Position numbers and translations under genes: made by a program
Assembly: GCF_024171925.1 (NCBI RefSeq)
Contig: NZ_JAMTCO010000010.1
Span: 1-64,000 of the forward strand
DNA: 64,000 bases
Origin: Actinokineospora diospyrosa
GTDB taxonomy: Bacteria > Actinomycetota > Actinomycetes > Mycobacteriales > Pseudonocardiaceae
Reading direction: 5' to 3'
The notes under the pieces: generated by a model
The model's database searches: none
Seen by the model: only the letters and a program-made list of their open reading frames with translations
What the model was told of the DNA's origin: nothing
Shown here: one piece after another, positions 1 through 64,000 of the stretch
Layout: each line of letters begins with the position of its first letter
How positions within the stretch are numbered: the first letter of the stretch is position 1

Positions 1-165
1 GTGCTGGGCTGGCAGGGCCGACGAGAGCGGGCTGGGCTGACACCGGACCTTCCGGTGTCCACGGCTGGGCAGGTGGGTTGGGGCGGACCTGACGGTGGCT
101 GGGCTGGAACTGGGGCGTCGGCCGTTGCTTCCCGAGTGCCCGGTGGGTGGTTAGACAAATGGGGG
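1..165. repeat. Edge-truncated copy of the 69-70-bp degenerate repeat
   Basis: Non-coding repeat DNA cut by the window edge. It contains the phrases GGCGGACCTGACGG and GAGAGCGGGCTGGGCTG, which recur at 55.3-55.45 kb and, in related form, at 21.65-21.9 kb and (reverse) 44.6-44.8 kb. The open frame through it is a by-product of the repeat. A further composite element probably lies just outside the window. Confidence 0.7.
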
Positions 166-224
166 CCAATACGCGGTCTATAGGAGTCTTTGGCCGGGAA
201 TCATCGGGCGCCTACAGAAAGGGC

Positions 225-755
225 TTAGTCGATGAACTCGCGGGCTAGGAGGCTCATGATGATCGCGTCGTGGAGTTGGCCGTCGCGACGGAAGGATTCT
301 CGGCGGCGGCCTTCTTCTACGAAGCCTAGTTTGCGGTAAAGGTGGCGGGCGGGGTCGTTGTCGGCCACCACTGTTAGCTCTATCGCGGTCAGGCGCATGT
401 CGTTGAAGGCCCAGCGGCAGAGGAGGCGGAGGGCTTCGGTTGCGTAGCCCTTGTTCCAGGTGTCTTTCTCGCCCAGGTAGATGTCGAGGGTCGCTCGGCC
501 GACCTCGGGGGTGGCGTCGCGGAGGACGACGCAGCCGATGAGGCGGGACTCGGCGGTCGTGGTTATGGCGAAGCTGCAGCGCTCGTAGGAGTTGGGCGGG
601 AGGTCGACGAAGCGTTTGCGGAGTTGGGCGAGGGACTCGGGGTAGGAGGTCGTCATCCAGCGCATGGCTTCGGGGTCGTGGTGCCAGCGCCAGAACGCGT
701 CGGCGTCTTCGGGTTCCAGGGCTCGGAGGTGGACCAGGTCACCGGTGAGGGTCAT
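225..755 (-). CDS. GNAT family N-acetyltransferase (RimJ/RimL-like)
   Basis: Predicted cytoplasmic acetyltransferase of 176 aa, the usual size for the RimJ/RimL branch of GNAT enzymes, which move acetyl from acetyl-CoA to an amine such as a protein N-terminus or a small molecule. The N-terminus (LRALEPEDADAFWRWHHD) is the usual opening of this branch. The acetyl-CoA-binding region is seen at about residues 95-110 (TWNKGYATEALRLL), and the C-terminal motif is NDPARHLYRKLGF. The ATG at 755 is 70 bp from the divergent gene at 826. The substrate cannot be read from sequence. Confidence 0.85.
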   Translation of the reverse strand: MTLTGDLVHLRALEPEDADAFWRWHHDPEAMRWMTTSYPESLAQLRKRFVDLPPNSYERCSFAITTTAESRLIGCVVLRDATPEVGRATLDIYLGEKDTWNKGYATEALRLLCRWAFNDMRLTAIELTVVADNDPARHLYRKLGFVEEGRRRESFRRDGQLHDAIIMSLLAREFID

Positions 756-790
756 ACCGCCAGGGTAGGACGACGGGGAGGTGTAACGTT

Positions 791-805
791 GTAATCAGGT
801 AATCA
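791..805 (+). promoter_or_regulatory. Direct repeat GTAATCA x2 before the ribbon-helix-helix gene
   Basis: GTAATCA occurs at 791-797 and 799-805, 8 bp apart, in the 70-bp divergent gap and 20 bp before the start of a gene with a ribbon-helix-helix-like domain. Such proteins often bind short repeats beside their own gene, so this is a candidate operator by inference. Confidence 0.35.
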
Positions 806-825
806 AAGGAAGGTGGTCGAGGCGG

Positions 826-1338
826 ATGACCAGACATGCTGAGGACGTCGAGGCTTGGTTCTCGGGGCGGCTGCCCGAGGGGTGGTTCACCGGCAAGCCC
901 GAGATCACCGTCGACCGGGAGGAGATCCTGCTGGTCGGCAGCCTGCCCGCGCTCACCGACGACTACCCGGACGAGGCGGCGACGGCCGCCGCGGAGGCGG
1001 GGCGGATCGCCCGGTGGCGGGAGGAGACCCGGGAGCGGCGGATTGAGATCGCCCGGCAGGCTGAGCACCGGTACGGGCGCAAGGTCGCCTGGGGCGCGCG
1101 CCAAGGCGGCACCGAGGAGCTGTTCACCACGCTGTCCGTGCCGGTCATGACCCGGTTGCGGCAGCCGGAGCGGCGGACGCTCGACACGCTGGTCGACGCC
1201 GGGGTGGCCCGGTCGCGGTCGGACGCGCTGGCGTGGGCGGTGCGGTTGGTGGGCAAGCACGCCGAGGAGTGGCTCACGGACCTGCGGTCGGCGATGACCA
1301 AGGTCGAGGACCTGCGGACCCAGGGCCCGGACCGGTAG
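826..1338 (+). CDS. Hypothetical protein with C-terminal ribbon-helix-helix-like domain
   Basis: Conserved-looking actinobacterial protein of 170 aa with no assigned function. The N-terminal half is acidic and helical (EITVDREEILLVGSLP, then many E/R residues). Residues about 105-150 (MTRLRQPERRTLDTLVDAG, then RSRSDALAWAVRLVG) have the strand-helix-turn-helix pattern of ribbon-helix-helix DNA-binding proteins. ATG start with a purine-rich AGGAAGG about 10 bp upstream. It could be a transcription factor or an antitoxin-like protein; no toxin gene is adjacent. The DNA-binding call is inference from pattern only. Confidence 0.65.
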   Translation: MTRHAEDVEAWFSGRLPEGWFTGKPEITVDREEILLVGSLPALTDDYPDEAATAAAEAGRIARWREETRERRIEIARQAEHRYGRKVAWGARQGGTEELFTTLSVPVMTRLRQPERRTLDTLVDAGVARSRSDALAWAVRLVGKHAEEWLTDLRSAMTKVEDLRTQGPDR

Positions 1339-1671
1339 TCAGTCGATCCAGCGGAACCAGGCCTCGTCGCCGTCAACGTGCAGCAGGTACTCGGCGACGG
1401 GGCCGTCCGGGGAGTGCAGGGTGAGGGCGCTGGAGATCCTGGCGTAGACGGCATCCCACTCCTCGGCGGAGGAGTCCTCTTGCAGGAGGCGGTGTTCCTC
1501 CTCGAACAGCGGGCGGAACTCCTCGAAGGGCGCGAGCGGCACGAGTCGCCCGTACAACCACGGGAAGTCGCCGTCGTCGACCACGATCTCGGCGACGGGT
1601 TCCCCGCCGCGCGTCAGCCGCCACACCTCACCGATCCGCACGCGCGGGGACCCTACCAGCAGGCACACCAT
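1339..1671 (-). CDS. Small conserved hypothetical protein
   Basis: Protein of about 110 aa that I cannot assign. It is acidic, with a readable conserved-looking core (VWRLTRGGEPVAEIVVDDGD, then DFPWLYGRLVP) and many aromatic residues, like small cytoplasmic actinobacterial proteins of unknown function. The start at 1671 is preferred because a longer version would run into hen1; that ATG abuts a TCCACAGTGGA palindrome. Divergent from hen1 across about 65 bp and convergent with the gene at 826, whose stop is adjacent. Confidence 0.6.
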   Translation of the reverse strand: MVCLLVGSPRVRIGEVWRLTRGGEPVAEIVVDDGDFPWLYGRLVPLAPFEEFRPLFEEEHRLLQEDSSAEEWDAVYARISSALTLHSPDGPVAEYLLHVDGDEAWFRWID

Positions 1672-1681
1672 CCACAGTGGA
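1671..1681. promoter_or_regulatory. Palindrome TCCACAGTGGA in the hen1 divergent gap
   Basis: Perfect 11-bp palindrome directly at the start codon of the 1339-1671 gene and 56 bp before hen1. The same palindrome (TCCACWGTGGA) lies just before three other genes in the window (31896, 36480, 43445). Confidence 0.4.
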
Positions 1682-1736
1682 CAGCGCGACCCAAACCGGC
1701 GTGCGGCCGGACGCCGGGGTTTGCGACACTCCACGG

Positions 1737-3077
1737 GTGTTGTTGACGGTCTCGACCACCATGAACCCGGCCACCGACCTGGGATACCTGCTGTTCAAGC
1801 ACCCAGACCGGGCGCAGTCCTTCACGACCGCGTCCGGTACCGCGCACGTCTTCTACCCGCAAGCGGACGAGGCGGTGTGCACCGCGGCGCTCCTGCTCGA
1901 GATCGACCCCGTCGCCCTGGCCAAGAGCCGACCCGGTGGCAGTCATGTCGACGACCGCACCTACGCGTCCGGGTCGCTGCTCGCCGTCGCGCTGGGGTCG
2001 GTGTTCCGCACCGCGATGACCGGGCGCTGCGACGCGCGCCCCGAGCTGCCCGGCACCGCGATCCCGTTGTCGGTGCACCTGCCCGCCGTCGCCTGCAACG
2101 GTGGCGCCGACCTCGCTGAGCGGCTGTTCGCGCCGCTCGGTTGGCAGGTCGACGCCCGGCCGGTGCCGTTGGACGAGCAGATGCCCGGGTGGGGCGACTC
2201 CCGGTACCTGGACCTGCGGCTCACCGGCGCGCAGCGGCTGGCCGACGCCCTGCACCACCTGTATGTCCTGCTGCCGGTGCTCGACGACACCAAGCACTAC
2301 TGGGTCGGCGAGGACGAGGTCGCGAAGCTGGTCCGGGCGGGTGGCGACTGGCTACCCACGCACCCCGAGCGGGACCTGATCAGCCGCCGCTACCTGGCCC
2401 ACCAGCGGGGGTACGTGCGCAGCGCGCTGGCGCAACTGGCCGAACTGGACGGCACGCTGGTCGAACCGGAGCCGGTCACGACCCGTCCGCTCGCGGCGGC
2501 GCGGGCGGATGCGGTGATCGCGGCGCTGCGCGAGGTCGGTGCGCGGCGGGTGCTCGACCTGGGCTGCGGTGGCGGTGCGCTGCTGGAGCGGTTGGCGGAG
2601 GAGTCGGCGTTCACCGAAATCGTCGGCACCGATGTCGCCGCAGGTGCACTGGACGCGGCCGAGCGCCGGTTGTCGCGGCTGCCGGATCGGGTGCGCGAGC
2701 GGGTGTCGTTGCGGCACTCGTCGGTCACCTACACCGACCCGGGGCTGGCGGGGTTCGACGCGGCGGTGCTGATGGAGGTCATCGAGCACGTCGACCCGCC
2801 TCGGCTGCCCGCTGTGGAGCGGGTTGTGTTCAGCGCGGCCAAGCCCGCGCACGTGATCGTCACGACCCCGAACGTCGAGTACAACCCGTTGCTGGGCTCG
2901 GCCAAGACCCGGCACCGCGACCACCGGTTCGAGTGGACCAGGGCGCAGTTCCGGTCCTGGGCCGACGGCGTCGCCGAGCGCACCGGCTACACCGTGCGGT
3001 TCGGCCAGGTCGGTCCGGTCGACCCCGATCTCGGCCCGCCGACCCAGCTGGCCGTGTTCTCCAGGAAGGAGGCGTGA
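1737..3077 (+). CDS. hen1: 3'-terminal RNA ribose 2'-O-methyltransferase Hen1
   Basis: Bacterial Hen1, 446 aa, adds a 2'-O-methyl group to the 3'-terminal ribose of cleaved RNA before Pnkp seals the break, so the same site cannot be cut again. The N-terminal half is the Pnkp-partner domain that switches on the ligase. The C-terminal half (from about residue 245) is the methyltransferase, with VLDLGCGGGALLERL for SAM binding and the Mg-binding signature EVIEHVDPPRL. The GTG at 1737 gives MLLTVSTTMNPATDLGYLL, matching the family N-terminus; upstream in-frame ATGs give unrelated sequence. It is followed immediately by pnkp (ATG 3 bp after the stop, with AGGAGG inside hen1). Confidence 0.95.
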   Translation: MLLTVSTTMNPATDLGYLLFKHPDRAQSFTTASGTAHVFYPQADEAVCTAALLLEIDPVALAKSRPGGSHVDDRTYASGSLLAVALGSVFRTAMTGRCDARPELPGTAIPLSVHLPAVACNGGADLAERLFAPLGWQVDARPVPLDEQMPGWGDSRYLDLRLTGAQRLADALHHLYVLLPVLDDTKHYWVGEDEVAKLVRAGGDWLPTHPERDLISRRYLAHQRGYVRSALAQLAELDGTLVEPEPVTTRPLAAARADAVIAALREVGARRVLDLGCGGGALLERLAEESAFTEIVGTDVAAGALDAAERRLSRLPDRVRERVSLRHSSVTYTDPGLAGFDAAVLMEVIEHVDPPRLPAVERVVFSAAKPAHVIVTTPNVEYNPLLGSAKTRHRDHRFEWTRAQFRSWADGVAERTGYTVRFGQVGPVDPDLGPPTQLAVFSRKEA

Positions 3078-3079
3078 CC

Positions 3080-5584
3080 ATGGATCTCGCCATCCCGGAC
3101 ATGGCCCTGGTGGTGCTGGTCGGCGCCTCCGGGTCCGGCAAGTCGACCTTCGCGCGCAAGCACTTCGCGCCGACCCAGGTGCTCTCCAGCGACGTCTTCC
3201 GCGGCCTGGTCAGCGACGACGAGAACAACCAGGGCGCCTCGGCCGAGGCGTTCGACGCACTGCACTACATCGCGGGCAAGCGCTTGCGCGCCGGGCTGGT
3301 GACCGTGGTCGACGCGACCAACACCCAGCGCGGCCCGCGAGCGGACCTGCTGCGGCTGGCAAAGGAACACGACGTGCTCGCCGTGGCGATCGTGCTCGAC
3401 ATGCCGGAGTCGGTTTGTCTGCGGCGCAACGCCGACCGGGCCGACCGCGATTTCGGCGCCCGGGTGGTGCACCGCCACGTCGAGGAGCTGCGCCGGTCGG
3501 TGCGGTCGCTGACCAAGGAGGGCTTCCGCCGGGTGCACGTGCTGCGCGGTGAGTCCGAAGTGGACAACGCGCGGATCGTGGTCGAGCCGCTGCGCAACGA
3601 CCTGCGCGGCGAGACCGGTCCGTTCGACGTGATCGGCGACGTGCACGGCTGCCGCGCGGAACTGGAGGAGCTGCTCGACAAGCTGGGCTACGTGGTCGAA
3701 CGGGACACCGAGGGGCGGGCGATCGGCGCGGCGCACCCGGCCGGGCGGCGCGCGGTGTTCGTCGGCGACCTCGTGGACCGCGGGCCGGACACGCCCGGCG
3801 TGCTGCGGCTGGCGATGGGCATGGTCGAGGCCGGGACCGCGCTGGCGGTGTCGGGCAACCACGAGCACAAGCTGCTGCGGGCGTTGCGCGGCAAGCAGGT
3901 CACGGTGCGGCACGGGCTCGCCGAGTCGCTGGAGCAGTTGGGGCGCGCGGAGCCGGGGTTCACCGCGCGCGTGGAACGCTTCTGCGACGGGCTGATCGGG
4001 CACTACGTGCTCGACGGCGGCGCGCTCGTGGTCGCGCACGCGGGTCTGCCCGAGCAGTACCACGGGCGGGCGTCGGGCCGGGTGCGCTCGTTCGCGCTGT
4101 ACGGGGACACGACCGGGGAGACCGACGAGTACGGGCTGCCGGTGCGCTACCCGTGGGCGCGCGACTACCGCGGTCGCGCGGTGGTCCTGTATGGACACAC
4201 CCCGGTGCCGGAGGCGGAGTGGGTCAACTCGACCATGTGCCTGGACACCGGGTGCGTGTTCGGCGGGAAGCTCACCGCGATGCGCTACCCGGAGCGGGAA
4301 CTGGTCTCCGTCGCGGCGCACGAGGTGTGGTACGAGCCGGTGCGGCCGTTGGCGGCGCCGGTCGACGAGCGGGAGCCGACGGCGCTGGCGCTGGACGACG
4401 TGCTGGGCCGTCGGGTCGTGCAGACCTGGGCGCAGGACGCGGTGACGGTGCGCGGGGAGCAGTCGGCCGCGGCACTGGAGGTGATGAGCCGGTTCGCGGT
4501 GGACCCGCGCTGGCTGGTGTACCTGCCGCCGACGATGGCGCCCGCGGACACGCACCGCGAGGGCGAGTACCTGGAGCACCCGAGGGAGGCGTTCGCCGGG
4601 TACGGGGCGCTACCGGTGCTGTGCGAGGAGAAGCACATGGGCTCGCGCGCGGTCGTACTGGTGACCCGATCCGAATCGGTTGCCCCACGGCGCTTCGCGA
4701 TCGAAGGCGATGGTGCCGTGTACACGCGCACCGGCCGCCCGTTCTTCGATGAGAAGACCACGTCCGTCCTCTTGAGACGCGTTCGGGCCGCGGTCCCGTG
4801 GGACGAGCTGGACACCGACTGGGTGCTGCTCGACGCGGAGTTGCTGCCGTGGAACGCGAAGGCGATGGAGCTGATCACCGACCAGTTCGCCGCCGTCGCC
4901 GCCTCGGCCCACGCGGCGCTCCCGGCCGCCCTCTCGTCGCTGCGCGCGGCGGCGGAGCGCGGTGTCGGCGTGGCGGACCTGTTGTCCCGCGTGGAAACCC
5001 GGCTCACCAACGCGGGTTCCTTCCGCGAGGTCTATCGGCGCTACTGCTGGCCGACGTCCGGTGTGGACGGTGTGCGGCTGGCGCCGTTCCAGCTGCTGGC
5101 GACCGAGGGCCGGACCTACCACGACCGCGAGCACGCCTGGCACCTGGAGGTCGCCGACCGCCTGCACGCGGCCGACCCGGAGCTGTTCACCCGCACCCGG
5201 CGGCTGGCGGTCGACCCGACCGACGCCGGGTCGGTGGCCGAGGGCGTGGCCTGGTGGGAGTCGCTGACCGCGGCGGGCGGCGAGGGCATGGTGGTCAAAC
5301 CGGCGGCGAACTTCGTCCGCACCGGCCGCAAGCTCACCCTGCCCGGCCTCAAGGTCCGCGGCCGCGACTACCTGCGGGTGGTCTACGGCCCGGACTACAC
5401 CACCACCCTGGACCGCCTGCGCGACCGCAAGCTCGGCACCAAGCGCTCCCTGGCCCTGCGCGAGTACGCGCTCGGCCTGGAGGCACTGGACCGGCTGACC
5501 AGGGCGGAGCCGCTGTGGCGGGTGCACGAGGCCGTGTTCGCGGTCCTCGCGCTGGAGTCGGAGCCGATCGACCCCCGGCTATGA
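3080..5584 (+). CDS. pnkp: Polynucleotide kinase-phosphatase Pnkp (RNA end-healing and sealing)
   Basis: Three-domain RNA-repair enzyme, 834 aa, about the usual Pnkp length. An N-terminal 5'-kinase has the P-loop GASGSGKS (residues 15-22). The central metallophosphatase removes 2',3'-cyclic phosphate (GDVHGC near 185, GDLVDRGPD near 228, GNHEHK near 259). The C-terminal ligase/adenylyltransferase has the nucleotidyl lysine in EEKHMGS (about K518). In the characterised Clostridium system the ligase works only in complex with Hen1. The ATG at 3080 is chosen over the GTG at 3074 because AGGAGG (3067-3072) is correctly spaced for 3080. All domain motifs are intact. Convergent with the next gene, 6 bp overlapped. 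Confidence 0.95.
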   Translation: MDLAIPDMALVVLVGASGSGKSTFARKHFAPTQVLSSDVFRGLVSDDENNQGASAEAFDALHYIAGKRLRAGLVTVVDATNTQRGPRADLLRLAKEHDVLAVAIVLDMPESVCLRRNADRADRDFGARVVHRHVEELRRSVRSLTKEGFRRVHVLRGESEVDNARIVVEPLRNDLRGETGPFDVIGDVHGCRAELEELLDKLGYVVERDTEGRAIGAAHPAGRRAVFVGDLVDRGPDTPGVLRLAMGMVEAGTALAVSGNHEHKLLRALRGKQVTVRHGLAESLEQLGRAEPGFTARVERFCDGLIGHYVLDGGALVVAHAGLPEQYHGRASGRVRSFALYGDTTGETDEYGLPVRYPWARDYRGRAVVLYGHTPVPEAEWVNSTMCLDTGCVFGGKLTAMRYPERELVSVAAHEVWYEPVRPLAAPVDEREPTALALDDVLGRRVVQTWAQDAVTVRGEQSAAALEVMSRFAVDPRWLVYLPPTMAPADTHREGEYLEHPREAFAGYGALPVLCEEKHMGSRAVVLVTRSESVAPRRFAIEGDGAVYTRTGRPFFDEKTTSVLLRRVRAAVPWDELDTDWVLLDAELLPWNAKAMELITDQFAAVAASAHAALPAALSSLRAAAERGVGVADLLSRVETRLTNAGSFREVYRRYCWPTSGVDGVRLAPFQLLATEGRTYHDREHAWHLEVADRLHAADPELFTRTRRLAVDPTDAGSVAEGVAWWESLTAAGGEGMVVKPAANFVRTGRKLTLPGLKVRGRDYLRVVYGPDYTTTLDRLRDRKLGTKRSLALREYALGLEALDRLTRAEPLWRVHEAVFAVLALESEPIDPRL

Positions 5585-5842
5585 ACCGGCGGGTTTGGCC
5601 GGGGGCTCCTCGGCGGTGGGCAATCCAGCAGCGGGCTCGTCGAAGGACTCTGGAAGCCGCTTGAGGTGCTTTGTCATCGAGCGGACCAGAAAGGCCACCG
5701 CGACGAAGAACAGCACCAGGATCAGGAAGCCGAGGGGGGAGGACTTGCCGAAGTCCTCCCCCTGCCCGCCGGGGTCGGCTGGCTTGGGCGGCTGGGTCTG
5801 GACCTGGGCCGTGGTGATCGGGAACTCCGGACCGGGGATCAC
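5579..5842 (-). CDS. Small single-pass membrane protein downstream of mca
   Basis: Protein of 87 aa with one membrane segment at about residues 37-55 ([18 protein letters not shown]), a proline/glutamine-rich N-terminal part and a basic then acidic C-terminal tail. Function unknown. Its GTG start overlaps the mca TGA (GTGA overlap), so it is probably translationally coupled to mca. A small protein at this place beside mca is also known in mycobacteria (compare Rv1083), which supports a real gene. Its 3' end overlaps pnkp on the other strand by 6 bp. Confidence 0.75.
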
Positions 5843-6720
5843 AGCGAGACCTTCTCCTGGATGCCGGAGAAGAGGTCGTCCTCGGGCAGGGTGCTGTCGA
5901 CCAGCGAGCGGACCAGCTCGTACTCCTCGTACGGCCACACCGAGCGCTGCAGGTCCAGCGGCACCGCGAACCAGCGGCTGTTGGGGTCGATCTGGGTCGC
6001 GTGCGCCAGCAGCGCGGCGTCGCGGACCTCGAAGTAGTCGGCGCACTCGACGCGGGTGGTGATCCGGTGGGTGATGTCGCCGCGGTCGGTGGGCCAGTTC
6101 TCCAGCCACTCGCCGTACGGGGACTCCAGGCCGCGCTCGAGCAGGGCCTCGTGCACGGCCACCAGCCGGGCCCGGCTGAAGCCGTGCGAGTAGTACAGCT
6201 TCAGCGGCTGCCAGGGCTCACCCGCCTCGGCGTGCAGCTCGGGGTCGCCCGCGGCGTCGAACGCGGCGACGGAGACCTCGTGGCAGCGGATGTGGTCGGG
6301 GTGCGGGTAGCCGCCGTTCTCGTCGTAGGTGATGACGACGTGCGGGCGGAACTCGCGGATCGCGGCGACCAGCGGCGGCACCGACTCCTCCAGCGGCACC
6401 AGCGCGAAGCAGCCCTCGGGCAGCGGCGGCTTGGGGTCGCCCTCGGGCAGGCCGGAGTCGACGAACCCGAGCCAGCGGTGCTCGACGCCCAGGATCTCGG
6501 CGGCCCTGGCCATCTCCGCGCGCCGCACGCCGGGGATGTCGGCGGTGATCTCGGGCCGGTCCATCGCCGGGTTGAGGATGTCCCCGCGCTCCCCGCCGGT
6601 GCAGGTGACGACCATGACCTCGTGGCCGCGGGCGACGTACTTGGCCATCGTCGCCGCGCCCTTGCTGGACTCGTCGTCGGGGTGGGCGTGCACCGTCATC
6701 AACCGCAGCTTCTCGGACAT
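5839..6720 (-). CDS. mca: Mycothiol S-conjugate amidase
   Basis: Zinc amidase of the PIG-L/LmbE family, 293 aa, that cleaves mycothiol S-conjugates of electrophiles or antibiotics into a mercapturic acid, for export, and GlcN-Ins. The metal site HAHPDDES is at residues 11-18, and a second cluster is HPDHIRCHE. The ATG at 6720 is chosen because AGGAGG lies just upstream and the protein begins [16 protein letters not shown] as in the family. The related deacetylase MshB is the alternative; the mca-DUF4307-greA neighbourhood favours Mca. It heads a two-gene operon with a small membrane protein. Confidence 0.93.
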
Positions 6721-6847
6721 GGTCCTCCTCGGCCCCTCCTGGTTTGTGGTCCCGCGCACGGCGGATACTCAACCCGAACTGCGCAACGCGCCGGACCGGG
6801 ACCATTGTTCCCGCCGGTTGGACTGCCCGTGCGAGGAGGCCCCGCTT

Positions 6848-7288
6848 ATGACCGTCGACGGTCGCACACCGCCAGAGGGCCGCTACGGCGCGCGCAAGGC
6901 CCCCCGGTCGCGGCGGACGGCGGTCGTGTTGGTCACTCTTGGCCTTGCCGTGGGGATCGCGGTGGCTTACGTCGGATATCGCAACCTGGGTTCGGCGCCT
7001 ATAGAGGCGGAGCGGTCCGCCTTTAATACGGAGCCCGGCAACCGGATGCGAATGACGTTCGAGGTGACCAGAGCCACCCCGGAACGCGCTGCGGTGTGCG
7101 TGGTGCGGGTGCGCGGGATCGACGGCGCGGAAGGTGGCCGCAAAGAGGTCTACGTGCCGCCGGGCGGTTCGTCTGTCAGGATGACGACGGTGGTCGCGAG
7201 CAGCACGGAACCGGTCACAGCGGACGTTTTCGGCTGCTCGTACCAGGTGCCCGCTTACCTGTCCACAACCCAGCCGCCAACGGGGTGA
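6848..7288 (+). CDS. DUF4307 family membrane protein
   Basis: Protein of 146 aa with a basic cytoplasmic N-terminus (GRYGARKAPRSRRTAVV), one membrane segment at about residues 23-43 (AVVLVTLGLAVGIAVAYVGY) and an extracytoplasmic beta-rich domain holding two cysteines (AAVCVVRV and FGCSYQV). This layout is typical of DUF4307, of unknown role, kept between mca and greA in many actinobacteria. Start ATG, with GAGGAGG upstream at 6832-6838. Divergent from mca over 127 bp and followed by a terminator. Confidence 0.85.
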   Translation: MTVDGRTPPEGRYGARKAPRSRRTAVVLVTLGLAVGIAVAYVGYRNLGSAPIEAERSAFNTEPGNRMRMTFEVTRATPERAAVCVVRVRGIDGAEGGRKEVYVPPGGSSVRMTTVVASSTEPVTADVFGCSYQVPAYLSTTQPPTG

Positions 7289-7364
7289 ACTACGCCCAGA
7301 ATTGGGGCGAAGCGGACAAATCCGGCGTTATAGCACGTGTGTTCGTGGTACGCTCGTAGACCTG

Positions 7365-7392
7365 CACGGCCCCTAGGAGGGCCGTGTTTTTT
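7365..7392 (+). terminator. Rho-independent terminator in the DUF4307-greA gap
   Basis: Perfect 8-bp stem CACGGCCC/GGGCCGTG with a 6-nt loop, followed by six T. It lies 76 bp after the DUF4307 stop and 78 bp before greA. It may simply end the upstream gene, or act as a leader terminator if greA is transcribed from a promoter upstream of it. Confidence 0.85.
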
Positions 7393-7469
7393 CCATTCCG
7401 GGTGCGCCACGAGGCCCGGACTGCCGGCCTGTGACCACGGGCCCGGAGTACGACGAGGAGTTGGTGACC

Positions 7470-7958
7470 GTGAGCGACACCCAGGTGACCTGGTTGACCC
7501 AGGAGGCCTACAACCGGCTCAAGCACGAGCTCGACGAGCTGATTGAGAACCGCCCGGTCATCGCGCAGAAGATCAACACCAGCCGCGAGGAGGGTGACCT
7601 CAAGGAGAACGGCGGTTACCACGCGGCCCGCGAGGAGCAGGGGCAGCAGGAGGCCCGGATCCGGCACCTGCAGGAGCTGCTGCGCGGCGCCAAGGTCGGC
7701 GAGGCCCCGGCCAACGACGGTATCGCCGAGCCCGGCATGGTGCTGACCGTCCGCTACGACGGTGAGGACGACGAAGAGGTGTTCCTGCTGGCCACCCGCG
7801 AAGAGGGCGGAGAGGGCGAGCTGGAGGTCTACTCCCCCGAGTCCCCCCTCGGCCGCGCACTGCTGGGCGCCAAGGAGGGCGAGACCCGCGAGTACGAGCT
7901 GCCCAACGGCAAGACGCAGAAGGTCACCCTCACCAAGGCCGTTCCTTACGGCGGCTGA
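7470..7958 (+). CDS. greA: Transcription elongation factor GreA
   Basis: GreA, 162 aa, binds in the RNA polymerase secondary channel and stimulates cleavage of backtracked transcripts. The N-terminal coiled coil carries the acidic tip ([19 protein letters not shown]); the C-terminal FKBP-like domain follows ([16 protein letters not shown]). Of several in-frame GTGs, 7470 is chosen: it gives [17 protein letters not shown], aligning with mycobacterial GreA, and GAGGAG is spaced 9 bp upstream. A strong hairpin follows the stop. Confidence 0.95.
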
Positions 7959-7975
7959 TCCCGCGCACGACGCTC

Positions 7976-8011
7976 ACGGCCATCCCCGCGTGCCGGCGGG
8001 GGTGGCCGTTT
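7976..8011 (+). terminator. Terminator hairpin after greA
   Basis: Arms ACGGCCATCCCCGC and GCGGGGGTGGCCGT (one G-T wobble) around a short loop, then TT, 17 bp after the greA stop. Confidence 0.8.
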
Positions 8012-8077
8012 GGCGTTTCCGGGGGTTTGGTCGCGCGGTCTGCTCGTGGATGGCCGCGGCGCTGCCGTGCTGCCATT

Positions 8078-8834
8078 CACAAGATCGGGTTGAGCTGAGC
8101 AGCCCCCGCTTGCCGACGGAACGGGCGCGCTGAAGGCCAGCCTGTGGACAACTCGGCGGGCAGGTCTCTTGACGGCCGCTTCCGCGAGCGGCGGCGGCCC
8201 GGCGTTTCGTGAGCGCTTGCGTTCGGGCGCGAGATCAAACCGCAATGAGCAGCCCCCAATACACAGCCTACCGGCGAGGGCGGACGGAACGGGCGGTCCG
8301 AGGAGCGGCCTGTGGACAACTCGGCGGATAGGCAGACGCCGCTCCCGTGCGAGGAGCGGAGTTCGGCGTTTTGTGGGTGCTTGAGGTCCGCAGGCGAGAT
8401 CGAACTGGGCTGAGCAGCCCGATGTACGGCCTAGCGGCGGGGCGGGCGGTTCAAGATCGAACTGCAGCGAGCAGCCCCCAGTACACAGCTTACCGAGGAG
8501 AGGCGACAGAACGAGGGGCTTGACGGGTGGGCTGTGGACAACTCGGCGAAACAAGGCGACCGCCGCTCCTGTGTGAGGAGCGGCGGTCGAGGTTCGCGGG
8601 CGGTTCAAGATCAAATGTGGTGAGCAGCCCCCGATATACAGCTTACCGAGCGGGGCGGACGGGATGGGGGCTCGGCGGGGTGGGCTGTGGATAACTCGGC
8701 GGGAAGTGGGGCGGGCAGGGAGTGCCCGGTTGTCCACAACGCCAGTGGTTGTCCACGGTCGGGCTCGCGGGCTCGAGGCCAGGCTGCCGAACCTGGGAGG
8801 ATCGATTCGGGGGCTGCTCAAGGCGATCTTGGTC
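8078..8834. repeat. Intergenic array of six core + DnaA-box units
   Basis: Gene-free gap between convergent greA and thiolase. Core motifs (AGCCCCC) begin at 8101, 8251, 8415, 8473 and 8626 (+ orientation) and 8815 (reverse). DnaA-box-like 9-mers lie at 8143, 8311, 8533, 8686 (TGTGGATAA, the complement of TTATCCACA), 8730 (TTGTCCACA) and 8749 (TTGTCCACG). Core-to-box distances are 42, 60, 60, 60 and, for the reverse unit, 58; the unit at 8415 is degenerate and has no box. Open frames here are by-products of the repeats. Confidence 0.85.
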
Positions 8835-10053
8835 AGCTGAGCCGCTCCAGGACCATGGCCATGCCCTGGCCGCCGCCGACGCACATGGTTTCCAGGCCGA
8901 ACTGCTTGTCGTGCCACTGCAGGGAATTGATCAGGGTGGTGGCGATGCGGGCGCCGGTCATGCCGAAGGGGTGGCCGACGGCGATGGCGCCGCCGTTGAC
9001 GTTGAGCCGGTCCTCGTCGACGCCGAGTTCGCGGGCGGAGGGGATGACCTGGGCGGCGAAGGCCTCGTTGATCTCGACCAGGTCGATGTCGGCGATGGAC
9101 AGCCCCGCCCCGGCCAGTGCCCGCCGGGACGCCTCGACCGGGCCGAGGCCCATGATCTCCGGGGACAGGCCGGAGACGCCGGTGGACACGATGCGGGCCA
9201 GCGGGGTCAGGCCGAGCTCGGCGGCCTTGCGGTCGGACATGATCACCAGGGCCGCCGCGCCGTCGTTGAGCGGGCAGCAGTTGCCCGCGGTGACCCGGCC
9301 GTCGGGGCGGAAGACCGGCTGCAGGGTCGCGGTCTTCTCGTAGGTCACACCAGCGCGCGGGCCGTCGTCGGTGTCGACCACGCGGCCGTCGGGCAGGGTG
9401 ACCGGGGTGATCTCGCGGGCCCAGAAGCCCGCCTCGATCGCCGCCTCGGCGCGGTTCTGCGAGCGGACGCCGAAGTGGTCCATCTCCTCGCGGGTGATGC
9501 CCTTGGCCAGCGCCAGGTTCTCCGCGGTCTGGCCCATCGCGATGTAGGCGTTGGGGACGCGGCCGTCGGCGCGCGGGTCGTGCCACTCCCCCGCCCCGGC
9601 CGCGGCGACCTCGGCGGTGCGCGCCTCGGCCTCGGCGAAGATCGGGTTGTGCGTGTCCGGCCAGGAGTCGGAACTGCCCTTGGCGAAGCGCGAGACCGCC
9701 TCGACGCCAGCGGAGATGAAGACCTCGCCCTCGCCAGCCTTGATCGCGTGCAGCGCCATCCGGGTGGTCTGCAGCGAGGAGGCGCAGTAGCGGGTCACCG
9801 TGCAGCCGGGCAGGAAGTCGTAGCCGAGCAGGACCGAGACGATGCGGCCCATGTTGTTGCCCTGCTCGCCGCCGGGCAGGCCGCAGCCGAGCATGAGGTC
9901 GTCGATCTCGGTGGGGTCGAGCGCGGGCACCCGGTCGAGGGCGGCGCGGACCATCTGCGCGGTCAGGTCGTCCGGGCGGATGTCGACCAGTGACCCCTTG
10001 CCCGCGCGCCCGATCGGCGACCGGACGGCGGAGACGATGACTGCCTCGGGCAT
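8833..10053 (-). CDS. Acetyl-CoA C-acyltransferase (thiolase, FadA-type)
   Basis: Thiolase of 406 aa, cleaving 3-ketoacyl-CoA with CoA in the last step of fatty-acid beta-oxidation. The nucleophile is C90 in TRYCASS. The C-terminal active site is visible as NEAFAAQ, the catalytic His in AVGHPFGMTGAR, and the second Cys in ETMCVGGGQGMA. Length and motifs are complete. ATG at 10053, with the purine-rich GAAGGAG just upstream. The order next to an SGNH esterase and cbs matches mycobacterial fadA3-Rv1075c-cbs. Degradative rather than biosynthetic thiolase is the likelier choice. The stop falls at the edge of a repeat unit. Confidence 0.92.
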   Translation of the reverse strand: MPEAVIVSAVRSPIGRAGKGSLVDIRPDDLTAQMVRAALDRVPALDPTEIDDLMLGCGLPGGEQGNNMGRIVSVLLGYDFLPGCTVTRYCASSLQTTRMALHAIKAGEGEVFISAGVEAVSRFAKGSSDSWPDTHNPIFAEAEARTAEVAAAGAGEWHDPRADGRVPNAYIAMGQTAENLALAKGITREEMDHFGVRSQNRAEAAIEAGFWAREITPVTLPDGRVVDTDDGPRAGVTYEKTATLQPVFRPDGRVTAGNCCPLNDGAAALVIMSDRKAAELGLTPLARIVSTGVSGLSPEIMGLGPVEASRRALAGAGLSIADIDLVEINEAFAAQVIPSARELGVDEDRLNVNGGAIAVGHPFGMTGARIATTLINSLQWHDKQFGLETMCVGGGQGMAMVLERLS

Positions 10054-10155
10054 GGCGGGTACTCCTTCGCGGTGGACACCAACTCGACACCGCTGAGGCT
10101 ACGCCGAACTACCCGCCGGTAACCCACCCGTGGAGCCACGCTGCTCAGCCGGGTG

Positions 10156-10983
10156 TCACCGCACTGTGGCACATCCGGCGGGCCGCGCACTCCCCCACAG
10201 ACCTGCCGCTGCGCAGAGTGGGGCGAGGATCACCCCCGCGGCCAGCGCGTAGCCCGCGCCGTTGGGGTGGAACCGGTCGGTGCTGAACAGCTCGTCCGGC
10301 CGGGTGGCGAAGTGCCGCGACAGCAGCGTCAGCGGGACGACCGCGGCACCGCTGCCCACCAGGGCGCGCGCCTGCGCCCGGCCGAGCGCCAGGCTCCAGC
10401 GCTGCGCGAGGGAGCGCAGCGGCTGCGGGATGGGCCGGACCGAGCCCAGGTCGGGGCAGGTGCCGACGACGACCGAGGTGCCCGCCGCGACCAGCCGCCG
10501 GACCTGCTCGGCGAGGAGTTCGGCGCACTCGGCGACCCCGCGCCGGGCGGTGACGTCGTTGCCGCCGACCATGACCAGCGCGACGCGGGGCGGGGCTATC
10601 AAAGCGCGGTCGACTTGGCGGCCGAGGTCGGAGCTGCGGGAGCCGCTGATGGCGTAGGTCGTCAACTGGACCGGCAGGCCTGCCTCCTCGGCGAGGCCGC
10701 GCGCGAGCTGCACGCCCGGGAGCCAGTCCGGGGCCTCGGCACCTAGTCCTGCCGCGCTCGAATCACCGAAGACTCCGAAGGTGAGGCCGCCGGATGCCGC
10801 GATAGGCCCGGTGCCATCGGGCAGGTAGGTCCCGTCAGCGTTGAACGGCAGGTCGCGGGGAGCCCCGATGATGCTGCGGGCCTGCCGGGATTGTGACTGT
10901 AAGAGGGTGTAGGCAGCGCCGGACAGGCCGCCCACGGAGCCAACGGCGACCGCGGCCACTCGAAGTCCTCGTATCCACAACAT
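10156..10983 (-). CDS. Exported SGNH/GDSL-family hydrolase
   Basis: Esterase-like hydrolase of 275 aa. The N-terminus carries a signal peptide or anchor (LRVAAVAVGSVGGLSGAAY). SGNH blocks are present: block I GDSSAAGLG with the catalytic Ser, the glycine block near TYAISGSRSSD, block III VGGNDV with the oxyanion Asn, and block V STDRFHPNGAGY with catalytic Asp and His. ATG at 10983, with AAGGGGGG upstream. Substrate unknown; acyl esters of cell-envelope glycans are a reasonable inference. Divergent from cbs over 165 bp, the same order as Rv1075c and cbs in mycobacteria. Confidence 0.88.
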   Translation of the reverse strand: MLWIRGLRVAAVAVGSVGGLSGAAYTLLQSQSRQARSIIGAPRDLPFNADGTYLPDGTGPIAASGGLTFGVFGDSSAAGLGAEAPDWLPGVQLARGLAEEAGLPVQLTTYAISGSRSSDLGRQVDRALIAPPRVALVMVGGNDVTARRGVAECAELLAEQVRRLVAAGTSVVVGTCPDLGSVRPIPQPLRSLAQRWSLALGRAQARALVGSGAAVVPLTLLSRHFATRPDELFSTDRFHPNGAGYALAAGVILAPLCAAAGLWGSARPAGCATVR

Positions 10984-11148
10984 CGCCTGCCCCCCTTCGA
11001 CCAAAGGTGACTGTCCTAGACCTATCGCCACCTCGGACCTCCTCTTTACCAAACGCGCCGAATACTTCGCCCGGACTTGCCCCCGGCTACGCTCCAGGTG
11101 CAGGTCAACGACGCGACCCCTACACGCGACCCCACGAAGGAGCCCTCG

Positions 11149-12528
11149 GTGGAGTACGTCGAGCACATCATCGATCTCGTCGGTGACACGCCTCTGGTGA
11201 AGCTGAACTCCCTGGCCGAAGGCTTGGCACCGACGGTCTTGGCCAAGGTCGAGTACTTCAACCCGGGCGGCAGCGTCAAAGACCGGATCGCGCTGCGCAT
11301 GGTGGAGGCGGCTGAGGCGTCCGGCGAGTTGCGGCCGGGCGGCACGATCGTCGAGCCGACCTCGGGCAACACCGGCGTCGGCCTTGCCTTGGTGGCCCAG
11401 CGCAAGGGCTACAAGTGCGTCTTCGTCTGCCCGGACAAGGTCAGCGAAGACAAGCGCAACGTTCTTAAGGCTTACGGCGCCGAGGTAGTCGTATGCCCGA
11501 CCGCTGTGGCACCGGAGCACCCGGACTCTTACTACAACGTCTCCGATCGACTCGTGCGCGAGATCGAGGGGGCGTGGAAGCCGAACCAGTACTCCAACCC
11601 CGAGAACCCGGAGAGCCACTACCGCTCGACCGGGCCGGAGTTGTGGCGGCAGACCGAGGGCAAGATCACGCACTTCGTCGCGGGCGTCGGCACCGGCGGC
11701 ACGATCTCGGGCACCGGCCGGTACCTCAAGGAGATCTCGAACGGCAAAGTTCAGGTCATCGGCGCCGACCCGGAAGGCTCTGTTTACTCGGGTGGCACCG
11801 GAAGGCCCTATTTGGTCGAGGGTGTCGGCGAGGACTTCTGGCCGGATGCCTACGACCGCACTGTCGCTGACGAGATCATCGCGGTGACCGACGCTGAGTC
11901 CTTTGAGATCACCCGCAGGTTGGCTCGCGAAGAGGGCCTGTTGGTCGGCGGCTCGTGCGGCATGGCAGCGGCAGCAGCGCTCCGGTTGGCTAAGAGGCTC
12001 GGACCGGACGACGTTGTCGTAGTGCTCCTGCCGGACGGCGGTCGCGGCTACCTGTCGAAGGTCTTCAACGACTCGTGGATGGCCCAGTACGGGTTCCTCC
12101 CGCCTGAGCACTCCGGCGCCACGGTCGGGGATGTGCTGCGGCGTAAGAGCGCGTCGGGGAACACCATCCCGGACTTCGTGCACGCCCACCCGACCGAGAC
12201 CGTCGCGGACGCCGTGGCCATCTTGCGCGAGTTCGGCGTGAGCCAGATGCCGGTCGTCAACGCTGAGCCGCCCGTCATGGCCGCCGAGGTCGTAGGCGCG
12301 GTCAACGAGCGCGACCTGCTCGACGCCCTGTTCACCGGCAAGGCCGCCTTGGCCGACCGGCTCGACCACCACATGTCCGGCCCTCTGCCCACGATCGGCG
12401 CTGGTGAGCAGGTGTCCGCGGCCATGAAGGCGCTGACCGACGCCGACGGGGCACTCGTTCTTGTTGACGGCAAGCCCGCGGGGGTAGTTACTAGGCAAGA
12501 TCTCCTGGGCTTCCTGGCAGGCAGGTAG
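11149..12528 (+). CDS. cbs: Cystathionine beta-synthase
   Basis: PLP enzyme of 459 aa condensing serine (or O-acetylserine) with homocysteine to cystathionine, the first step of transsulfuration. The fold-type-II domain has the PLP lysine in NPGGSVKDR (K44), the phosphate loop GTGGTISG and the substrate loop PTSGNTG. Two C-terminal CBS domains follow from about residue 325 (TVGDVLRRKSA). The GTG at 11149 aligns with family starts and has GAAGGAG 7 bp upstream. With metB downstream it forms a conserved sulfur-amino-acid locus. The CBS pair probably senses a nucleotide or SAM; actinobacterial forms lack a heme domain. Confidence 0.94.
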   Translation: MEYVEHIIDLVGDTPLVKLNSLAEGLAPTVLAKVEYFNPGGSVKDRIALRMVEAAEASGELRPGGTIVEPTSGNTGVGLALVAQRKGYKCVFVCPDKVSEDKRNVLKAYGAEVVVCPTAVAPEHPDSYYNVSDRLVREIEGAWKPNQYSNPENPESHYRSTGPELWRQTEGKITHFVAGVGTGGTISGTGRYLKEISNGKVQVIGADPEGSVYSGGTGRPYLVEGVGEDFWPDAYDRTVADEIIAVTDAESFEITRRLAREEGLLVGGSCGMAAAAALRLAKRLGPDDVVVVLLPDGGRGYLSKVFNDSWMAQYGFLPPEHSGATVGDVLRRKSASGNTIPDFVHAHPTETVADAVAILREFGVSQMPVVNAEPPVMAAEVVGAVNERDLLDALFTGKAALADRLDHHMSGPLPTIGAGEQVSAAMKALTDADGALVLVDGKPAGVVTRQDLLGFLAGR

Positions 12529-12647
12529 CGCCATATGGTCACCCAGCGAGGCACGAACTACACCCAGATAGCGCATCAGATAGCGTTACCCGCAGTGTTA
12601 TCCGCGTTGCTAGCTGACACACCAGGTCAAAAGGGGTGGGAAACCCA

Positions 12648-13901
12648 ATGAGTGCTCCCCAACCGCCGAACCAGCCATGGCAGGGCGGTCAGCCCCAGCA
12701 GTGGCCTGGTCAACCCGGCCAGGACCAGCCATATGGCCAGCAGCCGGGTGGTTACCCGGCCCAGCAGCCGCACTACGCGCCGCCGCCCGGTGACAACACC
12801 GGCGCCGACGGCGTGGAACGGACCCAGGCCATCCGCCCCGGTCAGAACCCCCCGGGAACCGAGGACGACGGCGTCGACCGCACCCAGGTGGTGCGGCCCG
12901 GTCAGGGTGACGCCACCCAGATGGTGCCGCCGGGCTCGGTCCCGCAGTCCCCGCCGTACACCCCGCCGCCCAGCGCGGCGGACACCGCCTCGCCCCCTGG
13001 CGGGTTCGGTCAGCCCTACGGCCAGCAGCAGCAGTACGGCCAGCCCGGTGGTTACGGTCAGCAACAGCAGCCCGGCTACGGCCAGCAGCCCGGCGGTTAC
13101 CCGCAGCAGGGTGGTTTCGCGCAGCAGCCCGGCCTCGGCGGTCCGCCGCGCGCGGCCGGGCAGCCCGCCAACACCGGCATGATCGCGCTGATCGTGCTCG
13201 GCGTCGTCGCGCTGCTCGGCCTGATCACGCTGATCATGGCGATCTCGCTCGTCTCCGACATCTCGTCGGTCAGCAGCGCGTGCTCGGACCTCAAGGGCAG
13301 CGCCTTCGCGGTCGACCTGGCGTGCCCGACCGGCGTCAACGTGGTGTTCTCGCTGCTGCAACTGGTGGGCGCGGGCGCGGCCATCGCGGGCGCGGTACTG
13401 CTGGCGCTGAAGAAGAACCTCAACATCGCCCACCTGCTCGTCGCGGGCGGCGGCGGTGGCGTGCTGCTCGGTTCGCTGCTCAACGGCATCACCTTCACCT
13501 TCGGCGGCAGCATCACCACGTCGTTCGTGTTCGGTCTGATCATCGCGGGTGCCGGTGCGCTGGCGTTCTTCCCGCAGACCAAGGACTACCTGCTGGGCAG
13601 CTCGCCGCTCAGCTCGCTCAGCGGCGGCGGTGGCCCCGGCGGTCCCGGCGCGCCGGGCGGGTTCGGCCAGCCGCAGCAGCCCGGTTTCGGGCAGCCGCAG
13701 CAGCCGCAGCAGCCCCAGCAGGGCTACGGCCAGCCTTACGGCCAGCAGCAGCCGCCGCAGGGGTACGGCCAGCCGCCGCAGACCCCGCCGCCCGGCTTCC
13801 CGCCGCCGCAGCAGGGTTACGGGCAGCAGCCCCCGCCGCCCCAGCAGGGTGGTTACGGGCAGCAGCCCCCCGGCCAGCAGCCGCCGCAGCAGTGGAGCTA
13901 G
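12648..13901 (+). CDS. Proline/glutamine-rich membrane protein (Pra-like) with phosphothreonine-type motifs
   Basis: Protein of 417 aa. The first 170 residues are P/Q/G-rich with GYGQQ repeats and three TQ motifs: ERTQAIRPG, DRTQVVRPG and DATQMVPPG. Four membrane segments follow between about residues 178 and 310 (for example GMIALIVLGVVALLGLITL). The C-terminal 110 residues are again GYGQPQQ-rich. It sits between cbs and metB, where mycobacteria carry the proline-rich antigen Pra. ATG at 12648 with GGGGTGGG upstream. The TQ motifs fit Ser/Thr-kinase targets and FHA ligands (large hydrophobic at +3). Function unknown; a septal or polar envelope role is inference. A terminator hairpin follows. 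Confidence 0.8.
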   Translation: MSAPQPPNQPWQGGQPQQWPGQPGQDQPYGQQPGGYPAQQPHYAPPPGDNTGADGVERTQAIRPGQNPPGTEDDGVDRTQVVRPGQGDATQMVPPGSVPQSPPYTPPPSAADTASPPGGFGQPYGQQQQYGQPGGYGQQQQPGYGQQPGGYPQQGGFAQQPGLGGPPRAAGQPANTGMIALIVLGVVALLGLITLIMAISLVSDISSVSSACSDLKGSAFAVDLACPTGVNVVFSLLQLVGAGAAIAGAVLLALKKNLNIAHLLVAGGGGGVLLGSLLNGITFTFGGSITTSFVFGLIIAGAGALAFFPQTKDYLLGSSPLSSLSGGGGPGGPGAPGGFGQPQQPGFGQPQQPQQPQQGYGQPYGQQQPPQGYGQPPQTPPPGFPPPQQGYGQQPPPPQQGGYGQQPPGQQPPQQWS

Positions 13902-13932
13902 TGGCGCCACCGGTTGAACTGACGAAGTGATT

Positions 13933-13963
13933 GATGGGCCCCGGCAACCCGCCGGGGCCCATC
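13933..13963. terminator. Terminator hairpin after the Pra-like gene
   Basis: Perfect 13-bp stem (GATGGGCCCCGGC and its complement) with a 5-nt loop, no T-run, a form common in actinomycetes, 32 bp after the stop. Confidence 0.75.
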
Positions 13964-14004
13964 CGCGTCTCAGGGGTCGTTACCGCAGACGCGAGGGGGA
14001 GCAG

Positions 14005-14526
14005 ATGAACTACCAAGCCCAGTACCCGCAGCAGCAAGGGTTCTACCCGTCTTACCAGCAGTCGGCACCGGGTAGCCCCGGGACGGCCGTGTTCGCCGGA
14101 CTGTCCTCTTTGGCCGTCGCGGCGGGCATCGGCGGCGCCTCCGCGTACTTCATCGCCGAGTTCCCCGGCTACGACAACGTTTTCGACCTCCCGGCCGGGA
14201 TGCAGTCGATCCTGATCGGCAGGCTCGCCGTGGCGGCGTTAGCGCTTATCGGCGCGGTGATGTTGTTCGCGCGGCGCCGGGCGGGGGCGCCGGTTGTCGC
14301 TATCAGCGCGATCCTCGGTGCGGCGTCGCTGCCGCTGGAGCCCGTGGTTTCGGAGATGCTGAACGGCATCGGCCTCTCCGTCGGCGACTACTTCCAGGCG
14401 CTCATCGCGTTCGACAACGCCTACTCGGTCCTGCTCGGAGTTGGCGCTGTCGCAGGCCTCTTGGCCTTCCTGTTCGCCGTCGTACCGTCGACTAGCCGGT
14501 GGCTTCGGGGCTCGCGCCATTACTAG
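14005..14526 (+). CDS. Four-pass small membrane protein
   Basis: Protein of 173 aa with a Q/Y/P-rich N-terminus (NYQAQYPQQQGFYPSYQQ) resembling the preceding gene, then about four hydrophobic segments (VFAGLSSLAVAAGIGGASAY; LAVAALALIGAVMLFA; APVVAISAILGAASL; LLGVGAVAGLLAFLFAVV). No enzymatic motif. ATG at 14005, with GAGGGGGAG just upstream; the longer upstream frame passes through a terminator. Leu79 is a TTA codon (14239-14241), rare in this DNA. Probably acts with the Pra-like protein; function unknown. Confidence 0.75.
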   Translation: MNYQAQYPQQQGFYPSYQQSAPGSPGTAVFAGLSSLAVAAGIGGASAYFIAEFPGYDNVFDLPAGMQSILIGRLAVAALALIGAVMLFARRRAGAPVVAISAILGAASLPLEPVVSEMLNGIGLSVGDYFQALIAFDNAYSVLLGVGAVAGLLAFLFAVVPSTSRWLRGSRHY

Positions 14527-14636
14527 GCTTAGGCGAATCGGACCACGATGTTCACACTTACCGGGGTCCCTCGATCAGTGAAATATTCCTCATAGTGGGA
14601 TTGCTCCCACGTGGTGGGCAACCGGGGTGATCCCCG

Positions 14637-14642
14637 TAGCCT
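14637..14642 (+). promoter_or_regulatory. -10 box TAGCCT of a leaderless metB transcript
   Basis: TAGCCT ends 6 nt before the metB ATG, so transcription should begin at or next to the A of the ATG. Confidence 0.5.
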
Positions 14643-14648
14643 GGGAGC

Positions 14649-15806
14649 ATGGCTGATGAGACTGCGCGCTGGGGGTTCGAGACCCGCGCGATCCATGCTG
14701 GGCAGGAACCCGACCCGCACACCGGTGCGGTGATCGTGCCCATCTACGCCACCTCGACCTTCGTCCAAGACGGTGTTGGCAGCCTGCGCGAGGGCGGGTA
14801 CGAGTACTCGCGCAGCGCCAACCCGACCCGGACCGCGCTGGAGCAGGCGCTCGCCGCGCTCGAGGGCGGCAAGCACGGCCTGGCCTTCGCCTCCGGCCTG
14901 GCCGCCTCCGACGTCGCGCTGCGGGCCCTCACCCGGCCGGGCGACCACGTGGTCCTCGGCAACGACGCCTACGGCGGCACGTTCCGCCTGCTGGACAAGG
15001 TGTTGACCCAGTGGGGCGTCGAGTACACCTCGGTCGACCTGTCCGACGTGACCGCCACCCGGGCCGCGGTGCGCCCGAACACCAAGGTCATCTGGTCGGA
15101 GACGCCGACCAACCCGCTGCTCGGGGTCGCCGACATCGCCGCGCTGGCCGCCGTCGCCGCCGAGGCGGGCGCCCGGCTGATCATCGACAACACCTTCGCC
15201 ACCCCGTACCTGCAGTCGCCGCTCGGCCTGGGCGCCGACGTGGTGCTGCACTCGACGACCAAGTACCTCGGCGGTCACTCCGACGTCGTGGGCGGCGCGC
15301 TCATCACCTCCGACGAGGAACTGCGCGAGAAGTTCGCGTTCCTGCGCAACGCCGCGGGCGCGGTCCCCGGCCCGTTCGACGCCTGGCTGGTGCTGCGCGG
15401 GGCCAAGACCCTGGCGCTGCGGATGGAGCGGCACAGCGACAACGCCGAGCGCATCGTGGAGACGCTGGTCAGCCACCCCAAGGTGACCCGGGTCTACTAC
15501 CCGGGCCTGGCCGAGCACCCCGGGCACGAGGTCGCCGCGAAGCAGATGCGGCGCTTCGGCGGGATGGTGTCGTTCTCCGTGGCGGGCGGCGAGGAGGCCG
15601 CGCTGGCGGTCGCGGCCCGCACCCGGCTGTTCCTGCTGGCGGAATCGCTCGGCGGCATCGAGTCGCTGATCGAGCACCCGGGGAAGATGACGCACGCGAG
15701 CACCACGGGATCGCCGCTGCAGATCGCCGGGGACATCCTGCGGCTCTCGGTGGGAATCGAGGACGGCACCGATTTGGTCAACGACCTGCTGAAGGCGCTG
15801 GACTAG
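14649..15806 (+). CDS. metB: Cystathionine gamma-synthase/lyase
   Basis: Cys/Met-metabolism PLP enzyme, 385 aa, of fold type I. It either joins an activated homoserine to cysteine (synthase) or cleaves cystathionine to cysteine (lyase). Motifs: RSANPTRTALE near the start, the PLP loop FASGLAASD, the cofactor aspartate in IIDNTFATPY, the Schiff-base lysine in HSTTKYLGGHSD, and SLGGIESLIEHPGKMTH. No SD is seen; a TAGCCT -10 lies 6 nt upstream, so the mRNA is probably leaderless. With cbs close upstream, gamma-lyase activity for reverse transsulfuration is as plausible as synthase; sequence alone does not decide. A terminator follows. Confidence 0.92.
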   Translation: MADETARWGFETRAIHAGQEPDPHTGAVIVPIYATSTFVQDGVGSLREGGYEYSRSANPTRTALEQALAALEGGKHGLAFASGLAASDVALRALTRPGDHVVLGNDAYGGTFRLLDKVLTQWGVEYTSVDLSDVTATRAAVRPNTKVIWSETPTNPLLGVADIAALAAVAAEAGARLIIDNTFATPYLQSPLGLGADVVLHSTTKYLGGHSDVVGGALITSDEELREKFAFLRNAAGAVPGPFDAWLVLRGAKTLALRMERHSDNAERIVETLVSHPKVTRVYYPGLAEHPGHEVAAKQMRRFGGMVSFSVAGGEEAALAVAARTRLFLLAESLGGIESLIEHPGKMTHASTTGSPLQIAGDILRLSVGIEDGTDLVNDLLKALD

Positions 15807-15825
15807 AGGATCGGGCAACGAGCTG

Positions 15826-15851
15826 GCGGGGCCTCGGAAACGGGGCCCCGC
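15826..15851 (+). terminator. Terminator hairpin after metB
   Basis: Stem GCGGGGCC/GGCCCCGC with a 10-nt loop, 20 bp after the stop. Confidence 0.75.
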
Positions 15852-15858
15852 TCCTATT

Positions 15859-16110
15859 TCACGGGCTGATCTGGTGGAAGCGCTCCACGGCCCGGCCCGC
15901 GTCGGTCTCCGACGTCGGTGTGCTGGGCGCCGCGGGCAGGTCAGCGGGGTCGACGCAGCCGCCGACCAGTTCCAGGCCCTGGGGTCGTTGGACGAACTCA
16001 CCGGCGCTCGCACAGCCCGCGTTGCTCACCGTGAACACGGCGACGCCCGCCAGGACCAGAGCAGCAGCGGCAGCGCCAGCCAGTGGCATTGTCCTGCGTG
16101 CGGTGGCCAT
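15859..16110 (-). CDS. Small exported or membrane-anchored hypothetical protein
   Basis: Protein of 83 aa with a basic N-terminus (MATARRTMPL), one hydrophobic helix (AGAAAAALVLAGVAVFTVS) and a short extracytoplasmic tail with two cysteines (NAGCAS and GGCVDP) that could form a disulfide. Function unknown. ATG at 16110, with GGGGAGAA upstream. It sits between metB, with which it converges, and the hppD terminator. Confidence 0.6.
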   Translation of the reverse strand: MATARRTMPLAGAAAAALVLAGVAVFTVSNAGCASAGEFVQRPQGLELVGGCVDPADLPAAPSTPTSETDAGRAVERFHQISP

Positions 16111-16185
16111 GGTTCTCCCCGAGGTGAATACGCCCTGGGGCGAGCGTACCCGCACTCCCCCTGGCGCACCTGAGTAGTAGCTGAG

Positions 16186-16220
16186 TGTGGCCCCCGTCCG
16201 AACACCGGACGGGGGCCACA
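16186..16220 (-). terminator. Terminator hairpin after hppD
   Basis: Perfect 15-bp stem (TGTGGCCCCCGTCCG and its complement) with loop AACAC, 20 bp beyond the hppD stop. Confidence 0.8.
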
Positions 16221-16240
16221 ACGAGGTCAGCGTGGTGTTC

Positions 16241-17518
<1,278 letters not shown>

Positions 17519-17537
17519 TCACTGGGCAGTATGTATA

Positions 17538-17548
17538 GGGTATTACCC
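17538..17548. promoter_or_regulatory. Palindrome GGGTATTACCC in the hppD/lrp gap
   Basis: Odd-centred perfect palindrome between the divergent genes, 94 bp before hppD and 53 bp before the regulator. On the hppD strand it falls between TTGTCG and TATACA, a possible promoter, so binding there could block hppD. Candidate operator for the Lrp protein. Confidence 0.5.
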
Positions 17549-17601
17549 ATCGTGTTCGACAATTCAGACACTCTGCGCACCCGTGACGAGGGGAAGGGCC
17601 G

Positions 17602-18090
17602 ATGAGCGAGACCACCGAGGGCGGGCCGGGGATCGACGACCTGGACGCCCGACTGCTGCTGCTGCTCACCGACGAGCCGCGGCTGGGCGTGCTGGAGTGC
17701 TCGCGCAGGCTGGGCGTGGCCAGGGGCACGGTGCAGGCCCGGATGGACCGGCTGGAGCGGCGCGGGGTGCTGACCGGCTTCCCACCCGCGGTCGACCTGG
17801 CCGCGATGGGCTACGGCCTGACCGCGTTCGCCGTGCTGGAGATCGCGCAGGGCAAGCGCGGGGAGGTCGCCCAGCGGCTGCACGCGATCCCCGAGGTGTG
17901 CGAGGTCCACGCGACGACCGGCGAGGGCGACCTGCTGGTGCGGATGGTCGCGCAGAACAACGCCGACCTGCAGCGGGTGATCGACCGCGTGGTCAACGTC
18001 GAGTGGGTCCGGCGAACATCGACGTCGATCGCCTTGTCGACACCGATCCCGACCCGGGTCCGGCCGCTGTTGGAGCGGGCGGTGCGCTAG
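17602..18090 (+). CDS. Lrp/AsnC family transcriptional regulator
   Basis: Regulator of 162 aa. Residues 10-60 form the winged helix-turn-helix (DDLDARLLLLLTDEP, then ECSRRLGVARGTVQARMDRL). The C-terminal RAM ligand-binding domain follows (VCEVHATTGEGDLLVRMVA). Such proteins sense amino acids; divergence from hppD suggests a tyrosine-pathway ligand (inference). ATG at 17602, with GAGGGGAAGG upstream. The last residues are rich in hydroxylated amino acids (RRTSTSIALSTPI). It converges on the terpene-synthase gene across a repeat-filled gap. Confidence 0.88.
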   Translation: MSETTEGGPGIDDLDARLLLLLTDEPRLGVLECSRRLGVARGTVQARMDRLERRGVLTGFPPAVDLAAMGYGLTAFAVLEIAQGKRGEVAQRLHAIPEVCEVHATTGEGDLLVRMVAQNNADLQRVIDRVVNVEWVRRTSTSIALSTPIPTRVRPLLERAVR

Positions 18091-18129
18091 TCGAGGCGGG
18101 ATTTGGTTGGTGGAGCCGCGTTTCGCCTG

Positions 18130-18500
18130 CGTTGGACAAGATCAAACCGGGTTGAGCAGCCCCCGATATACAGCTTACCGGGGAGAGCCGCCTGAACGCG
18201 GCGAGTGAACGTGGGGCTGTGGACAACTCGTGCTGGTTGGGCGACGGCTGGGGCTGGGCGCCAGCGGTTGGGCGCCGTCCGCTGCTGAGGCGCGGGCGAC
18301 TGAAGGCCGTTCGCGGCGGGGAGCGGTGGCGGGTGGAGGTCGTTGTGGCCGGGGCGGGATTTGCTTGGTGGAGGGGTGTTGTGCCGCGATGAGCAAGATC
18401 AAATCGGGTTGAGCAGCCCCCGATATACAGCTTACCGGGGAGAGTCGGTTGAACGCGGCGAGTGAGGGTGGGGGCTGTGGACAACTCGGGGTGGCTGGGG
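18130..18500 (+). repeat. Two tandem core + DnaA-box units
   Basis: Gap between convergent lrp and terpene synthase. Cores begin at 18158 and 18415, nearly identical through AGCCCCCGATATACAGC and the following TTACCGGGGAGAG. Each has GATC 18 bp upstream and TGTGGACAA downstream at 18218 (60 bp) and 18476 (61 bp). No gene in the gap. Confidence 0.85.
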
Positions 18501-18548
18501 CGAGGGGGTAGAGCTGGTGGGCTGGACACCAGCGGTGGTTGGGGAGGG

Positions 18549-19631
18549 TCAGCGGCTGGGGTTGGGGAGGGGGTGGTGGACCGTGCCGAGGCGGTGGAGG
18601 GTGCGTTGTTCGGCGGTCGGGTTGCCCGCGAGGTCGTCGGCGACGGTGTGGTTGTCGCCGTGGTAGCGGCTGCTCTCGCGGGCGTGCCGGAGGTTGCCGG
18701 TGATCATGTGACCGACCTCGACGAGGAAGCGGGCCAGGTCGTCGCGGTGGCGCAGGGGGCCGTTGGCGACCTTCGCGCGGGTGGCGATGAAGCGCTGCTC
18801 GGTGGCCACCGCGCGGGCGGCGATCGCGTCGAGCGCCTCCTGCAGCGGCACCCCTTGTCCTAAGAGGACCCACACCGCGTTGCTGGTCTCACCCTCTTCT
18901 AGTTCCTTGGCGAACGAGTAAAGGTCGTTGACGAGGATCCAGTGGTCGATGGCGAGCGTGCAGGCGCGGCGCACCAACGGGTCCTCGGTGGCGATCCCGT
19001 CGAGGTCGATGCCCAGCGCCCACTCCGCGACGGTGAGGATCCAGAACCCGTAGGCGTTCACCCGGCGGGTGGAGCCGAGGTAGGCGTCGAGGTCGGTGAG
19101 GTCCTCGACGGTGTTCTCGTTGGCGTTGTTGCGGACCACCGCCCGACCCGCCTCGACCATCCGCCGCCCCACCGAATCACCGGTGGGCAGCAGCATGGCG
19201 TGCACCTCGCGCACGAGTCCGACCAGCGGGGGCGCACCGCCACCGGCGGCTTCGAGCGCGGCGCACAACTGGTCGGCGAGCCGGGCGCGGTCGAGCGGGT
19301 CGCGCAGCCACGGCGCGGAGAAGGCGTCGTCGACCAGGGCGGCGGTGTTCATCCACAGCTGCTGGGCGAAGAACCGGTCCGGCCGGGTGTGCGGCAGGCA
19401 GAGCGCGCCCCAGCGGTGCAGGTCCTGCCGGAGGTAGCGGTGGGTGATCGGACTGTCCTGTTCGGACTCGCCGAAGTAGGCCGCCAGGTGGGGGCGCAGC
19501 CACCCGAGGACCCGCGGCGCGGTGGCCGCGTAGTCGGGGTGCAGCGCGAGCGGGCAGTGGGTCGGCAGTGCGGGCAGCTGATAGGTCATTCCATAACGAA
19601 GACTGCCGCCTGCATGGGGAGAATTTTTCAA
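18549..19631 (-). CDS. Class I terpene synthase (sesquiterpene cyclase-like)
   Basis: Terpene cyclase of 360 aa (346 from the internal ATG at 19589). It ionises a prenyl diphosphate and cyclises the cation. Numbered from that ATG, the metal motif is an atypical DDAFS at 87-91, lacking the usual third acidic residue, and the NSE triad NDLYSFAKE (221-229) is perfect. The C-terminal SSRYHGD provides the diphosphate-sensing Arg-Tyr pair. The TTG at 19631 is chosen because GGAGGAG lies 5 nt upstream, while the ATG has no SD; the ATG remains possible. Divergent from a prenyl synthase that probably makes its substrate. The upstream DNA is notably AT-rich. The product cannot be predicted. Confidence 0.88.
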   Translation of the reverse strand: MKNSPHAGGSLRYGMTYQLPALPTHCPLALHPDYAATAPRVLGWLRPHLAAYFGESEQDSPITHRYLRQDLHRWGALCLPHTRPDRFFAQQLWMNTAALVDDAFSAPWLRDPLDRARLADQLCAALEAAGGGAPPLVGLVREVHAMLLPTGDSVGRRMVEAGRAVVRNNANENTVEDLTDLDAYLGSTRRVNAYGFWILTVAEWALGIDLDGIATEDPLVRRACTLAIDHWILVNDLYSFAKELEEGETSNAVWVLLGQGVPLQEALDAIAARAVATEQRFIATRAKVANGPLRHRDDLARFLVEVGHMITGNLRHARESSRYHGDNHTVADDLAGNPTAEQRTLHRLGTVHHPLPNPSR

Positions 19632-20030
19632 ACCAACTCCTCCATTTTATAGTTCAAGTGTAAACGCGGTGGATTGTTTCGCTCCATCTCGCTCATGCTG
19701 ATGCCGCAGCGGTTCACCTGTGCGGACGCACGCGCGTCACCGTGTGCGGCCGCCGGTTGGGCCACTCCGGTGATCTTGGCCGGGGAACCGGGTCGACGTC
19801 GAACCGGTAAGTGACCGCTGCTTCCTTAGCCTGCCCTTCGGCGGACCCACGCCACCCGAGTGTGAACCGCTTTCACCTGCGCGGCGGCGGGCTCCCTACG
19901 GTGTGCGGCAACTGTTTGGGCCATTCGGGGCATATCAGCCCGGAGATCACCCGAAAAGATCACTGGAGGCCGTGCAGCTGCACGGGATCATTCAGGTACG
20001 CGATCGGACGTCGACGGGGAAGCGCGAGCC
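19632..20030. promoter_or_regulatory. Divergent terpene-locus control region with a 159-bp-phased direct repeat
   Basis: No gene. An imperfect repeat of about 68 bp occurs at 19707-19774 and 19867-19934. TTCACCTG, GTGTGCGGC and TTGGGCCA all recur at exactly 159 bp offset, without indels. The cyclase side (19635-19675) is AT-rich and holds CTATAAAAT on the minus strand, a possible -10. The repeats are candidate sites for a regulator or duplicated promoters. Confidence 0.5.
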
Positions 20031-21038
20031 ATGAGCCCGGGTGTCGAGCAGGTGCTGGCCGAGAGCCGGGTGGCCGCGCTGCCTGCGCTGCGTGCGGCCG
20101 TGGAGTCGATGCCGTACGCCTTGAGGCGAATAGCGTGCTACCACTTTGGCTGGCTGGACGCCTTCGGCAGCCCCATCCAGGCGGGCAGCGGCAAGATGGT
20201 CCGCTCCGCGCTGACCCTGCTCTCCGCCCGCGCCGTCGGCGGCGACCCCGCCACCGCGGTCCCCGCGGCCGTGGCGGTGGAGCTGGTGCACAACTTCTCC
20301 CTGCTCCACGACGACATCATGGACGGCGACCGAACCCGCAGGCACCGGGGCTCGGCCTGGTCGGTGTTCGGCGTCCTAGCCGCACTGCTGGCTGGCGATG
20401 CCTTGTGGGCCTTGGCTTTGCGCGTCCTCGCCGGCGCACCCCACGCCGACCGCTCCCTCCCCATCCTCACCGAAGCCCTGTGGTGGCTGATGGACGGCCA
20501 AAGCGCCGACGCCGACTTCCCCCACCGCACCGAAGTCACCGTCGCCGAGTGCGAGGCGATGGCCGCCGGGAAGACCGGGTCGATCATGGGGTGCGCGTGC
20601 GCGCTGGGCGCGTTGCTCGGTGGCGGGAGCGCGCGCCAGATCGCGGCGCTGCGCGAGATGGGGGAACAACTGGGACTGGCCTTCCAACTCGTGGATGACC
20701 TACTGGGAATCTGGGGCGATCCCGAGGCGATGGGGAAACCGGGCGGGGATCTGGTGAACCGCAAGAAGTCCTTGCCGGTGGTGGCCGCGTTGAACTCCGG
20801 AACGCCTGCGGGGAACGAGTTGGCGGCGTTCTATCGCGCTGAGCGCGAATTGACGGAGCTGGAACAGGTGCGGGCGGCGGAGCTGATCCAGTCGGCGGGC
20901 GGCCGGGATTGGGCGCAGACGGAGGCGGAGCGGAGGTTGGCCCGGGCGGTGGTGTTGCTCGCGCACGCGGACCCACAACCGGTGGCGGCGGAGGCGTTGT
21001 CGTTGTTGGCGGCGCATTTGACGCATCGGGATCGTTGA
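20031..21038 (+). CDS. Polyprenyl diphosphate synthase
   Basis: Trans-isoprenyl diphosphate synthase of 335 aa, extending an allylic diphosphate with IPP units. The first aspartate-rich motif is LLHDDIMDGD with RTRRHRG after it; the second is FQLVDDLLGIWGD followed by GGDLVNRKKSLP. The basic IPP-binding part is GSGKMVRSALTLL. All catalytic residues are present. ATG at 20031 with a weak purine-rich upstream. Divergent from the terpene cyclase, so it probably feeds it FPP or GGPP. The chain length is uncertain. The downstream gap is filled with repeats and DnaA-box-like arrays. Confidence 0.9.
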   Translation: MSPGVEQVLAESRVAALPALRAAVESMPYALRRIACYHFGWLDAFGSPIQAGSGKMVRSALTLLSARAVGGDPATAVPAAVAVELVHNFSLLHDDIMDGDRTRRHRGSAWSVFGVLAALLAGDALWALALRVLAGAPHADRSLPILTEALWWLMDGQSADADFPHRTEVTVAECEAMAAGKTGSIMGCACALGALLGGGSARQIAALREMGEQLGLAFQLVDDLLGIWGDPEAMGKPGGDLVNRKKSLPVVAALNSGTPAGNELAAFYRAERELTELEQVRAAELIQSAGGRDWAQTEAERRLARAVVLLAHADPQPVAAEALSLLAAHLTHRDR

Positions 21039-21059
21039 TGGTGTTCGTTGGCTGCTTGG

Positions 21060-21145
21060 GTGTCCGCAGGGTGGTTGTCCACAAGCTGGTTGTCCACAGG
21101 GTGGTCGTCCACGGGGTGGTCGTCCACGGGGTGGTCGTCCACAAC
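21060..21145 (+). repeat. Tandem 15-bp DnaA-box array
   Basis: Five 15-bp units without indels at 21071-21145, with 9-mers starting at 21075, 21090, 21105, 21120 and 21135 (TTGTCCACA twice, TCGTCCACG twice, TCGTCCACA). A sixth, degenerate, unit (GTGTCCGCA) is at 21060, in the same register. Confidence 0.9.
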
Positions 21146-21153
21146 GGGTTTGG

Positions 21154-21420
21154 TTTTCCACAAGGTGTTTGGTTGTCCACAGGGCGTGGTCGTCGCTGCT
21201 GATGTGTCGGTTCTTGGCGGTAGGCTGTGTATCGGGGGCTCTTGCGGTAGATGATCTTGCGGGGCTGGTTGTTGTTTGTCCACAACGGTTCTGGTTGTCC
21301 ACAGGGCGTTGGTTGCTGGCCCCGGTTTGTCGGTGCTGCGCGGTAGGCTGTGTATTTGGGGGCTTTCGATCAGGTTGATCTTGGCGTAGGCCGGGGTTGG
21401 GAGTGCGGGGCAAGGGATTC
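21154..21420 (-). repeat. Two reverse core units with paired DnaA boxes
   Basis: Reverse-orientation cores end at 21240 and 21364, read as TAGGCTGTGTATCGGGGGCT and a close variant. Paired boxes lie at 21154/21173 and 21276/21295, each pair 19 bp apart. Core-to-box distance is 59 and 61 bp. The stretch 21342-21420 is almost identical to 54933-55010. Confidence 0.85.
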
Positions 21421-21500
21421 GGGCCTCCGCCTTCGGCTCCGGTGGACGGCCTCGTCGCCTGGCGGCGAGCTCGGCGCCCGATCCGCGACAATGCGAAAAG

Positions 21501-21643
21501 CTCGATGGGGCGAACTTGTTTTGCGCGGGGCCCCTACAACACCCGACGCAGAACCGCAAAGCAGGGGCCGAAAAGCATGGCCCTGTCCGCTACCGACGCT
21601 ACGGGTGTCGTCCCCCCACGCAAAACAAGTCCGCCCCATCGAG
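21501..21643. repeat. 143-bp palindromic element, copy 1
   Basis: Outer arms start CTCGATGGGGCGAACTTG and end CAAGTCCGCCCCATCGAG. An inner hairpin GGGGCC/GGCCCT lies near 21561-21585. Related to 44844-44985 (inverted orientation) and 55123-55264 (same orientation). Confidence 0.85.
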
Positions 21644-21654
21644 CCGGCCTGGCA

Positions 21655-21900
21655 CCAGCGACTCCGACTGTCCACGCGCTGAGCAGGCGGGCTGAGGCGG
21701 ACCTGACGGGGGGCGAGTTGGCACCGCAGGGTCCGAGTGTCCAGGGGCTGGCACTGTGGGACGGGGCGGACCTGACGGCAGCCGAGCTGGCACCTCGGCT
21801 TCCGAATGTCCGGTGGCTGGCAAGGTGGGTCGGGGCGGACCTGGCGGAGGGCGGGCTGGCACCGCTAGGTCCGAGGATCCAGGCTGGCACTGTGGGTTGG
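21655..21900. repeat. 69-bp-period degenerate tandem repeat
   Basis: About three and a half units. GCGGACCTG recurs at 21697, 21766 and 21835, exactly 69 bp apart, followed in each by GGCACC and GTCCGAG-like words. Because 69 is divisible by three, open frames run through it with a 23-residue repeat, but no start signal or conserved protein is seen. Confidence 0.8.
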
Positions 21901-22004
21901 GGTGGCACCGCGAGTTGGGGCGCCGCTGGGTCCGAGGGGCCACGGGCTGGGTGGGTGCCGGGGCTGTACGGCGGGCAGGGGCGAAGAACGGGCGGCCGAG
22001 GGAA

Positions 22005-22883
22005 CTACGGCTGGGGGGCTTTCTGGGGGATGGGGAGGTTCTTGGCGGTCGGGGCCTCGGTGTTGAGGTGGTCGAGTTCGACCTCGGCCTCGATCGGCTC
22101 CAGCAACTGGGCGCTCTGGTTCAGCAGGTCCGAGGTACCGCGCAGGCGACCGGCTAGTTGCTCGCGTAGGGCGGTCAACTGCTCCACCTGGCTGGTGGCC
22201 GTGGCGATTCGCTTGGCGGCTTCGTCGGTGGCTTCGGTTATGCGGCGGGTGGCTTCGGCCTCGGAGGTGGCTTGGCGGGTGGCCACCTCGGTGTCCAGGT
22301 CGGCTCGGCGGGTTGTTTGGGTCTGCTGGAACTGCTGTTCCTGGCGCTGGCGGTCGCGCTCGGCCTGGTCGTCGGTGGCGCGTTGGCGGGCTGTGGCGGC
22401 CGTGGTCATGTCTTCGGCCTTGGCCTTGGCCTCGGCCATGAGCTGGACGTGGGCCTCGTGCAGTTCGGCGTGGCGCTTCTCGACGTCGGCGAAGAGGGTG
22501 CGGTAGCGGTCGCGCAGCTCGGTCGAGGCGGCCTCGGCGGCGGCCCACGCCGTGTCGGCGGCGGTTTGGGCGCGGGTGGTGATCTCCGCGGCCTGGGCCT
22601 CGGCAGTGGCGATCGTGCGGGCGGCGCGTTCGGGGGCGTTGGGGGCCGACGAGGCCGCGGCGGCGTTGCCGATCTTGTCCAGGCGCTCGGTGAGGGCGGC
22701 GATCTCGCGGCGCGCCAGCTGCAGCTGGCCCTCCAGCTCCTCGGCGCGCGCCCTGGCCTCGTCCCGCTGCGCGGTCGTGCCCGCGTGCTCCTCGACGAGC
22801 CGGTCGACGTAACGGCGGACCTGGGTCCGGTCGTACCCGTGCCGCGCCACGCTGAAGTCGGGGTGATCCTGCTGGGGGCCCAT
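22005..22883 (-). CDS. DivIVA-like coiled-coil protein
   Basis: Protein of 292 aa. The N-terminus (DFSVARHGYDRTQVRRYVDR) is a DivIVA/FilP-type opening. Nearly all of residues 30-260 is predicted coiled coil, rich in A, E, R, Q and T. Such proteins form polar or cytoskeletal scaffolds in actinomycetes. The tail (LPIPQKAPQP) is proline-rich. The ATG at 22883 is preferred over the GTG at 22889 because a TACGGT -10 ends 7 nt upstream, giving a leaderless mRNA. A palindrome overlaps that -10. Family membership is by pattern; partner unknown. Confidence 0.8.
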   Translation of the reverse strand: MGPQQDHPDFSVARHGYDRTQVRRYVDRLVEEHAGTTAQRDEARARAEELEGQLQLARREIAALTERLDKIGNAAAASSAPNAPERAARTIATAEAQAAEITTRAQTAADTAWAAAEAASTELRDRYRTLFADVEKRHAELHEAHVQLMAEAKAKAEDMTTAATARQRATDDQAERDRQRQEQQFQQTQTTRRADLDTEVATRQATSEAEATRRITEATDEAAKRIATATSQVEQLTALREQLAGRLRGTSDLLNQSAQLLEPIEAEVELDHLNTEAPTAKNLPIPQKAPQP

Positions 22884-22890
22884 GCGCACG

Positions 22891-22896
22891 ACCGTA
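22891..22896 (-). promoter_or_regulatory. -10 box TACGGT of a leaderless transcript
   Basis: On the minus strand TACGGT ends 7 nt before the ATG at 22883. It overlaps the palindrome at 22893-22910. Confidence 0.5.
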
Positions 22897-22910
22897 CCCG
22901 GGCGGGTACG
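22893..22910. promoter_or_regulatory. Operator-like palindrome CGTACCCG-GG-CGGGTACG
   Basis: Perfect 8-bp arms with a 2-bp centre, overlapping the probable -10 of the DivIVA-like gene. The position suits a repressor site; regulator unknown. Confidence 0.5.
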
Positions 22911-23045
22911 AACGGCGACATGAAGGCCGCTCGGACAGGTGACACGTCACTCCGCGGTGGGTGTAGCAGCGGTGGGCGCAACAGCCCCGGGATGCCGCGG
23001 AGCGGACACCTGCCTGCCGGGAGCCGTTGACCCACCCCGGCGGTA

Positions 23046-24005
23046 TCACCCGGCCAGCGACACCGGACCCGCCACGAACCCCGGGTCGACCTGCTCGGCC
23101 AGGTCGCGACCCGCCCGGCCGTTCGCCCACGCGGAAGCGTTGCGCAGGTGGAACTGCACGGTCTGCCGGTGGAACTTCGCCCAGTCCTTCTCGACCGTGT
23201 CGACCAGGGCGCGCATCGAGCGCAGCGCGTCGCGGTTGTCCGGCTCCAGCGCCCCGATCGGGCGGATCTCGCCGCGCTCGGCGGCGCGGACGTGGTCGGA
23301 GCGGCCGATCCAGGTGAGCAGGTCGGCGCCGACGTGCTGGCGCAGGAAGGCGACGTCGTCGCCGTCGATGACCTTGTTGCCGACCACGGCGACGCGGACG
23401 TCGAAGTCGCGGGCGTACTCCAGGTACTGGCGGTACACCCCGACGCTGCGCAGCGTGGGCTCGCACACCAGGAAGGTGACGTCGAACCGGGTGAACAGGC
23501 CGGAGGCGAACGAGTCCGCGCCCGCGGTCATGTCGACCACCGCGTACTCACCCGCCCCGTCCACCATGTGGTTGAGCAGCAGCTCGACCGCGCCGACCTT
23601 GGAGTGGTAGCAGGACACGCCGAGGTCGGACTCGGCGAACGGGCCGGTCGCGGCCAGCCGCACGCCGTCGACCTCGCGGACGAACCGGTCGTAGAGCGGG
23701 TTGTCGTCGGCGATCCCGACCAGCCGGGAGCCCCGACCCGGTGGGGTCGTCTTGATCATGTCGGCCGCCGAGAGCACGCGGGGGTTGTCCCCGCGCAGGT
23801 GGTCCTTGATGGCGGTCAGGTGTTCGCCCAGGGTGGGCTGGTGGTGGTCCTCCGGCGCGCCGAGCGCGGCTGCGAGGTGCTGGTTGATGTCGGCGTCGAC
23901 GCCCAGCAGCGGGGGCGCCGGGGTCTCGGCGGCGAGGTGGCGCAGGAACAGCGACGCCAGCGTCGTCTTGCCGCTGCCGCCCTTGCCTACGAAGGCGATC
24001 TTCAC
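23046..24005 (-). CDS. CooC-like P-loop ATPase (SIMIBI class)
   Basis: ATP-binding protein of 319 aa. The N-terminus MKIAFVGKGGSGKTTLASLF is a deviant Walker A of the MinD/ParA/CooC class, with two lysines. LLGVDADINQHLA follows, then VVDMTAGADSFASGLF (Walker B/switch region). CooC proteins use ATP to insert metals into enzymes such as CO dehydrogenase; no such enzyme is encoded here. GTG at 24005, with GGAG upstream. A Fur/Zur-like box lies 38 bp before the start, hinting at metal control. It could equally be a general maturation ATPase or an ArsA-like protein. Confidence 0.8.
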   Translation of the reverse strand: MKIAFVGKGGSGKTTLASLFLRHLAAETPAPPLLGVDADINQHLAAALGAPEDHHQPTLGEHLTAIKDHLRGDNPRVLSAADMIKTTPPGRGSRLVGIADDNPLYDRFVREVDGVRLAATGPFAESDLGVSCYHSKVGAVELLLNHMVDGAGEYAVVDMTAGADSFASGLFTRFDVTFLVCEPTLRSVGVYRQYLEYARDFDVRVAVVGNKVIDGDDVAFLRQHVGADLLTWIGRSDHVRAAERGEIRPIGALEPDNRDALRSMRALVDTVEKDWAKFHRQTVQFHLRNASAWANGRAGRDLAEQVDPGFVAGPVSLAG

Positions 24006-24043
24006 GTGGGTCTCCGGTGGTGGGTGGATCCTGACCCACTACT

Positions 24044-24063
24044 GGTATCGGTTATCATTATCC
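24044..24063 (-). promoter_or_regulatory. Fur/Zur-family-like box
   Basis: The minus strand reads GATAATGATAACCGATACC, agreeing with the classical 19-bp Fur consensus at 15 of 19 positions by my alignment. It lies upstream of the CooC-like ATPase gene. Confidence 0.5.
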
Positions 24064-24090
24064 AACGCAAGCAGGACCACCCGAATGTGA

Positions 24091-25218
24091 TCAGCTCGGT
24101 TGGGCGATCTGCGCGTTGGGCATTTTCCGCCACGCGTCGAGCACCGCGGGATCCTGCAGGGCCAACCATTCGACGACCTCGGAGTAGGAGGCGCACACCG
24201 TCTCCGGCTTCGCGCACACCGATCCCATGAACTTCTCGGTCGCGGCGAGGAACGCGCCGCCGGACCAGTTGTTGAAGTGGTTTCCCACCACCACCGGCGC
24301 CCGGTTGCCGTCGAACGCGGCCTGGTAGGCGCGTTCATAGGTGTCGAGCACGACGCCGGTGAACTCGGCCGCCCTGGCGGGCTCGTCCTTCGCTTTGTTG
24401 AGCAGGTACCAGAAGTTGTAGTCCATCATGATTGTCTTCTTGTACCGCAGTCCTGGCACCCGTACCGAGGGCATGGCAAATTCCCACACCCCGCCTTGCA
24501 TCGTGGGCCAAGCGAGTCCGTCGGAAACCTGACTCGAGTCGTACGTCATACCGCGATTGGCCAGCACCGGCATCAGCACGTCGAACCGGCCCTCCAGGCA
24601 CGGCGTGCGGCCGCCCTTGACGGTCTTCGGGTCCAGCCGCAGCCCCTGCGCTCGACCCCGGTCCACGAAGGCGAAGAACTGGTCCAGCTCGGAGTTCCAC
24701 TGCGCGGCGTCCCAGCGGCCCACGCTGGGTTCGGCGCCCTGGCAGAAGTGGCCGTTGTAGTGGGTGCCGATCTCGTTGCCCTGCTCGAGCGCGGTGTTGA
24801 GGTCGCCGATGAGCAGGCGCACGTCATCGGCGCTGCCGCCGAACCCGATGGACGCGCGGCCGGGTTTGTGGCCGGGTCCGGTATAGGCGGTCTTCTGGTC
24901 GTCGGTGAGCATGTAGATACCGGACAGGAATCCGGAGAAATGCGCGTTCACGCTCCGCGCCAGGGGTAAGAAGCGCTGCCAGTGCTCGTGCGACCCGGCG
25001 CCGTCGAAAGAGAACAGCACGAACTGCGGCGGTTTCTCCCCCGGGTTCAGCTTCCGCATCCAGGCGGGTGGTCCGGCTGAGGCTTGCGGACTGGGCGACT
25101 GCTGCAGAACGCGACCGTGCTGTTCCGGACGAACCGTCCCTATCGCGACAAGGACCACAAAGGCCAGAACCAGCGCGACCCCGACAACCACTATCCCCCA
25201 ACGCCTCCTGGCCACCAT
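24091..25218 (-). CDS. Secreted NodB-fold (polysaccharide deacetylase-like) protein
   Basis: Protein of 375 aa with an N-terminal signal anchor (RWGIVVVGVALVLAFVVLVA), a P/S/Q-rich linker and a NodB-like domain. The first motif, normally TFDDG, reads SFDGAG here, keeping one aspartate. The zinc-binding pair is present as GTHYNGH. Later sequence (PVVVGNHFNNWSGGAF) fits the C-terminal motifs. It could de-acetylate a cell-wall or capsular glycan, but the altered first motif leaves activity in doubt. ATG at 25218 with GGAGGGG upstream. Same direction as the sortase and surface-protein genes, so it may be made with them. Confidence 0.78.
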   Translation of the reverse strand: MVARRRWGIVVVGVALVLAFVVLVAIGTVRPEQHGRVLQQSPSPQASAGPPAWMRKLNPGEKPPQFVLFSFDGAGSHEHWQRFLPLARSVNAHFSGFLSGIYMLTDDQKTAYTGPGHKPGRASIGFGGSADDVRLLIGDLNTALEQGNEIGTHYNGHFCQGAEPSVGRWDAAQWNSELDQFFAFVDRGRAQGLRLDPKTVKGGRTPCLEGRFDVLMPVLANRGMTYDSSQVSDGLAWPTMQGGVWEFAMPSVRVPGLRYKKTIMMDYNFWYLLNKAKDEPARAAEFTGVVLDTYERAYQAAFDGNRAPVVVGNHFNNWSGGAFLAATEKFMGSVCAKPETVCASYSEVVEWLALQDPAVLDAWRKMPNAQIAQPS

Positions 25219-25394
25219 TCGCGTCCCCTCCCCTGTCGCCGCTCGGTGCTCCCGTTCGGATAGACGCCTGTCCGGTGAGGTCGTTGCCAACGGTAATTCG
25301 ACGTCCCCCAATTGAGACGAACCGACACGAGCCAGTGACCCTGGATCGTGTCGGCTGTGTGAGTCTCTGTCAGCTCGGGTCGGTCCGGAGACCG

Positions 25395-26150
25395 CTAGAC
25401 CGGGACCGCGATGACCACCCGGTTCGACTCGTAGCCCTCCGGGCCGCCGACCCACTGGCCGCCGCAGGTCACCAGCACGACCCGGTGCGGGCCGCGCTGG
25501 CCGAAGAACTCCTCGGCCCTGGCGGGCAGGTCGTGCTTGCTGACCGTCTCCACCTGGCTCACCCGGTAGCGCCACTGGGTGCCCCGGTCGTCGACCACGG
25601 AGACGAGGTCGCCGACCCGCGAGCTCCACAGCTCGGCGAACGGCCCGGTCTTGCCCTTCCAGTTCACGTGCCCGGCGAACACCGAGGCGCCCGCCGCGGC
25701 GTCCAGGCCCGCGCCCCACCAGGTCGCCTCCCGGACCCCGCTGGGCACCGGCAACGTGGCGTCGGGGCCCAGTTCCTTGCGGACCAGCGTCGCCGTGCCG
25801 CCCTTGGCGAGCCGCAGGGTGCCCGGCCGCTGCCCGGTCTCGGGCGAGCTCGGCGGCTGGGGTGCGGGCTTGGTGGTCGGGGCGGGCGGTGGTTGCGACG
25901 GCGGCGGGGGCGCACTCGTCGTCGGCTCGGCGGTCTTCGGCTTGATCTGCGTGCGCATCCCGGCGAGCGCGGCGTCGCTGTCGGCGGCCGCCCGCTCCAC
26001 CGCGACGCGTTGCAGGCCGCCGTCACTGGGCAGCGGCAGACCACCGACGTAGGTGGGTGTGGTGAAGGTCAGCCCGCAGACGAGGACCACGAGCAGGCCC
26101 GCCCCGCCCGCGGCGGCGGGCGGGGCGAACGGTGAGCTACGGCGAGCCAT
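25395..26150 (-). CDS. Class F-type sortase
   Basis: Membrane-anchored transpeptidase, 251 aa: an N-terminal hydrophobic anchor (GGAGLLVVLVCGLTF), a long P/T/K-rich spacer (residues 65-105) and a sortase domain. The catalytic His is in VFAGHVNW, Cys in VVLVTCGG, and Arg in ESNRVV, so the triad is complete. Sortases join surface proteins to the wall at an LPxTG-like signal. The gene begins 6 bp after the stop of the adhesin-like gene and is certainly co-transcribed with it. The adhesin lacks an obvious LPxTG. Confidence 0.87.
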   Translation of the reverse strand: MARRSSPFAPPAAAGGAGLLVVLVCGLTFTTPTYVGGLPLPSDGGLQRVAVERAAADSDAALAGMRTQIKPKTAEPTTSAPPPPSQPPPAPTTKPAPQPPSSPETGQRPGTLRLAKGGTATLVRKELGPDATLPVPSGVREATWWGAGLDAAAGASVFAGHVNWKGKTGPFAELWSSRVGDLVSVVDDRGTQWRYRVSQVETVSKHDLPARAEEFFGQRGPHRVVLVTCGGQWVGGPEGYESNRVVIAVPV

Positions 26151-26156
26151 GCCCGG

Positions 26157-27629
26157 TCAGTGCCCCCAGTCCTTGCGCATCCGGCGGCTGACCACCACGG
26201 GTCCGCGGCCGCGGCGCACCAGCGCGGTGCCCGCACCGGCGGCGAACAGCAGCAGCGCGCTGAGCGCGACGAGCAGGCCCACCGACGGTCCGCCGTCGTC
26301 GAGCACGGCAGCGGCCGCGGCTGGGGTGTCACCGGCGGGGATCGTCTTGGGCACGGTCGGCACGTTGGGCTTGTTGGCCAGCTTCAGCTCGAGCGTCTTG
26401 CCCGCGTCGACCTTCCCGCAGGCCGATGGTGGGTTGGCCGCGTCGAAGGACTGCTCGTAGCCCGGTGGTGCGGCGGTCTCGGTCACGCAGATCTCCTGCG
26501 GGGTGCGCAGGTTCGGCACGGTGGCCGTGCCGTCTGCGCCGGTCACCACGACCAGCGGCTTGCCATCGGTCCCGACGAGCGGCTTGCCGTCCTGGTCGAC
26601 GGCGGGAGTCGTCTTGTCGGCGCCGGTGACCCGCAGCGACACCGAGGCGATGCCCTTGCCGGTCTTCTCGTCGACCTTGGCGACCGCGACCGAGCCGGGC
26701 GCGGTGACCGCGGTGGTGTCGGCGGCGGCCTTGATCTCCTTCTCACCGCCGGTGGACACCACGCTCTGCGTGCCGTCCTTCACCGCGTGCTGCACGACGG
26801 GCTGGTCGGCCGGGCCGAGCAGCGAGATCGACACCGACGGCTTGGGCCCGGTCGGCACGACCTCCAGCGCGATCCCGCCGCCGTTGTCCTTGGTGGTCGC
26901 GGTCAGCTCGGTCTTGCCGCCCGAGGTGGCGTCGACCAGCGTTACCTTGACCGGGACCTTGCCGACGCCGCTGCCGCCCTTGCCCAGCACCTCGATGTTC
27001 CAGGTGTCCGGGGTGCCGATGACCTGCGGTTTGGTCGGCTTGGTCAGCGTCGTGGTCCACGGGCCGTGGTTGGCGGTCGCGTCGGCCTTGAGCCTGTTGA
27101 CCGCAGTGAGCACGTTGGCGTCCTTCGCCCGCAGCGCCTCCTCGTGGTAGGCGATGTTGTAGGCGATGGTGCGGTAGCCGTTGGTCGCCGGGTCCAAGTC
27201 GGCCGGGGTGCGCGGCGCGGCAGTCCACTGGTGCAGCAGGTGCGCGAGCGCGGCCGCCTCGGTGGCGTCCTTGGTGTCGGCGTAGCGCAGCAGCAGGTAG
27301 GAGATGTCGGCTGCTTGGACCGGGTCGAGGTCGGCGCCGTATTTGGTCTTAAGCACGTCGCCGGACTTGTAGACCTCGTTGGTGTCAGGCTCCTTGAAAG
27401 CGAACTTGACGCACCAAACCTGCTTGCCGTTGACGATGTAGGACCCGAGCCAGTCCTCGACCACCTCCTGAGAGGCGCCCTTGTAGGGCTGGGGTGCCAC
27501 CCCGATGCCGAGGCCCTTCTTGTACTCGGCCGCGGCGGGCGCGGCCCCTGTGACGAGTAAGGCAGCCGACAGGGTGGCCACCGTGGCCAACGCCGAGGTC
27601 AACCGGACACCGAATGTGGATCGCCGCAT
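26157..27629 (-). CDS. Thioester/Cna-B-type surface protein
   Basis: Exported protein, 490 aa. Signal peptide at residues 1-34, ending APAAAEY. An N-terminal domain holds VWCVKFAF and HLLHQWTAAP, suggestive of a Cys-Gln thioester adhesin domain. Several beta-sandwich segments follow; the last (SVAVAKVDEKTGKGIASVSL, then CVTETAAPPGYEQSF) is a clear SpaA/Cna-B repeat. The C-terminus has a hydrophobic helix (VGLLVALSALLLFAAGAGTA) and a basic tail (RRGRGPVVVSRRMRK), but no LPxTG before it; the region reads VPKTIPAGDTP. ATG at 27629, with AAGGAG upstream. Co-operonic with the sortase. Ligand unknown. Confidence 0.8.
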   Translation of the reverse strand: MRRSTFGVRLTSALATVATLSAALLVTGAAPAAAEYKKGLGIGVAPQPYKGASQEVVEDWLGSYIVNGKQVWCVKFAFKEPDTNEVYKSGDVLKTKYGADLDPVQAADISYLLLRYADTKDATEAAALAHLLHQWTAAPRTPADLDPATNGYRTIAYNIAYHEEALRAKDANVLTAVNRLKADATANHGPWTTTLTKPTKPQVIGTPDTWNIEVLGKGGSGVGKVPVKVTLVDATSGGKTELTATTKDNGGGIALEVVPTGPKPSVSISLLGPADQPVVQHAVKDGTQSVVSTGGEKEIKAAADTTAVTAPGSVAVAKVDEKTGKGIASVSLRVTGADKTTPAVDQDGKPLVGTDGKPLVVVTGADGTATVPNLRTPQEICVTETAAPPGYEQSFDAANPPSACGKVDAGKTLELKLANKPNVPTVPKTIPAGDTPAAAAAVLDDGGPSVGLLVALSALLLFAAGAGTALVRRGRGPVVVSRRMRKDWGH

Positions 27630-28038
27630 TGTTCGGTCGGCTCCTTGCCGCGCCGGGGCAGCGCACGGCCGTCGGCGCTTGAAGTGCGTGGAACTCCTGG
27701 CGGTGCGGCCGCCATGGGGAACGGGTGGGGACCGGGGGGCGCACCTCGTGCGAGCCTGCTAGGTGGGAACGGGCAACGGCAATCCGCCAACGGGTGGAGA
27801 TGATCATGGTTACCGAGCGGCGTTCCCCCAGGTCGGGAAAGGGGCCAAGCGGGGAGCGGGGTACCGAACGGCGTAGGGTCCGACCTGGTCGGTCACCCTC
27901 GGTGTGACGTGCGGGAATCGGTGGTGCCCACCCGGCGTTGCGCCGAATGTGGGTAAAGTGGGTTTTACCCAGCGGGAACCGGTCGGCCGGGTCGATCGTT
28001 GACCGTCAGCAGGCGCCATCCAGGCCCAGGAGGATCAG
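27630..28038. other. Divergent intergenic region, no gene
   Basis: 409 bp between the surface-protein gene and the BI-1 gene with no convincing ORF. It holds an inverted repeat TGGGTAAA/TTTACCCA (27950-27957, 27964-27971, 6-bp spacer), 68 bp before the BI-1 start, a candidate regulatory site. Confidence 0.5.
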
Positions 28039-28860
28039 GTGCGTTCTACCAGCAACCCCGCGTTCCGAAACCTACCCCAAGGCGGGTACGGCGGCGGGTA
28101 CGCGGGCTTCCAGCCCCAGGCCCAGGGCTACCAGGACCAGGGCAACCCGCCCGGGTACGGCGGCTACAACGCCCCGCCCGCGACCAACGACCGCCCGATG
28201 ACCGTGGACGACGTGGTCACCAAGACCGCGGCCACCCTCGGCGTCGCGCTGGTGGTCGGCATCATCACCGCCGTGCTGGTGCTCGGCCGCACGATCAGCC
28301 CGTACCCGCCGATGATCATCGGTCTGATCGCGGGCCTCGTGCTCTCCCTCGTGGTGATCTTCAAGCGCACCCCGAACCCGGCGCTGGTGCTGGCCTACTC
28401 GGCGGCCGAGGGTCTGTTCCTCGGCGCGATCACCGGCATCTTCGAGTCGTTCGCGCCCGGCATCGCGTTCCAGGCCATCCTGGGCACCGCGCTGGTGTTC
28501 ATCACGATGCTGGTGGTCTACAAGACCGGCGCGGTCAAGGTCACCCCGAAGCTGACCAAGTGGATCATCGGTGCCACCGCGGGCGCCGCGGGCCTGATGC
28601 TGGTCAACCTCCTGCTGTCGATGTTCGGCGTGAACCTGGGCATCCGCGACGCCGGTCCGCTCGGCATCGGCATCAGCCTGCTGTTCATCGGCATCGCCGC
28701 GTTCAACTTCCTGCTCGACTTCGACATGGCCGACCAGATGATCCGGTCCGGCACCCCGTCGAAGTTCGCCTGGTACGTGGCCTTCGGCCTGATGACCACC
28801 CTGGTCTGGCTGTACCTGGAGATCCTGCGCCTGCTGTACATGCTGCAGAGCAGCGACTGA
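28039..28860 (+). CDS. Bax inhibitor-1/YccA family membrane protein
   Basis: Integral membrane protein of 273 aa. The first 50 residues are G/Y/Q/P-rich (GGYGGGYAGFQPQAQGY). Seven hydrophobic segments follow (for example LGVALVVGIITAVLVLG and MIIGLIAGLVLSLVVIF), ending in the conserved LYLEILRLLYML. The BI-1 family acts as a pH-gated cation leak in studied bacteria; a stress role is likely but unproven here. GTG at 28039, with AGGAGG 6 bp upstream. A 38-bp perfect palindrome follows as a terminator. Confidence 0.88.
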   Translation: MRSTSNPAFRNLPQGGYGGGYAGFQPQAQGYQDQGNPPGYGGYNAPPATNDRPMTVDDVVTKTAATLGVALVVGIITAVLVLGRTISPYPPMIIGLIAGLVLSLVVIFKRTPNPALVLAYSAAEGLFLGAITGIFESFAPGIAFQAILGTALVFITMLVVYKTGAVKVTPKLTKWIIGATAGAAGLMLVNLLLSMFGVNLGIRDAGPLGIGISLLFIGIAAFNFLLDFDMADQMIRSGTPSKFAWYVAFGLMTTLVWLYLEILRLLYMLQSSD

Positions 28861-28875
28861 TCACCCGATCACCAC

Positions 28876-28913
28876 GCGAAGGGCGCCCAACCGGCCGGTT
28901 GGGCGCCCTTCGC
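28876..28913. terminator. 38-bp perfect palindrome, terminator
   Basis: Uninterrupted palindrome centred at 28894/28895, arms GCGAAGGGCGCCCAACCGG and its complement, 16 bp after the BI-1 stop. It should form a very stable hairpin on either strand. Confidence 0.8.
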
Positions 28914-28922
28914 CGTTAGCCC

Positions 28923-28928
28923 TAGAGT
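28923..28928 (+). promoter_or_regulatory. -10 box TAGAGT of a leaderless transcript
   Basis: TAGAGT ends 7 nt before the GTG at 28936. Confidence 0.5.
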
Positions 28929-28935
28929 CGATCTC

Positions 28936-29322
28936 GTGCGCGCACTGATCTCGTGGCTGCTGTGCCTGGCCGGGGTTGCCGTGGTCGGCTTCGGGGCGTT
29001 CCGGCCGTGGTACGAGGACCGCGCGGGCAACACCCTCCCGTTGTCGGACCTGTTCAGCGGGGTCACCAGGGAGAGCGCGTCCGCCATCGGGTCGTTGACG
29101 CTGCCGCTGGCGATCGGGGTGCTGCTCGCGGTGGTGGGCATGGTCCGCGCCAAGGGGATCCTGCAACTGGGCGGGGTCATCCTGGCGGCGACGATGGTCG
29201 TGTGGGTACTCCAGGCGCGCGAGATCCTCGACTGGGACGAGTTGCACCTGGGGGCGTGGAACACGTTGTTCGGCAGCCTCCTGGTACTCGCGGCTGGCTT
29301 ACTGCGACCCGGCAGGCTCTAA
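28936..29322 (+). CDS. Small four-pass membrane protein
   Basis: Protein of 128 aa with hydrophobic segments at about residues 3-22 (ALISWLLCLAGVAVVGFGAF), 55-72, 75-93 and 107-123. The first loop carries RPWYEDRAGNTLPLSDLFSG, typical of actinobacterial membrane proteins of unknown function. No enzymatic motif. The GTG start lies 7 nt after TAGAGT, so it is probably read from a leaderless mRNA. Confidence 0.7.
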   Translation: MRALISWLLCLAGVAVVGFGAFRPWYEDRAGNTLPLSDLFSGVTRESASAIGSLTLPLAIGVLLAVVGMVRAKGILQLGGVILAATMVVWVLQAREILDWDELHLGAWNTLFGSLLVLAAGLLRPGRL

Positions 29323-29345
29323 GCGCTGCCTGGCAATGACCGCAC

Positions 29346-31067
29346 CTAGAAGATCCGGGCCAGGCGGCGCATCAAGCCGGGCGCGAAGCGGGATCCGAAG
29401 CGGGCGAGCTTGGCCTCCGGGGTGACCGGGAGGACCGGGATCCGCCGCCGCACGGCCCGCAGGACCTCCTCGGCGACCCGGTCCGGGGTGAACCCGCGAC
29501 GGGCGTAAGCCTTGCTCGCGCGGTGGCGCAACCGTTGCTGCTCAACGTCATCAGCACCTGCGAAGGTGGTCGTGTTGGTGATGTCGGTGGCCACGATCCC
29601 CGGGCAGATCGCGCTGATCCCGATGCCGTGGCCCGCGAACTCGGCGCGCAAGCAGTCCGACAGCGCCAGGACGGCCGCTTTGCTTGCGGCGTAAGCGGAA
29701 AGCGACCGGCTCGGGGTGTACGCGGCCGCTGAGGCCACATTGACGATGTACCCGCCCTCGCCCGCGTCGGCCATCAGCGCGCCGAACTCGCGGCAGCCGT
29801 TGACGACTCCGAGCAGGTTGATGTCGGTGACCCGGCGCCAATCCCGGTCCGTGGTGGCCAGGAACGGCCCGGCCATCCCGATCCCGGCGTTGTTGACCAC
29901 GACGTCCGGCACGCCGTGTTCGGCGGCGACGTCGTGCGCGAAGCGGCTCATGGCCTCGGCGTCGGACACATCGACCTGGTAGGCGTAGCCCGCCGGACCG
30001 ATCTCGGCGGCGGTGCGCCGAGCGGACTCGATGTCGACGTCGGCGACGACGACTTCCGCACCCGTCGCGGCGAAAGCGAGTGCGGTGGCCCTGCCGATTC
30101 CCTTGCCAGCACCGGTGATGACGACGAGCTGGTTGGTGAACGGCACGCCCGCCCGGCCGCGCTGCAGGCCGCGGGTCATCGGGGCACCGCTGGTGTGGTC
30201 GACGAACTCGTCGACCACGCGGGCCACCACCGCCGGGTGCGACAGCGGGACCCAGTGCCCCGCGGCGACGCGCCGCCGCCACAGCCGCGGGATCCAGTGC
30301 TCCAGGTCCTCGGCGAGCTCGGGGGTGACGAACCGGTCCTTGGTGGGGATGACCACCTGCACCGGGATCTCGACCGGGCTCGGCTCGGGGTGGCGGGTCA
30401 GCATGTTCGCGCGGTAGAGCCGCACCCCGCGCGCCGCGTCGGCCCCGATCGTCGGCGCCGGGGTGGCCTCGATGCCCTCGACGAGGCGCAGCAGGTGGCG
30501 CCAGCGCGGGCCGAGGACGGTGCGCCAGGCGAGGCCGGGCAGGACCGGGATGTGGAACGCCGCGATGTACCAGGAGTGGTTGAGCTGGGTGACGACCTTG
30601 ATGAGGTTCGCCGGGGTCGGGTGGCTGAGCCTGCGCCGCACCCACTGGCCGACGTGGTCGAGGTGCGGGCCGGAGATCGAGGTGAAGGACGCGATCCGGC
30701 TCTTGGCGCGCGGGGCGGTCACCGCGGCCCAGGCCTGGATGGAGCCCCAGTCGTGCGCGACCAGGTGCACCGGCCGGTTCGGGCTGACCGCGTCGGCGAC
30801 GGCGAACAGGTCCTCGGCGAGCAGCTCGGTGCGGTACGCGGCGGTCTTGCGCGGCGCGCTCGAGGCCCCCGCGCCGCGCACGTCGTAGCGGACCACGTGG
30901 TGGTCGCCGACCAGCCGCTCGGCCACGCCGTCCCAGAGCCGGTGCGTGTCGGGGAAGCCGTGCACGAGCAGGACGGTGGGGTCGGCGGGGTCGCCCTCGC
31001 TGAAGACCGCGAGCTCGACGTCGCCGCTGGTCACGACGCTGCGGCGCGGGGGTGGTGCACTGGCCAC
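29346..31067 (-). CDS. ephD: EphD-like fusion: alpha/beta-hydrolase + short-chain dehydrogenase
   Basis: Bifunctional protein of 573 aa. The N-terminal 300 residues are an epoxide-hydrolase-like alpha/beta-hydrolase: LLVHGFPDTHRLWDG (oxyanion HGFP), HLVAHDWGSI (nucleophile Asp) and VAAGHWVPLSHP (catalytic His). The C-terminal half is an SDR: VVITGAGKGIGRATAL (NAD(P) loop), VNNAGIGMAG and the YAASKAA active site. The same fusion is mycobacterial EphD, implicated in epoxide and lipid processing. The GTG at 31067 has GAGGGAG 5 bp upstream. It follows a MerR gene on the same strand across 49 bp that contain a strong inverted repeat, so the MerR protein is a likely regulator. Confidence 0.9.
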   Translation of the reverse strand: MASAPPPRRSVVTSGDVELAVFSEGDPADPTVLLVHGFPDTHRLWDGVAERLVGDHHVVRYDVRGAGASSAPRKTAAYRTELLAEDLFAVADAVSPNRPVHLVAHDWGSIQAWAAVTAPRAKSRIASFTSISGPHLDHVGQWVRRRLSHPTPANLIKVVTQLNHSWYIAAFHIPVLPGLAWRTVLGPRWRHLLRLVEGIEATPAPTIGADAARGVRLYRANMLTRHPEPSPVEIPVQVVIPTKDRFVTPELAEDLEHWIPRLWRRRVAAGHWVPLSHPAVVARVVDEFVDHTSGAPMTRGLQRGRAGVPFTNQLVVITGAGKGIGRATALAFAATGAEVVVADVDIESARRTAAEIGPAGYAYQVDVSDAEAMSRFAHDVAAEHGVPDVVVNNAGIGMAGPFLATTDRDWRRVTDINLLGVVNGCREFGALMADAGEGGYIVNVASAAAYTPSRSLSAYAASKAAVLALSDCLRAEFAGHGIGISAICPGIVATDITNTTTFAGADDVEQQRLRHRASKAYARRGFTPDRVAEEVLRAVRRRIPVLPVTPEAKLARFGSRFAPGLMRRLARIF

Positions 31068-31087
31068 GGCGACTCCCTCGGTTATTC

Positions 31088-31118
31088 GACAATGGCGAAC
31101 GTTACAATCGCCATTGTC
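31088..31118. promoter_or_regulatory. Inverted repeat GACAATGGCGA/TCGCCATTGTC before ephD
   Basis: Perfect 11-bp arms (31088-31098, 31108-31118) separated by 9 bp, in the merR-ephD gap and overlapping the merR stop. It starts 20 bp upstream of the ephD start codon, in the promoter zone. Candidate operator. Confidence 0.65.
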
Positions 31119-31866
31119 ACTCTGCAAGGTCCCTGGCCCGCTCGGCCAGGGCGATCAACCGGTCCCCCATGACCTCCGGGATGACCCGGCGGGCCGACCG
31201 GTCCACCGCCGCGCTGACCGCGGACATGACCAGCGGGTGCAGCCGCGAGATGACGTCGGCGAAGCGCGGCAGCTCGTCGCCGCTGGGCAGCCAGTCGGGC
31301 CCCTTGGGGTCGAGCACGTACTCGCGCACCAGCCCGATGAGCAGCGCGGTGACCCGGTCGGTCTCCCGCTGCAGCTCCGCGGCCAGCTTGAGCGCCTCAC
31401 CGAGCGGGACATCGAGCTTGACCAGCTCGTGACCCGCCTCCAGCAGCTTCAGGCTGGGCGCGATCAACTGGGCACCGCGCCTGCGCAGGATGCCGAGCTC
31501 GAGGGCGGTGCGCAGGTTCGCGGGGGTGACCTGCGCGCCGAACATCCGCACCAGCTCGGCCATGGGCACGACCGTCGGCTGCTCGTGCGACCAGGCCGCC
31601 CCGGTCGCCTCCTCCAACCCGAGCACGTCCGCGAGGCTGTGCCCCGCCTGCCAGGCGTCGAGCATCTCCTTGATCTGGGCGAACGCGTAGCCGCGGTCGA
31701 GCATGCTGAGGATCAACCGCAACCGCGCCAGGTGCGCGTCGGAGTACACCGCGCTGCGCCCGCGCCGCACCGGCGCGGGCAACAGCTCCCGGTCCTGGTA
31801 CACCCGCACGTTGCGCACCGACGTCCCCGCCACCCGCGCCAGGTCATCGATCCGGTACTCGGCCAC
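31117..31866 (-). CDS. MerR family transcriptional regulator
   Basis: Regulator of 249 aa. Winged HTH at residues 3-70 (YRIDDLARVAGTSVRNVRVY, then RGRSAVYSDAHLARLRLI), a linker helix (DRGYAFAQIKEMLDAWQAG) and a long helical C-terminal domain with no metal-binding cysteines, so it responds to an organic ligand or protein. ATG at 31866. Directly upstream of ephD on the same strand; the inverted repeat in between suggests it controls ephD. A TCCACTGTGGA palindrome lies 30 bp upstream of its start. Confidence 0.87.
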   Translation of the reverse strand: MAEYRIDDLARVAGTSVRNVRVYQDRELLPAPVRRGRSAVYSDAHLARLRLILSMLDRGYAFAQIKEMLDAWQAGHSLADVLGLEEATGAAWSHEQPTVVPMAELVRMFGAQVTPANLRTALELGILRRRGAQLIAPSLKLLEAGHELVKLDVPLGEALKLAAELQRETDRVTALLIGLVREYVLDPKGPDWLPSGDELPRFADVISRLHPLVMSAVSAAVDRSARRVIPEVMGDRLIALAERARDLAE

Positions 31867-31895
31867 CGGTCGAGCTTAGCCGCACGCCGGGATGC

Positions 31896-31906
31896 TCCAC
31901 TGTGGA
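31896..31906. promoter_or_regulatory. Palindrome TCCACTGTGGA upstream of merR
   Basis: Perfect 11-bp palindrome, followed directly by CAAC so that it also contains a DnaA-like TGTGGACAA (31901-31909). 30 bp before the merR start. Confidence 0.4.
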
Positions 31907-32111
31907 CAACCTGGGCGCCCCGGGCGAAAAGAGCCAACAATTCAGCGCGACCGGCGCGCGGACGCGCGTGCTCGGTGCGCGGACAGCGGTCCGGCCCGCC
32001 CGGAGTGGACGGACGTCACACCTCGGCGCGCGGTGGTGATTCACCGCCGCGACAGTGGACCAGTGGACGATCGCCAAGAGACGTCCCTAGCGGACTGCTG
32101 TCCTGCTTTTG

Positions 32112-32185
32112 TGCCCCCGACCGGATTCGAACCGGCACTCGACCCCTTTTAAGGGGGCTGCCTCTGCCTGTTGGGCTACGGGGGC
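32112..32185 (-). tRNA. tRNA with UAA anticodon and short variable loop (atypical tRNA-Leu)
   Basis: 74-nt cloverleaf on the minus strand. Acceptor GCCCCCG/CGGGGGC, discriminator A. The D arm is about 3 bp. Anticodon stem GCCCC/GGGGT with loop CTTAAAA, so anticodon UAA (reads UUA). Variable loop CGAGT has 5 nt only. T arm GCCGG/CCGGT with TTCGAAT. CCA is not encoded. Bacterial leucine tRNAs normally have a long variable arm, so either this is a non-standard tRNA or its charging is not leucine. The fold is complete; identity is uncertain. Confidence 0.8.
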
Positions 32186-32275
32186 AGCGGCAGCCTAAGG
32201 CGCGACAGGCGGCCTCGGGACGGGTTTGTGACAACTCCGGCCGGGTGGCCCAACCAAGGCTGGGCCGTTTGCCGG

Positions 32276-33601
32276 TCAGCCCTTGGAAACCCTGGCGAAC
32301 TCCGCCTTGGGGTCGTTGATCTGGCCCATCGAGATCACTTCGCGCCGGAACAGGCCGCCAGTTAACCAGTCCAGCGTGATGCGGACCTTGCGGTTGAAGG
32401 TCGGCATCGCCTTGACGTGGTAGGCGCGGTGCATGGCCCAGGCGAGGAAGCCCTTCGCCTTGATGTTGAAGACATCGCCGACGCCCTTGTGCAGGCCGAG
32501 GCTGGCGACCGAGCCGATGTTCTTGTGGAAGTAGTCCTTGGGCTCGTCGCCGCGCAGCGCGGTGACGATGTTCTTCGCCAGCAGCCGGGCCTGGCGCACC
32601 GCGTTCTGGGCGTTGGGCGCGCAGATCGCGGTCGGGTCCTCCTGGGTGCGCGACAAGTCGGGCACCGCGGCGCAGTCACCGGCGGTCCACGCGTCGGCCA
32701 GGCCCTCGACGCGCATCGCGGCGGTGGCGCGCAGGCGGCCCTGCTTGGTCAGCGGCAGGTCCGAGGCGGCGAGCACCGGGTTGGACTTGACCCCGGCGGT
32801 CCACACGATGGTGTCGCTGTCGAACTCGGTGCCGTCGGAGAGCACGACGTGGCCGCCCTCGAACGACTTCGCCAGCGTCGACAGGTAGACCTCGATGCCG
32901 CGCTTCTCCAGCTGCATCACGGTGTACACGCCCAGGCTCTCGCGGACCTCGGGCAGCACCCGGCCCGCCGCCTCGACGAGCACGAAGCGCAGGTCCTCCG
33001 GCTTGATGTTCTTGTAGTACTGGGTGGCGAAGCGGGCCATGTCCTCCAGCTCGCCCAGCGCCTCGATGCCCGCGAACCCGCCGCCGACGAAGGTGAAGGT
33101 GAGCTGCCGCTTGCGCAGCTCGGGGTCCAGCGTGCTGTCGGCCTCGTCCAGCTTGGTCATCACGTGGTTGCGCAGGTAGATCGCCTCGCCGATGGTCTTG
33201 AAGGCGATGCCGTTCTCGACCAGGCCGGGGATGGGCAGCAGCCGGGCGACCGAACCGAGGGCGACGACGAGCACGTCGTAGCCCAGCTCCTCGGTGTGGC
33301 CGTCGGGCGCCTCGATGGTGACGACCTTGCGGGCGTGCTCGATGGCGGTGGTCCGCGCGGTGATCACGTGGCAGCGCTTGAGGGCGCGGCGCAGCGGCAC
33401 CACCACGTGCCGGGGCTCGATCGCGCCCGCGGCCGCCTCGGGCAGGAACGGCTGGTAGGTCATGTGCGGCTGCGGGTCGACGACGGTCACCGAGGCCTCG
33501 CCGGAGCGCAGCTTGCGCTGCAGGCCGAGCGCGGTGTACAGCCCCACGTAGCCGCCACCGAGGATCAGGATCCGGGTGGGCTCCGACTTTCCATGCGCCA
33601 T
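32276..33601 (-). CDS. ndh: Type II NADH dehydrogenase (NDH-2)
   Basis: Single-subunit, non-proton-pumping NADH:quinone oxidoreductase, 441 aa, on the inner face of the membrane. FAD-binding ILILGGGYVGLYTALGL at residues 11-27; NAD-binding FTFVGGGFAGIEALGE at about 168; FAD motif VEGLADAWTAGDCAAVPD; quinone-site region CAPNAQNAVRQARLLA. The C-terminal amphipathic helix (FLAWAMHRAYHVKAMPTFNR) anchors it. Start ATG at 33601. Stands alone downstream of the MoxR operon. Confidence 0.93.
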   Translation of the reverse strand: MAHGKSEPTRILILGGGYVGLYTALGLQRKLRSGEASVTVVDPQPHMTYQPFLPEAAAGAIEPRHVVVPLRRALKRCHVITARTTAIEHARKVVTIEAPDGHTEELGYDVLVVALGSVARLLPIPGLVENGIAFKTIGEAIYLRNHVMTKLDEADSTLDPELRKRQLTFTFVGGGFAGIEALGELEDMARFATQYYKNIKPEDLRFVLVEAAGRVLPEVRESLGVYTVMQLEKRGIEVYLSTLAKSFEGGHVVLSDGTEFDSDTIVWTAGVKSNPVLAASDLPLTKQGRLRATAAMRVEGLADAWTAGDCAAVPDLSRTQEDPTAICAPNAQNAVRQARLLAKNIVTALRGDEPKDYFHKNIGSVASLGLHKGVGDVFNIKAKGFLAWAMHRAYHVKAMPTFNRKVRITLDWLTGGLFRREVISMGQINDPKAEFARVSKG

Positions 33602-33703
33602 GCGTTCATGGTGGCACTGGTGCGGGGTGCCCGCGCGCCGCCCCTGTGTTGGTGTGACCCCGGTCGCTGGGGGATTTCCGCAGGTGTGACGCCCATCGCG
33701 GGC

Positions 33704-34213
33704 CTAGCGGCGGCGCTGGCGAGCGACGATCACGAGCAGTGCGAGACCGGCGATCGACAGTAACGCGATCAACTCCACCGGTTCGGGTGTACGCGTGATC
33801 GGCACCACGGCGGCCACCGCGGCGAACCCGAGCGCGACGGCCTGCACAGCGGCGGCGCGGCGCAGGGTCGGGCGCACGGCAGCGGGGTCGAACCGGGCAC
33901 CCCCGGGCAGCAGGCCCGCCAGCGCGCAGGCCAGGTGCAGGGCGTGGACCAGCGGGATCAGCACCAGCACGGCCGGGCGCAGCGGGTCGCCGCCGTCGAG
34001 GGTGAGCAGCAGCGCGGCGGTGCAGATGAGCACGAGCGGCGCGGGTGAGGCGGGCAGCAGGACCGCCGCGAGGGACAGCAGAGCGGCAACCGCGAGCATG
34101 ACGGTGGACACACCGCTGAGCGCGAGGTCGAGCACGATGCCCGCGCAGGCGCCCCCGGCCGCGCCGCGCAACCACCAGGCGGACCGGCCGCGACCGACTT
34201 CCAGCGCGCTCAC
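33704..34213 (-). CDS. Membrane protein, last gene of the MoxR operon
   Basis: Protein of 169 aa that I cannot assign, with about five hydrophobic segments (LRGAAGGACAGIVLDLALSG; VMLAVAALLSLAAVLLPA; LVLICTAALLLTL; AVLVLIPLVHALHLACALAG; LIALLSIAGLALLVIVA) and a basic C-terminus ARQRRR. The GTG at 34213 overlaps the stop of the DUF58 gene (GTGA), so it is translationally coupled. Probably a partner of the MoxR/DUF58 system. Confidence 0.75.
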   Translation of the reverse strand: MSALEVGRGRSAWWLRGAAGGACAGIVLDLALSGVSTVMLAVAALLSLAAVLLPASPAPLVLICTAALLLTLDGGDPLRPAVLVLIPLVHALHLACALAGLLPGGARFDPAAVRPTLRRAAAVQAVALGFAAVAAVVPITRTPEPVELIALLSIAGLALLVIVARQRRR

Positions 34214-35531
34214 GACCGCACCCGCCGCAGCGCCGAGGCGACCGCGTCCGCGCTGTCGACGACCGCGACCCCGTTGGCGCGCAAGGCGTTGCGCCTGGCC
34301 CGGTGCTCGCCAGCGACGACGAGCCGGACCACCTCGCCCCACGGCGTCGAGGGGTCGGCGAGCAGCGGCGCGGGCAGGGTGTCGACGGCGATGACCAGGT
34401 GGCGGCGGGCGGTCGCGGTCGCGGCGGTCACGGTGGCGTCGTCGAGGAACGGGGAGAGGAACACGACCACGGCGCCGCGCGGGATCTGCTTGGGCAGCAG
34501 GACCGGGCGGGTGGCCCAGCCCGCGGTGCGGGTGCAGGCGACGAGCTGGTGGCGGACGCGGACGAGCTGCCGGTGGCCGACCCCGGGTGGCACGGACAGC
34601 TGCGGGCGGCCCAGGTCGACCAACCCGACCCGGTCGCCCTGGCGCAGGTAGCCCGCGGCGAGCGAGGCGGCGGAGCGGACCGCGCGGTCGAGGCTGCCGC
34701 CGGGGCGGACCGCGACGCCTGCCGCCGCAGTGGACCACTCGCCCAGGTCGGCGCCGACGTCGACCAGGGAATCCAGCACCAGCACCAGGTCGGCGTCGAC
34801 CTCGGCGTGCCGTTCGCGCACGTGCGGGACGGCGAGGGGCTCACCGGTGGCCGCGCCCGCGCGCAGGGTCACCCGCCAGTCGATGCGGCGCAGCCGGTCG
34901 CCCGGCTGGAACGGCCGCACGGCGCGGAGTTCGACGCCGTCGCCCGGGCGCCGGGCGCGGTGCGCGCCGACCAGGCCGGACGCCCGGGGCGGCAGCGGGC
35001 CGGGGGCGAGCGGGGTGATCGGGGGCAGCACGGTCCGGCGGCTCTCGGCGCCCACGACCGGGCCGTTGATCAGCAGCGCGTCCCGGCTCGCGGCGAGGTG
35101 GTCGGGCCGCAGGTCGACGCCCTCGCCCCAGGCGTTCCAGCGCAGCGCGGCCCGGATCGTGGTGGCGCTGCCGGGCAGCAGGTGGACGGGCCCGATGGCC
35201 GTGTGGTCCGGCGAGGGCAGCCGGATGGCGAGGTACTCGACGCCGGGGCCCGCGGCGACGGTGATGGCCGCTTTGGTCCGGTCACCCGATTCGACCGCCG
35301 CGGGCAGCCTTTCGAGCTTCGGCGCGGGGACCGGCCCGGTGGGGACGGCGAGCGCGGCGATCGTGCCGAGCAGCAGCGGCGCGCCGATGAGCACGAGGTC
35401 GATCCGGTGCGCCACAACGCCGACGCCGACCAACCCGAGCCCGCCGATGGCACCGCGGAACAGCGCGTCGGTCCCCCGCCACCCGGAGCGGCCCGCCGTT
35501 CGCCGCGCGGTCGCCCACCTTTGGACCCGGT

Positions 35532-35535
<4 letters not shown>
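34210..35535 (-). CDS. DUF58 domain protein
   Basis: Protein of 441 aa. Two hydrophobic segments near residues 28-60 (GLVGVGVVAHRIDLVLIGAP), then a beta-rich region and the DUF58 core (AVRPFQPGDRLRRIDWRVTL), followed by a von Willebrand-like fold with VDADLVLVLDSLVDVG in place of a typical DxSxS motif. DUF58 proteins accompany MoxR AAA+ ATPases as putative chaperone or metal-insertion partners. The GTG at 35535 overlaps the MoxR stop by 4 bp. Precise client unknown. Confidence 0.87.
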
Positions 35536-36467
<932 letters not shown>

Positions 36468-36476
<9 letters not shown>

Positions 36477-36610
36477 TCCTCCACAGTGGACAACGCACCA
36501 GCGGACTCGTGGTCGCTGGTGGCGGATTCGGGAAACCCCGCCGATCCCCGGGCGATCAACGTTGCCCCGGCGCAGGCGCATCAGCGGACTCGTGGTCGCC
36601 GATGACGGGT
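36468..36610. repeat. Imperfect 83-86-bp tandem duplication at the moxR junction
   Basis: GATCAAC at 36468 and 36554, and AGCGGACTCGTGGTCGC at 36500 and 36583, show that the 3' end of the upstream gene and the following spacer were duplicated in tandem. The copy nearer moxR is non-coding and degenerated. Confidence 0.65.
36480..36490. promoter_or_regulatory. Palindrome TCCACAGTGGA directly 5' of moxR
   Basis: Perfect 11-bp palindrome, 3 bp before the moxR ATG, read TCCACTGTGGA on the moxR strand. Confidence 0.4.
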
Positions 36611-37041
36611 TCGAGCAGCTCGGCCAACCGCGCCGGTGGGGGCAGTTGCGCGGTCGGCGAGGTGATGAGGCGGTACAGCTCCTGGCCGATGCGCTCGCGC
36701 ACCCCCGGCGAGTCCACATCGGACACTTCGAGGGTGCGGGCGATGGTGGCGCGCAGGCGGGGCTGGATGCGGGTGTGGAACCGCTGCCGGTCGTGCTCGG
36801 CCTCGGCCAGGCGCGCGGCCAGGGTCGCCGCTTGGGGTTGGGTGCCGGAGCCGATCTCGTCCGGGAGGGCGGACCACACCGGTTCCAGGGGACCTGCCAG
36901 GAGTACGCCGAGACCGGTGACCACGCCCGCGGGTACGGCGAGGGCGATGGCCCAGAACACCGGGATGCCGCCCCGCCACACCGCCGCGACGAAGACGACG
37001 ATGCCCGCGGCGATGCCCAGTGCGACGCTCTTGGTGGTCAT
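36556..37041 (-). CDS. Membrane protein of the MoxR operon
   Basis: Protein of 161 aa. Two hydrophobic helices near the start (VALGIAAGIVVFVAAVW and VFWAIALAVPAGVVTGLGVL), then a charged helical cytoplasmic region (AARLAEAEHDRQRFHTR). No named domain recognised. Its ATG overlaps the stop of the DUF4129 gene (ATGA). A 79-bp gap, partly a tandem duplication, separates it from moxR. Likely part of the same envelope complex. Confidence 0.78.
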   Translation of the reverse strand: MTTKSVALGIAAGIVVFVAAVWRGGIPVFWAIALAVPAGVVTGLGVLLAGPLEPVWSALPDEIGSGTQPQAATLAARLAEAEHDRQRFHTRIQPRLRATIARTLEVSDVDSPGVRERIGQELYRLITSPTAQLPPPARLAELLEPVIGDHESADAPAPGQR

Positions 37042-37712
37042 GTCGCGACCAGGGAGCGCTCGATGCGGGAGAGCGCGTCGGCGGCGGCCTCGATGTCGAC
37101 CGGGGTGATCACGGCGGTGGGGCTGAACCGGGCCCGGTGGTAGGCGCCGCGCAGGGTGGCGAGGGCGCCGGGGTCCGCGGCGTGGGCGCCGAGGACGTGT
37201 TCGGTGAACTCGGTCGGGGTCTCGTGAGCGGCGCGCGGGGTGCCCAGTGCCGCGGCGGCGGCCTCCAGGGTCAACCAGGCGGCGACCACGGCGTCGGTGG
37301 GGTTGCCCGCGGCGTTGGCGGTGAGGGTGCGGCGAGCGGTGCGGGCGGCGGCGAGCAAGTGCGGCACGGCGGCCGCGCCCTCGGCGTCACCTGGCGCCCC
37401 GGCCCAGTCGAGCTCCGGGAGCACGGGGCGGGTGCGGCGGCGGGTCAAGCCCGCGAGCAGGCCGACGAGGCCGATGAGCAGCATGACGGCGATGACCAGC
37501 AGCAGCACGCCGGTGGAGATGCCGGTGATGAAGTCGAGCACCCGGTCCGGCGGCTCCGGGGCCGACCCGGTCGGCGGGGGCGGCGGCGGGGTGGGCTCCA
37601 CCGTCGCGGCGCTCCCCTGGCCCGCCGGGATCGCCGAGCCGCCACGAGCGGCGACGACCGCGAGCAGCAGCAGCGCGGTCGCGACCAGCGGCAGGACCAG
37701 GCGCGGGGACAT
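37038..37712 (-). CDS. DUF4129 domain membrane protein
   Basis: Protein of 224 aa. Signal anchor (LVLPLVATALLLLAVVAARG), a P-rich extracytoplasmic loop, a second membrane helix (ISTGVLLLVIAVMLLIGLVG) and a cytoplasmic DUF4129 domain (residues 130-220), ending with the typical TPTEFTEHVLG, then LRGAYHRARFS. DUF4129 proteins are found with MoxR and DUF58. The ATG at 37712 is chosen because the longer frame has no membrane-protein character and runs back over the DUF397 gene. First gene of the operon reaching to 33704. Confidence 0.85.
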   Translation of the reverse strand: MSPRLVLPLVATALLLLAVVAARGGSAIPAGQGSAATVEPTPPPPPPTGSAPEPPDRVLDFITGISTGVLLLVIAVMLLIGLVGLLAGLTRRRTRPVLPELDWAGAPGDAEGAAAVPHLLAAARTARRTLTANAAGNPTDAVVAAWLTLEAAAAALGTPRAAHETPTEFTEHVLGAHAADPGALATLRGAYHRARFSPTAVITPVDIEAAADALSRIERSLVAT

Positions 37713-37753
37713 GGCCGCCAGCTTGCCCGACCGATGCCCCCGGGTACCAGTGC

Positions 37754-37927
37754 TTACCCGCGCACGAAGGCGAGCAGCCTGCGCACGGTGCGCCGCGAGA
37801 TGTCCAATTTTCGGCCCGGATTCTTCGAATCTCGGACGGAATTCCCACCGGACCACCTGGCGAGTTCGACGCAATTATTGCTTTCGCTGTAGGAACTCTT
37901 TCGCCACTCCAGCAGCACGACGGTCAT
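37754..37927 (-). CDS. DUF397 protein (BldB/AbaA-type small partner)
   Basis: Short gene of 57 aa. It begins MTVVLLEWRKSSYSESNNCV and continues with ELARW and SVRDSKNPG, the signature of DUF397 (WRKSSYS, NCVE, VRDSKDP). DUF397 proteins are paired with XRE/DUF5753 regulators of the WhiJ type in actinomycetes and influence development and antibiotic production. Divergent from such a regulator (start 38304) across 376 bp. The tail KLDISRRTVRRLLAFVRG is longer and more basic than usual. It lies close upstream of the MoxR operon on the same strand. Confidence 0.88.
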   Translation of the reverse strand: MTVVLLEWRKSSYSESNNCVELARWSGGNSVRDSKNPGRKLDISRRTVRRLLAFVRG

Positions 37928-38303
37928 CAAAGCCCCTCCGAGTTCGGCTCCCCCATGCGGGGGCGCAATACCCGGGCATTATTCCGCGATTGTCGGCAAC
38001 CCGTGAATCCGCTGGCCGGGTAGCACCACTGCACCGAACGCAGGGCACGCGAGCTGTTTCACCACTGACCGAATCTTCTACCGAGAGTAGTCGCGGCTCG
38101 CGTCAAGGTGATACCGACGGGGTGGTCAAACTTGTCGTTGCGGGGTTAACGAAGGGGCAGCGAAACCGGGGTGACCCGTGCTACCTTGCCAAACGCCCCC
38201 AGACGCGCAGCGCGGTGGCGGACAGCCAAGTGGCACTCTGCCGGGTGGCACTCGCTCTATAGTATGACACCCCGTAGCCGAACGTCCCCCTCGGAGTCGC
38301 ACG
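37928..38303. promoter_or_regulatory. Divergent control region of the DUF397/XRE pair
   Basis: No gene. TGGCACTC occurs twice, 15 bp apart (38231 and 38246), just before TATAGT (38258-38263), a good -10 for the XRE gene with about 33 nt of leader. The repeat may be the regulator's own operator. The DUF397-proximal part is AT-richer than its surroundings. Confidence 0.5.
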
Positions 38304-39149
38304 ATGCCAAGACAACGGGACCCCCGCTTCTCCAAGCGCCAGCTCGGCCGACTCCTGCGGACATTCCGCGAGCAGGCGGGCAAGACCCAGCCCGAGGTCG
38401 CGGCCACCATGGACTGGTCGGTGTCGAAACTGATTCGCATAGAGAAGGCGGCGGTCGGGGTCTCCACCACCGATCTGCGCGCGCTGCTGGCCGAGTACGG
38501 CATGAACGACCAGGAGGTGATCGCGGACCTGGTCGAGGTGGCCAAGGAGAGCCGCGAGCAGCCCTGGTACGCCCGCTACGACGCGGTCACCAGCGAGCCG
38601 TTCCGCCGCCTGCTGGCCTACGAGGGCTCCACGGCCGCGATCCACCAGTACCACCCGGTGCTGGTCCCCGGGCACCTGCAGACCGCCGACTACGCCAGGG
38701 CCGTGCTGGGCACCTACTACTCCGGTGTGGAGCTCGACCTCGCCGTGGAGTGCAGGCTGCAGCGGCAGTACCGGTTCGAGAGCGACCGGCCCAAGCTGGT
38801 CGCGTTGGTCGACGAGGCCGCCGTGCGCCGCGGCATCGGCGGACCCGATGTGCTGCGCGGACAACTGCGGGCGCTGCTGGCGCGGTCGGCCGAGGACTGC
38901 ACCACGATCCGGGTCGTGCCCTTCGGCGCGGGCGCCCATCCCGGGATCGGTGGCGCTTTCATGTTGCTCGAACTGGACGATGAGATCGGGGACACCGTCC
39001 TGTTCGAGGAGGCCGCAGGTAAGGACTACCTGGCGACCGGGGACAACGATGTGGTTACCGCCGCCTGGGAGAGGTTCCTGGCGATCGAGCAGTTAGCCCT
39101 GTCCGAGACCGACACGGCCGCCCTGCTGCGGCAACTTGTCGAAAGCTGA
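38304..39149 (+). CDS. XRE family regulator with DUF5753 (WhiJ-like)
   Basis: Regulator of 281 aa. Helix-turn-helix at residues 13-70 (LGRLLRTFREQAGKTQPEVA, then MDWSVSKLIRIEKAAVGVS). DUF5753 follows (PWYARYDAVTS, LLAYEGSTAAIHQYHPVLVP, GHLQTADYARAVL, then IRVVPFGAGAHPGIGGAF). ATG at 38304. Leu264 is a TTA codon (39093-39095), so translation may depend on a bldA-type tRNA. It forms a unit with the divergent DUF397 gene; such pairs control development. Confidence 0.92.
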   Translation: MPRQRDPRFSKRQLGRLLRTFREQAGKTQPEVAATMDWSVSKLIRIEKAAVGVSTTDLRALLAEYGMNDQEVIADLVEVAKESREQPWYARYDAVTSEPFRRLLAYEGSTAAIHQYHPVLVPGHLQTADYARAVLGTYYSGVELDLAVECRLQRQYRFESDRPKLVALVDEAAVRRGIGGPDVLRGQLRALLARSAEDCTTIRVVPFGAGAHPGIGGAFMLLELDDEIGDTVLFEEAAGKDYLATGDNDVVTAAWERFLAIEQLALSETDTAALLRQLVES

Positions 39150-39205
39150 CAGTCCCAACGCGACGCCGGTGGCGGCCCACATGGGACCGCCACCGACACT
39201 TAGCG

Positions 39206-39400
39206 TCACCGGCGTCGAATAGCCGTTCCCATTTTCCCGGAATGCGGATCGGGAACGACCACGACCTCGAGCGCCACACCGGGCAACGGCCGAACGCTGA
39301 CCCTGATCTCCCGCACCGGTTTCGCCAGCAGCCACCGGAGCAACAGGAAAACAAACCCCCAGGACACGCACACGCCGAGCAGAACGATGAGCGCTGTCAC
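39206..39400 (-). CDS. Small single-pass membrane protein
   Basis: About 64 aa: one N-terminal membrane helix (LIVLLGVCVSWGFVFLLLRW) and a basic, beta-rich cytoplasmic tail (REIRVSVRPLPGVALEVVVV). Unknown function. The GTG at 39400 is chosen because GAGGGA lies 8 bp upstream; a TTG at 39433 would add 11 residues. Convergent with the XRE gene. Confidence 0.5.
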   Translation of the reverse strand: MTALIVLLGVCVSWGFVFLLLRWLLAKPVREIRVSVRPLPGVALEVVVVPDPHSGKMGTAIRRR

Positions 39401-39519
39401 TTGTGGTTCCCTCACCAAACCCGCCTGGGCCAATTCGCCCCCCAGCGCGGCGGTAGCGCCTGCCCCCGAGCATAGCGATGGCTGTCAACGCCGCTGTTCG
39501 GACTAGAACACCCGGCCGC

Positions 39520-40221
39520 TCAGAGGATTCCGGCAGTTCGGCCCGCGGCTCGCAGGACGTCCTCGACCATGGCCGGGGTGAGCCTGCCGGTGAAGGTGTT
39601 CTGCTGGCTCACGTGGTAGCAGCCGAAGACCGTCAGCGGCGGTCCCCCGTCGACGGCGGCGAGTTCGTGCGCCACGCCGTGGCCGAAGCGCGGGCGCGGG
39701 ACCGGCACCGCCCACGCGGCGCCCAGAACGGGCAGCAGCGCCTGCCAGCCGAAGGCACCCAATACGACAACAGAGCGCAGGGTCGGGCGCAGCAGGGCCA
39801 GTTCCCGCTCCAGCCACGGCCTGCAGTTGTCGCGCTCGGCCGGTGTCGGCTTGTTGGCGGGCGGCGCGCACTTCACCGGCGCGGTGATCCGGACCCCGAA
39901 CAGCTCAAGACCGTCACCGGTGTGGGTGGCGGTCGGCCGCGACGCGAGACCGACCGCGTGCAGGGCGGCGTAGAGGACGTCACCGGAGCGGTCACCGGTG
40001 AACATCCGGCCGGTGCGGTTGGCGCCGTGCGCGGCGGGGGCGAGGCCGACGACGCCGACCGCGGCGTCCGCCGGGCCGAAGCCGGGTACCGGGCGGCCCC
40101 AGTAGTCCTGGTCGCGAAAGGAAGCGCGTTTGGTCCTGGCGACCTCCTCGCGCCAGGCGACCAGGCGGGGGCAGGCGCGGCAGTCGACGACGCGGCGGTC
40201 CAACTCGGCGAGAGTGGTCAC
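39520..40221 (-). CDS. Family 5 uracil-DNA glycosylase (UDGb)
   Basis: Base-excision repair enzyme, 233 aa, removing uracil and other deaminated bases. Fe-S ligand cysteines are in VDCRACPRLV (residues 14-17) and later in VKCAPPANKP and RDNCRPWLE. The active-site motif VGLAPAAHGANRTGRMFTGD and the C-terminal GCYHVSQQN are characteristic of the thermostable-type family 5. The GTG at 40221 is preferred; a TTG three codons upstream is possible. Divergent from the S10 peptidase over 59 bp. Confidence 0.9.
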   Translation of the reverse strand: MTTLAELDRRVVDCRACPRLVAWREEVARTKRASFRDQDYWGRPVPGFGPADAAVGVVGLAPAAHGANRTGRMFTGDRSGDVLYAALHAVGLASRPTATHTGDGLELFGVRITAPVKCAPPANKPTPAERDNCRPWLERELALLRPTLRSVVVLGAFGWQALLPVLGAAWAVPVPRPRFGHGVAHELAAVDGGPPLTVFGCYHVSQQNTFTGRLTPAMVEDVLRAAGRTAGIL

Positions 40222-40267
40222 GATCGGCAATCACACCACGTCACCCACGGTGCGGCGCGAGCGCCAC

Positions 40268-40273
40268 TAGGGT
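40268..40273 (+). promoter_or_regulatory. -10 box TAGGGT of a leaderless transcript
   Basis: TAGGGT ends 7 nt before the ATG of the S10 peptidase at 40281. Confidence 0.5.
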
Positions 40274-40280
40274 CGTCGGC

Positions 40281-41750
40281 ATGGCATCCACCGACTCCGA
40301 CAACGAGCCAAAGCCCGCGGTCGAGCCCACTGACGACCTGGTGAGCACCGCGCACTCGCTCACCGTGCGGCGCCGCAAGCTCAACTACACCGCGACCACC
40401 GGCCGGGTGGTCCTGCGCAAGGAGGTGACCACCGAGGGCAAGTTCGAGGGGCACCAGCCCAAGGCCGAGGTCTTCCTCACCGCCTACACCCTCGACGGGG
40501 CGGACCCGGCGCGCAGGCCGGTCACCTTCGCGTTCAACGGCGGCCCCGGCTCGGCCAGCGTCTGGCTGCACCTGGGCCTGTTCGGCCCACGACGGGTGGT
40601 CACCGGGGACGTCGGCGACCTGGCCGCGCCGCCCTACGGTTTGGTCGACAACACCGAGACGCTGCTTGCGCACAGCGACCTGGTCTTCATCGATCCCGTG
40701 TCCACCGGCTACTCGCGGGCGGTCAAGGGCGAGAAGGCGGGCGATTACCACGGTTTCCAGGCCGACCTGGAGTCGGTCGGCGAGCTCATCCGGCTGTGGA
40801 CCACCCGCAACGGGCGGTGGATCTCGCCGAAGTTCCTGGCCGGGGAGTCCTACGGCACCACCCGCGCCGCCGGGCTGGCGCACCACCTGCAGACCAGGCA
40901 CGGGATGTACCTCAACGGGCTCGTGCTGATCTCCTCGGTGCTCGACTTCGCCACTATGGACTTCACCGCGGGCAACGACGCCCCGTACGCGCTGTTCCTG
41001 CCGACCTACGCCGCGATCGCGCACTACCACGGCCTGCACGGCGACCGGCCGCTGCGCGAGGTGCTCGACGAGGCCGAGGCCTTCGCCACCAGGGACTACC
41101 CGTACGCGCTCGCCCAGGGCTCCCGTCTGTCCACAGAGGAGCGAACGGCCGCGGTGCGCACCCTGGCCGGGCTGACCGGGCTCACCGAGGACTACGTCGA
41201 GCGGGTCAACCTGCGGGTGGAGCACGTTCGCTTCTTCACCGAGCTTTTGCGCCACCGCAAACAAACCGTCGGGCGGCTGGACGGGCGGTTCACCGGCTGG
41301 GAGGCCGACTACGGTCGTGAACGGTTCAGCGACGACCCGACCGCCTCGGCCATCATGGGGGCCTACACGGCTGGTATAAACCACTACCTGCACACGGAAC
41401 TGGCCTACCCCAACGACTTGCCCTACGAGGTGCTCAGCCTCGAGGTGAATCGATCCTGGTCGTTCAAAGAATTCGAGAACGCGCACGTCACGGTGGCCGA
41501 CAAGCTCGCGGCGGCCATGCGGGCCAACCCCCACCTGCGGGTCCATGTCGCATCCGGGTACACCGACGGGGCGACCCCGTACTTCGCCACCGAGCACTCG
41601 TTGGCGCAGTTGAACATTCCAGCTTCGTTGCGGGCGAACATCGAGGTTTCCTACTACGAGGCCGGGCACATGATGTACGTGCACGAACCGTCCCGGTTGC
41701 GCCAGTCGAAGGACATCGCGGCCTTCATCGGCAAAACCGTTAGCGGATAA
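40281..41750 (+). CDS. Serine carboxypeptidase-like (S10) peptidase
   Basis: Alpha/beta-hydrolase-fold peptidase of 489 aa. FAFNGGPGSASVWLHLGLFG is the S10 oxyanion region, the nucleophile Ser is in LAGESYGTTRA (about residue 190), the Asp in HVASGYTDGATPYF and the His in YYEAGHMMYVH. No signal peptide, so it is probably cytoplasmic, as for many bacterial members. Substrate unknown. ATG without SD, 7 nt after TAGGGT. Confidence 0.9.
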   Translation: MASTDSDNEPKPAVEPTDDLVSTAHSLTVRRRKLNYTATTGRVVLRKEVTTEGKFEGHQPKAEVFLTAYTLDGADPARRPVTFAFNGGPGSASVWLHLGLFGPRRVVTGDVGDLAAPPYGLVDNTETLLAHSDLVFIDPVSTGYSRAVKGEKAGDYHGFQADLESVGELIRLWTTRNGRWISPKFLAGESYGTTRAAGLAHHLQTRHGMYLNGLVLISSVLDFATMDFTAGNDAPYALFLPTYAAIAHYHGLHGDRPLREVLDEAEAFATRDYPYALAQGSRLSTEERTAAVRTLAGLTGLTEDYVERVNLRVEHVRFFTELLRHRKQTVGRLDGRFTGWEADYGRERFSDDPTASAIMGAYTAGINHYLHTELAYPNDLPYEVLSLEVNRSWSFKEFENAHVTVADKLAAAMRANPHLRVHVASGYTDGATPYFATEHSLAQLNIPASLRANIEVSYYEAGHMMYVHEPSRLRQSKDIAAFIGKTVSG

Positions 41751-41754
41751 GCGG

Positions 41755-41783
41755 TTACCACGCGGACCCCGACGCCGTACGCT
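41755..41783 (+). promoter_or_regulatory. Promoter for the XRE gene: TTACCA-17 bp-TACGCT
   Basis: -35 TTACCA (41755-41760), exactly 17 bp, then -10 TACGCT (41778-41783), just after the S10 stop. Start would be near 41790, giving a leader of about 64 nt that opens with the hairpin at 41791. Confidence 0.6.
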
Positions 41784-41790
41784 GGGCGGT

Positions 41791-41815
41791 GCCCCCGGTC
41801 GGGTCGACCGGGGGC
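41791..41815 (+). terminator. Hairpin between the S10 peptidase and XRE gene
   Basis: Perfect 11-bp stem GCCCCCGGTCG/CGACCGGGGGC with a 3-nt loop, no T-run. It can terminate the upstream gene or form at the very 5' end of the XRE mRNA. Confidence 0.6.
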
Positions 41816-41853
41816 GGTCTCAGCTGAGCTTCCCTTCGACGAAGGGGTCAAGC

Positions 41854-43029
41854 GTGAGCGATATCGGGCGACGCCTGCGGCAGATCCGCAACGCGCGGGG
41901 CAAGTCGCTGGCGGTCGTTGCCGGGTTGGCAGGCATCTCGCCGTCCTACCTGAGCAGGCTGGAGTCCGGTCACCGGGCGCTCGACCGGCGCTCGCTGATC
42001 ATGGCGCTGGCCAGGGCGTTGGACGTGGCGCCGACGGAGATAACCAACGTCGCGCTCGCCGCGCCGGGCGAGGCGGAGGAGGACCGGTCGCTCGGCGCGG
42101 TCCGGCTCGCCCTGTTCGCAGCGGCGATGCACACCTGGCGCGGGCGGGTCTGCGAGGTCGAGGAGCTGCGGAACCGATCCGACGACCTGCTCGTGCGCCA
42201 GCGCGATTGCGATTACGCCACCGTCGGCGCGCTCTTACCCGACCTGATCGACGACCTGCACGCCACGCTGGCCGCGGGCCGCGCCGAGCGCGACGTGCTC
42301 CGCATGCTGGTCGTCACCCACGTGCAGGGCACCCAGGCGTGGTTGGGCGACATCGGGGCCAGCCAGGACCTCGGCTGGCAAGCCGCGACGCTGGCCGCCG
42401 ACGCCGCGCAGCGCCTCGACGAGCCGGTGTCGCTGGCGGTCAGCGGGTTCGGCACCGCGTTCGGGTTGATCGGCGCGGGCGGGTTCGACCTGGCCGAGCG
42501 GGTCGTGGTCGACACCGACCCGGGCACCAGCGGCAACACCGAGCTGCAGATGTCGGGCATGCTGACCCTCACCCGCTCGCTGGTGGCCGCGGCCAAGGGC
42601 GAGCAGGGCGAGCGGGTCTCCGCGCTCGACCACGCCGAGGACCTGGCCAGGCACGCGGGCGAGGGCAACGCGCTCGGCTTCGGCTTCGGCCCCTCGAACG
42701 TGGGGGTGTGGCGGATGTCGGTGGCGCTGGAGGCGGGCGAGCACACCGAGGCGGCGCGGATCGCGAGCACCGTCGACCCGAACGTGCTGCCCTCGGCGAC
42801 CAGGAAGTCGGCCTATTGGCGCGAATACGGCCGCGCGCTGGCCCGCATGCCCAACCGCCGCGACGAGGCGGTGCTCATGCTGCGCAGGGCCGAGCGGATC
42901 TCCCCGGCGCGGGTGCACCGGCACCCATTCATGCACTCCGTACTATCTGAGCTGCTGGCGCGCGCCCGCGACGACGCCATCGGTCGGGAATTGCGGGGTT
43001 TGGCTTACCGCGCGGGTTTGCTGTCCTGA
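41854..43029 (+). CDS. XRE family regulator with a helical-repeat C-terminal domain
   Basis: Regulator of 391 aa. HTH at residues 3-60 (GRRLRQIRNARGKSLAVVAG, then GISPSYLSRLESGHRALDRR). The remainder is alpha-helical and TPR-like (ARAIVDT-style pairs, AAFRMSVALEAGEHTEAARI-like helices), as in actinobacterial XRE-TPR proteins. GTG at 41854, with GAAGGGG upstream. Leu128 is a TTA codon (42235-42237). It is followed by a small coupled pair of reading frames, possibly its target or partner. Confidence 0.87.
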   Translation: MSDIGRRLRQIRNARGKSLAVVAGLAGISPSYLSRLESGHRALDRRSLIMALARALDVAPTEITNVALAAPGEAEEDRSLGAVRLALFAAAMHTWRGRVCEVEELRNRSDDLLVRQRDCDYATVGALLPDLIDDLHATLAAGRAERDVLRMLVVTHVQGTQAWLGDIGASQDLGWQAATLAADAAQRLDEPVSLAVSGFGTAFGLIGAGGFDLAERVVVDTDPGTSGNTELQMSGMLTLTRSLVAAAKGEQGERVSALDHAEDLARHAGEGNALGFGFGPSNVGVWRMSVALEAGEHTEAARIASTVDPNVLPSATRKSAYWREYGRALARMPNRRDEAVLMLRRAERISPARVHRHPFMHSVLSELLARARDDAIGRELRGLAYRAGLLS

Positions 43030-43119
43030 TCGCCACCCTGCGCCGAATGGGCGACCTTGCCACAGTGGCAATCCCCGTTGTCGCCACGGACCTTAGCGTG
43101 GAACGCGGTGGAGGAGGTG

Positions 43120-43170
43120 ATGGGCGTGGTCGGGGAGATCGGGTCCGCAGCACAGGGCAGCACGGTGTGA
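43120..43170 (+). CDS. Candidate 16-codon leader ORF, coupled to the next gene
   Basis: ATG preceded by GGAGGAGG (best ribosome site in the region). It reads MGVVGEIGSAAQGSTV and stops at TGA 43168-43170, which overlaps the GTG start (43167) of the next gene (GTGA). A short leader whose translation delivers ribosomes to a gene with no SD of its own. No codon bias suggests attenuation. Confidence 0.45.
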   Translation: MGVVGEIGSAAQGSTV

Positions 43171-43382
43171 CGGCGACCCCGGAGCAGGTCGACACAGCAC
43201 GGGCGATCGTCCTGCTCGCCGCCAAACTGGACACGCTGCCCGCGCGGTTGCGTGACTACGCCTCCGGTCTGATCATCGGCTGGGCCTCTCCCGAACAAGC
43301 CGATGCCCTGGCCGACGCCCTCGAGGAAACAGCACGACAGATCCGCCTCAACCGACCGAGGTTCGTGCTGACCATGGAGTAG
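43167..43382 (+). CDS. Small hypothetical protein downstream of the XRE gene
   Basis: 71 aa, helical and soluble (ARAIVLLAAKLDTLPARLRD, then WASPEQADALADALEETARQ). Function unknown. No SD precedes the GTG at 43167; expression probably relies on coupling to the upstream leader ORF. It follows the XRE regulator on the same strand, an arrangement like small partner genes of XRE regulators, but it is not DUF397. Confidence 0.55.
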   Translation: MTATPEQVDTARAIVLLAAKLDTLPARLRDYASGLIIGWASPEQADALADALEETARQIRLNRPRFVLTME

Positions 43383-43401
43383 CACCCGCTCCACCGCAGG
43401 G

Positions 43402-43441
43402 CAGCGGGCCTCGCCGGGACAGCCCCCGGCGGGGTCCGCTG
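43402..43441 (+). terminator. Terminator hairpin
   Basis: Long imperfect stem, CAGCGG and TCGCCGGG pairing with CCGGCG and CCGCTG, 20 bp after the small gene's stop. Confidence 0.65.
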
Positions 43442-43444
43442 TCA

Positions 43445-43455
43445 TCCACTGTGGA
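43445..43455. promoter_or_regulatory. Palindrome TCCACTGTGGA
   Basis: Flanked by A and T, making a 13-bp palindrome 43444-43456, about 45 bp before the next gene's preferred start. Confidence 0.4.
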
Positions 43456-43499
43456 TGGTCCATGTGGACATCGGCGCGCCCCGCTGGGAGCATCGACCC

Positions 43500-44432
43500 A
43501 TGGGCGAACGCGCGCACTACGCCACCGTCGACGACGACGGCTGGCGGTTGCGCTACTCGCACTGGGGCGCGCGCACCCTGGACACCGACATCCTGGCTGG
43601 CCCCACCGCGGCCCTGCGCTTCGTCCACGCGCAACAACCCGACGACCACTGGCTCGACGACACCTGGTGCGAAGCCGCCGTGCTGATCGACACGACCCGC
43701 CGGGTGCTGCTGTTCTTCAGCATCCACCTGGCCGATGTCGCCCACCGGGAGGCGCTGCTCGCCGTCCTCGCGGTCACCTGGCGGGGCTGGGAGGTCCACT
43801 GGGCCTACGACGGCATCGCCGACCTCGCCGCCCACGTCGGCCTGGACCGCTCGACCGTGCGCACCACCCGCGTCCCCGACGAGGTCCCCGGCGTCCCGGC
43901 CGACCAGGCCGACACCCTGGTCACCCTGCACACCCCCGAAGGCCCCCGCGCCTACACCGTCTGGGACGAAGGCCCCACCGTCGCCGCCCTCGGCCCGTCC
44001 CTCCTGCGGCGGTTGCCCGAATCCGGTCGGATCCACCAGTGCGACACCCTGGTCCCCGCGGGCCTGCACATCGACGTGCCCTCCCGCGAGGTCGGCCTGT
44101 GGACCTCCCGCACAATCCACTACACGGCCGAGGAACTGGCGTCGCTGTGGCCGGGCTGGACCTTCACCTTCTGGGCGGACCGCCACCGAGAACAGGCAAC
44201 CCGCTGCCAAGCGCTGTTCCCCTTGCCCGAACCAGACTTCCACCGGGGCCTAGACACCGTCACCGCCACAATCGGCCGCTCCCCCACAACCGTCGACCTA
44301 CAGGCCCTAGCCGCCCGCCTCGGCGGCACCCCCACCCCCTACTCTGACTTCCACACCCAGATCCACCCCACCACCGCAGAACAAGCCACCCTGGCCGCGG
44401 CGATCGCCCAACTCCGCTCCGCTCGTGGGTGA
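43500..44432 (+). CDS. Hypothetical protein (310 aa), unknown family
   Basis: Soluble protein I do not recognise. The N-terminus (HYATVDDDGWRLRYSHWGAR) and central WRGWEVHWAYDGIADLAAHV suggest a compact globular fold rich in Trp, Asp and His. No signal peptide or membrane segment. The ATG at 43500, with GGGAG upstream, is preferred over the ATG at 43455 in the TCCACTGTGGATGG motif, which remains possible. Its N-terminus is clearly related to the broken frame that begins at its own 3' end, so it once had a tandem paralogue. Confidence 0.65.
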   Translation: MGERAHYATVDDDGWRLRYSHWGARTLDTDILAGPTAALRFVHAQQPDDHWLDDTWCEAAVLIDTTRRVLLFFSIHLADVAHREALLAVLAVTWRGWEVHWAYDGIADLAAHVGLDRSTVRTTRVPDEVPGVPADQADTLVTLHTPEGPRAYTVWDEGPTVAALGPSLLRRLPESGRIHQCDTLVPAGLHIDVPSREVGLWTSRTIHYTAEELASLWPGWTFTFWADRHREQATRCQALFPLPEPDFHRGLDTVTATIGRSPTTVDLQALAARLGGTPTPYSDFHTQIHPTTAEQATLAAAIAQLRSARG

Positions 44433-44540
44433 ACGGCGCAGTACGTGATCCGCGAGGACAGCCACCACGAGCTGTTCTGCTCGCACTGGAACAGGCCCGA
44501 CGCTGCCTGCCACTGCGCATGCCGGAACAGACAGCCTTGA
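44425..44540 (+). pseudogene. Broken tandem paralogue of the 43500-44432 gene
   Basis: GTG GGT GAA CG at 44425, overlapping the previous stop, aligns with the upstream gene's ATG GGC GAA CGC. After a 1-bp deletion the frame continues QYVIREDSHHELFCSHW, which matches HYATVDDDGWRLRYSHW at the same distance from the start. It then decays and stops at 44538-44540. About 50 bp later the repeat DNA starts, so the rest was lost or displaced there. Confidence 0.7.
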
Positions 44541-44589
44541 TTGCCGTTATCAACAGACTCCGCGCTCGCTGACCTGAGTGGACTTTGTG

Positions 44590-44830
44590 GACAGACACCA
44601 CCCAGGCCAACCACTGAACACTCCGAAGCTGCGGTGCCAACCCGCCCCCCGTCAGGTCCGCCCCAACCCACCTGCTCAACCTTGGACACTCGGAACGGCC
44701 GGTGCCATCTCAGCCCGCTCTCGGTTGCCCTGCCAACCCAGCCCCTGGACAGTCGGACCCTGCGGTGTCAACTGGCCTTCCGTCAGGTCCGCCTCAGCCC
44801 ACCTGCTCAGCGCCTGGACAGTCGGAGTCG
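44590..44830. repeat. Degenerate repeat flank (reverse of the 21.65 and 55.3 kb repeats)
   Basis: Contains GTCAGGTCCGC twice (44651, 44782), CAGCCCGCTCTCGG and GGACAGTCGGA words, the complements of the phrases at 1-165, 21.65-21.9 and 55.3-55.5 kb. Non-coding. Confidence 0.75.
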
Positions 44831-44843
44831 CTGGTGCCAACTG

Positions 44844-44985
44844 CTCGATGGGGTGGACCTGTTTTGTGTGGGGGACGACACCCGTAGCGTTTCCGCGCGG
44901 CAGGGCCAGTCTTTTCGGCCCCTGCTTTGCGGTTCTGCCACGGGTGTCGTAGGGGCCCCGCGCAAAACAGGTCCACCCCATCGAG
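44844..44985. repeat. 142-bp palindromic element, copy 2 (inverted)
   Basis: Arms CTCGATGGGGTGGACCTG and CAGGTCCACCCCATCGAG are perfectly complementary. An inner hairpin surrounds GGCCAGTCTTTTCGGCC. Copy 1 and copy 3 read in the opposite orientation. Confidence 0.85.
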
Positions 44986-45079
44986 CAAAGCTCGAAAATC
45001 GCGGATCGGGCGCCGAGTTCGCCGCTAGGCGACGAGGCCGTCCACCGGAGCCGAAGGCGGAGGCCCGAATCCCTTGCCC

Positions 45080-45320
45080 CGCATCCCCAACCACGGCCTA
45101 CGTCAAGATCAACCTGATCAAAAGCCCCCAAATACACAGCTTAGCGCGCAGCACCAACAAACCGGGAGCGGCGAACGGAGCCTGTGGACAACCGCAGCCA
45201 TTGTGGACAACCAAGCAACTCGTCACGGCAACAAGCGACCCAACCGCCCCACATCCAAGATCAACTGAACCAAGAGCCCCCGATATACAGCCTACCGAGA
45301 GAGACCGACACAACGGCAGC
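45080..45320 (+). repeat. Two core + DnaA-box units
   Basis: Cores start at 45123 and 45275. Boxes TGTGGACAA at 45183/45202 and TGTGGACAG/TGTGGACAA at 45335/45354; core-to-box 60 bp in both and pairs exactly 19 bp apart. Confidence 0.85.
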
Positions 45321-45334
45321 AGCAAGCAGCAGCC

Positions 45335-45527
45335 TGTGGACAGCAGAACGCGTTGTGGACAACCCGAACCTGCGGACAACCAGAGCCTGCGGATACCCAA
45401 GGCGTTGTGGACAACCACAGGCGTTGTAGGCACCAGAGCGCCTGCCGACAACCACAGGCGTTGCAGACAACCACAGAAGTTGTGGGCAACCAGAGCGCCT
45501 GCGAACAACCACAGGCGTTGTAGACAA
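45335..45527 (+). repeat. Iteron-like array of 11 DnaA-box-like 9-mers, 17-19-bp period
   Basis: Starts at 45335, 45354, 45371, 45388, 45406, 45425, 45443, 45462, 45481, 45500 and 45519. The unit reads about GTTGTGGACAACCACAGGC. The left boxes are close to TGTGGACAA, the right ones degenerate (TGCAGACAA, TGTAGACAA). It is not CRISPR: there are no unique spacers of 30 bp or more. Confidence 0.85.
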
Positions 45528-45560
45528 CCACGGGCGCGAAGACAACCTGACCAAGGACAG

Positions 45561-45593
45561 CAAAAGGGCCCCTCAGCGAACCGAGGGGCCCTT
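45561..45593 (-). terminator. Terminator of the subtilisin gene
   Basis: Perfect 11-bp stem AAGGGCCCCTC/GAGGGGCCCTT with an 8-nt loop, followed on the minus strand by TTTTGC, 17 bp after the stop. Confidence 0.85.
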
Positions 45594-45609
45594 CGCGTCA
45601 AACCACGTG

Positions 45610-47340
45610 CTACTTCAAGAACTTCCGCCCGTTGGTCACAGCGTTCCAGGCGTCGACCGATCCGTGGCCGTAGAAGCTGTTGAACGACGGGGTGCCGGTG
45701 CAGGTCGCGTTGAACTCCGCCGGGCGTCCGATCGGGGTGTAGTCGACCGTGCGCGGGGTGGGGCAGGCGATCTCGGCGGCGGTGCCCTCCAGGACCCGCT
45801 TGACCTTGTCCGGGGACAGCGACACGCCGTTGCGGGTGTAGTCGCCGTACTGGGAGACGATCAGGGCGGCCACACCCGAGGCGTGCGGTGAGGCCATCGA
45901 GGTGCCCTGCAGGTACTGGTAGTAGCCGCACGTGCCGTTGGGCTTGCAGGCCTTCTGGACGCCGAGGGCCTCACCGTCGGGGGTGATGTTCCCGGCCTCG
46001 TCGATGGCCCCTTCGGTCAGGGCGACGTTGCGGGGGTAGGACGAGAGGATGAGGTTCTCGTTGGTGCGGTACCAGTCCGTGCCCAGGCCGTCCCGGAAGT
46101 AGCCGCCCGGGGCCGACACCGAGATGCGCTCGGTGCCGTAGTTGGAGTAGTCGGCCTTCGCCTGCGAGGGGCCGTACGCGCTGACGCCGATCGCGTGCGG
46201 GCCCTCGATGGGCAGGGAGAAGCAGGTGGCGTTGTCGATGGTGCGCGGGTAGGCCGTGCCTGCCGGGTAGTCGGGGCTGCTGGAGTCGGGCAACGGGTTG
46301 CCCAGGTCCATGTGCCCGTTGCCCAGCGACACGATCTGGCTGACGCCCTTGCGGTGGGCGTACTCCATCGCCCGGTTGATCGAGCGGACGATCAACCGCT
46401 GCTCCGCGCGCTGCTGCGGGCTGTCCGCGGCGTTGTTGGCGCAGTTGTACAGCCACGGGTCCACGTAGAACGACATGTTCACCACGTCGAGGCCCGCGTC
46501 ACCCGCGTAGGTCATGGCGTCGACGACCGGCTGCAGGAAGAAGAAGCCGGAGTCCTGGCCACCGCGGATGTTGACGATGGACACGTTCGGCGCGACACCG
46601 GAGATGCCGAAGCCGTCCGCAGCCGCGGCGATGGTGCCCGCGACGTGCGTGCCGTGGCCGCCGTTGTCGACGTCCGCCGGGTCGACGCAGCCCCGGTACT
46701 CGCAGGGGCCGTCGACGACCTCGCCGTTCTCGTCGAACGGGATGTCGCGGGTGAAGTTGCGCGACAGGGCCCGGTCGAAGTTGGGCGCGATGTCCGGGTG
46801 CGAGGCGTCGACGCCGGTGTCGAGGACACCGACCTTGACCCGCTTGTCCCCGGCCTGCTTGGTGCGGGCCAGGTCCGAGCGCACCGCGGTCAGCCCCCAC
46901 GCCAGCGAGTCGAGCGGGTCGAGACCCGCCGTCGACGCCTTCGGGGACTTCTTCTTGCCCGCCTTGGCCGAACGGCCCTCCTGCTCGACCGCCTTGCTCT
47001 TGGCCACCTTGTCCCCGCGCGGCGACTGGCCGATGGACTTCGACCTGGCGGCCGTGTCCACCGACTTGTTGCCAGCGAGGCGGGCGGTGAACCCGTTCTC
47101 GGGGGCGGTGGCGGTGATCAGACCAGCCGCCTTGTTGCTGGTCACGACCGTGCCACCGGCCGCGCGGACAGCGGCCTCGGCCGACTCGACGGACGAGCCG
47201 TCAGCGGCGAGGACGTTGAACTCGACGGTCTTGCCGGACAACGCGGGTTGGGCGTTGGCCGCGGTTGGCGCGACCAGCCCGGCGAGCGACACCACCAGCG
47301 GTACCGCGAGCGCGGCACCGACCAGTTTGCGACGATTCAC
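45610..47340 (-). CDS. Secreted S8 family serine protease (subtilisin-like)
   Basis: 576 aa. Signal peptide at residues 1-30 (KLVGAALAVPLVVSLAGLVA, then PTAANA), a pro-region, then a complete catalytic domain: Asp in VGVLDTGVDASHPDIAP (about 174), His in GHGTHVAGTIA (about 230), Ser in GTSMASPHASG (about 480). The K/S-rich stretch AKAGKKKSPKAS before it may be a processing site. The GTG at 47340 has GAGGAGGAG close upstream. An extracellular protein-degrading enzyme, fitting the peptide importer encoded next to it on the same strand, though each appears to have its own signals. Confidence 0.93.
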   Translation of the reverse strand: MNRRKLVGAALAVPLVVSLAGLVAPTAANAQPALSGKTVEFNVLAADGSSVESAEAAVRAAGGTVVTSNKAAGLITATAPENGFTARLAGNKSVDTAARSKSIGQSPRGDKVAKSKAVEQEGRSAKAGKKKSPKASTAGLDPLDSLAWGLTAVRSDLARTKQAGDKRVKVGVLDTGVDASHPDIAPNFDRALSRNFTRDIPFDENGEVVDGPCEYRGCVDPADVDNGGHGTHVAGTIAAAADGFGISGVAPNVSIVNIRGGQDSGFFFLQPVVDAMTYAGDAGLDVVNMSFYVDPWLYNCANNAADSPQQRAEQRLIVRSINRAMEYAHRKGVSQIVSLGNGHMDLGNPLPDSSSPDYPAGTAYPRTIDNATCFSLPIEGPHAIGVSAYGPSQAKADYSNYGTERISVSAPGGYFRDGLGTDWYRTNENLILSSYPRNVALTEGAIDEAGNITPDGEALGVQKACKPNGTCGYYQYLQGTSMASPHASGVAALIVSQYGDYTRNGVSLSPDKVKRVLEGTAAEIACPTPRTVDYTPIGRPAEFNATCTGTPSFNSFYGHGSVDAWNAVTNGRKFLK

Positions 47341-47382
47341 GCGAACTCCTCCTCGTGAGCACCCCTGAGATCTGCCCCCGAC

Positions 47383-48381
47383 TCAGGGAACGACCGACTT
47401 CTCCTCGGCGAAGTGGCAGGCGCTGGGGTGGTTGGCGACTCGGGTGACCAGCTTCGGCTCCTCCGTCGCGCAGATGTCCTGCGCCTTCCAGCACCGGGTG
47501 CGGAACCGGCAACCCGACGGCGGGTCGACCGGGCTGGGGACGTCGCCCTCCAGCCGGATCACCTGCCGGTGGTCGCGCAGCTCCGGGTCCGGCACCGGCA
47601 CCGCCGAGAGCAACGCCTGGGTGTACGGGTGGGTCGGGTGCTCGTAGATCTCCTCCTCGGTCCCGACCTCCACCATCTTGCCCAGGTACATCACGGCGAC
47701 CCGGTCGGACAGGTGGCGGACCACCGACAGGTCGTGGGCGATGAACACGTACGACAGGCCGAACTCCGTCTGCAGGTCCCCGAGCAGGTTCATCACCTGG
47801 GCCTGGATCGACACGTCGAGCGCGGACACCGGCTCGTCGCAGACGATCACCTTGGGCCGCAGCGCGAGCGCGCGGGCGATGCCGATGCGCTGGCGCTGGC
47901 CGCCGGAGAACTGGTGCGGGTAGCGGTTGATGTGCTCGGGGTTGAGCCCGACCACGTCCAGCAGCTCCCGCACCTTCTTCGCCCGCGAGGCCTTCGGCGC
48001 CACCTCGGGGTGGATCTCGAAGGGCTCGCCGATGATGTCGCCGACGGTCATCCTCGGGTTGAGCGAGGTGTACGGGTCCTGCAGCACGATCTGGATGTCG
48101 CGGCGCAGCTTGCGCAGCTCGCCGCCCTTCATCTTCAGGATGTCGCGACCCTCGAAGGTGGCGGTGCCGCTGGTCGGCGGCTCCAGGCGCATCAGCACCT
48201 GGGCCAGGGTCGACTTGCCGCAGCCGGACTCGCCGACGACGCCGAGGGTCTCGCCGCGCTTGAGGTCGAAGGAGACCCCGTCGACCGCCCTGACGTGCCC
48301 GACGGTGCGCTTGAACAGCACGCCGACCCGCACCGGGAAGTGCTTGACCAGGTCGCGGACCTCGATGATGTTGTCAGTCAC
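47383..48381 (-). CDS. Peptide ABC transporter ATP-binding protein (OppF-like)
   Basis: 332 aa. Walker [10 protein letters not shown], signature [14 protein letters not shown], Walker [13 protein letters not shown], and the C-terminal oligopeptide-transporter domain with four cysteines probably binding Fe-S ([16 protein letters not shown]). OppD/OppF pairs drive peptide import. The GTG at 48381 overlaps the OppD stop by 8 bp, so it is coupled. Last gene of the operon. Confidence 0.92.
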
Positions 48382-49408
48382 CGCTGATCAGCTCCTCGGC
48401 GAAGTGGCAGGCGCTGAGCCGACCGGGGGCGAGGCGGTGCTGCGGCGGGACCTCGGTCTTGCAGATGTCCTGCACGCGCGGGCACCTCGGGTTGAACGGA
48501 CAGCCCTTCGGGATGTTGAGCAGGCTGGGCGGCAACCCCTTGATGGTGGTCAGCTCGGTTCCCTTGAGGTCGAGCCGGGGCAGCGAGTCGAGCAGGCCCT
48601 GGGTGTAGGGGTGGCCGGGCTTGCGGTAGAGGTCGCGGGCGTGCGACTGCTCCACGATGCGCCCGGCGTACATGACCGCGATCCGGTCGGCGACCTCGGC
48701 GACGACGCCGAGGTCGTGGGTGATCAGGATCAGGCCCATGTTCCGCTCGACCTGGATGTCCTTGAGCAGGTCCATGATCTGGGCCTGCACGGTGACGTCG
48801 AGTGCGGTGGTCGGCTCGTCGGCGATGAGCATCTCCGGGTCGAGCGCCAGCGACATCGCGATCATCGCGCGCTGCCGCATGCCGCCGGAGAACTCGTGCG
48901 GGTACTGGCGCACCCGGCCCTTGGCGTTGGGGATCTTGACCTGCTCGAGCAGCTCGACCGCGCGCTTGCGGGCGTCGCGGCGGGACATGCCCTTGCGCAG
49001 CCGCAGCTGCTCCTCGATCTGGAAGCCCACGGTGAAAACCGGGTTGAGCGCCGAGAGCGCGTCCTGGAAGATCATGGCGATGCCCGAGCCGCGCACCTCC
49101 CGCCGCCGCTTCGGTGAGGCCTTGAGCAGGTTCTCGCCGTGGAACCGGATCTCGCCGCCGGTGATGACACCGGGCGGCATGTCCAGGATGCCCATGACGG
49201 TCTGCGCGGTCACCGACTTGCCGGAGCCGGACTCGCCGAGCACGGCGAGCGTCTCGCCCGGCTCGACCCGGTAGCTGACGCCGTTGAGCACCTTGGCGAC
49301 ACCGTCGCGCGTGCGGAACTCGACGAACAGGTTGTCGACCTCGAGCAGCGGGGCGCCCGGCACCGGGGCGGTTCCTTCGAAGTCCACTTCGGACTGTGTG
49401 GTGGTCAT
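48374..49408 (-). CDS. Peptide ABC transporter ATP-binding protein (OppD-like)
   Basis: 344 aa. Walker [10 protein letters not shown], signature [18 protein letters not shown], Walker [12 protein letters not shown], and the C-terminal Cys-rich region ([14 protein letters not shown]). Partner of the OppF-like ATPase. ATG at 49408. Only 4 bp separate it from the upstream permease gene stop. Confidence 0.92.
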
Positions 49409-49412
49409 GGCG

Positions 49413-50366
49413 CTACCTCGCCTTGGGGTCCAGCGCTTCGCGCACGGCGTCGCCGAGCATCACGAAGGCGAGCACGGTCGCGGTCAGGAACGCGGCTGGG
49501 AACAGCAGGCTGTGCGGGGCTACCCGGATCACGTCGCGCGAGTCGGAGATCATCACGCCCCAGGACACGACCGGCGCGCGCAGGCCGATGCCCAGGAACG
49601 ACAGCGTCGCCTCCGCGCCGATGAACGCGCCGAGCGCGATGGTCGCGTAGACCAGCACCGGGGCCACGGCGTTGGGCAGCATGTGCCGCAGGATGATCCG
49701 CGAGGTGCTCGCGCCCAGGGCGCGGGCCGCCTTGACGTAGTCCTGCTGCTTGGCCGCGATGGCCGCCGACCGCATGATCCGCATGCACACCGGCCAGGAC
49801 AGGATCGAGATCGAGAGCACCACCAGCAGGATGATCTGGGTCGGGCTCGTGTCGCCGCTGGAGCGGAAGCTGGACAGGATGACGATGGCGCCCAGGACGA
49901 ACGGCAGGCCGAAGAACACGTCGGCGATGCGCGACATGAGCCCGTCGAGCCAGCCGCCGTAGTAGCCGGCGAGCAGGCCGAAGGTCGAGCCGATCAGCAC
50001 GGTGAGCAGGGTCGCCGCCACACCGACGATGATCGAGGCCCGGCTCCCGTAGATCGTACGGGAGAACAGGTCGTAGCCCTGGTTGTCGTAGCCGAACCAG
50101 GCGGCCCCGGAGGGCCCTTCGCGGCTCTTGCTCAGCTCGGCGTAGTTCGGGTCCACCGAGGTGAACAGGCTCGGCCAGAACGACATGAGCAGCACGAGCA
50201 GGATCAGGGCCGCGGACACCAGGAACAGCGGCCGCCTGCGCAGGTCGTGCCAGGCGTCGGAGGCGAGGCTGCGGGGCTTGTTGCCCTTGACCTCGGCGTG
50301 CTCGGCGGCGGTGACGAACTCCTCCGGAGCGGTCGTCACCGCGCTCGCGGTGCTCGGGTCAGTCAT
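49413..50366 (-). CDS. Peptide ABC transporter permease (DppC-like)
   Basis: 317 aa with about six membrane helices. The conserved EAA loop is in AARALGASTSRIILRHMLPN. The N-terminal part is a long cytoplasmic extension with a membrane anchor (RRPLFLVSAALILLVLLMSF). ATG at 50366, giving MTDPSTASAV, overlaps the DppB stop by 8 bp; a longer start at 50393 is rejected because it lies deep inside dppB. Confidence 0.9.
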   Translation of the reverse strand: MTDPSTASAVTTAPEEFVTAAEHAEVKGNKPRSLASDAWHDLRRRPLFLVSAALILLVLLMSFWPSLFTSVDPNYAELSKSREGPSGAAWFGYDNQGYDLFSRTIYGSRASIIVGVAATLLTVLIGSTFGLLAGYYGGWLDGLMSRIADVFFGLPFVLGAIVILSSFRSSGDTSPTQIILLVVLSISILSWPVCMRIMRSAAIAAKQQDYVKAARALGASTSRIILRHMLPNAVAPVLVYATIALGAFIGAEATLSFLGIGLRAPVVSWGVMISDSRDVIRVAPHSLLFPAAFLTATVLAFVMLGDAVREALDPKAR

Positions 50367-51300
50367 AGCGGATCCTTGGGTCGAGGACGGCATAGAGCAG
50401 GTCCACCAGCAAGTTCGACAACAGGTAGACCATCACCAGCAGCGTGACGACGCCGGTGACCGTTACCCCTTCCTTGCCGAGGATGCCGTCGTAGACGAGG
50501 CTGCCGATGCCTTTGATGTCGAAGATGCCCTCGGTGACGATGGCGCCGCCCATGAGGGCGCCCAGGTCGGTACCGAGGAACGTCACCACGGGGATGGCGG
50601 AGTTGCGCAGCAGGTGCACGCCGACCACGCGCCGCTGGCGCAGGCCCTTGGCGGTCGCCGTGCGGACGTAGTCCGCGCGCTTGTTCTCCGCGATGGAGGT
50701 CCGGGTCAACCTGGTCACGTAGGCCATGGACAGGCTGCCGAGGACGAATCCGGGCACGATGAGGTGCTCCCACGGCGCTGGTGACGCCGAGACCGTGGTC
50801 TTGATCCACTTGAGCTCGAACCCGAGCGTGATCTGCAGGACGAACCCGGTGACGAACACCGGCAGCGAGATCAGGAACAGGGTGGACACCAGCACGAGGT
50901 TGTCCAGGAACCCGCGGCCGCGCAGACCGGTGAGCACGCCAGCGGCCAGGCCGATGACGGCCTCGATGGCGAGCGCGACGAGGGCGAGGCGGATGGTGTT
51001 CGGGTAGGCCTCGCCGATGAGCTCACCGACGTCGAGGCCGCGGAAGGTCTCGCCGAAGTTGCCCTGCAGGACGTTGAGCATGTACTTGCCGTACTGCACG
51101 ACCAGCGGGTCGTCGAAGTTGAACTTCTCGACCATGGCCGCGACGTAGGAGTCGGGGCAGGGGCGGTCGCCGCACTTGCCGGAGAACGGGTCCCCGGGCA
51201 GGCTCCAGACCAGCCAGTAGATCAGGAAGGTGGTCCCGATGAACACCGGGATCAGCTGTAGCAGTCGTCGGAGGACGTAGCGTCCCATTGTCTCTCCCAA
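50359..51300 (-). CDS. Peptide ABC transporter permease (DppB-like)
   Basis: 313 aa, six membrane segments. It starts MGRYVLRRLLQLIPVFIGTT, the classic DppB opening; the EAA loop is in RTATAKGLRQRRVVGVHLLR. Partner of DppC. The start lies just after a strong hairpin in the gap to the binding-protein gene. Confidence 0.92.
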   Translation of the reverse strand: MGETMGRYVLRRLLQLIPVFIGTTFLIYWLVWSLPGDPFSGKCGDRPCPDSYVAAMVEKFNFDDPLVVQYGKYMLNVLQGNFGETFRGLDVGELIGEAYPNTIRLALVALAIEAVIGLAAGVLTGLRGRGFLDNLVLVSTLFLISLPVFVTGFVLQITLGFELKWIKTTVSASPAPWEHLIVPGFVLGSLSMAYVTRLTRTSIAENKRADYVRTATAKGLRQRRVVGVHLLRNSAIPVVTFLGTDLGALMGGAIVTEGIFDIKGIGSLVYDGILGKEGVTVTGVVTLLVMVYLLSNLLVDLLYAVLDPRIRYD

Positions 51301-51306
51301 CCTGAC

Positions 51307-51347
51307 TCCGGGCCGGGGGCGCGGGATCGCCGCACCCCCGGCCCGGA
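51307..51347 (-). terminator. Intra-operon hairpin between dppA and dppB
   Basis: 13-bp perfect stem (TCCGGGCCGGGGG with its complement) and a 15-nt loop, 16 bp after the binding-protein stop. Likely attenuates transcription or protects the dppA mRNA, so more binding protein than permease is made. Confidence 0.7.
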
Positions 51348-51363
51348 GTGGAACTGGTGCGAA

Positions 51364-53034
51364 CTACTTCTTCTTGACCGTCACGTTGGTCAGGTCCAGT
51401 TCACGCAGCGAGGTGAGGCGGGCACCGTCGAGCCGCTCGGACCAGCCGTACTGGGCGGTCTGGTTCCACAGCGGGATGACCGGGAAGTCCTCGGCCAGGA
51501 TGCGCTCGCCCTCCTGGTACAGCTTGTTCGCCTCGTCGACGCTGGGCGCCGAGTCCGCGCGACCCAGGATCTCGTCGAGCTTGGGGTTGCTGTACTCACC
51601 GTCGTTGGAGGACGCGCCGGTGCGGTAGAGCTGGTTGAGGAAGTTCTCGATCGACGGGTAGTCGGCGATCCAGCCGGTGCGGAAGATCGCGTTCATCTGC
51701 CGAGCGTTGATCTTCTGCCGAGTCTCGGCGAAGGTCGGGATGGGCTCGTAGAGGCACTCGATGCCCAGCGCGTTCTTGATGCTGTTGCAGGTCGCGGTCA
51801 TCCAGTCCTTGTGCCCACCGTCAGCGTTGGTGGAGAACTTGACGGTGCCCTTGAAGCCGGACTTGGCCAGGTACTCCTTGGCCTTCTCCGGGTTGTAGGT
51901 GCACAGGTCGCCGCACTGGCCCTTGGCGTAGCCGGGGACAGCCGGGTTGACCCAGCCGTCGGCCGGGATGCGGGTGCCGTCGAAGATCTTGTCGACGATC
52001 TCCTGGCGGTTGATCGCCAGCGACAGCGCCTTGCGCAGGTCGACGTTGGCGTACGTCGGGTCGTAGTACGGGAAGGTCAGGGTCTGGTTGCCCATGTACG
52101 GGGTCGACCCGTTGCGGCCCTCGAGGTCCTGCTTGTACTTGCCACCGGCGATGCCGGTCGGCGGGATGGTGTCCAGGAAGTCCAGGTCACCACCGACGAT
52201 GGCGGTGTAGGCGGCCTCGTTCGACTCGAAGATCTTGAACGTGAGGTCCTTGAACTTCGGCTTGTCGTCACCGGCGTAGTCGTCGTTGCGGGTCAGCACG
52301 ATCTCGGCGTTGGGCTTGCGCGAGACGAACTTGAACGGCCCGTTGCCGACCGGCTTGGCCTCGAACGCCTTCTGGTCGCTGAAGAACGAGTCCGGCAGCG
52401 GGAAGAACGGGTTGTAGCCCAGCTTCAGCGGGAAGACCGCGAACGGGGCGTTCAGGGTGACCTCGAAGGTGGAGTCGTCGACGACCTTGAGGCCGGACAT
52501 CTCCTTCGCGGTCGGCTCCGGGGCCTTCTGCGGGCCAGCGGTGCCGTCCGGGTCCTCGGTGTGCACGTCCTTGTAGCCCTGGACCTGCTCGAAGAAGCTC
52601 GCGCCCTGCTGCCCGTTGGGGCTGGCGGCGGTGAAGTTCCAGGCGTCGACGAAGTTCTTGGCCTTCACCGGGGTGCCGTCGTGGAACTTCCAGCCGGACT
52701 TCAGCTTGATCGTGTAGACCTTGGAGTCGGTCGTGTCGATCTTCTCGGCCACGGCGTTCTTCGACTCGCCGGTCACCGGGTCGTACCTGGTCAGACCGGT
52801 GAACAGGGAGCGGATGACCTTGCTGCCGCCGCTCTCGGTGGTGTTACCGGGGATGAGCGGGTTCTCCGGCTCGGTCCCGAAGGCCGACAGGGCGCCGTCC
52901 GGGTCACTGGCGCCAGTGCTGCCGCCGGTGTTGCCGTTGCTGCCGCTGTCTTCGCTGCCACCGCCACAACCCGCGATTGTGAGCGCGAGTGCAAGCGGCA
53001 TCACCGATGCCGCTATCCAGCGTGGTTTGCGCAT
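51364..53034 (-). CDS. Peptide ABC transporter substrate-binding lipoprotein (DppA/OppA-like)
   Basis: 556 aa, family 5 solute-binding protein. Lipobox LTIAGC, with lipidated Cys23 after the signal peptide, then a G/S-rich linker. Family landmarks include VIRSLFTGLTRYDPVTGE, KLKSGWKFHDGTPVKAKNF and ALSLAINRQEI. It captures extracellular peptides for the importer. ATG at 53034, with GGGAGGAG upstream. The 277-bp upstream gap (53035-53311) is AT-richer and has GTCACAAAC/GTCACAATC repeats. Confidence 0.93.
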   Translation of the reverse strand: MRKPRWIAASVMPLALALTIAGCGGGSEDSGSNGNTGGSTGASDPDGALSAFGTEPENPLIPGNTTESGGSKVIRSLFTGLTRYDPVTGESKNAVAEKIDTTDSKVYTIKLKSGWKFHDGTPVKAKNFVDAWNFTAASPNGQQGASFFEQVQGYKDVHTEDPDGTAGPQKAPEPTAKEMSGLKVVDDSTFEVTLNAPFAVFPLKLGYNPFFPLPDSFFSDQKAFEAKPVGNGPFKFVSRKPNAEIVLTRNDDYAGDDKPKFKDLTFKIFESNEAAYTAIVGGDLDFLDTIPPTGIAGGKYKQDLEGRNGSTPYMGNQTLTFPYYDPTYANVDLRKALSLAINRQEIVDKIFDGTRIPADGWVNPAVPGYAKGQCGDLCTYNPEKAKEYLAKSGFKGTVKFSTNADGGHKDWMTATCNSIKNALGIECLYEPIPTFAETRQKINARQMNAIFRTGWIADYPSIENFLNQLYRTGASSNDGEYSNPKLDEILGRADSAPSVDEANKLYQEGERILAEDFPVIPLWNQTAQYGWSERLDGARLTSLRELDLTNVTVKKK

Positions 53035-53311
53035 GGGTCTCCTCCCAGGCTAGTTCGACGTGCTCAGGCTTGGTACGCCAACGGCAGTCGTCGATCGCGG
53101 AGCGGAACCGCCCGCTCCGAAAGTGAGTGGAAGTTAACCGGAGGGGTGAGTCAGCAGGCGATCGACGACGTCACAAACGAGTCACAATCAGACGTAGTTC
53201 ATCCGTTTGGGGGATGGTCTCATCGGAGAGTGACCGGTAACCGAACAGTTTGTCGTTGGCGGTTCTGTGTCAGGTCATTGTTGTGACTGCTATGCGATGT
53301 ATTGGCGCTTG

Positions 53312-54283
53312 TCACCGCCGGTCATCGACCTTAGCGAGCGACAGCGCGATGCCGTCCAGAATGTCGTGCTCGCTGACCAGCAGGCTTGTGATCTCCGTCT
53401 CCAGCGCGACGCGCCTGGCCAGGGCCCTGACGACCACGGCACCACCGCCGATCACGTCCACCCGGCCGGGGTGCATGGCCCCGATGGCGGCGCGTTCGCG
53501 GTGACCCGTGGTGAGCAGGCGGGCGGTGATGGACTCGATCCCGTCGAACGGGATCCGGCTCAGGTGGATCCGGTCCGGGTCGTACTCGGACAGGCCCAGG
53601 TGGATCGCCGCCAGCGTGGTCACGGTGCCCGCCACGCCGACCCACGTGCGCGCCTTGGCCACCGGGACCTGCGCGAACGCCTCGTCGAGCACCCGCTCGG
53701 CGACGGCCTGCGCCTCGGCGACCTCGGCCGGTGTCGGCGGGTCGGACAGCAGCGCGCGCTCGGTCAGCCGGACGCACCCGACGTCCACGGATTTAGCGCC
53801 GTCGAAGCGGGCTTCGGCGCCGTCCCAGGTCCCCAGCACCAGCTCGGTCGACCCACCCCCGACATCGGCCACCAGATACGGACCGTCATCGGGGTCCAGC
53901 TCGCCGACGGCGCCCAGGAAGGACAGCTCGGCCTCCTCGGCCCCGCTGATGACCTCGGCCTCCACCCCCAGCACCGCGGCGGTCATGGCGAAGAACTCAG
54001 CCCGGTTCGCGGCGTCCCTGGTGGCCGAGGTGGCCACCATCCGCACCCGCTCGACCCCCTTGCGGCGCAGCACCCCGACGTAGTCGACCAGGGCAGCCCT
54101 GGTCCGCTCAATGGCCTCCGCCGCCAGCACCCCGGTCGCGTCAACGCCCTGGCCGAGCCGCACGACCCGCATCTCGCGGTGCAGATCCCGCAACGCGGTC
54201 GTCCCGTCGTGCCCGGTGCTCGCCTCGGCGACCAGCAGGCGGATCGAGTTCGTACCGCAGTCGATGGCAGCGACTCTGCTCAT
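53312..54283 (-). CDS. Ppx/GppA family exopolyphosphatase
   Basis: 323 aa. Actin-like ATPase fold phosphatase: AAIDCGTNSIRLLVAE (P-loop-like phosphate motif), MVATSATRDAANRAEF, ISGAEEAELSFLGA and VADVGGGSTELVLG. It splits polyphosphate or pppGpp. The ATG at 54283 is preferred over the GTG at 54289, since TAGGCT ends 7 nt upstream. A shorter form than GppA, as in actinobacterial Ppx1. Confidence 0.9.
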   Translation of the reverse strand: MSRVAAIDCGTNSIRLLVAEASTGHDGTTALRDLHREMRVVRLGQGVDATGVLAAEAIERTRAALVDYVGVLRRKGVERVRMVATSATRDAANRAEFFAMTAAVLGVEAEVISGAEEAELSFLGAVGELDPDDGPYLVADVGGGSTELVLGTWDGAEARFDGAKSVDVGCVRLTERALLSDPPTPAEVAEAQAVAERVLDEAFAQVPVAKARTWVGVAGTVTTLAAIHLGLSEYDPDRIHLSRIPFDGIESITARLLTTGHRERAAIGAMHPGRVDVIGGGAVVVRALARRVALETEITSLLVSEHDILDGIALSLAKVDDRR

Positions 54284-54290
54284 GCCCACG

Positions 54291-54296
54291 AGCCTA
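54291..54296 (-). promoter_or_regulatory. -10 box TAGGCT of a leaderless transcript
   Basis: On the minus strand TAGGCT ends 7 nt before the ATG at 54283. Confidence 0.55.
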
Positions 54297-54720
54297 TGCT
54301 TCGGTTTTTTAAAGCGTCGTGTCGGGCCCGGGTGATCAGACTTTCGTCGGGTGCATTCGCGGGGGACGCGATTCGCTCGGGGGTGGTGGATTCACCGGTT
54401 CGGGGAAGTGGGGGCACGGGGTGTCAATGGGTTGACGGGGAGTGGCGCATTTACCGTTTGCCATTTGTTGAGGATTTGAGGTTGCTTGGCGCGTTGGGGT
54501 GGTTGCTGTGCGTAGTGGGGGGCTGATTGTTGGCGGGTGGGGTTGGCGGTGGTTGTTGGCGTGAGTGGTGGTTAGTGGGGTGGTTGTTGACGGGGGCTGT
54601 TTGCGGGGTAGTTGTTCGCGGGGTGGGGGCCTTGAGGGTGGGCGGCTGGTGAGTCCGAGGGGTTGTTGACCCTGGGGCGCGGGTCGAACTCGGGTGGTGC
54701 GGGTTGTCGAGCTTGGGTGC
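54297..54720. other. Gene-free flank of the repeat locus
   Basis: Low-complexity, G/T-rich DNA on the + strand (GGGTGGTTGT-like words) with no start, motif or protein pattern worth calling. It may be degraded repeat DNA. Confidence 0.5.
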
Positions 54721-54734
54721 GCGGAGTTGTCCTC

Positions 54735-55010
54735 GGAGCTGCCCACAAGGGCTGGTGCTGTCCACAGGGAGCGGTCGCTGCTCCCGATTTGTCGGGCCTC
54801 CTCGGTAGGCTGTATATCGGGGGCGCTTGTGGCAGATGATCTTGCGGGAGTGGTTGTGGTGGATGGGTTGTCCACAACCGATCTGAGTGTCCACAGGGCG
54901 TTGGTCGCCGCTCCCGCTGTGTCGGCGTGCGTCGGTAGGCTGTGTATTTGGGGGCTTTCGATCAGGTTGATCTTGGCGTAGGCCGGGGTTGGTGTTGCGG
55001 GGCAAGGGAT
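54735..55010 (-). repeat. Two reverse core units with paired DnaA boxes
   Basis: Cores end at 54825 and 54956. Boxes at 54739/54758 and 54868/54887, exactly 19 bp within each pair; core-to-box 59 and 61 bp. Confidence 0.85.
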
Positions 55011-55122
55011 TCGGTGGCTCCGGGGGTCGGCCTCGTCGCCTGGCGGCGAGCTCGGCGACCCGCATCGGACGCCTCGTTGCCTAGCGGCAACCTCGGGCCC
55101 GATCCGCGATTTTCGAGCTTTG

Positions 55123-55264
55123 CTCGATGCGGTGGACCTGTTTTGCGCGGGGCCCCTACGACACCCGTGGCAGAACCGCAAAGCAGGGGCCCAAAAGCAG
55201 GCCCTGCCGCTGAACGACGCTACGGCTGCCGTCCCCCCACACAAAACAGGTCCACCCCATCGAG
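55123..55264. repeat. 142-bp palindromic element, copy 3
   Basis: Arms begin CTCGATGCGGTGGACCTG and end CAGGTCCACCCCATCGAG, with an inner hairpin near GCAGGGGCCCAAAAGCAGG. Flanked by the 69-70-bp repeat downstream and by the core unit upstream. Confidence 0.85.
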
Positions 55265-55289
55265 CACTTGGCACCAGCGACTCCGACGG

Positions 55290-55500
55290 CCGCCGGGCTG
55301 GGTTGGCAGGGCAGCCGAGAGCGGGCTGGGCTGGCACCGGATCTTCCGAGTGTCCGGGGCTGATCAGGTGGGCTGAGGCGGACCTGACGGGGAGCGCGGG
55401 CTGGCACCGCCGGGTCCGAGTGTTCAGGGGCTGAGTGGGTGGGCTGGGCGGACCTGACGGCAGCTGAGTTGGCACCGACGGGTCCGAGTGTCCAGGGGGC
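55290..55500. repeat. 69-70-bp-period degenerate repeat (copy of the window start)
   Basis: GCGGACCTG recurs at 55378 and 55448. The stretch 55299-55390 matches the first 105 bases of the window at most positions. Confidence 0.75.
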
Positions 55501-55524
55501 TGGGCCGTGTGGGCTGACGGGTGG

Positions 55525-55640
55525 TTGTCCACAACGTGTTCCGTTGTCCACAGGCCCTGATCGCTGCCCCGGTTCTGTCGGGATCAGTCAATAGGCTGCA
55601 TATCGGGGGCTCTTGCGGCAGATGATCTTGCGTGGGATGG
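55525..55640 (-). repeat. Reverse core unit with paired DnaA boxes
   Basis: Core ends at 55611; boxes TTGTCCACA at 55525 and 55544 (19 bp apart); core-to-box 59 bp. The AAGATC complement follows as GATGATCTT. Confidence 0.85.
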
Positions 55641-55749
55641 GGTGGAGCTAGCGAGTTCCGGGTGTCGGGGGCTGGGTTGGCAGGTTGAGGTGGCACAAGG
55701 GTTTCCGGGTGTCCAGAAAGATGTGGTCCATTCAGGACAGTGAAGTCGG

Positions 55750-55793
55750 AAGAAAGAAAAACCGCCCCGCTCAAGGAGATGAGCGGGGCGGTT
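55750..55793 (-). terminator. Terminator of the transglycosylase gene
   Basis: Perfect 13-bp stem AACCGCCCCGCTC/GAGCGGGGCGGTT with an 8-nt loop, followed on the minus strand by TTTTCTTTCTT, 14 bp after the stop. Confidence 0.9.
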
Positions 55794-55807
55794 GTAGCTA
55801 CAGCCAA

Positions 55808-57043
55808 CTACGGCGTCGGTACCACTGAGGAGCCTGCTGCGCCGGTGGGGGTCACCGCGGGGGTGGCGGGGGCGCAGGGGTCGGGGGTGGTGGTCGTGGT
55901 GGGGGTTGGCGTGGGGGTGGTGGTGGTTGGGTCGACGCACGTGGGGGTTGTGGTCGTTGTGGTGGTGGGGTCTGGGGTGGTGGTGGTCGTGCTGGGCACG
56001 GTGGTCGTCGTCGTGGTCGTGGTGGTGGTGCTGGGGACGCTCGAGCCCGGGGGCGTGGTGGTGATCGCCGGGGGGGTGCTCGGGGGCTGCGTCGGGGCCA
56101 CGCCGTCCACGGGCGGGAGGGTGCCCTGCGGGGTGGGGGTGATCGGGGCGGGGATGGCCAGCTGGTCGGTCCGGTCGACCGGGGTGCTGGGCAGGGGGGT
56201 GACGCCCTTGGCGTAGGCGTCGGCCCAGATCAGGACGGTGCGGACGTAGCTGTCGGAGTGGTTGTAGCGGAACACGGCGGTCGCGCGGTGCTGCGCGTTG
56301 GCCAGGTCCAAACCACCGGAGCACAGGTACTTGCCCGCGCCGAGGGTCGCGTCGTAGATGTTGTTCGGGTCGGTCTGGCCGTCGGCGTTGCCGTCGGAGG
56401 CGTAGCCCTTCCAGGTCGACGGGATGAACTGCATCGGGCCGACCGCGCGGTCCCACCTGGCGTCGCCGTCGTAGCGGCCGCCGTCGGTGTCGCTGATCGC
56501 CGCGAAGCCGCCGCCGTTGAGGACCGGGCCCAGGATCGGGTGCGCGGTCTTGCCGCTCGCGTCGACCTGGCCGCCGCGGGCGTGGTTGGACTCGATGCGG
56601 CCGATGCTGGCCAGCAGCGGCCAGTCGAGGTGGCAGCCGGGCGTGGTGGTCGCCATCGTCTGCGCGGCGCGCATGTAGGCCTGCAGCATGGTGCCCGGGA
56701 TGCCGTTGGGCCCGCCGGGCACGGTCACCGCGGGACCGGCCGTGTACTTGAGCAGTTCAGGGGTACCCGCGAGCGCGAGGATCTGCTTGCCCAGCTCCGC
56801 GTTCTCCGGCGCCGACCCGTCCGCGCCGACCTCGCTCGGGTCGGTCAGGCCGAACAGCCCACCACCGATGCCCTTCGCCAGCGCGACCTCGCTCGCGGTG
56901 TCCGCGCCCGCCAGGTCCACCGGCTCACCAGCGGCGACGACCGGAACGAACAGCAGTGCGCCCGCCGCCGCTGCCGCACCGCGTCTGCGCTTGGACTGCT
57001 GCCGGTGCTTGCCCGCCTTCCTGCCCCCGGTCTTCAAACCCAC
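55808..57043 (-). CDS. Secreted lytic transglycosylase with Thr/Pro-rich tail (LpqU-type)
   Basis: 411 aa. Signal peptide (RRRGAAAAAGALLFVPVVAA), then a transglycosylase domain at about residues 125-275: catalytic Glu in IGRIESNHARGG, then WDRAVGPMQFIPSTW and ALGAGKYLCSGGLDLAN-like sequence. The last 130 residues are Pro/Thr-rich with T-runs (VPSTTTTTTTTTTVPS), a likely extended, possibly glycosylated, wall-spanning linker. It cuts peptidoglycan glycan strands. GTG start at 57043. Position near eno matches mycobacterial lpqU-eno order. Confidence 0.88.
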   Translation of the reverse strand: MGLKTGGRKAGKHRQQSKRRRGAAAAAGALLFVPVVAAGEPVDLAGADTASEVALAKGIGGGLFGLTDPSEVGADGSAPENAELGKQILALAGTPELLKYTAGPAVTVPGGPNGIPGTMLQAYMRAAQTMATTTPGCHLDWPLLASIGRIESNHARGGQVDASGKTAHPILGPVLNGGGFAAISDTDGGRYDGDARWDRAVGPMQFIPSTWKGYASDGNADGQTDPNNIYDATLGAGKYLCSGGLDLANAQHRATAVFRYNHSDSYVRTVLIWADAYAKGVTPLPSTPVDRTDQLAIPAPITPTPQGTLPPVDGVAPTQPPSTPPAITTTPPGSSVPSTTTTTTTTTTVPSTTTTTPDPTTTTTTTPTCVDPTTTTPTPTPTTTTTPDPCAPATPAVTPTGAAGSSVVPTP

Positions 57044-57295
57044 CGTGAAACCCCGCCCCTCGGTTGTGTGCCCGCCGGCTGCCGCCGACCCCTACTCGCG
57101 TCTCCGGTCATCTACCCTGCCTCATCTCAGCCTCAGAGTCATCGTCGGCAGGCAGAACCTCGGTAAAAGGGTCCAGAAGTCGTCAGCTGCCGCCCTTACG
57201 TCCGTCCGTTGTTAACCCTGGTGCAGAAGGTTTGGTCCGCTCGACCACGTCTGGGACGTAACGCGCGGCCCTCCCGGTTGCCCCCGGCGTCCGGT

Positions 57296-57301
57296 TACCC
57301 T
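57296..57301 (+). promoter_or_regulatory. -10 box TACCCT of a leaderless transcript
   Basis: TACCCT ends 6 nt before the GTG at 57308 of aidB. Confidence 0.5.
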
Positions 57302-57307
57302 CGGGTA

Positions 57308-58936
57308 GTGACCGCCATCGAGCCAGCCGCGCGCCAGCTTGACCGCACCCACGACGTGGTCAACCAGACGCCCCCGTTGCATCGCCACAACCCCCTCGGG
57401 TGTGACCCGGCGCTGGTCAGCGCGGTGCGCGCGTACGGGTCGGCCGCGGTGCTCGACTCGCTGGCCGACGTCGCGGCGGAGGCCGGAGCTGAGGATTCCC
57501 GCGAACACGGACGGTTGGCCAATGAGCACCCTCCGGTGCTGCGCACGCACGACCGCTACGGCAACCGGGTGGACGAGGTCGAGTTCCACCCCTCGTGGCA
57601 CTGGCTGATGTCACGCGCTGTCGCACACGGGCTGCACGCCGCGCCGTGGGCCGCGGACGCGGGCGAGCACGCGCACCTGCGCCGCGCGGCGGCTTTCACG
57701 CTGTGGTCACAGGTGGAGGCGGGCCACGGTTGCCCGATCTCCATGACCTACGCGGCCATCCCCGCGCTGCGCCACGAACCGGAGATCGCCGCGCGCTACG
57801 AGCCGGGTCTGCTGTCGTCGACCTACGACCCCGGGCTGCGGGCCCCGGAGATCAAGTCCGGGCTGCTCGCGGGGATGTCGATGACGGAGAAACAAGGCGG
57901 CTCCGACGTCCGTGTGAACTCGACCACAGCAACCCCTTCGAGCGACGGTACTTACCGCTTGGTGGGCCACAAGTGGTTCACCTCGGCGCCGATGAACGAC
58001 CTGTTCTTGACCTTGGCGCAGGCGCCCGGCGGCCTCACTTGCTTTGTGCTGCCGCGGGTGCTCCCAGACGGCACCCGCAACGCACTGCGCCTGCAACGGT
58101 TGAAGGACAAGCTGGGCAACAAGTCCAATGCCTCCGCGGAGCTGGAGTACACCGGCGCCACGGGGTGGCGGGTCGGCGATGAGGGCCGCGGGGTGCGGAC
58201 CATCATCGAGATGGTCACGATGACCCGGCTCGATTGCGTCCTCGGGTCCACTTCGAACATCCGCGCGGCGCTGACCGAGGCGGCCCACCACGGCGCGCAC
58301 CGGTCCGCGTTCGGCGCGCTGCTGCGCGACCAACCCGCGATGACGGCCGTGCTGGCCGACCTCGCCCTGGAGTCCGAAGCCGCGACGGTGCTGTCGATCT
58401 GGCTCGCGTCCCTTGTGGACAAACCGTCCCCGGTGGCGCGGCTGGCGCTGCCCGCCGCGAAGTTCTACGTGTGCAAGCGGGCGCCGTTCGTGGTCGCCGA
58501 GGCACTGGAATGCTTGGGCGGCAACGGATACGTCGAAGAATCGGGACTACCCCGGCTTTACCGCGAAGCGCCGCTGATGTCCATCTGGGAGGGCTCCGGG
58601 AACGTGACGGCGCTGGACGTGTTGCGTGCGGTCCAGCGCGAACCGGCGGCGGTGGACGCGTTGTGGGCCGAATTGGCGACGACCGCCGGGGCCGATCGCC
58701 GGTTGGACGAAGCGGTGGCCCGGTTGCGCGACGAGCTCGCCGAGGTCGATCAGCAGCGGGCCCGCCGGATCGCCGAGCTGATCGCGTTGTGCTTGCAGGC
58801 CAGCCTGCTGCTGCGCGTGTCGCCCTGGGTCGGAGAGGCTTTCATCGCGGCGCGGCTGGCCGACCGGTCCGGCGTGCTCGGCGTGCTGCCCCGCGACGTG
58901 CCCGCGCGCGAGCTGGTGGACCGGGTGACGCCCTAG
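57308..58936 (+). CDS. aidB: AidB-like acyl-CoA dehydrogenase
   Basis: 542 aa, equal to the length of E. coli AidB, a flavoprotein acyl-CoA dehydrogenase homologue of the alkylation response. Landmarks: HPSWHWLMSRAVAHGLHAAP (N-terminal extension), AGMSMTEKQGGSDVRVNSTT (flavin/substrate motif), GHKWFTSAPMNDLFL, RLYREAPLMSIWEGSGNVTA (catalytic-base region). GTG at 57308 follows TACCCT by 6 nt, hence leaderless. The real substrate is unknown; DNA protection is the reported role in E. coli. Confidence 0.9.
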   Translation: MTAIEPAARQLDRTHDVVNQTPPLHRHNPLGCDPALVSAVRAYGSAAVLDSLADVAAEAGAEDSREHGRLANEHPPVLRTHDRYGNRVDEVEFHPSWHWLMSRAVAHGLHAAPWAADAGEHAHLRRAAAFTLWSQVEAGHGCPISMTYAAIPALRHEPEIAARYEPGLLSSTYDPGLRAPEIKSGLLAGMSMTEKQGGSDVRVNSTTATPSSDGTYRLVGHKWFTSAPMNDLFLTLAQAPGGLTCFVLPRVLPDGTRNALRLQRLKDKLGNKSNASAELEYTGATGWRVGDEGRGVRTIIEMVTMTRLDCVLGSTSNIRAALTEAAHHGAHRSAFGALLRDQPAMTAVLADLALESEAATVLSIWLASLVDKPSPVARLALPAAKFYVCKRAPFVVAEALECLGGNGYVEESGLPRLYREAPLMSIWEGSGNVTALDVLRAVQREPAAVDALWAELATTAGADRRLDEAVARLRDELAEVDQQRARRIAELIALCLQASLLLRVSPWVGEAFIAARLADRSGVLGVLPRDVPARELVDRVTP

Positions 58937-59169
58937 GCGCTGCCCTGCAGGTCTGGTGCGTGGGATCGGTGATCCGCGTGGTCGCTGGGCGCGCGGACGG
59001 GAAGCCGCACGTACCGGGTTGTACTTGGGCTTTCCGCCCGTGCGGCCAGGGGCCGCGCGGGCGCCGATAGCGCGTGCCTGACTTGCCGGACAGCGCCTTG
59101 CCGCTGGGCACGTGCTGCCCGCGCGGTGGTGGCCGCCGACCAGCTGAGCCGGTCGGCGGCGCGGCGGGA

Positions 59170-59424
59170 TCAGCCGGTCAGGTGGTGCTGGGCCGCTTCT
59201 TGGATGGCTTGGCGAGCTTGCTGCAGTGCCTGGTTGAGCGCGTCGGCGTGCGACTCGGCCTGGTGCAGCAGGTTGCTGATGTTGCCCGCGGTGGAGGTGC
59301 TGCCCAGGATCGACGACACCTCGGCACCGATGTTGCTCAACTCGCTGAGGAACTGCTGGGTGGCGTTGACCGGGACGCGGTCGGCGACGCCGTTCAACCG
59401 CTGCGCTTCTTCTTGGATGCTCAT
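59170..59424 (-). CDS. Small helical hypothetical protein
   Basis: 84 aa, almost entirely helical (MSIQEEAQRLNGVADRVPV, then TQQFLSELSNIGAEVSSIL and ALNQALQQARQAIQEAAQHH). Reminiscent of small WXG100-like actinobacterial helical hairpins, but the WXG turn is absent. ATG at 59424; GAGGATG gives a close SD. It stands alone between aidB and the TPR gene. Confidence 0.6.
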   Translation of the reverse strand: MSIQEEAQRLNGVADRVPVNATQQFLSELSNIGAEVSSILGSTSTAGNISNLLHQAESHADALNQALQQARQAIQEAAQHHLTG

Positions 59425-59521
59425 CCTCCGGATTCTCCCGTCGGCCGGTATCGGGACAGGGACCGGGACATCTTCGCCGACACCGGGTGAGCACCGCCGG
59501 TGATGGCCGGAAACCGCTCGC

Positions 59522-61351
<1,830 letters not shown>

Positions 61352-61356
61352 GGCAG

Positions 61357-61869
61357 ATGGTCGGGCGCGGCACCGAACGAGGCCGAGGGCGACGTGACCC
61401 CGTCGCCCGCAGGCCCGCACGCGTGCGGCGCACGCGCCCGACCACCGCGCAACCGGCCGGGGAGCAGCAGTCCCCGGCCCGGCGCAAGCGCAAGGGCATC
61501 CTCGGCCTGTCCACCACCCGGCGGGCCGCGGTCGTGGCGACCGTCGTCTGCGCGCTGGCCCTGAGCGTCGCGGTGCCGCTGCGCAACTACCTGTCGCAGC
61601 GCTCGGAGATCGAGGTCACCGAGCAGCGGCAGCGGGAACTGCGCGCCGAGGTGGACGAGCTCACCCGGCGCAAGGAGCGGCTGTCGGACCCGGAGCAGAT
61701 CCGCGCCCAGGCCCGCGAGAGACTGCGCTACGTGATGCCAGGAGAAACCCCCTACATGGTCGAGCTCCCCAGCGACCCGGCGACCGCGCAGTCCTCGGGT
61801 GCGCACGGGAAACCGGCGCCGCAGCAGGCTTGGTACGAGAACCTGTGGGACTCGGTGACGGGCCGGTGA
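61357..61869 (+). CDS. ftsB: Septum formation initiator FtsB/DivIC
   Basis: 170 aa. A long basic cytoplasmic N-terminus (GRGTERGRGRRDPVARRPAR), one membrane helix (AAVVATVVCALALSVAVPLR), then a coiled coil (RSEIEVTEQRQRELRAEVDE) and the conserved ARERLRYVMPGETPY, typical of FtsB/DivIC. Part of the divisome FtsQLB module. ATG just after eno, its GTGA end overlapping the DUF501 start. Confidence 0.92.
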   Translation: MVGRGTERGRGRRDPVARRPARVRRTRPTTAQPAGEQQSPARRKRKGILGLSTTRRAAVVATVVCALALSVAVPLRNYLSQRSEIEVTEQRQRELRAEVDELTRRKERLSDPEQIRAQARERLRYVMPGETPYMVELPSDPATAQSSGAHGKPAPQQAWYENLWDSVTGR

Positions 61870-62363
61870 CCGTCGACCCCGCCGACCTGACGACCATCGC
61901 CGAACAGCTGGGCCGCCAGCCGCGCGCGATCAGGGCCGTCGCCGCGCGCTGCCCGTCCGGGCACCCGGCCGTCATCCAGACCAACCCGCGCTTGGAGGAC
62001 GGCACGCCGTTCCCGACGCTGTACTACTTGACCTGTTCCCGGCTCGCCGCCGCGATCTCCACGCTGGAGACGACGGGGGTCATGCGCGAGATGACCGAGC
62101 GGTTGGCGACCGACGAGGCCCTCGCCGCCGCGTACACGGCCGCGCACCAGTCCTATTTGGACGAGCGGGACGCGCTGGACTCGTTGGGGACGCAGGTGAC
62201 CGCCGGTGGGATGCCGGGGCGGGTGAAGTGCCTGCACGCACTGGTCGCCCACTCCCTGGCGAAGGGACCGGGCGTGAACCCCTTCGGTGACGAGGCGTTG
62301 GTGCTGCTGGCCCCGAACTGGCCGACCGGCGACTGCGCTGGTCAGCCCGCCACGCGGGAGTAA
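61866..62363 (+). CDS. DUF501 domain protein
   Basis: 165 aa, soluble. Typical DUF501 text: ARCPSGHPAVIQTNPRLEDG, then TPFPTLYYLTCSRLAAAIS and GMPGRVKCLHALVAHSLAKG. Function unknown; the gene follows ftsB in most actinobacteria and precedes ppx in mycobacteria. GTG start overlaps the ftsB stop (GTGA). Its 3' end overlaps the convergent transglycosylase gene by 22 bp. Confidence 0.93.
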   Translation: MTVDPADLTTIAEQLGRQPRAIRAVAARCPSGHPAVIQTNPRLEDGTPFPTLYYLTCSRLAAAISTLETTGVMREMTERLATDEALAAAYTAAHQSYLDERDALDSLGTQVTAGGMPGRVKCLHALVAHSLAKGPGVNPFGDEALVLLAPNWPTGDCAGQPATRE

Positions 62364-63157
62364 GCGGCGGCTCCGCTGTAGACGGACTGGGCGTAGCGGG
62401 TGGACTCGTTGTAGGTGAGGACCGCCTTCCACCAGCCCGCACCGGTGGCGAGGTCGCCGCCGGAGGCGCAGAGGTAGTTGGCGGCGGTGAGCGCCGAGTC
62501 GTCCACGTTCTGCGGGTTGGGCGGCGCGCCGTCCCCGGTGGCGCGCAGCGACCAGCGGGACCAGGTGGTGGGCAGGAACTGCATCGAGCCCACGGCGCGG
62601 TCCCACTGGGGGTCACCGTCCAAAGTGCCGCCATCGGTGTCCGGGATGGCTTGGACGCCGGGGGATCCGTCCAGCGGCACCCCGATGATCGGCTTGGTGA
62701 GCGTGCCGTCGTCGTTGATCTGGGCGCCGCCGTAGCGGCCGTGGTGCGACTCGACGCGGCCGACGCCCGCGAGGGTGGCCCAGGTGATGTTGCAGCGGGG
62801 AACGCGCTGCCTGGTGGCGATCTCGGCCTTGGCGTAGGCGAGCAGGGTCCGCCGCGGGATGTCGGTGGCGCCGGCCAACCGGTCGACCCAGGCGTCGAGC
62901 TCCTGCTCGGGCACCGGGTTCGCCCGGGGCGGCTCCTCGCCGCGGCGCACCGGCAACTCGGTCACCGCGAACCGCTTGGGTTGCGGCGGCGGGTCACCGT
63001 CGTCGAGCAGCAGCACGGTCCCGGCCGCGAGGGCGACCAGGAAGGCGACCAGGGCGAACCGGGCGAGCACTCGGACACCACGTCCACGCCGGGGCCCGGG
63101 AGTCGGTTCCAACGGGATGGACAGCGTGGTCGGCTGGGGTGTCGGAGTGGCGGCCAC
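62342..63157 (-). CDS. Membrane-anchored lytic transglycosylase
   Basis: 271 aa. An N-terminal anchor (FALVAFLVALAAGTVLLLDD), a spacer, then the transglycosylase domain: Glu in VGRVESHHGRYGG, WDRAVGSMQFLPTTWSRWS, ANYLCASGGDLATGAGW. A paralogue of the 55808-57043 protein without the Thr-rich tail. GTG at 63157, 7 nt after TAGCCT on the minus strand, so probably leaderless. A cell-wall glycan-cutting enzyme beside division genes. Confidence 0.88.
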   Translation of the reverse strand: MAATPTPQPTTLSIPLEPTPGPRRGRGVRVLARFALVAFLVALAAGTVLLLDDGDPPPQPKRFAVTELPVRRGEEPPRANPVPEQELDAWVDRLAGATDIPRRTLLAYAKAEIATRQRVPRCNITWATLAGVGRVESHHGRYGGAQINDDGTLTKPIIGVPLDGSPGVQAIPDTDGGTLDGDPQWDRAVGSMQFLPTTWSRWSLRATGDGAPPNPQNVDDSALTAANYLCASGGDLATGAGWWKAVLTYNESTRYAQSVYSGAAAYSRVAG

Positions 63158-63164
63158 GAAAACC

Positions 63165-63170
63165 AGGCTA
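63165..63170 (-). promoter_or_regulatory. -10 box TAGCCT of a leaderless transcript
   Basis: On the minus strand TAGCCT ends 7 nt before the GTG at 63157. Confidence 0.5.
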
Positions 63171-63198
63171 CGTGCTCGCGAGCGGTGCTCGGCCGCTG

Positions 63199-63362
63199 CC
63201 TCACTCCGGCGGCCGGTGAGCGGGGCCGTGACCAGCGACGACGCCTGCGGAATTGACCAGGCTCACGCGGAGATCAGCTACCACTCGGCCAGTAAGCCAG
63301 CGCGGCGCGGCCTCGCTCCCCCGGCTGGGGAGCGAGGCCGTGACCAGCGGCGGAATCGACCG
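63199..63362. repeat. Duplicated hairpin unit upstream of the methyltransferase 3' end
   Basis: GCCGTGACCAGCG at 63225 and 63337 (112-bp offset), each preceded by an inverted repeat (CTCAC/GTGAG; CCTCGCTCCCC/GGGGAGCGAGG) and followed by GGAATTGACC/GGAATCGACC. Confidence 0.6.
63308..63340. terminator. Terminator hairpin
   Basis: Perfect 14-bp stem CGGCCTCGCTCCCC/GGGGAGCGAGGCCG with 5-nt loop, 24 bp beyond the methyltransferase stop on the minus strand. Confidence 0.75.
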
Positions 63363-63363
63363 G

Positions 63364-64000
63364 CTACGGCTTGACCGCCTGCAGGGCGTAGATCAGCGGG
63401 ATCCGGGGCGCGTGCTCCGGCAGCGAGAACCACCCGCCTGCACTGGTCATCGTCGACCAGCGGGGCCAGGGCAGCTGTTCGGTCTCGCGCAGCCGGGAGA
63501 TCCGCAGACCCGCCCCGACCAGCGCGGTGACGACGTCCCCGATGCTGTGCTGCCACTCGAAGGAGACCTTCGCGTCGGGCAGTTCCGGGCCGTCGGTGTA
63601 CGTCCGGGTGCCGTCGCGTTCGATGGGACCCCGGCCGCTGAGGTAGTCGTGGCGTAGCAGCAGGTCTTCGCTGCCGTCCGGGGGTGGGACCGGGCTCAGC
63701 GCGTTGAGCAGCGGGTGGAATTCGACGATGTACAGCTGGCCGCCCGGGCGGAGGAGGCCTGCTACTTGTTCGGCCCAGACAGCCAGGTCGGGGACGTAGC
63801 AGAGGGCGCCCTTGCCGGTGTAGACGATGTCGAAGCGGGACTCGCCGAGGGCGGCGACAGCGGCGTGCACGTCGGCTTTGACGTACTCGACCGCCACCCC
63901 CTTGGCCTCGGCGAGTTCCTCCGCGGCGCGCACCGACGCCGCGGAGATGTCCAGGCCGACCACGCGCGCGCCCAGCGGCGGGAACGCGATGGTCTCGGCG
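63364..64000 (-). CDS. SAM-dependent methyltransferase (5'-partial)
   Basis: The gene enters from beyond the window; 212 residues are visible. It continues upstream of its internal GTG (63963) as AETIAFPPLGARVVGLDISA, the methyltransferase motif I region (RVVGLDIS). Motif III-like FDIVYTGKGALCYVPDL and LLRPGGQLYIVEFHPLL follow. A class I methyltransferase of the UbiE/Methyltransf_11 type. Substrate unknown. Confidence 0.85.
   Translation of the reverse strand, partial: AETIAFPPLGARVVGLDISAASVRAAEELAEAKGVAVEYVKADVHAAVAALGESRFDIVYTGKGALCYVPDLAVWAEQVAGLLRPGGQLYIVEFHPLLNALSPVPPPDGSEDLLLRHDYLSGRGPIERDGTRTYTDGPELPDAKVSFEWQHSIGDVVTALVGAGLRISRLRETEQLPWPRWSTMTSAGGWFSLPEHAPRIPLIYALQAVKP

Follow-up and report, generated by a model that had tools for sequence, protein, structure and literature searches.

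The DNA between genes in Actinokineospora diospyrosa (Pseudonocardiaceae) raises the question of what a short repeat is doing when it joins a putative binding site for the replication initiator DnaA, at a nearly constant distance, to a second conserved block. Intergenic repeats of this kind, in many copies, are carried by some soil actinobacteria. A first-pass annotation of 64,000 nucleotides of this genome (here, the window, meaning the whole stretch analysed) had claimed 15 copies of a core ending in AGCCCCC, with a DnaA-box-like word at a fixed distance. We asked how large the family is, what its units consist of and which explanation suits them best. No description of such a repeat family was found in the open-licence literature searched.

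Results

Copies in the window and genome-wide

All 15 claimed copies are present (Table 1), and the claimed box distances were reproduced, with 13 copies at 58-61 bp, one at 42 bp and one without a box. Thirteen copies have AAGATC or GAGATC and GCCCCC in a pattern search, outside which the fourteenth and fifteenth were found by eye. In the window copies AAGATC and AGCCCCC stand 18-20 bp apart, start to start, and in 12 of the 13 a box with at most one mismatch lies 59-61 bp from the core start (42 bp in the copy at 8101). The degenerate minus-strand copy near 8.8 kb has its AGCCCCC core at 8809-8815, the box CGTGGACAA at 8749-8757, 58 bp apart, and another box at 8730-8738.

Table 1. Repeat copies and adjoining hairpin elements in the 64-kb window.
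Feature	Position	Strand	Remark
Copy with short filler	8074..8156	+	box 42 bp from core
Single-box type (C) copy	8227..8325	+	
Degenerate copy without DnaA box	8396..8440	+	by eye; absent from copy-search matches
Single-box type (C) copy	8447..8546	+	
Single-box type (C) copy	8601..8707	+	box TGTGGATAA
Degenerate copy, hexamer lost	8723..8837	-	by eye; only two weak fragments in copy search
Single-box type (C) copy	18133..18241	+	G006 site occupied; A. terrae site empty
Single-box type (C) copy	18388..18489	+	
Two-box type B copy	21135..21272	-	
Two-box type A copy	21275..21386	-	first of array
Hairpin element	21500..21644	.	like 55121..55266; adjoins type A copy
Hairpin element	44842..44987	.	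like 55121..55266; adjoins type A copy
Two-box type A copy	45096..45216	+	
Two-box type B copy	45244..45366	+	decayed box repeats then to 45.53 kb
Type B copy	54736..54859	-	one box with at most one mismatch
Two-box type A copy	54866..54979	-	
Hairpin element	55121..55266	.	32-bp inverted arms; adjoins type A copy; taken as IS30-type MITE
Two-box type B copy	55511..55644	-	

The family is larger than had been claimed: 92 copies were counted in 1.26 Mb of the A. diospyrosa genome, bearing in mind that copies within one genome share ancestry and unit counts are thus not independent. In the window, the core query AGCCCCCGATATACAGC gave nine matches with up to three mismatches (0.05 expected), and the core pattern gave 160 genome-wide with up to two mismatches, against none for the reversed pattern. 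The box word TGTGGACAA occurs exactly 573 times in the genome and its reversal 31 times; within the window it has 40 matches with at most one mismatch, compared with 7.0 expected and a largest value of 12 in 100 shuffles. Most boxes in the 1.26 Mb (107 of 146) lie within units. Within the genus the number of box words ranges from 66 to 573, which is almost ninefold between congeners.

Architecture of the unit

The fixed distance held, but the AGCCCCC core serves less well as an anchor: the spacing is most constant when measured to a TAGNNT hexamer, which lies on the opposite strand at 41-44 bp from the DnaA box, and to a G-run 6-9 bp further on. AGCCCCC is the form taken by this G-run in a few species. 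Across eight genomes 163 of 164 units retain the last T of the hexamer, which the search left free, whereas letters 4 and 5 vary; GGGG starts 6-9 nt past the hexamer in 145 of 163 (5% by chance). These totals leave out 17 units of A. terrae and A. globicatena, for which the search pattern fixed the hexamer and C-run; with them included, the figures are 180/181 and 161/180.

Units have one or two box words; where there are two, their starts are 19 bp apart (18 bp in genome G034). A second box stands at 19 bp in all 64 A. diospyrosa copies that have one within the searched range, and is absent from all 24 units of G010. TGTG is present in every one of the 90 copies (out of 92) that have a box with at most two mismatches, and the fifth letter is G in 89 of them. 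Among 25 single-box copies, pairwise identity is 1.0 for the box letters TGTGG, 0.52 for the filler and 0.32 for the outer flank; the boxes are near-invariant and the filler has drifted, as the claim of variable filler with constant spacing had it. The 9-mer of the unit matches the actinobacterial DnaA box consensus, and is also present in the A. diospyrosa dnaA-dnaN gap.

From its letters the family appears to be a dispersed repeat in which a putative DnaA box is joined, with about 43 bases between, to a start-site-like block, a layout in which DnaA boxes would lie upstream of a -10 box and its start site. A -10-like hexamer at a fixed place, as expected of a DnaA-controlled promoter, was found except in most units of G013, where the boxes lie beyond the G-run. 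No constant -35 was seen in the units by eye.

Spacing in relatives

The spacing is conserved genome-wide: CTAC-N36..42-TGTGGACAA has 115 matches in A. diospyrosa, compared with 3 when the gap is moved to 66..72. The same comparison gave 53 and 3 in G010, 53 and 0 in G034, 27 and 0 in G016, and 25 and 1 in G068. Conservation also extends beyond the species, as at least three other genera have the same spacing with different filler DNA; filler and core are similar within a genome and different between genera.

Genomic position and turnover

Of 36 placed arrays, 23 lie in convergent gaps, a class that makes up 107 of 611 gaps overall, and only one lies in a divergent gap (164 of 611 overall). 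A dense array stands on contig 1 at 329-334 kb. No departure from an even spread along the chromosome was detected in G006, a close, single-contig relative (KS p 0.19 for 23 loci and 0.75 for 34 loci). Neither this result nor the differing box counts within the genus supports a link between the family and replication initiation. Synteny at eight sites found two common to A. diospyrosa and G006 and six that were not. The family turns over between species, and because six of the eight compared sites are not common to the close relative, part of it is mobile or amplified. At 54.5-55.8 kb and 190.5-191.5 kb, both occupied in A. diospyrosa, G006 has 8 and 13 bp, respectively, between aligned blocks. 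G006 also has the cassette at the greA site and the 18-kb site, where its core differs and the box is retained. Single-box units occupy the same sites in both species, and the two-box form (A/B) is missing from the corresponding sites of the relative. The array is missing at many corresponding sites in relatives; of 20 relatives, four (G005, G006, G009 and G012) had the greA end within 1.5 kb, and the other 16 were unusable.

Tests for mobility, RNA and origin function

A RAYT/REP identity was rejected: the Y1 transposase (PF01797) has no match in A. diospyrosa, while 5 of the 14 control genomes have one. Three junctions of the DnaA unit, read by eye, showed neither terminal inverted repeats nor a clear target duplication, inverted arms being found only in the adjoining hairpin element. 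Two unit stretches searched against plasmids and one against phages gave no match; a loose pattern matches eight viral stretches, in which no G-run with hexamer was seen by eye. At the gathering score, Rfam returned only a tRNA in the window and nothing at 12 loci. Folding energy gives no support to a hairpin at the beginning of the predicted RNA, which in 8/8 stretches was no more stable than shuffles (z -1.5 to +1.3; 0.11 to 1.09 in five of them after removal of the last 3-7 letters). The unit is not oriC-like either: the dnaA-dnaN region, where the A. diospyrosa oriC presumably lies, has boxes and no unit, and upstream of dnaA there is a box with no hexamer at 41-44 bp (by eye).

Discussion

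The reading that we favour is that a DnaA-box/promoter-like cassette is under selection and has been amplified in each lineage separately. We propose tentatively, with somewhat less than even confidence, that DnaA controls every unit as a promoter-like cassette; DnaA binding and transcription at the units are what we infer from their layout. TAGNNT would be the -10 box and the G-run the place where a short RNA begins. DnaA sitting at about -53 to -61 (and -72 to -80) would contact RNA polymerase, so that a consensus -35 would be unneeded. Since most arrays sit where genes converge, the effect is likely to be local, in that the read-through of two genes might be separated by a short transcript dependent on DnaA or by a stalled polymerase, with retention of DnaA on the chromosome as a by-product. 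The spacing across relatives, the hexamer T, GGGG, box identity, the second box at 19 bp, the convergent bias and the G006 cassettes at the greA and 18-kb sites all argue for this proposal. Against it stand the lack of a constant -35, starts that fold like shuffles, the absence of Rfam matches, the G013 exceptions, the missing second box in G010 and the arrays missing in relatives; furthermore, an almost ninefold difference in box number between congeners is odd for an essential function. A bolder and rather unlikely version is that an ancient class of DnaA-dependent promoters spreads in the form of short repeats placed between convergent genes; tens to hundreds of near-identical starts would then report DnaA level or state simultaneously across the chromosome as short transcripts.

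The same turnover could reflect a selfish short interspersed repeat, a non-autonomous mobile element in which boxes and conserved blocks would promote the copying of the element itself, with no gain to the host. Such an element would explain the sites that are full in A. diospyrosa and empty in G006, the empty 18-kb site in A. terrae, and filler and core that are alike within a genome and differ between genera; moreover, the outside end of Tn5/IS50 contains a DnaA site, according to PMC3347997. However, neither terminal inverted repeats nor a transposase were found for the repeat unit. The Y1 transposase is absent, no clear target duplication was seen, and the three stretches tried matched no plasmid or phage. 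Single-box copies, some at sites common to G006, also keep their boxes while the filler decays, which dead copies would not do, and we regard a purely selfish origin as possible but doubtful. Were the boxes instead titration sites, holding DnaA across the chromosome and setting initiation timing, the hexamer and G-run would be incidental. The excess of exact box words over reversed ones and the concentration of boxes inside units suit this idea, and chromosomal DnaA titration is reported for E. coli (PMC12371093). Yet titration requires no fixed distance to TAGNNT and the G-run, G006 showed no unevenness, congeners differ almost ninefold, and the box pairs favoured by E. coli DnaA are separated by 2-3 bp (PMC11317965), where the unit gap is 10 bp; this makes titration unlikely as the main explanation. 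Finally, DnaA and another protein on the G-run/TAGNNT block might form an architectural site that insulates convergent genes or organizes the nucleoid without transcription. Convergent bias and nearly constant geometry would follow, but the T-A-G-N-N-T pattern of variation and a G-run at start-site distance are what a -10 box predicts, and we consider this very improbable.

Several known systems bear comparison. datA, DARS1/DARS2 and the DnaA-box clusters outside oriC are single loci with several DnaA boxes in non-coding DNA and no repeated promoter-like block. In Streptomyces, such clusters are said to affect replication initiation; we found no paper on them in the open-licence literature searched. 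Our repeat is likewise non-coding, with DnaA boxes away from oriC, but instead of one conserved locus with a box cluster there are many copies with one or two boxes each, in a fixed geometry and with turnover between species. REP/BIME and other interspersed bacterial repeats are short, extragenic and multicopy, often at gene 3' ends and in arrays. The present repeat is also short, extragenic, multicopy, arrayed and often found at the 3' ends of genes, but it resides in a genome without the Y1 transposase, contains DnaA boxes and has a spacing common to genera despite different sequence. As in DnaA-regulated promoters (reviewed in PMC8203912), a DnaA box lies upstream of a -10-like hexamer; however, the known cases act on genes, whereas the repeat units are dispersed and drive no evident gene.

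If DnaA binds and fires these units, the replication initiator would be a genome-wide transcription factor acting through a repeat family, and many gene ends would be tied to the replication cycle. Sister species, with 66 to 573 box words, provide a natural titration series for relating chromosomal DnaA boxes to the timing of initiation in bacteria other than E. coli. A repeat in which a host initiator's site stays in register with a promoter hexamer across genera is unusual, even as a selfish element.

The adjoining hairpin element

Type A hexamers are followed by a 356-bp tract with 23 full-length copies, query included, in the 1.26 Mb. We considered and rejected the idea that type A units lead into a long structured RNA, as the 32-bp-armed hairpin looks like an IS30-type MITE. 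This hairpin (about 146-168 bp, with IS30-type ends) adjoins type A units and is a module of its own, not seen with units of types C and D; Rfam hits to a microRNA family, below the gathering score, fall on it. Pfam gave no match for an IS30 transposase at locus L080 of A. terrae, where the end sequence of the hairpin comes directly after an IS30 transposase end (NF033563, E 4e-32, above cut-off).

Unit anatomy and copy number

All 15 copies claimed for the window by the first-pass annotation were recovered by pattern searches and reading, with the spacing it had described. In order to count such units in the source genome (8.11 Mb in 29 contigs, with the window in contig 10), we built a unit profile from 50 core hits and read 1.26 Mb (contig 1 whole, 1-300 kb of contig 2, 1-244 kb of contig 10 and 20 kb round oriC), keeping matches with E<1e-4 and more than 60 profile positions long. 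This gave 92 copies in 38 arrays, which by length-scaled extrapolation corresponds to about 590 units genome-wide. The exact word TGTGGACAA occurs 146 times in the same 1.26 Mb, 107 times within units, 8 times no more than 150 bp away and 31 times elsewhere, including 13 in called genes; the genome-wide totals are 573 for the word and 31 for its reversed form.

On the core strand, a unit consists of CAAGATC, 12-14 bp, AGCCCCC, 6-8 bp, AGCCTAC, about 39 bp containing CCGACA, CCTGTGGACAAC, 8 bp and TTGTGGACAAC. Its middle, read on the opposite strand in the 65 of 92 copies that matched a regular expression, is TAGGCT (51), TAAGCT (10), TAGACT (3) or TAGCCT (1), and in these 65 copies CTA (or TTA) starts 42-44 bp ahead of the box. 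A second box, sought 15-23 bp beyond the first with up to 2 mismatches, lies at 19 bp in all 64 copies that have one, among 90 in the source genome. With up to 1 mismatch allowed in relatives' genomes, the next box is at 19 bp in 14/14 units of G016 and 8/9 of G068, at 18 bp in 8/10 of G034, at 18-19 bp in 6/22 of G002 and 9/31 of G006, and absent from all 24 units of G010. Beyond the regular pair, decayed DnaA boxes continue in two runs in the window, like an expanding, eroding iteron array.

Unit types and neighbouring features
Feature	Description	Position
Type A unit	Two boxes; first in its array
Type B unit	Two boxes; later units of array
Type C unit	Single box; core mostly ATATACAG
Type D unit	Single box; core GAATCCAG	Contig 1, 329-334 kb (locus L117:9249-14501)
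Decayed-box runs	Many boxes stepped 15-19 bp	Window 45335-45530, 21065-21180
Putative IS30-type MITE	31-32-bp inverted arms	Window 55121-55266, 21500-21644, 44842-44987; A. terrae locus L080:1-340
Imperfect tandem repeats	Roughly 85 bp, GGCACC..GGGTCCGAGTGTCC	Window 55280-55520
Possible terpene locus	Terpene synthase (PF19086) adjoining polyprenyl synthase	Window 18549-21038

Hexamer and G-run

Most unit sets were fetched with patterns that select TAG and leave the last letter of the hexamer free. Of 164 units from eight genomes, 163 end the hexamer in T (source genome 49, G010 24, G002 22, G013 4, G006 31, G068 9, G034 10/11 and G016 14), and letters 4 and 5 vary (TAGGCT, TAGACT, TAGAAT, TAGCAT, TAGCGT). 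GGGG begins 6-9 nt past the hexamer in 145 of 163 units (chance, 5%), the exceptions being 5 in the source genome, 7 in G002, 1 in G034 and 5 in G016. Similarly, TANNNT lies 41-44 bp from the box for 24/24 boxes in G010 loci, 22/26 in G002 and 38/49 in G006 (chance, 1.1%); among the misses listed, boxes lacking it are mostly second boxes. No constant -35 was seen in units read by eye. The outlier is G013, where many boxes are found beyond the G-run and just 4 units in 20 loci obey the hexamer rule, though its count in the spacing test is 35. In these loci (L305-L324), many boxes are paired at a distance of about 65 bp, each pair facing inwards and enclosing the G-run block, a geometry unlike the rest of Actinokineospora.

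Spread beyond the species

Among named genomes, only Actinokineospora terrae and A. globicatena yielded stretches (31) matching a slightly degenerate core exactly, in a search that may omit the source genome itself. G012 and G005, both assigned to the same genus as the window, carry sequence identical to loci of these two species, and the source genome is therefore taken as an Actinokineospora (Pseudonocardiaceae). With up to 2 mismatches, the core is nearly limited to five of 16 Actinokineospora genomes (source genome 160, G012 48, G006 29, G005 22, G009 10; the remainder 0-2). The spacing, unlike the core, is not confined to those five. In 120 genomes, we counted CTAC-N36..42-TGTGGACAA and, for comparison, the two words separated by 66..72. 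Within the genus, the respective counts were 115/3 in the source genome, 66/2 in G005, 53/3 in G010, 39/2 in G009, 35/2 in G006, 35/12 in G013, 32/1 in G002, 30/4 in G008, 29/2 in G012, 17/2 in G004 and 9/2 in G003, with 0-4 at both gaps in the five others. In other genera of the Pseudonocardiaceae, the spacing is clear in G034 (53/0), G016 (27/0) and G068 (25/1), and weaker in G024 (9/3), G066 (8/2), G070 (8/4) and G065 (5/1); all remaining genomes of the family gave no more than 4 at either gap, save G069 (2/7), and counts did not exceed 4 outside the Pseudonocardiaceae. Filler in G034, G016 and G068 differs markedly from that of the source genome, and in these three the G-run belongs to a CCCCC..GGGGGG..CCCC stretch.

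Constraint, placement and turnover

In the 25 type C and D copies, mean pairwise identity is 0.965 for the first box (1.0 for its TGTGG), 0.77 for the core block, 0.52 for the filler, 0.30 at the place of a second box and 0.32 in the outer flank; corresponding values for core block, filler and box are 0.965, 0.73 and 0.915 in type A (n=23) and 0.83, 0.64 and 0.905 in type B (n=44), the figures being somewhat biased because the finding profile includes the box. Unit decay does happen and escapes detection, as the boxless copy at 8396 illustrates.

The 38 arrays occupy 23 convergent gaps, 12 tandem and 1 divergent, with 2 at the edge of the DNA read; gaps of at least 50 bp in the 1.26 Mb number 107, 340 and 164, respectively, with gene ends approximate because the calls come from a purpose-written codon-usage script. 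Convergent gaps are over-represented (binomial p 8e-10 by gap count, 9e-6 by bases) and divergent gaps scarce (2e-4 and 1e-3). The 30 loci of G016, G034 and G068 comprise 18 convergent, 9 tandem, 2 divergent and 1 unclear. No uneven spread was seen along the single contig of G006 (KS p 0.19 for 23 loci from 33 of 35 places; 0.75 for 34 loci, adding 15 of 29 core hits).

Contig 10 and G006 share synteny across 240 kb, mostly at 85-94% identity, and eight of nine arrays on this stretch were compared (the ninth, at 243.8 kb, is on the edge). Both genomes have single-box units, with differing cores, in the gap between greA and the thiolase gene (8 kb) and in that at 18 kb. The sites at 21, 45, 74 and 120 kb carry 5, 4, 2 and 3 boxes in the source genome and none in G006, which at 74 kb retains one bare core word. 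In G006, aligned blocks are separated by just 8 bp in place of 54.5-55.8 kb, and by 13 bp in place of 190.5-191.5 kb. By eye, both the 18-kb and greA sites are empty in A. terrae, which does have a unit close to the 21-kb site; the greA site is also empty in A. globicatena and holds a boxless core in G009. From this site-by-site comparison, the single-box forms seem to be the older, site-keeping kind and types A and B recent invaders, with few sites behind this distinction. The type D cluster is retained in G006 (7.171-7.175 Mb) with its 3-kb middle inverted between species. In both genomes, two arrays of single-box units in both orientations flank the inverted segment, as if array-array recombination had flipped it.

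Possible roles of the unit

The geometry of the unit matches that of a promoter with an activator upstream, DnaA being the putative activator; DnaA is a known transcription factor (PMC8203912). The variation pattern of the hexamer and the position of the G-run point to a -10 role. A simple DnaA reading has to contend with the 10-bp gap between paired boxes, versus the 2-3 bp preferred by E. coli DnaA (PMC11317965). Titration of DnaA, in the sense of PMC12371093, may accompany the units but leaves their geometry unexplained. A mobile element that exploits DnaA, as Tn5 does (PMC3347997), accounts for the turnover but not for the constraint on older copies. The promoter, titration and mobile-element readings can be compatible with one another. 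Searches of open-licence papers listed no description of this DnaA-box repeat family.

Neighbouring elements

The putative IS30-type MITE adjoins type A units in fixed orientation, with 23 MITE-bearing full tracts in 1.26 Mb, and is also found alone, for example at 212.6 and 217.0 kb of contig 10. By eye, imperfect tandem repeats lie behind the MITE in the window, and are also present in other loci of the source genome. The polyprenyl synthase in the window scores 426 bits against the family 2 encapsulin cargo model NF041169, below the cut-off of 450, and the region is perhaps an encapsulin terpene locus.
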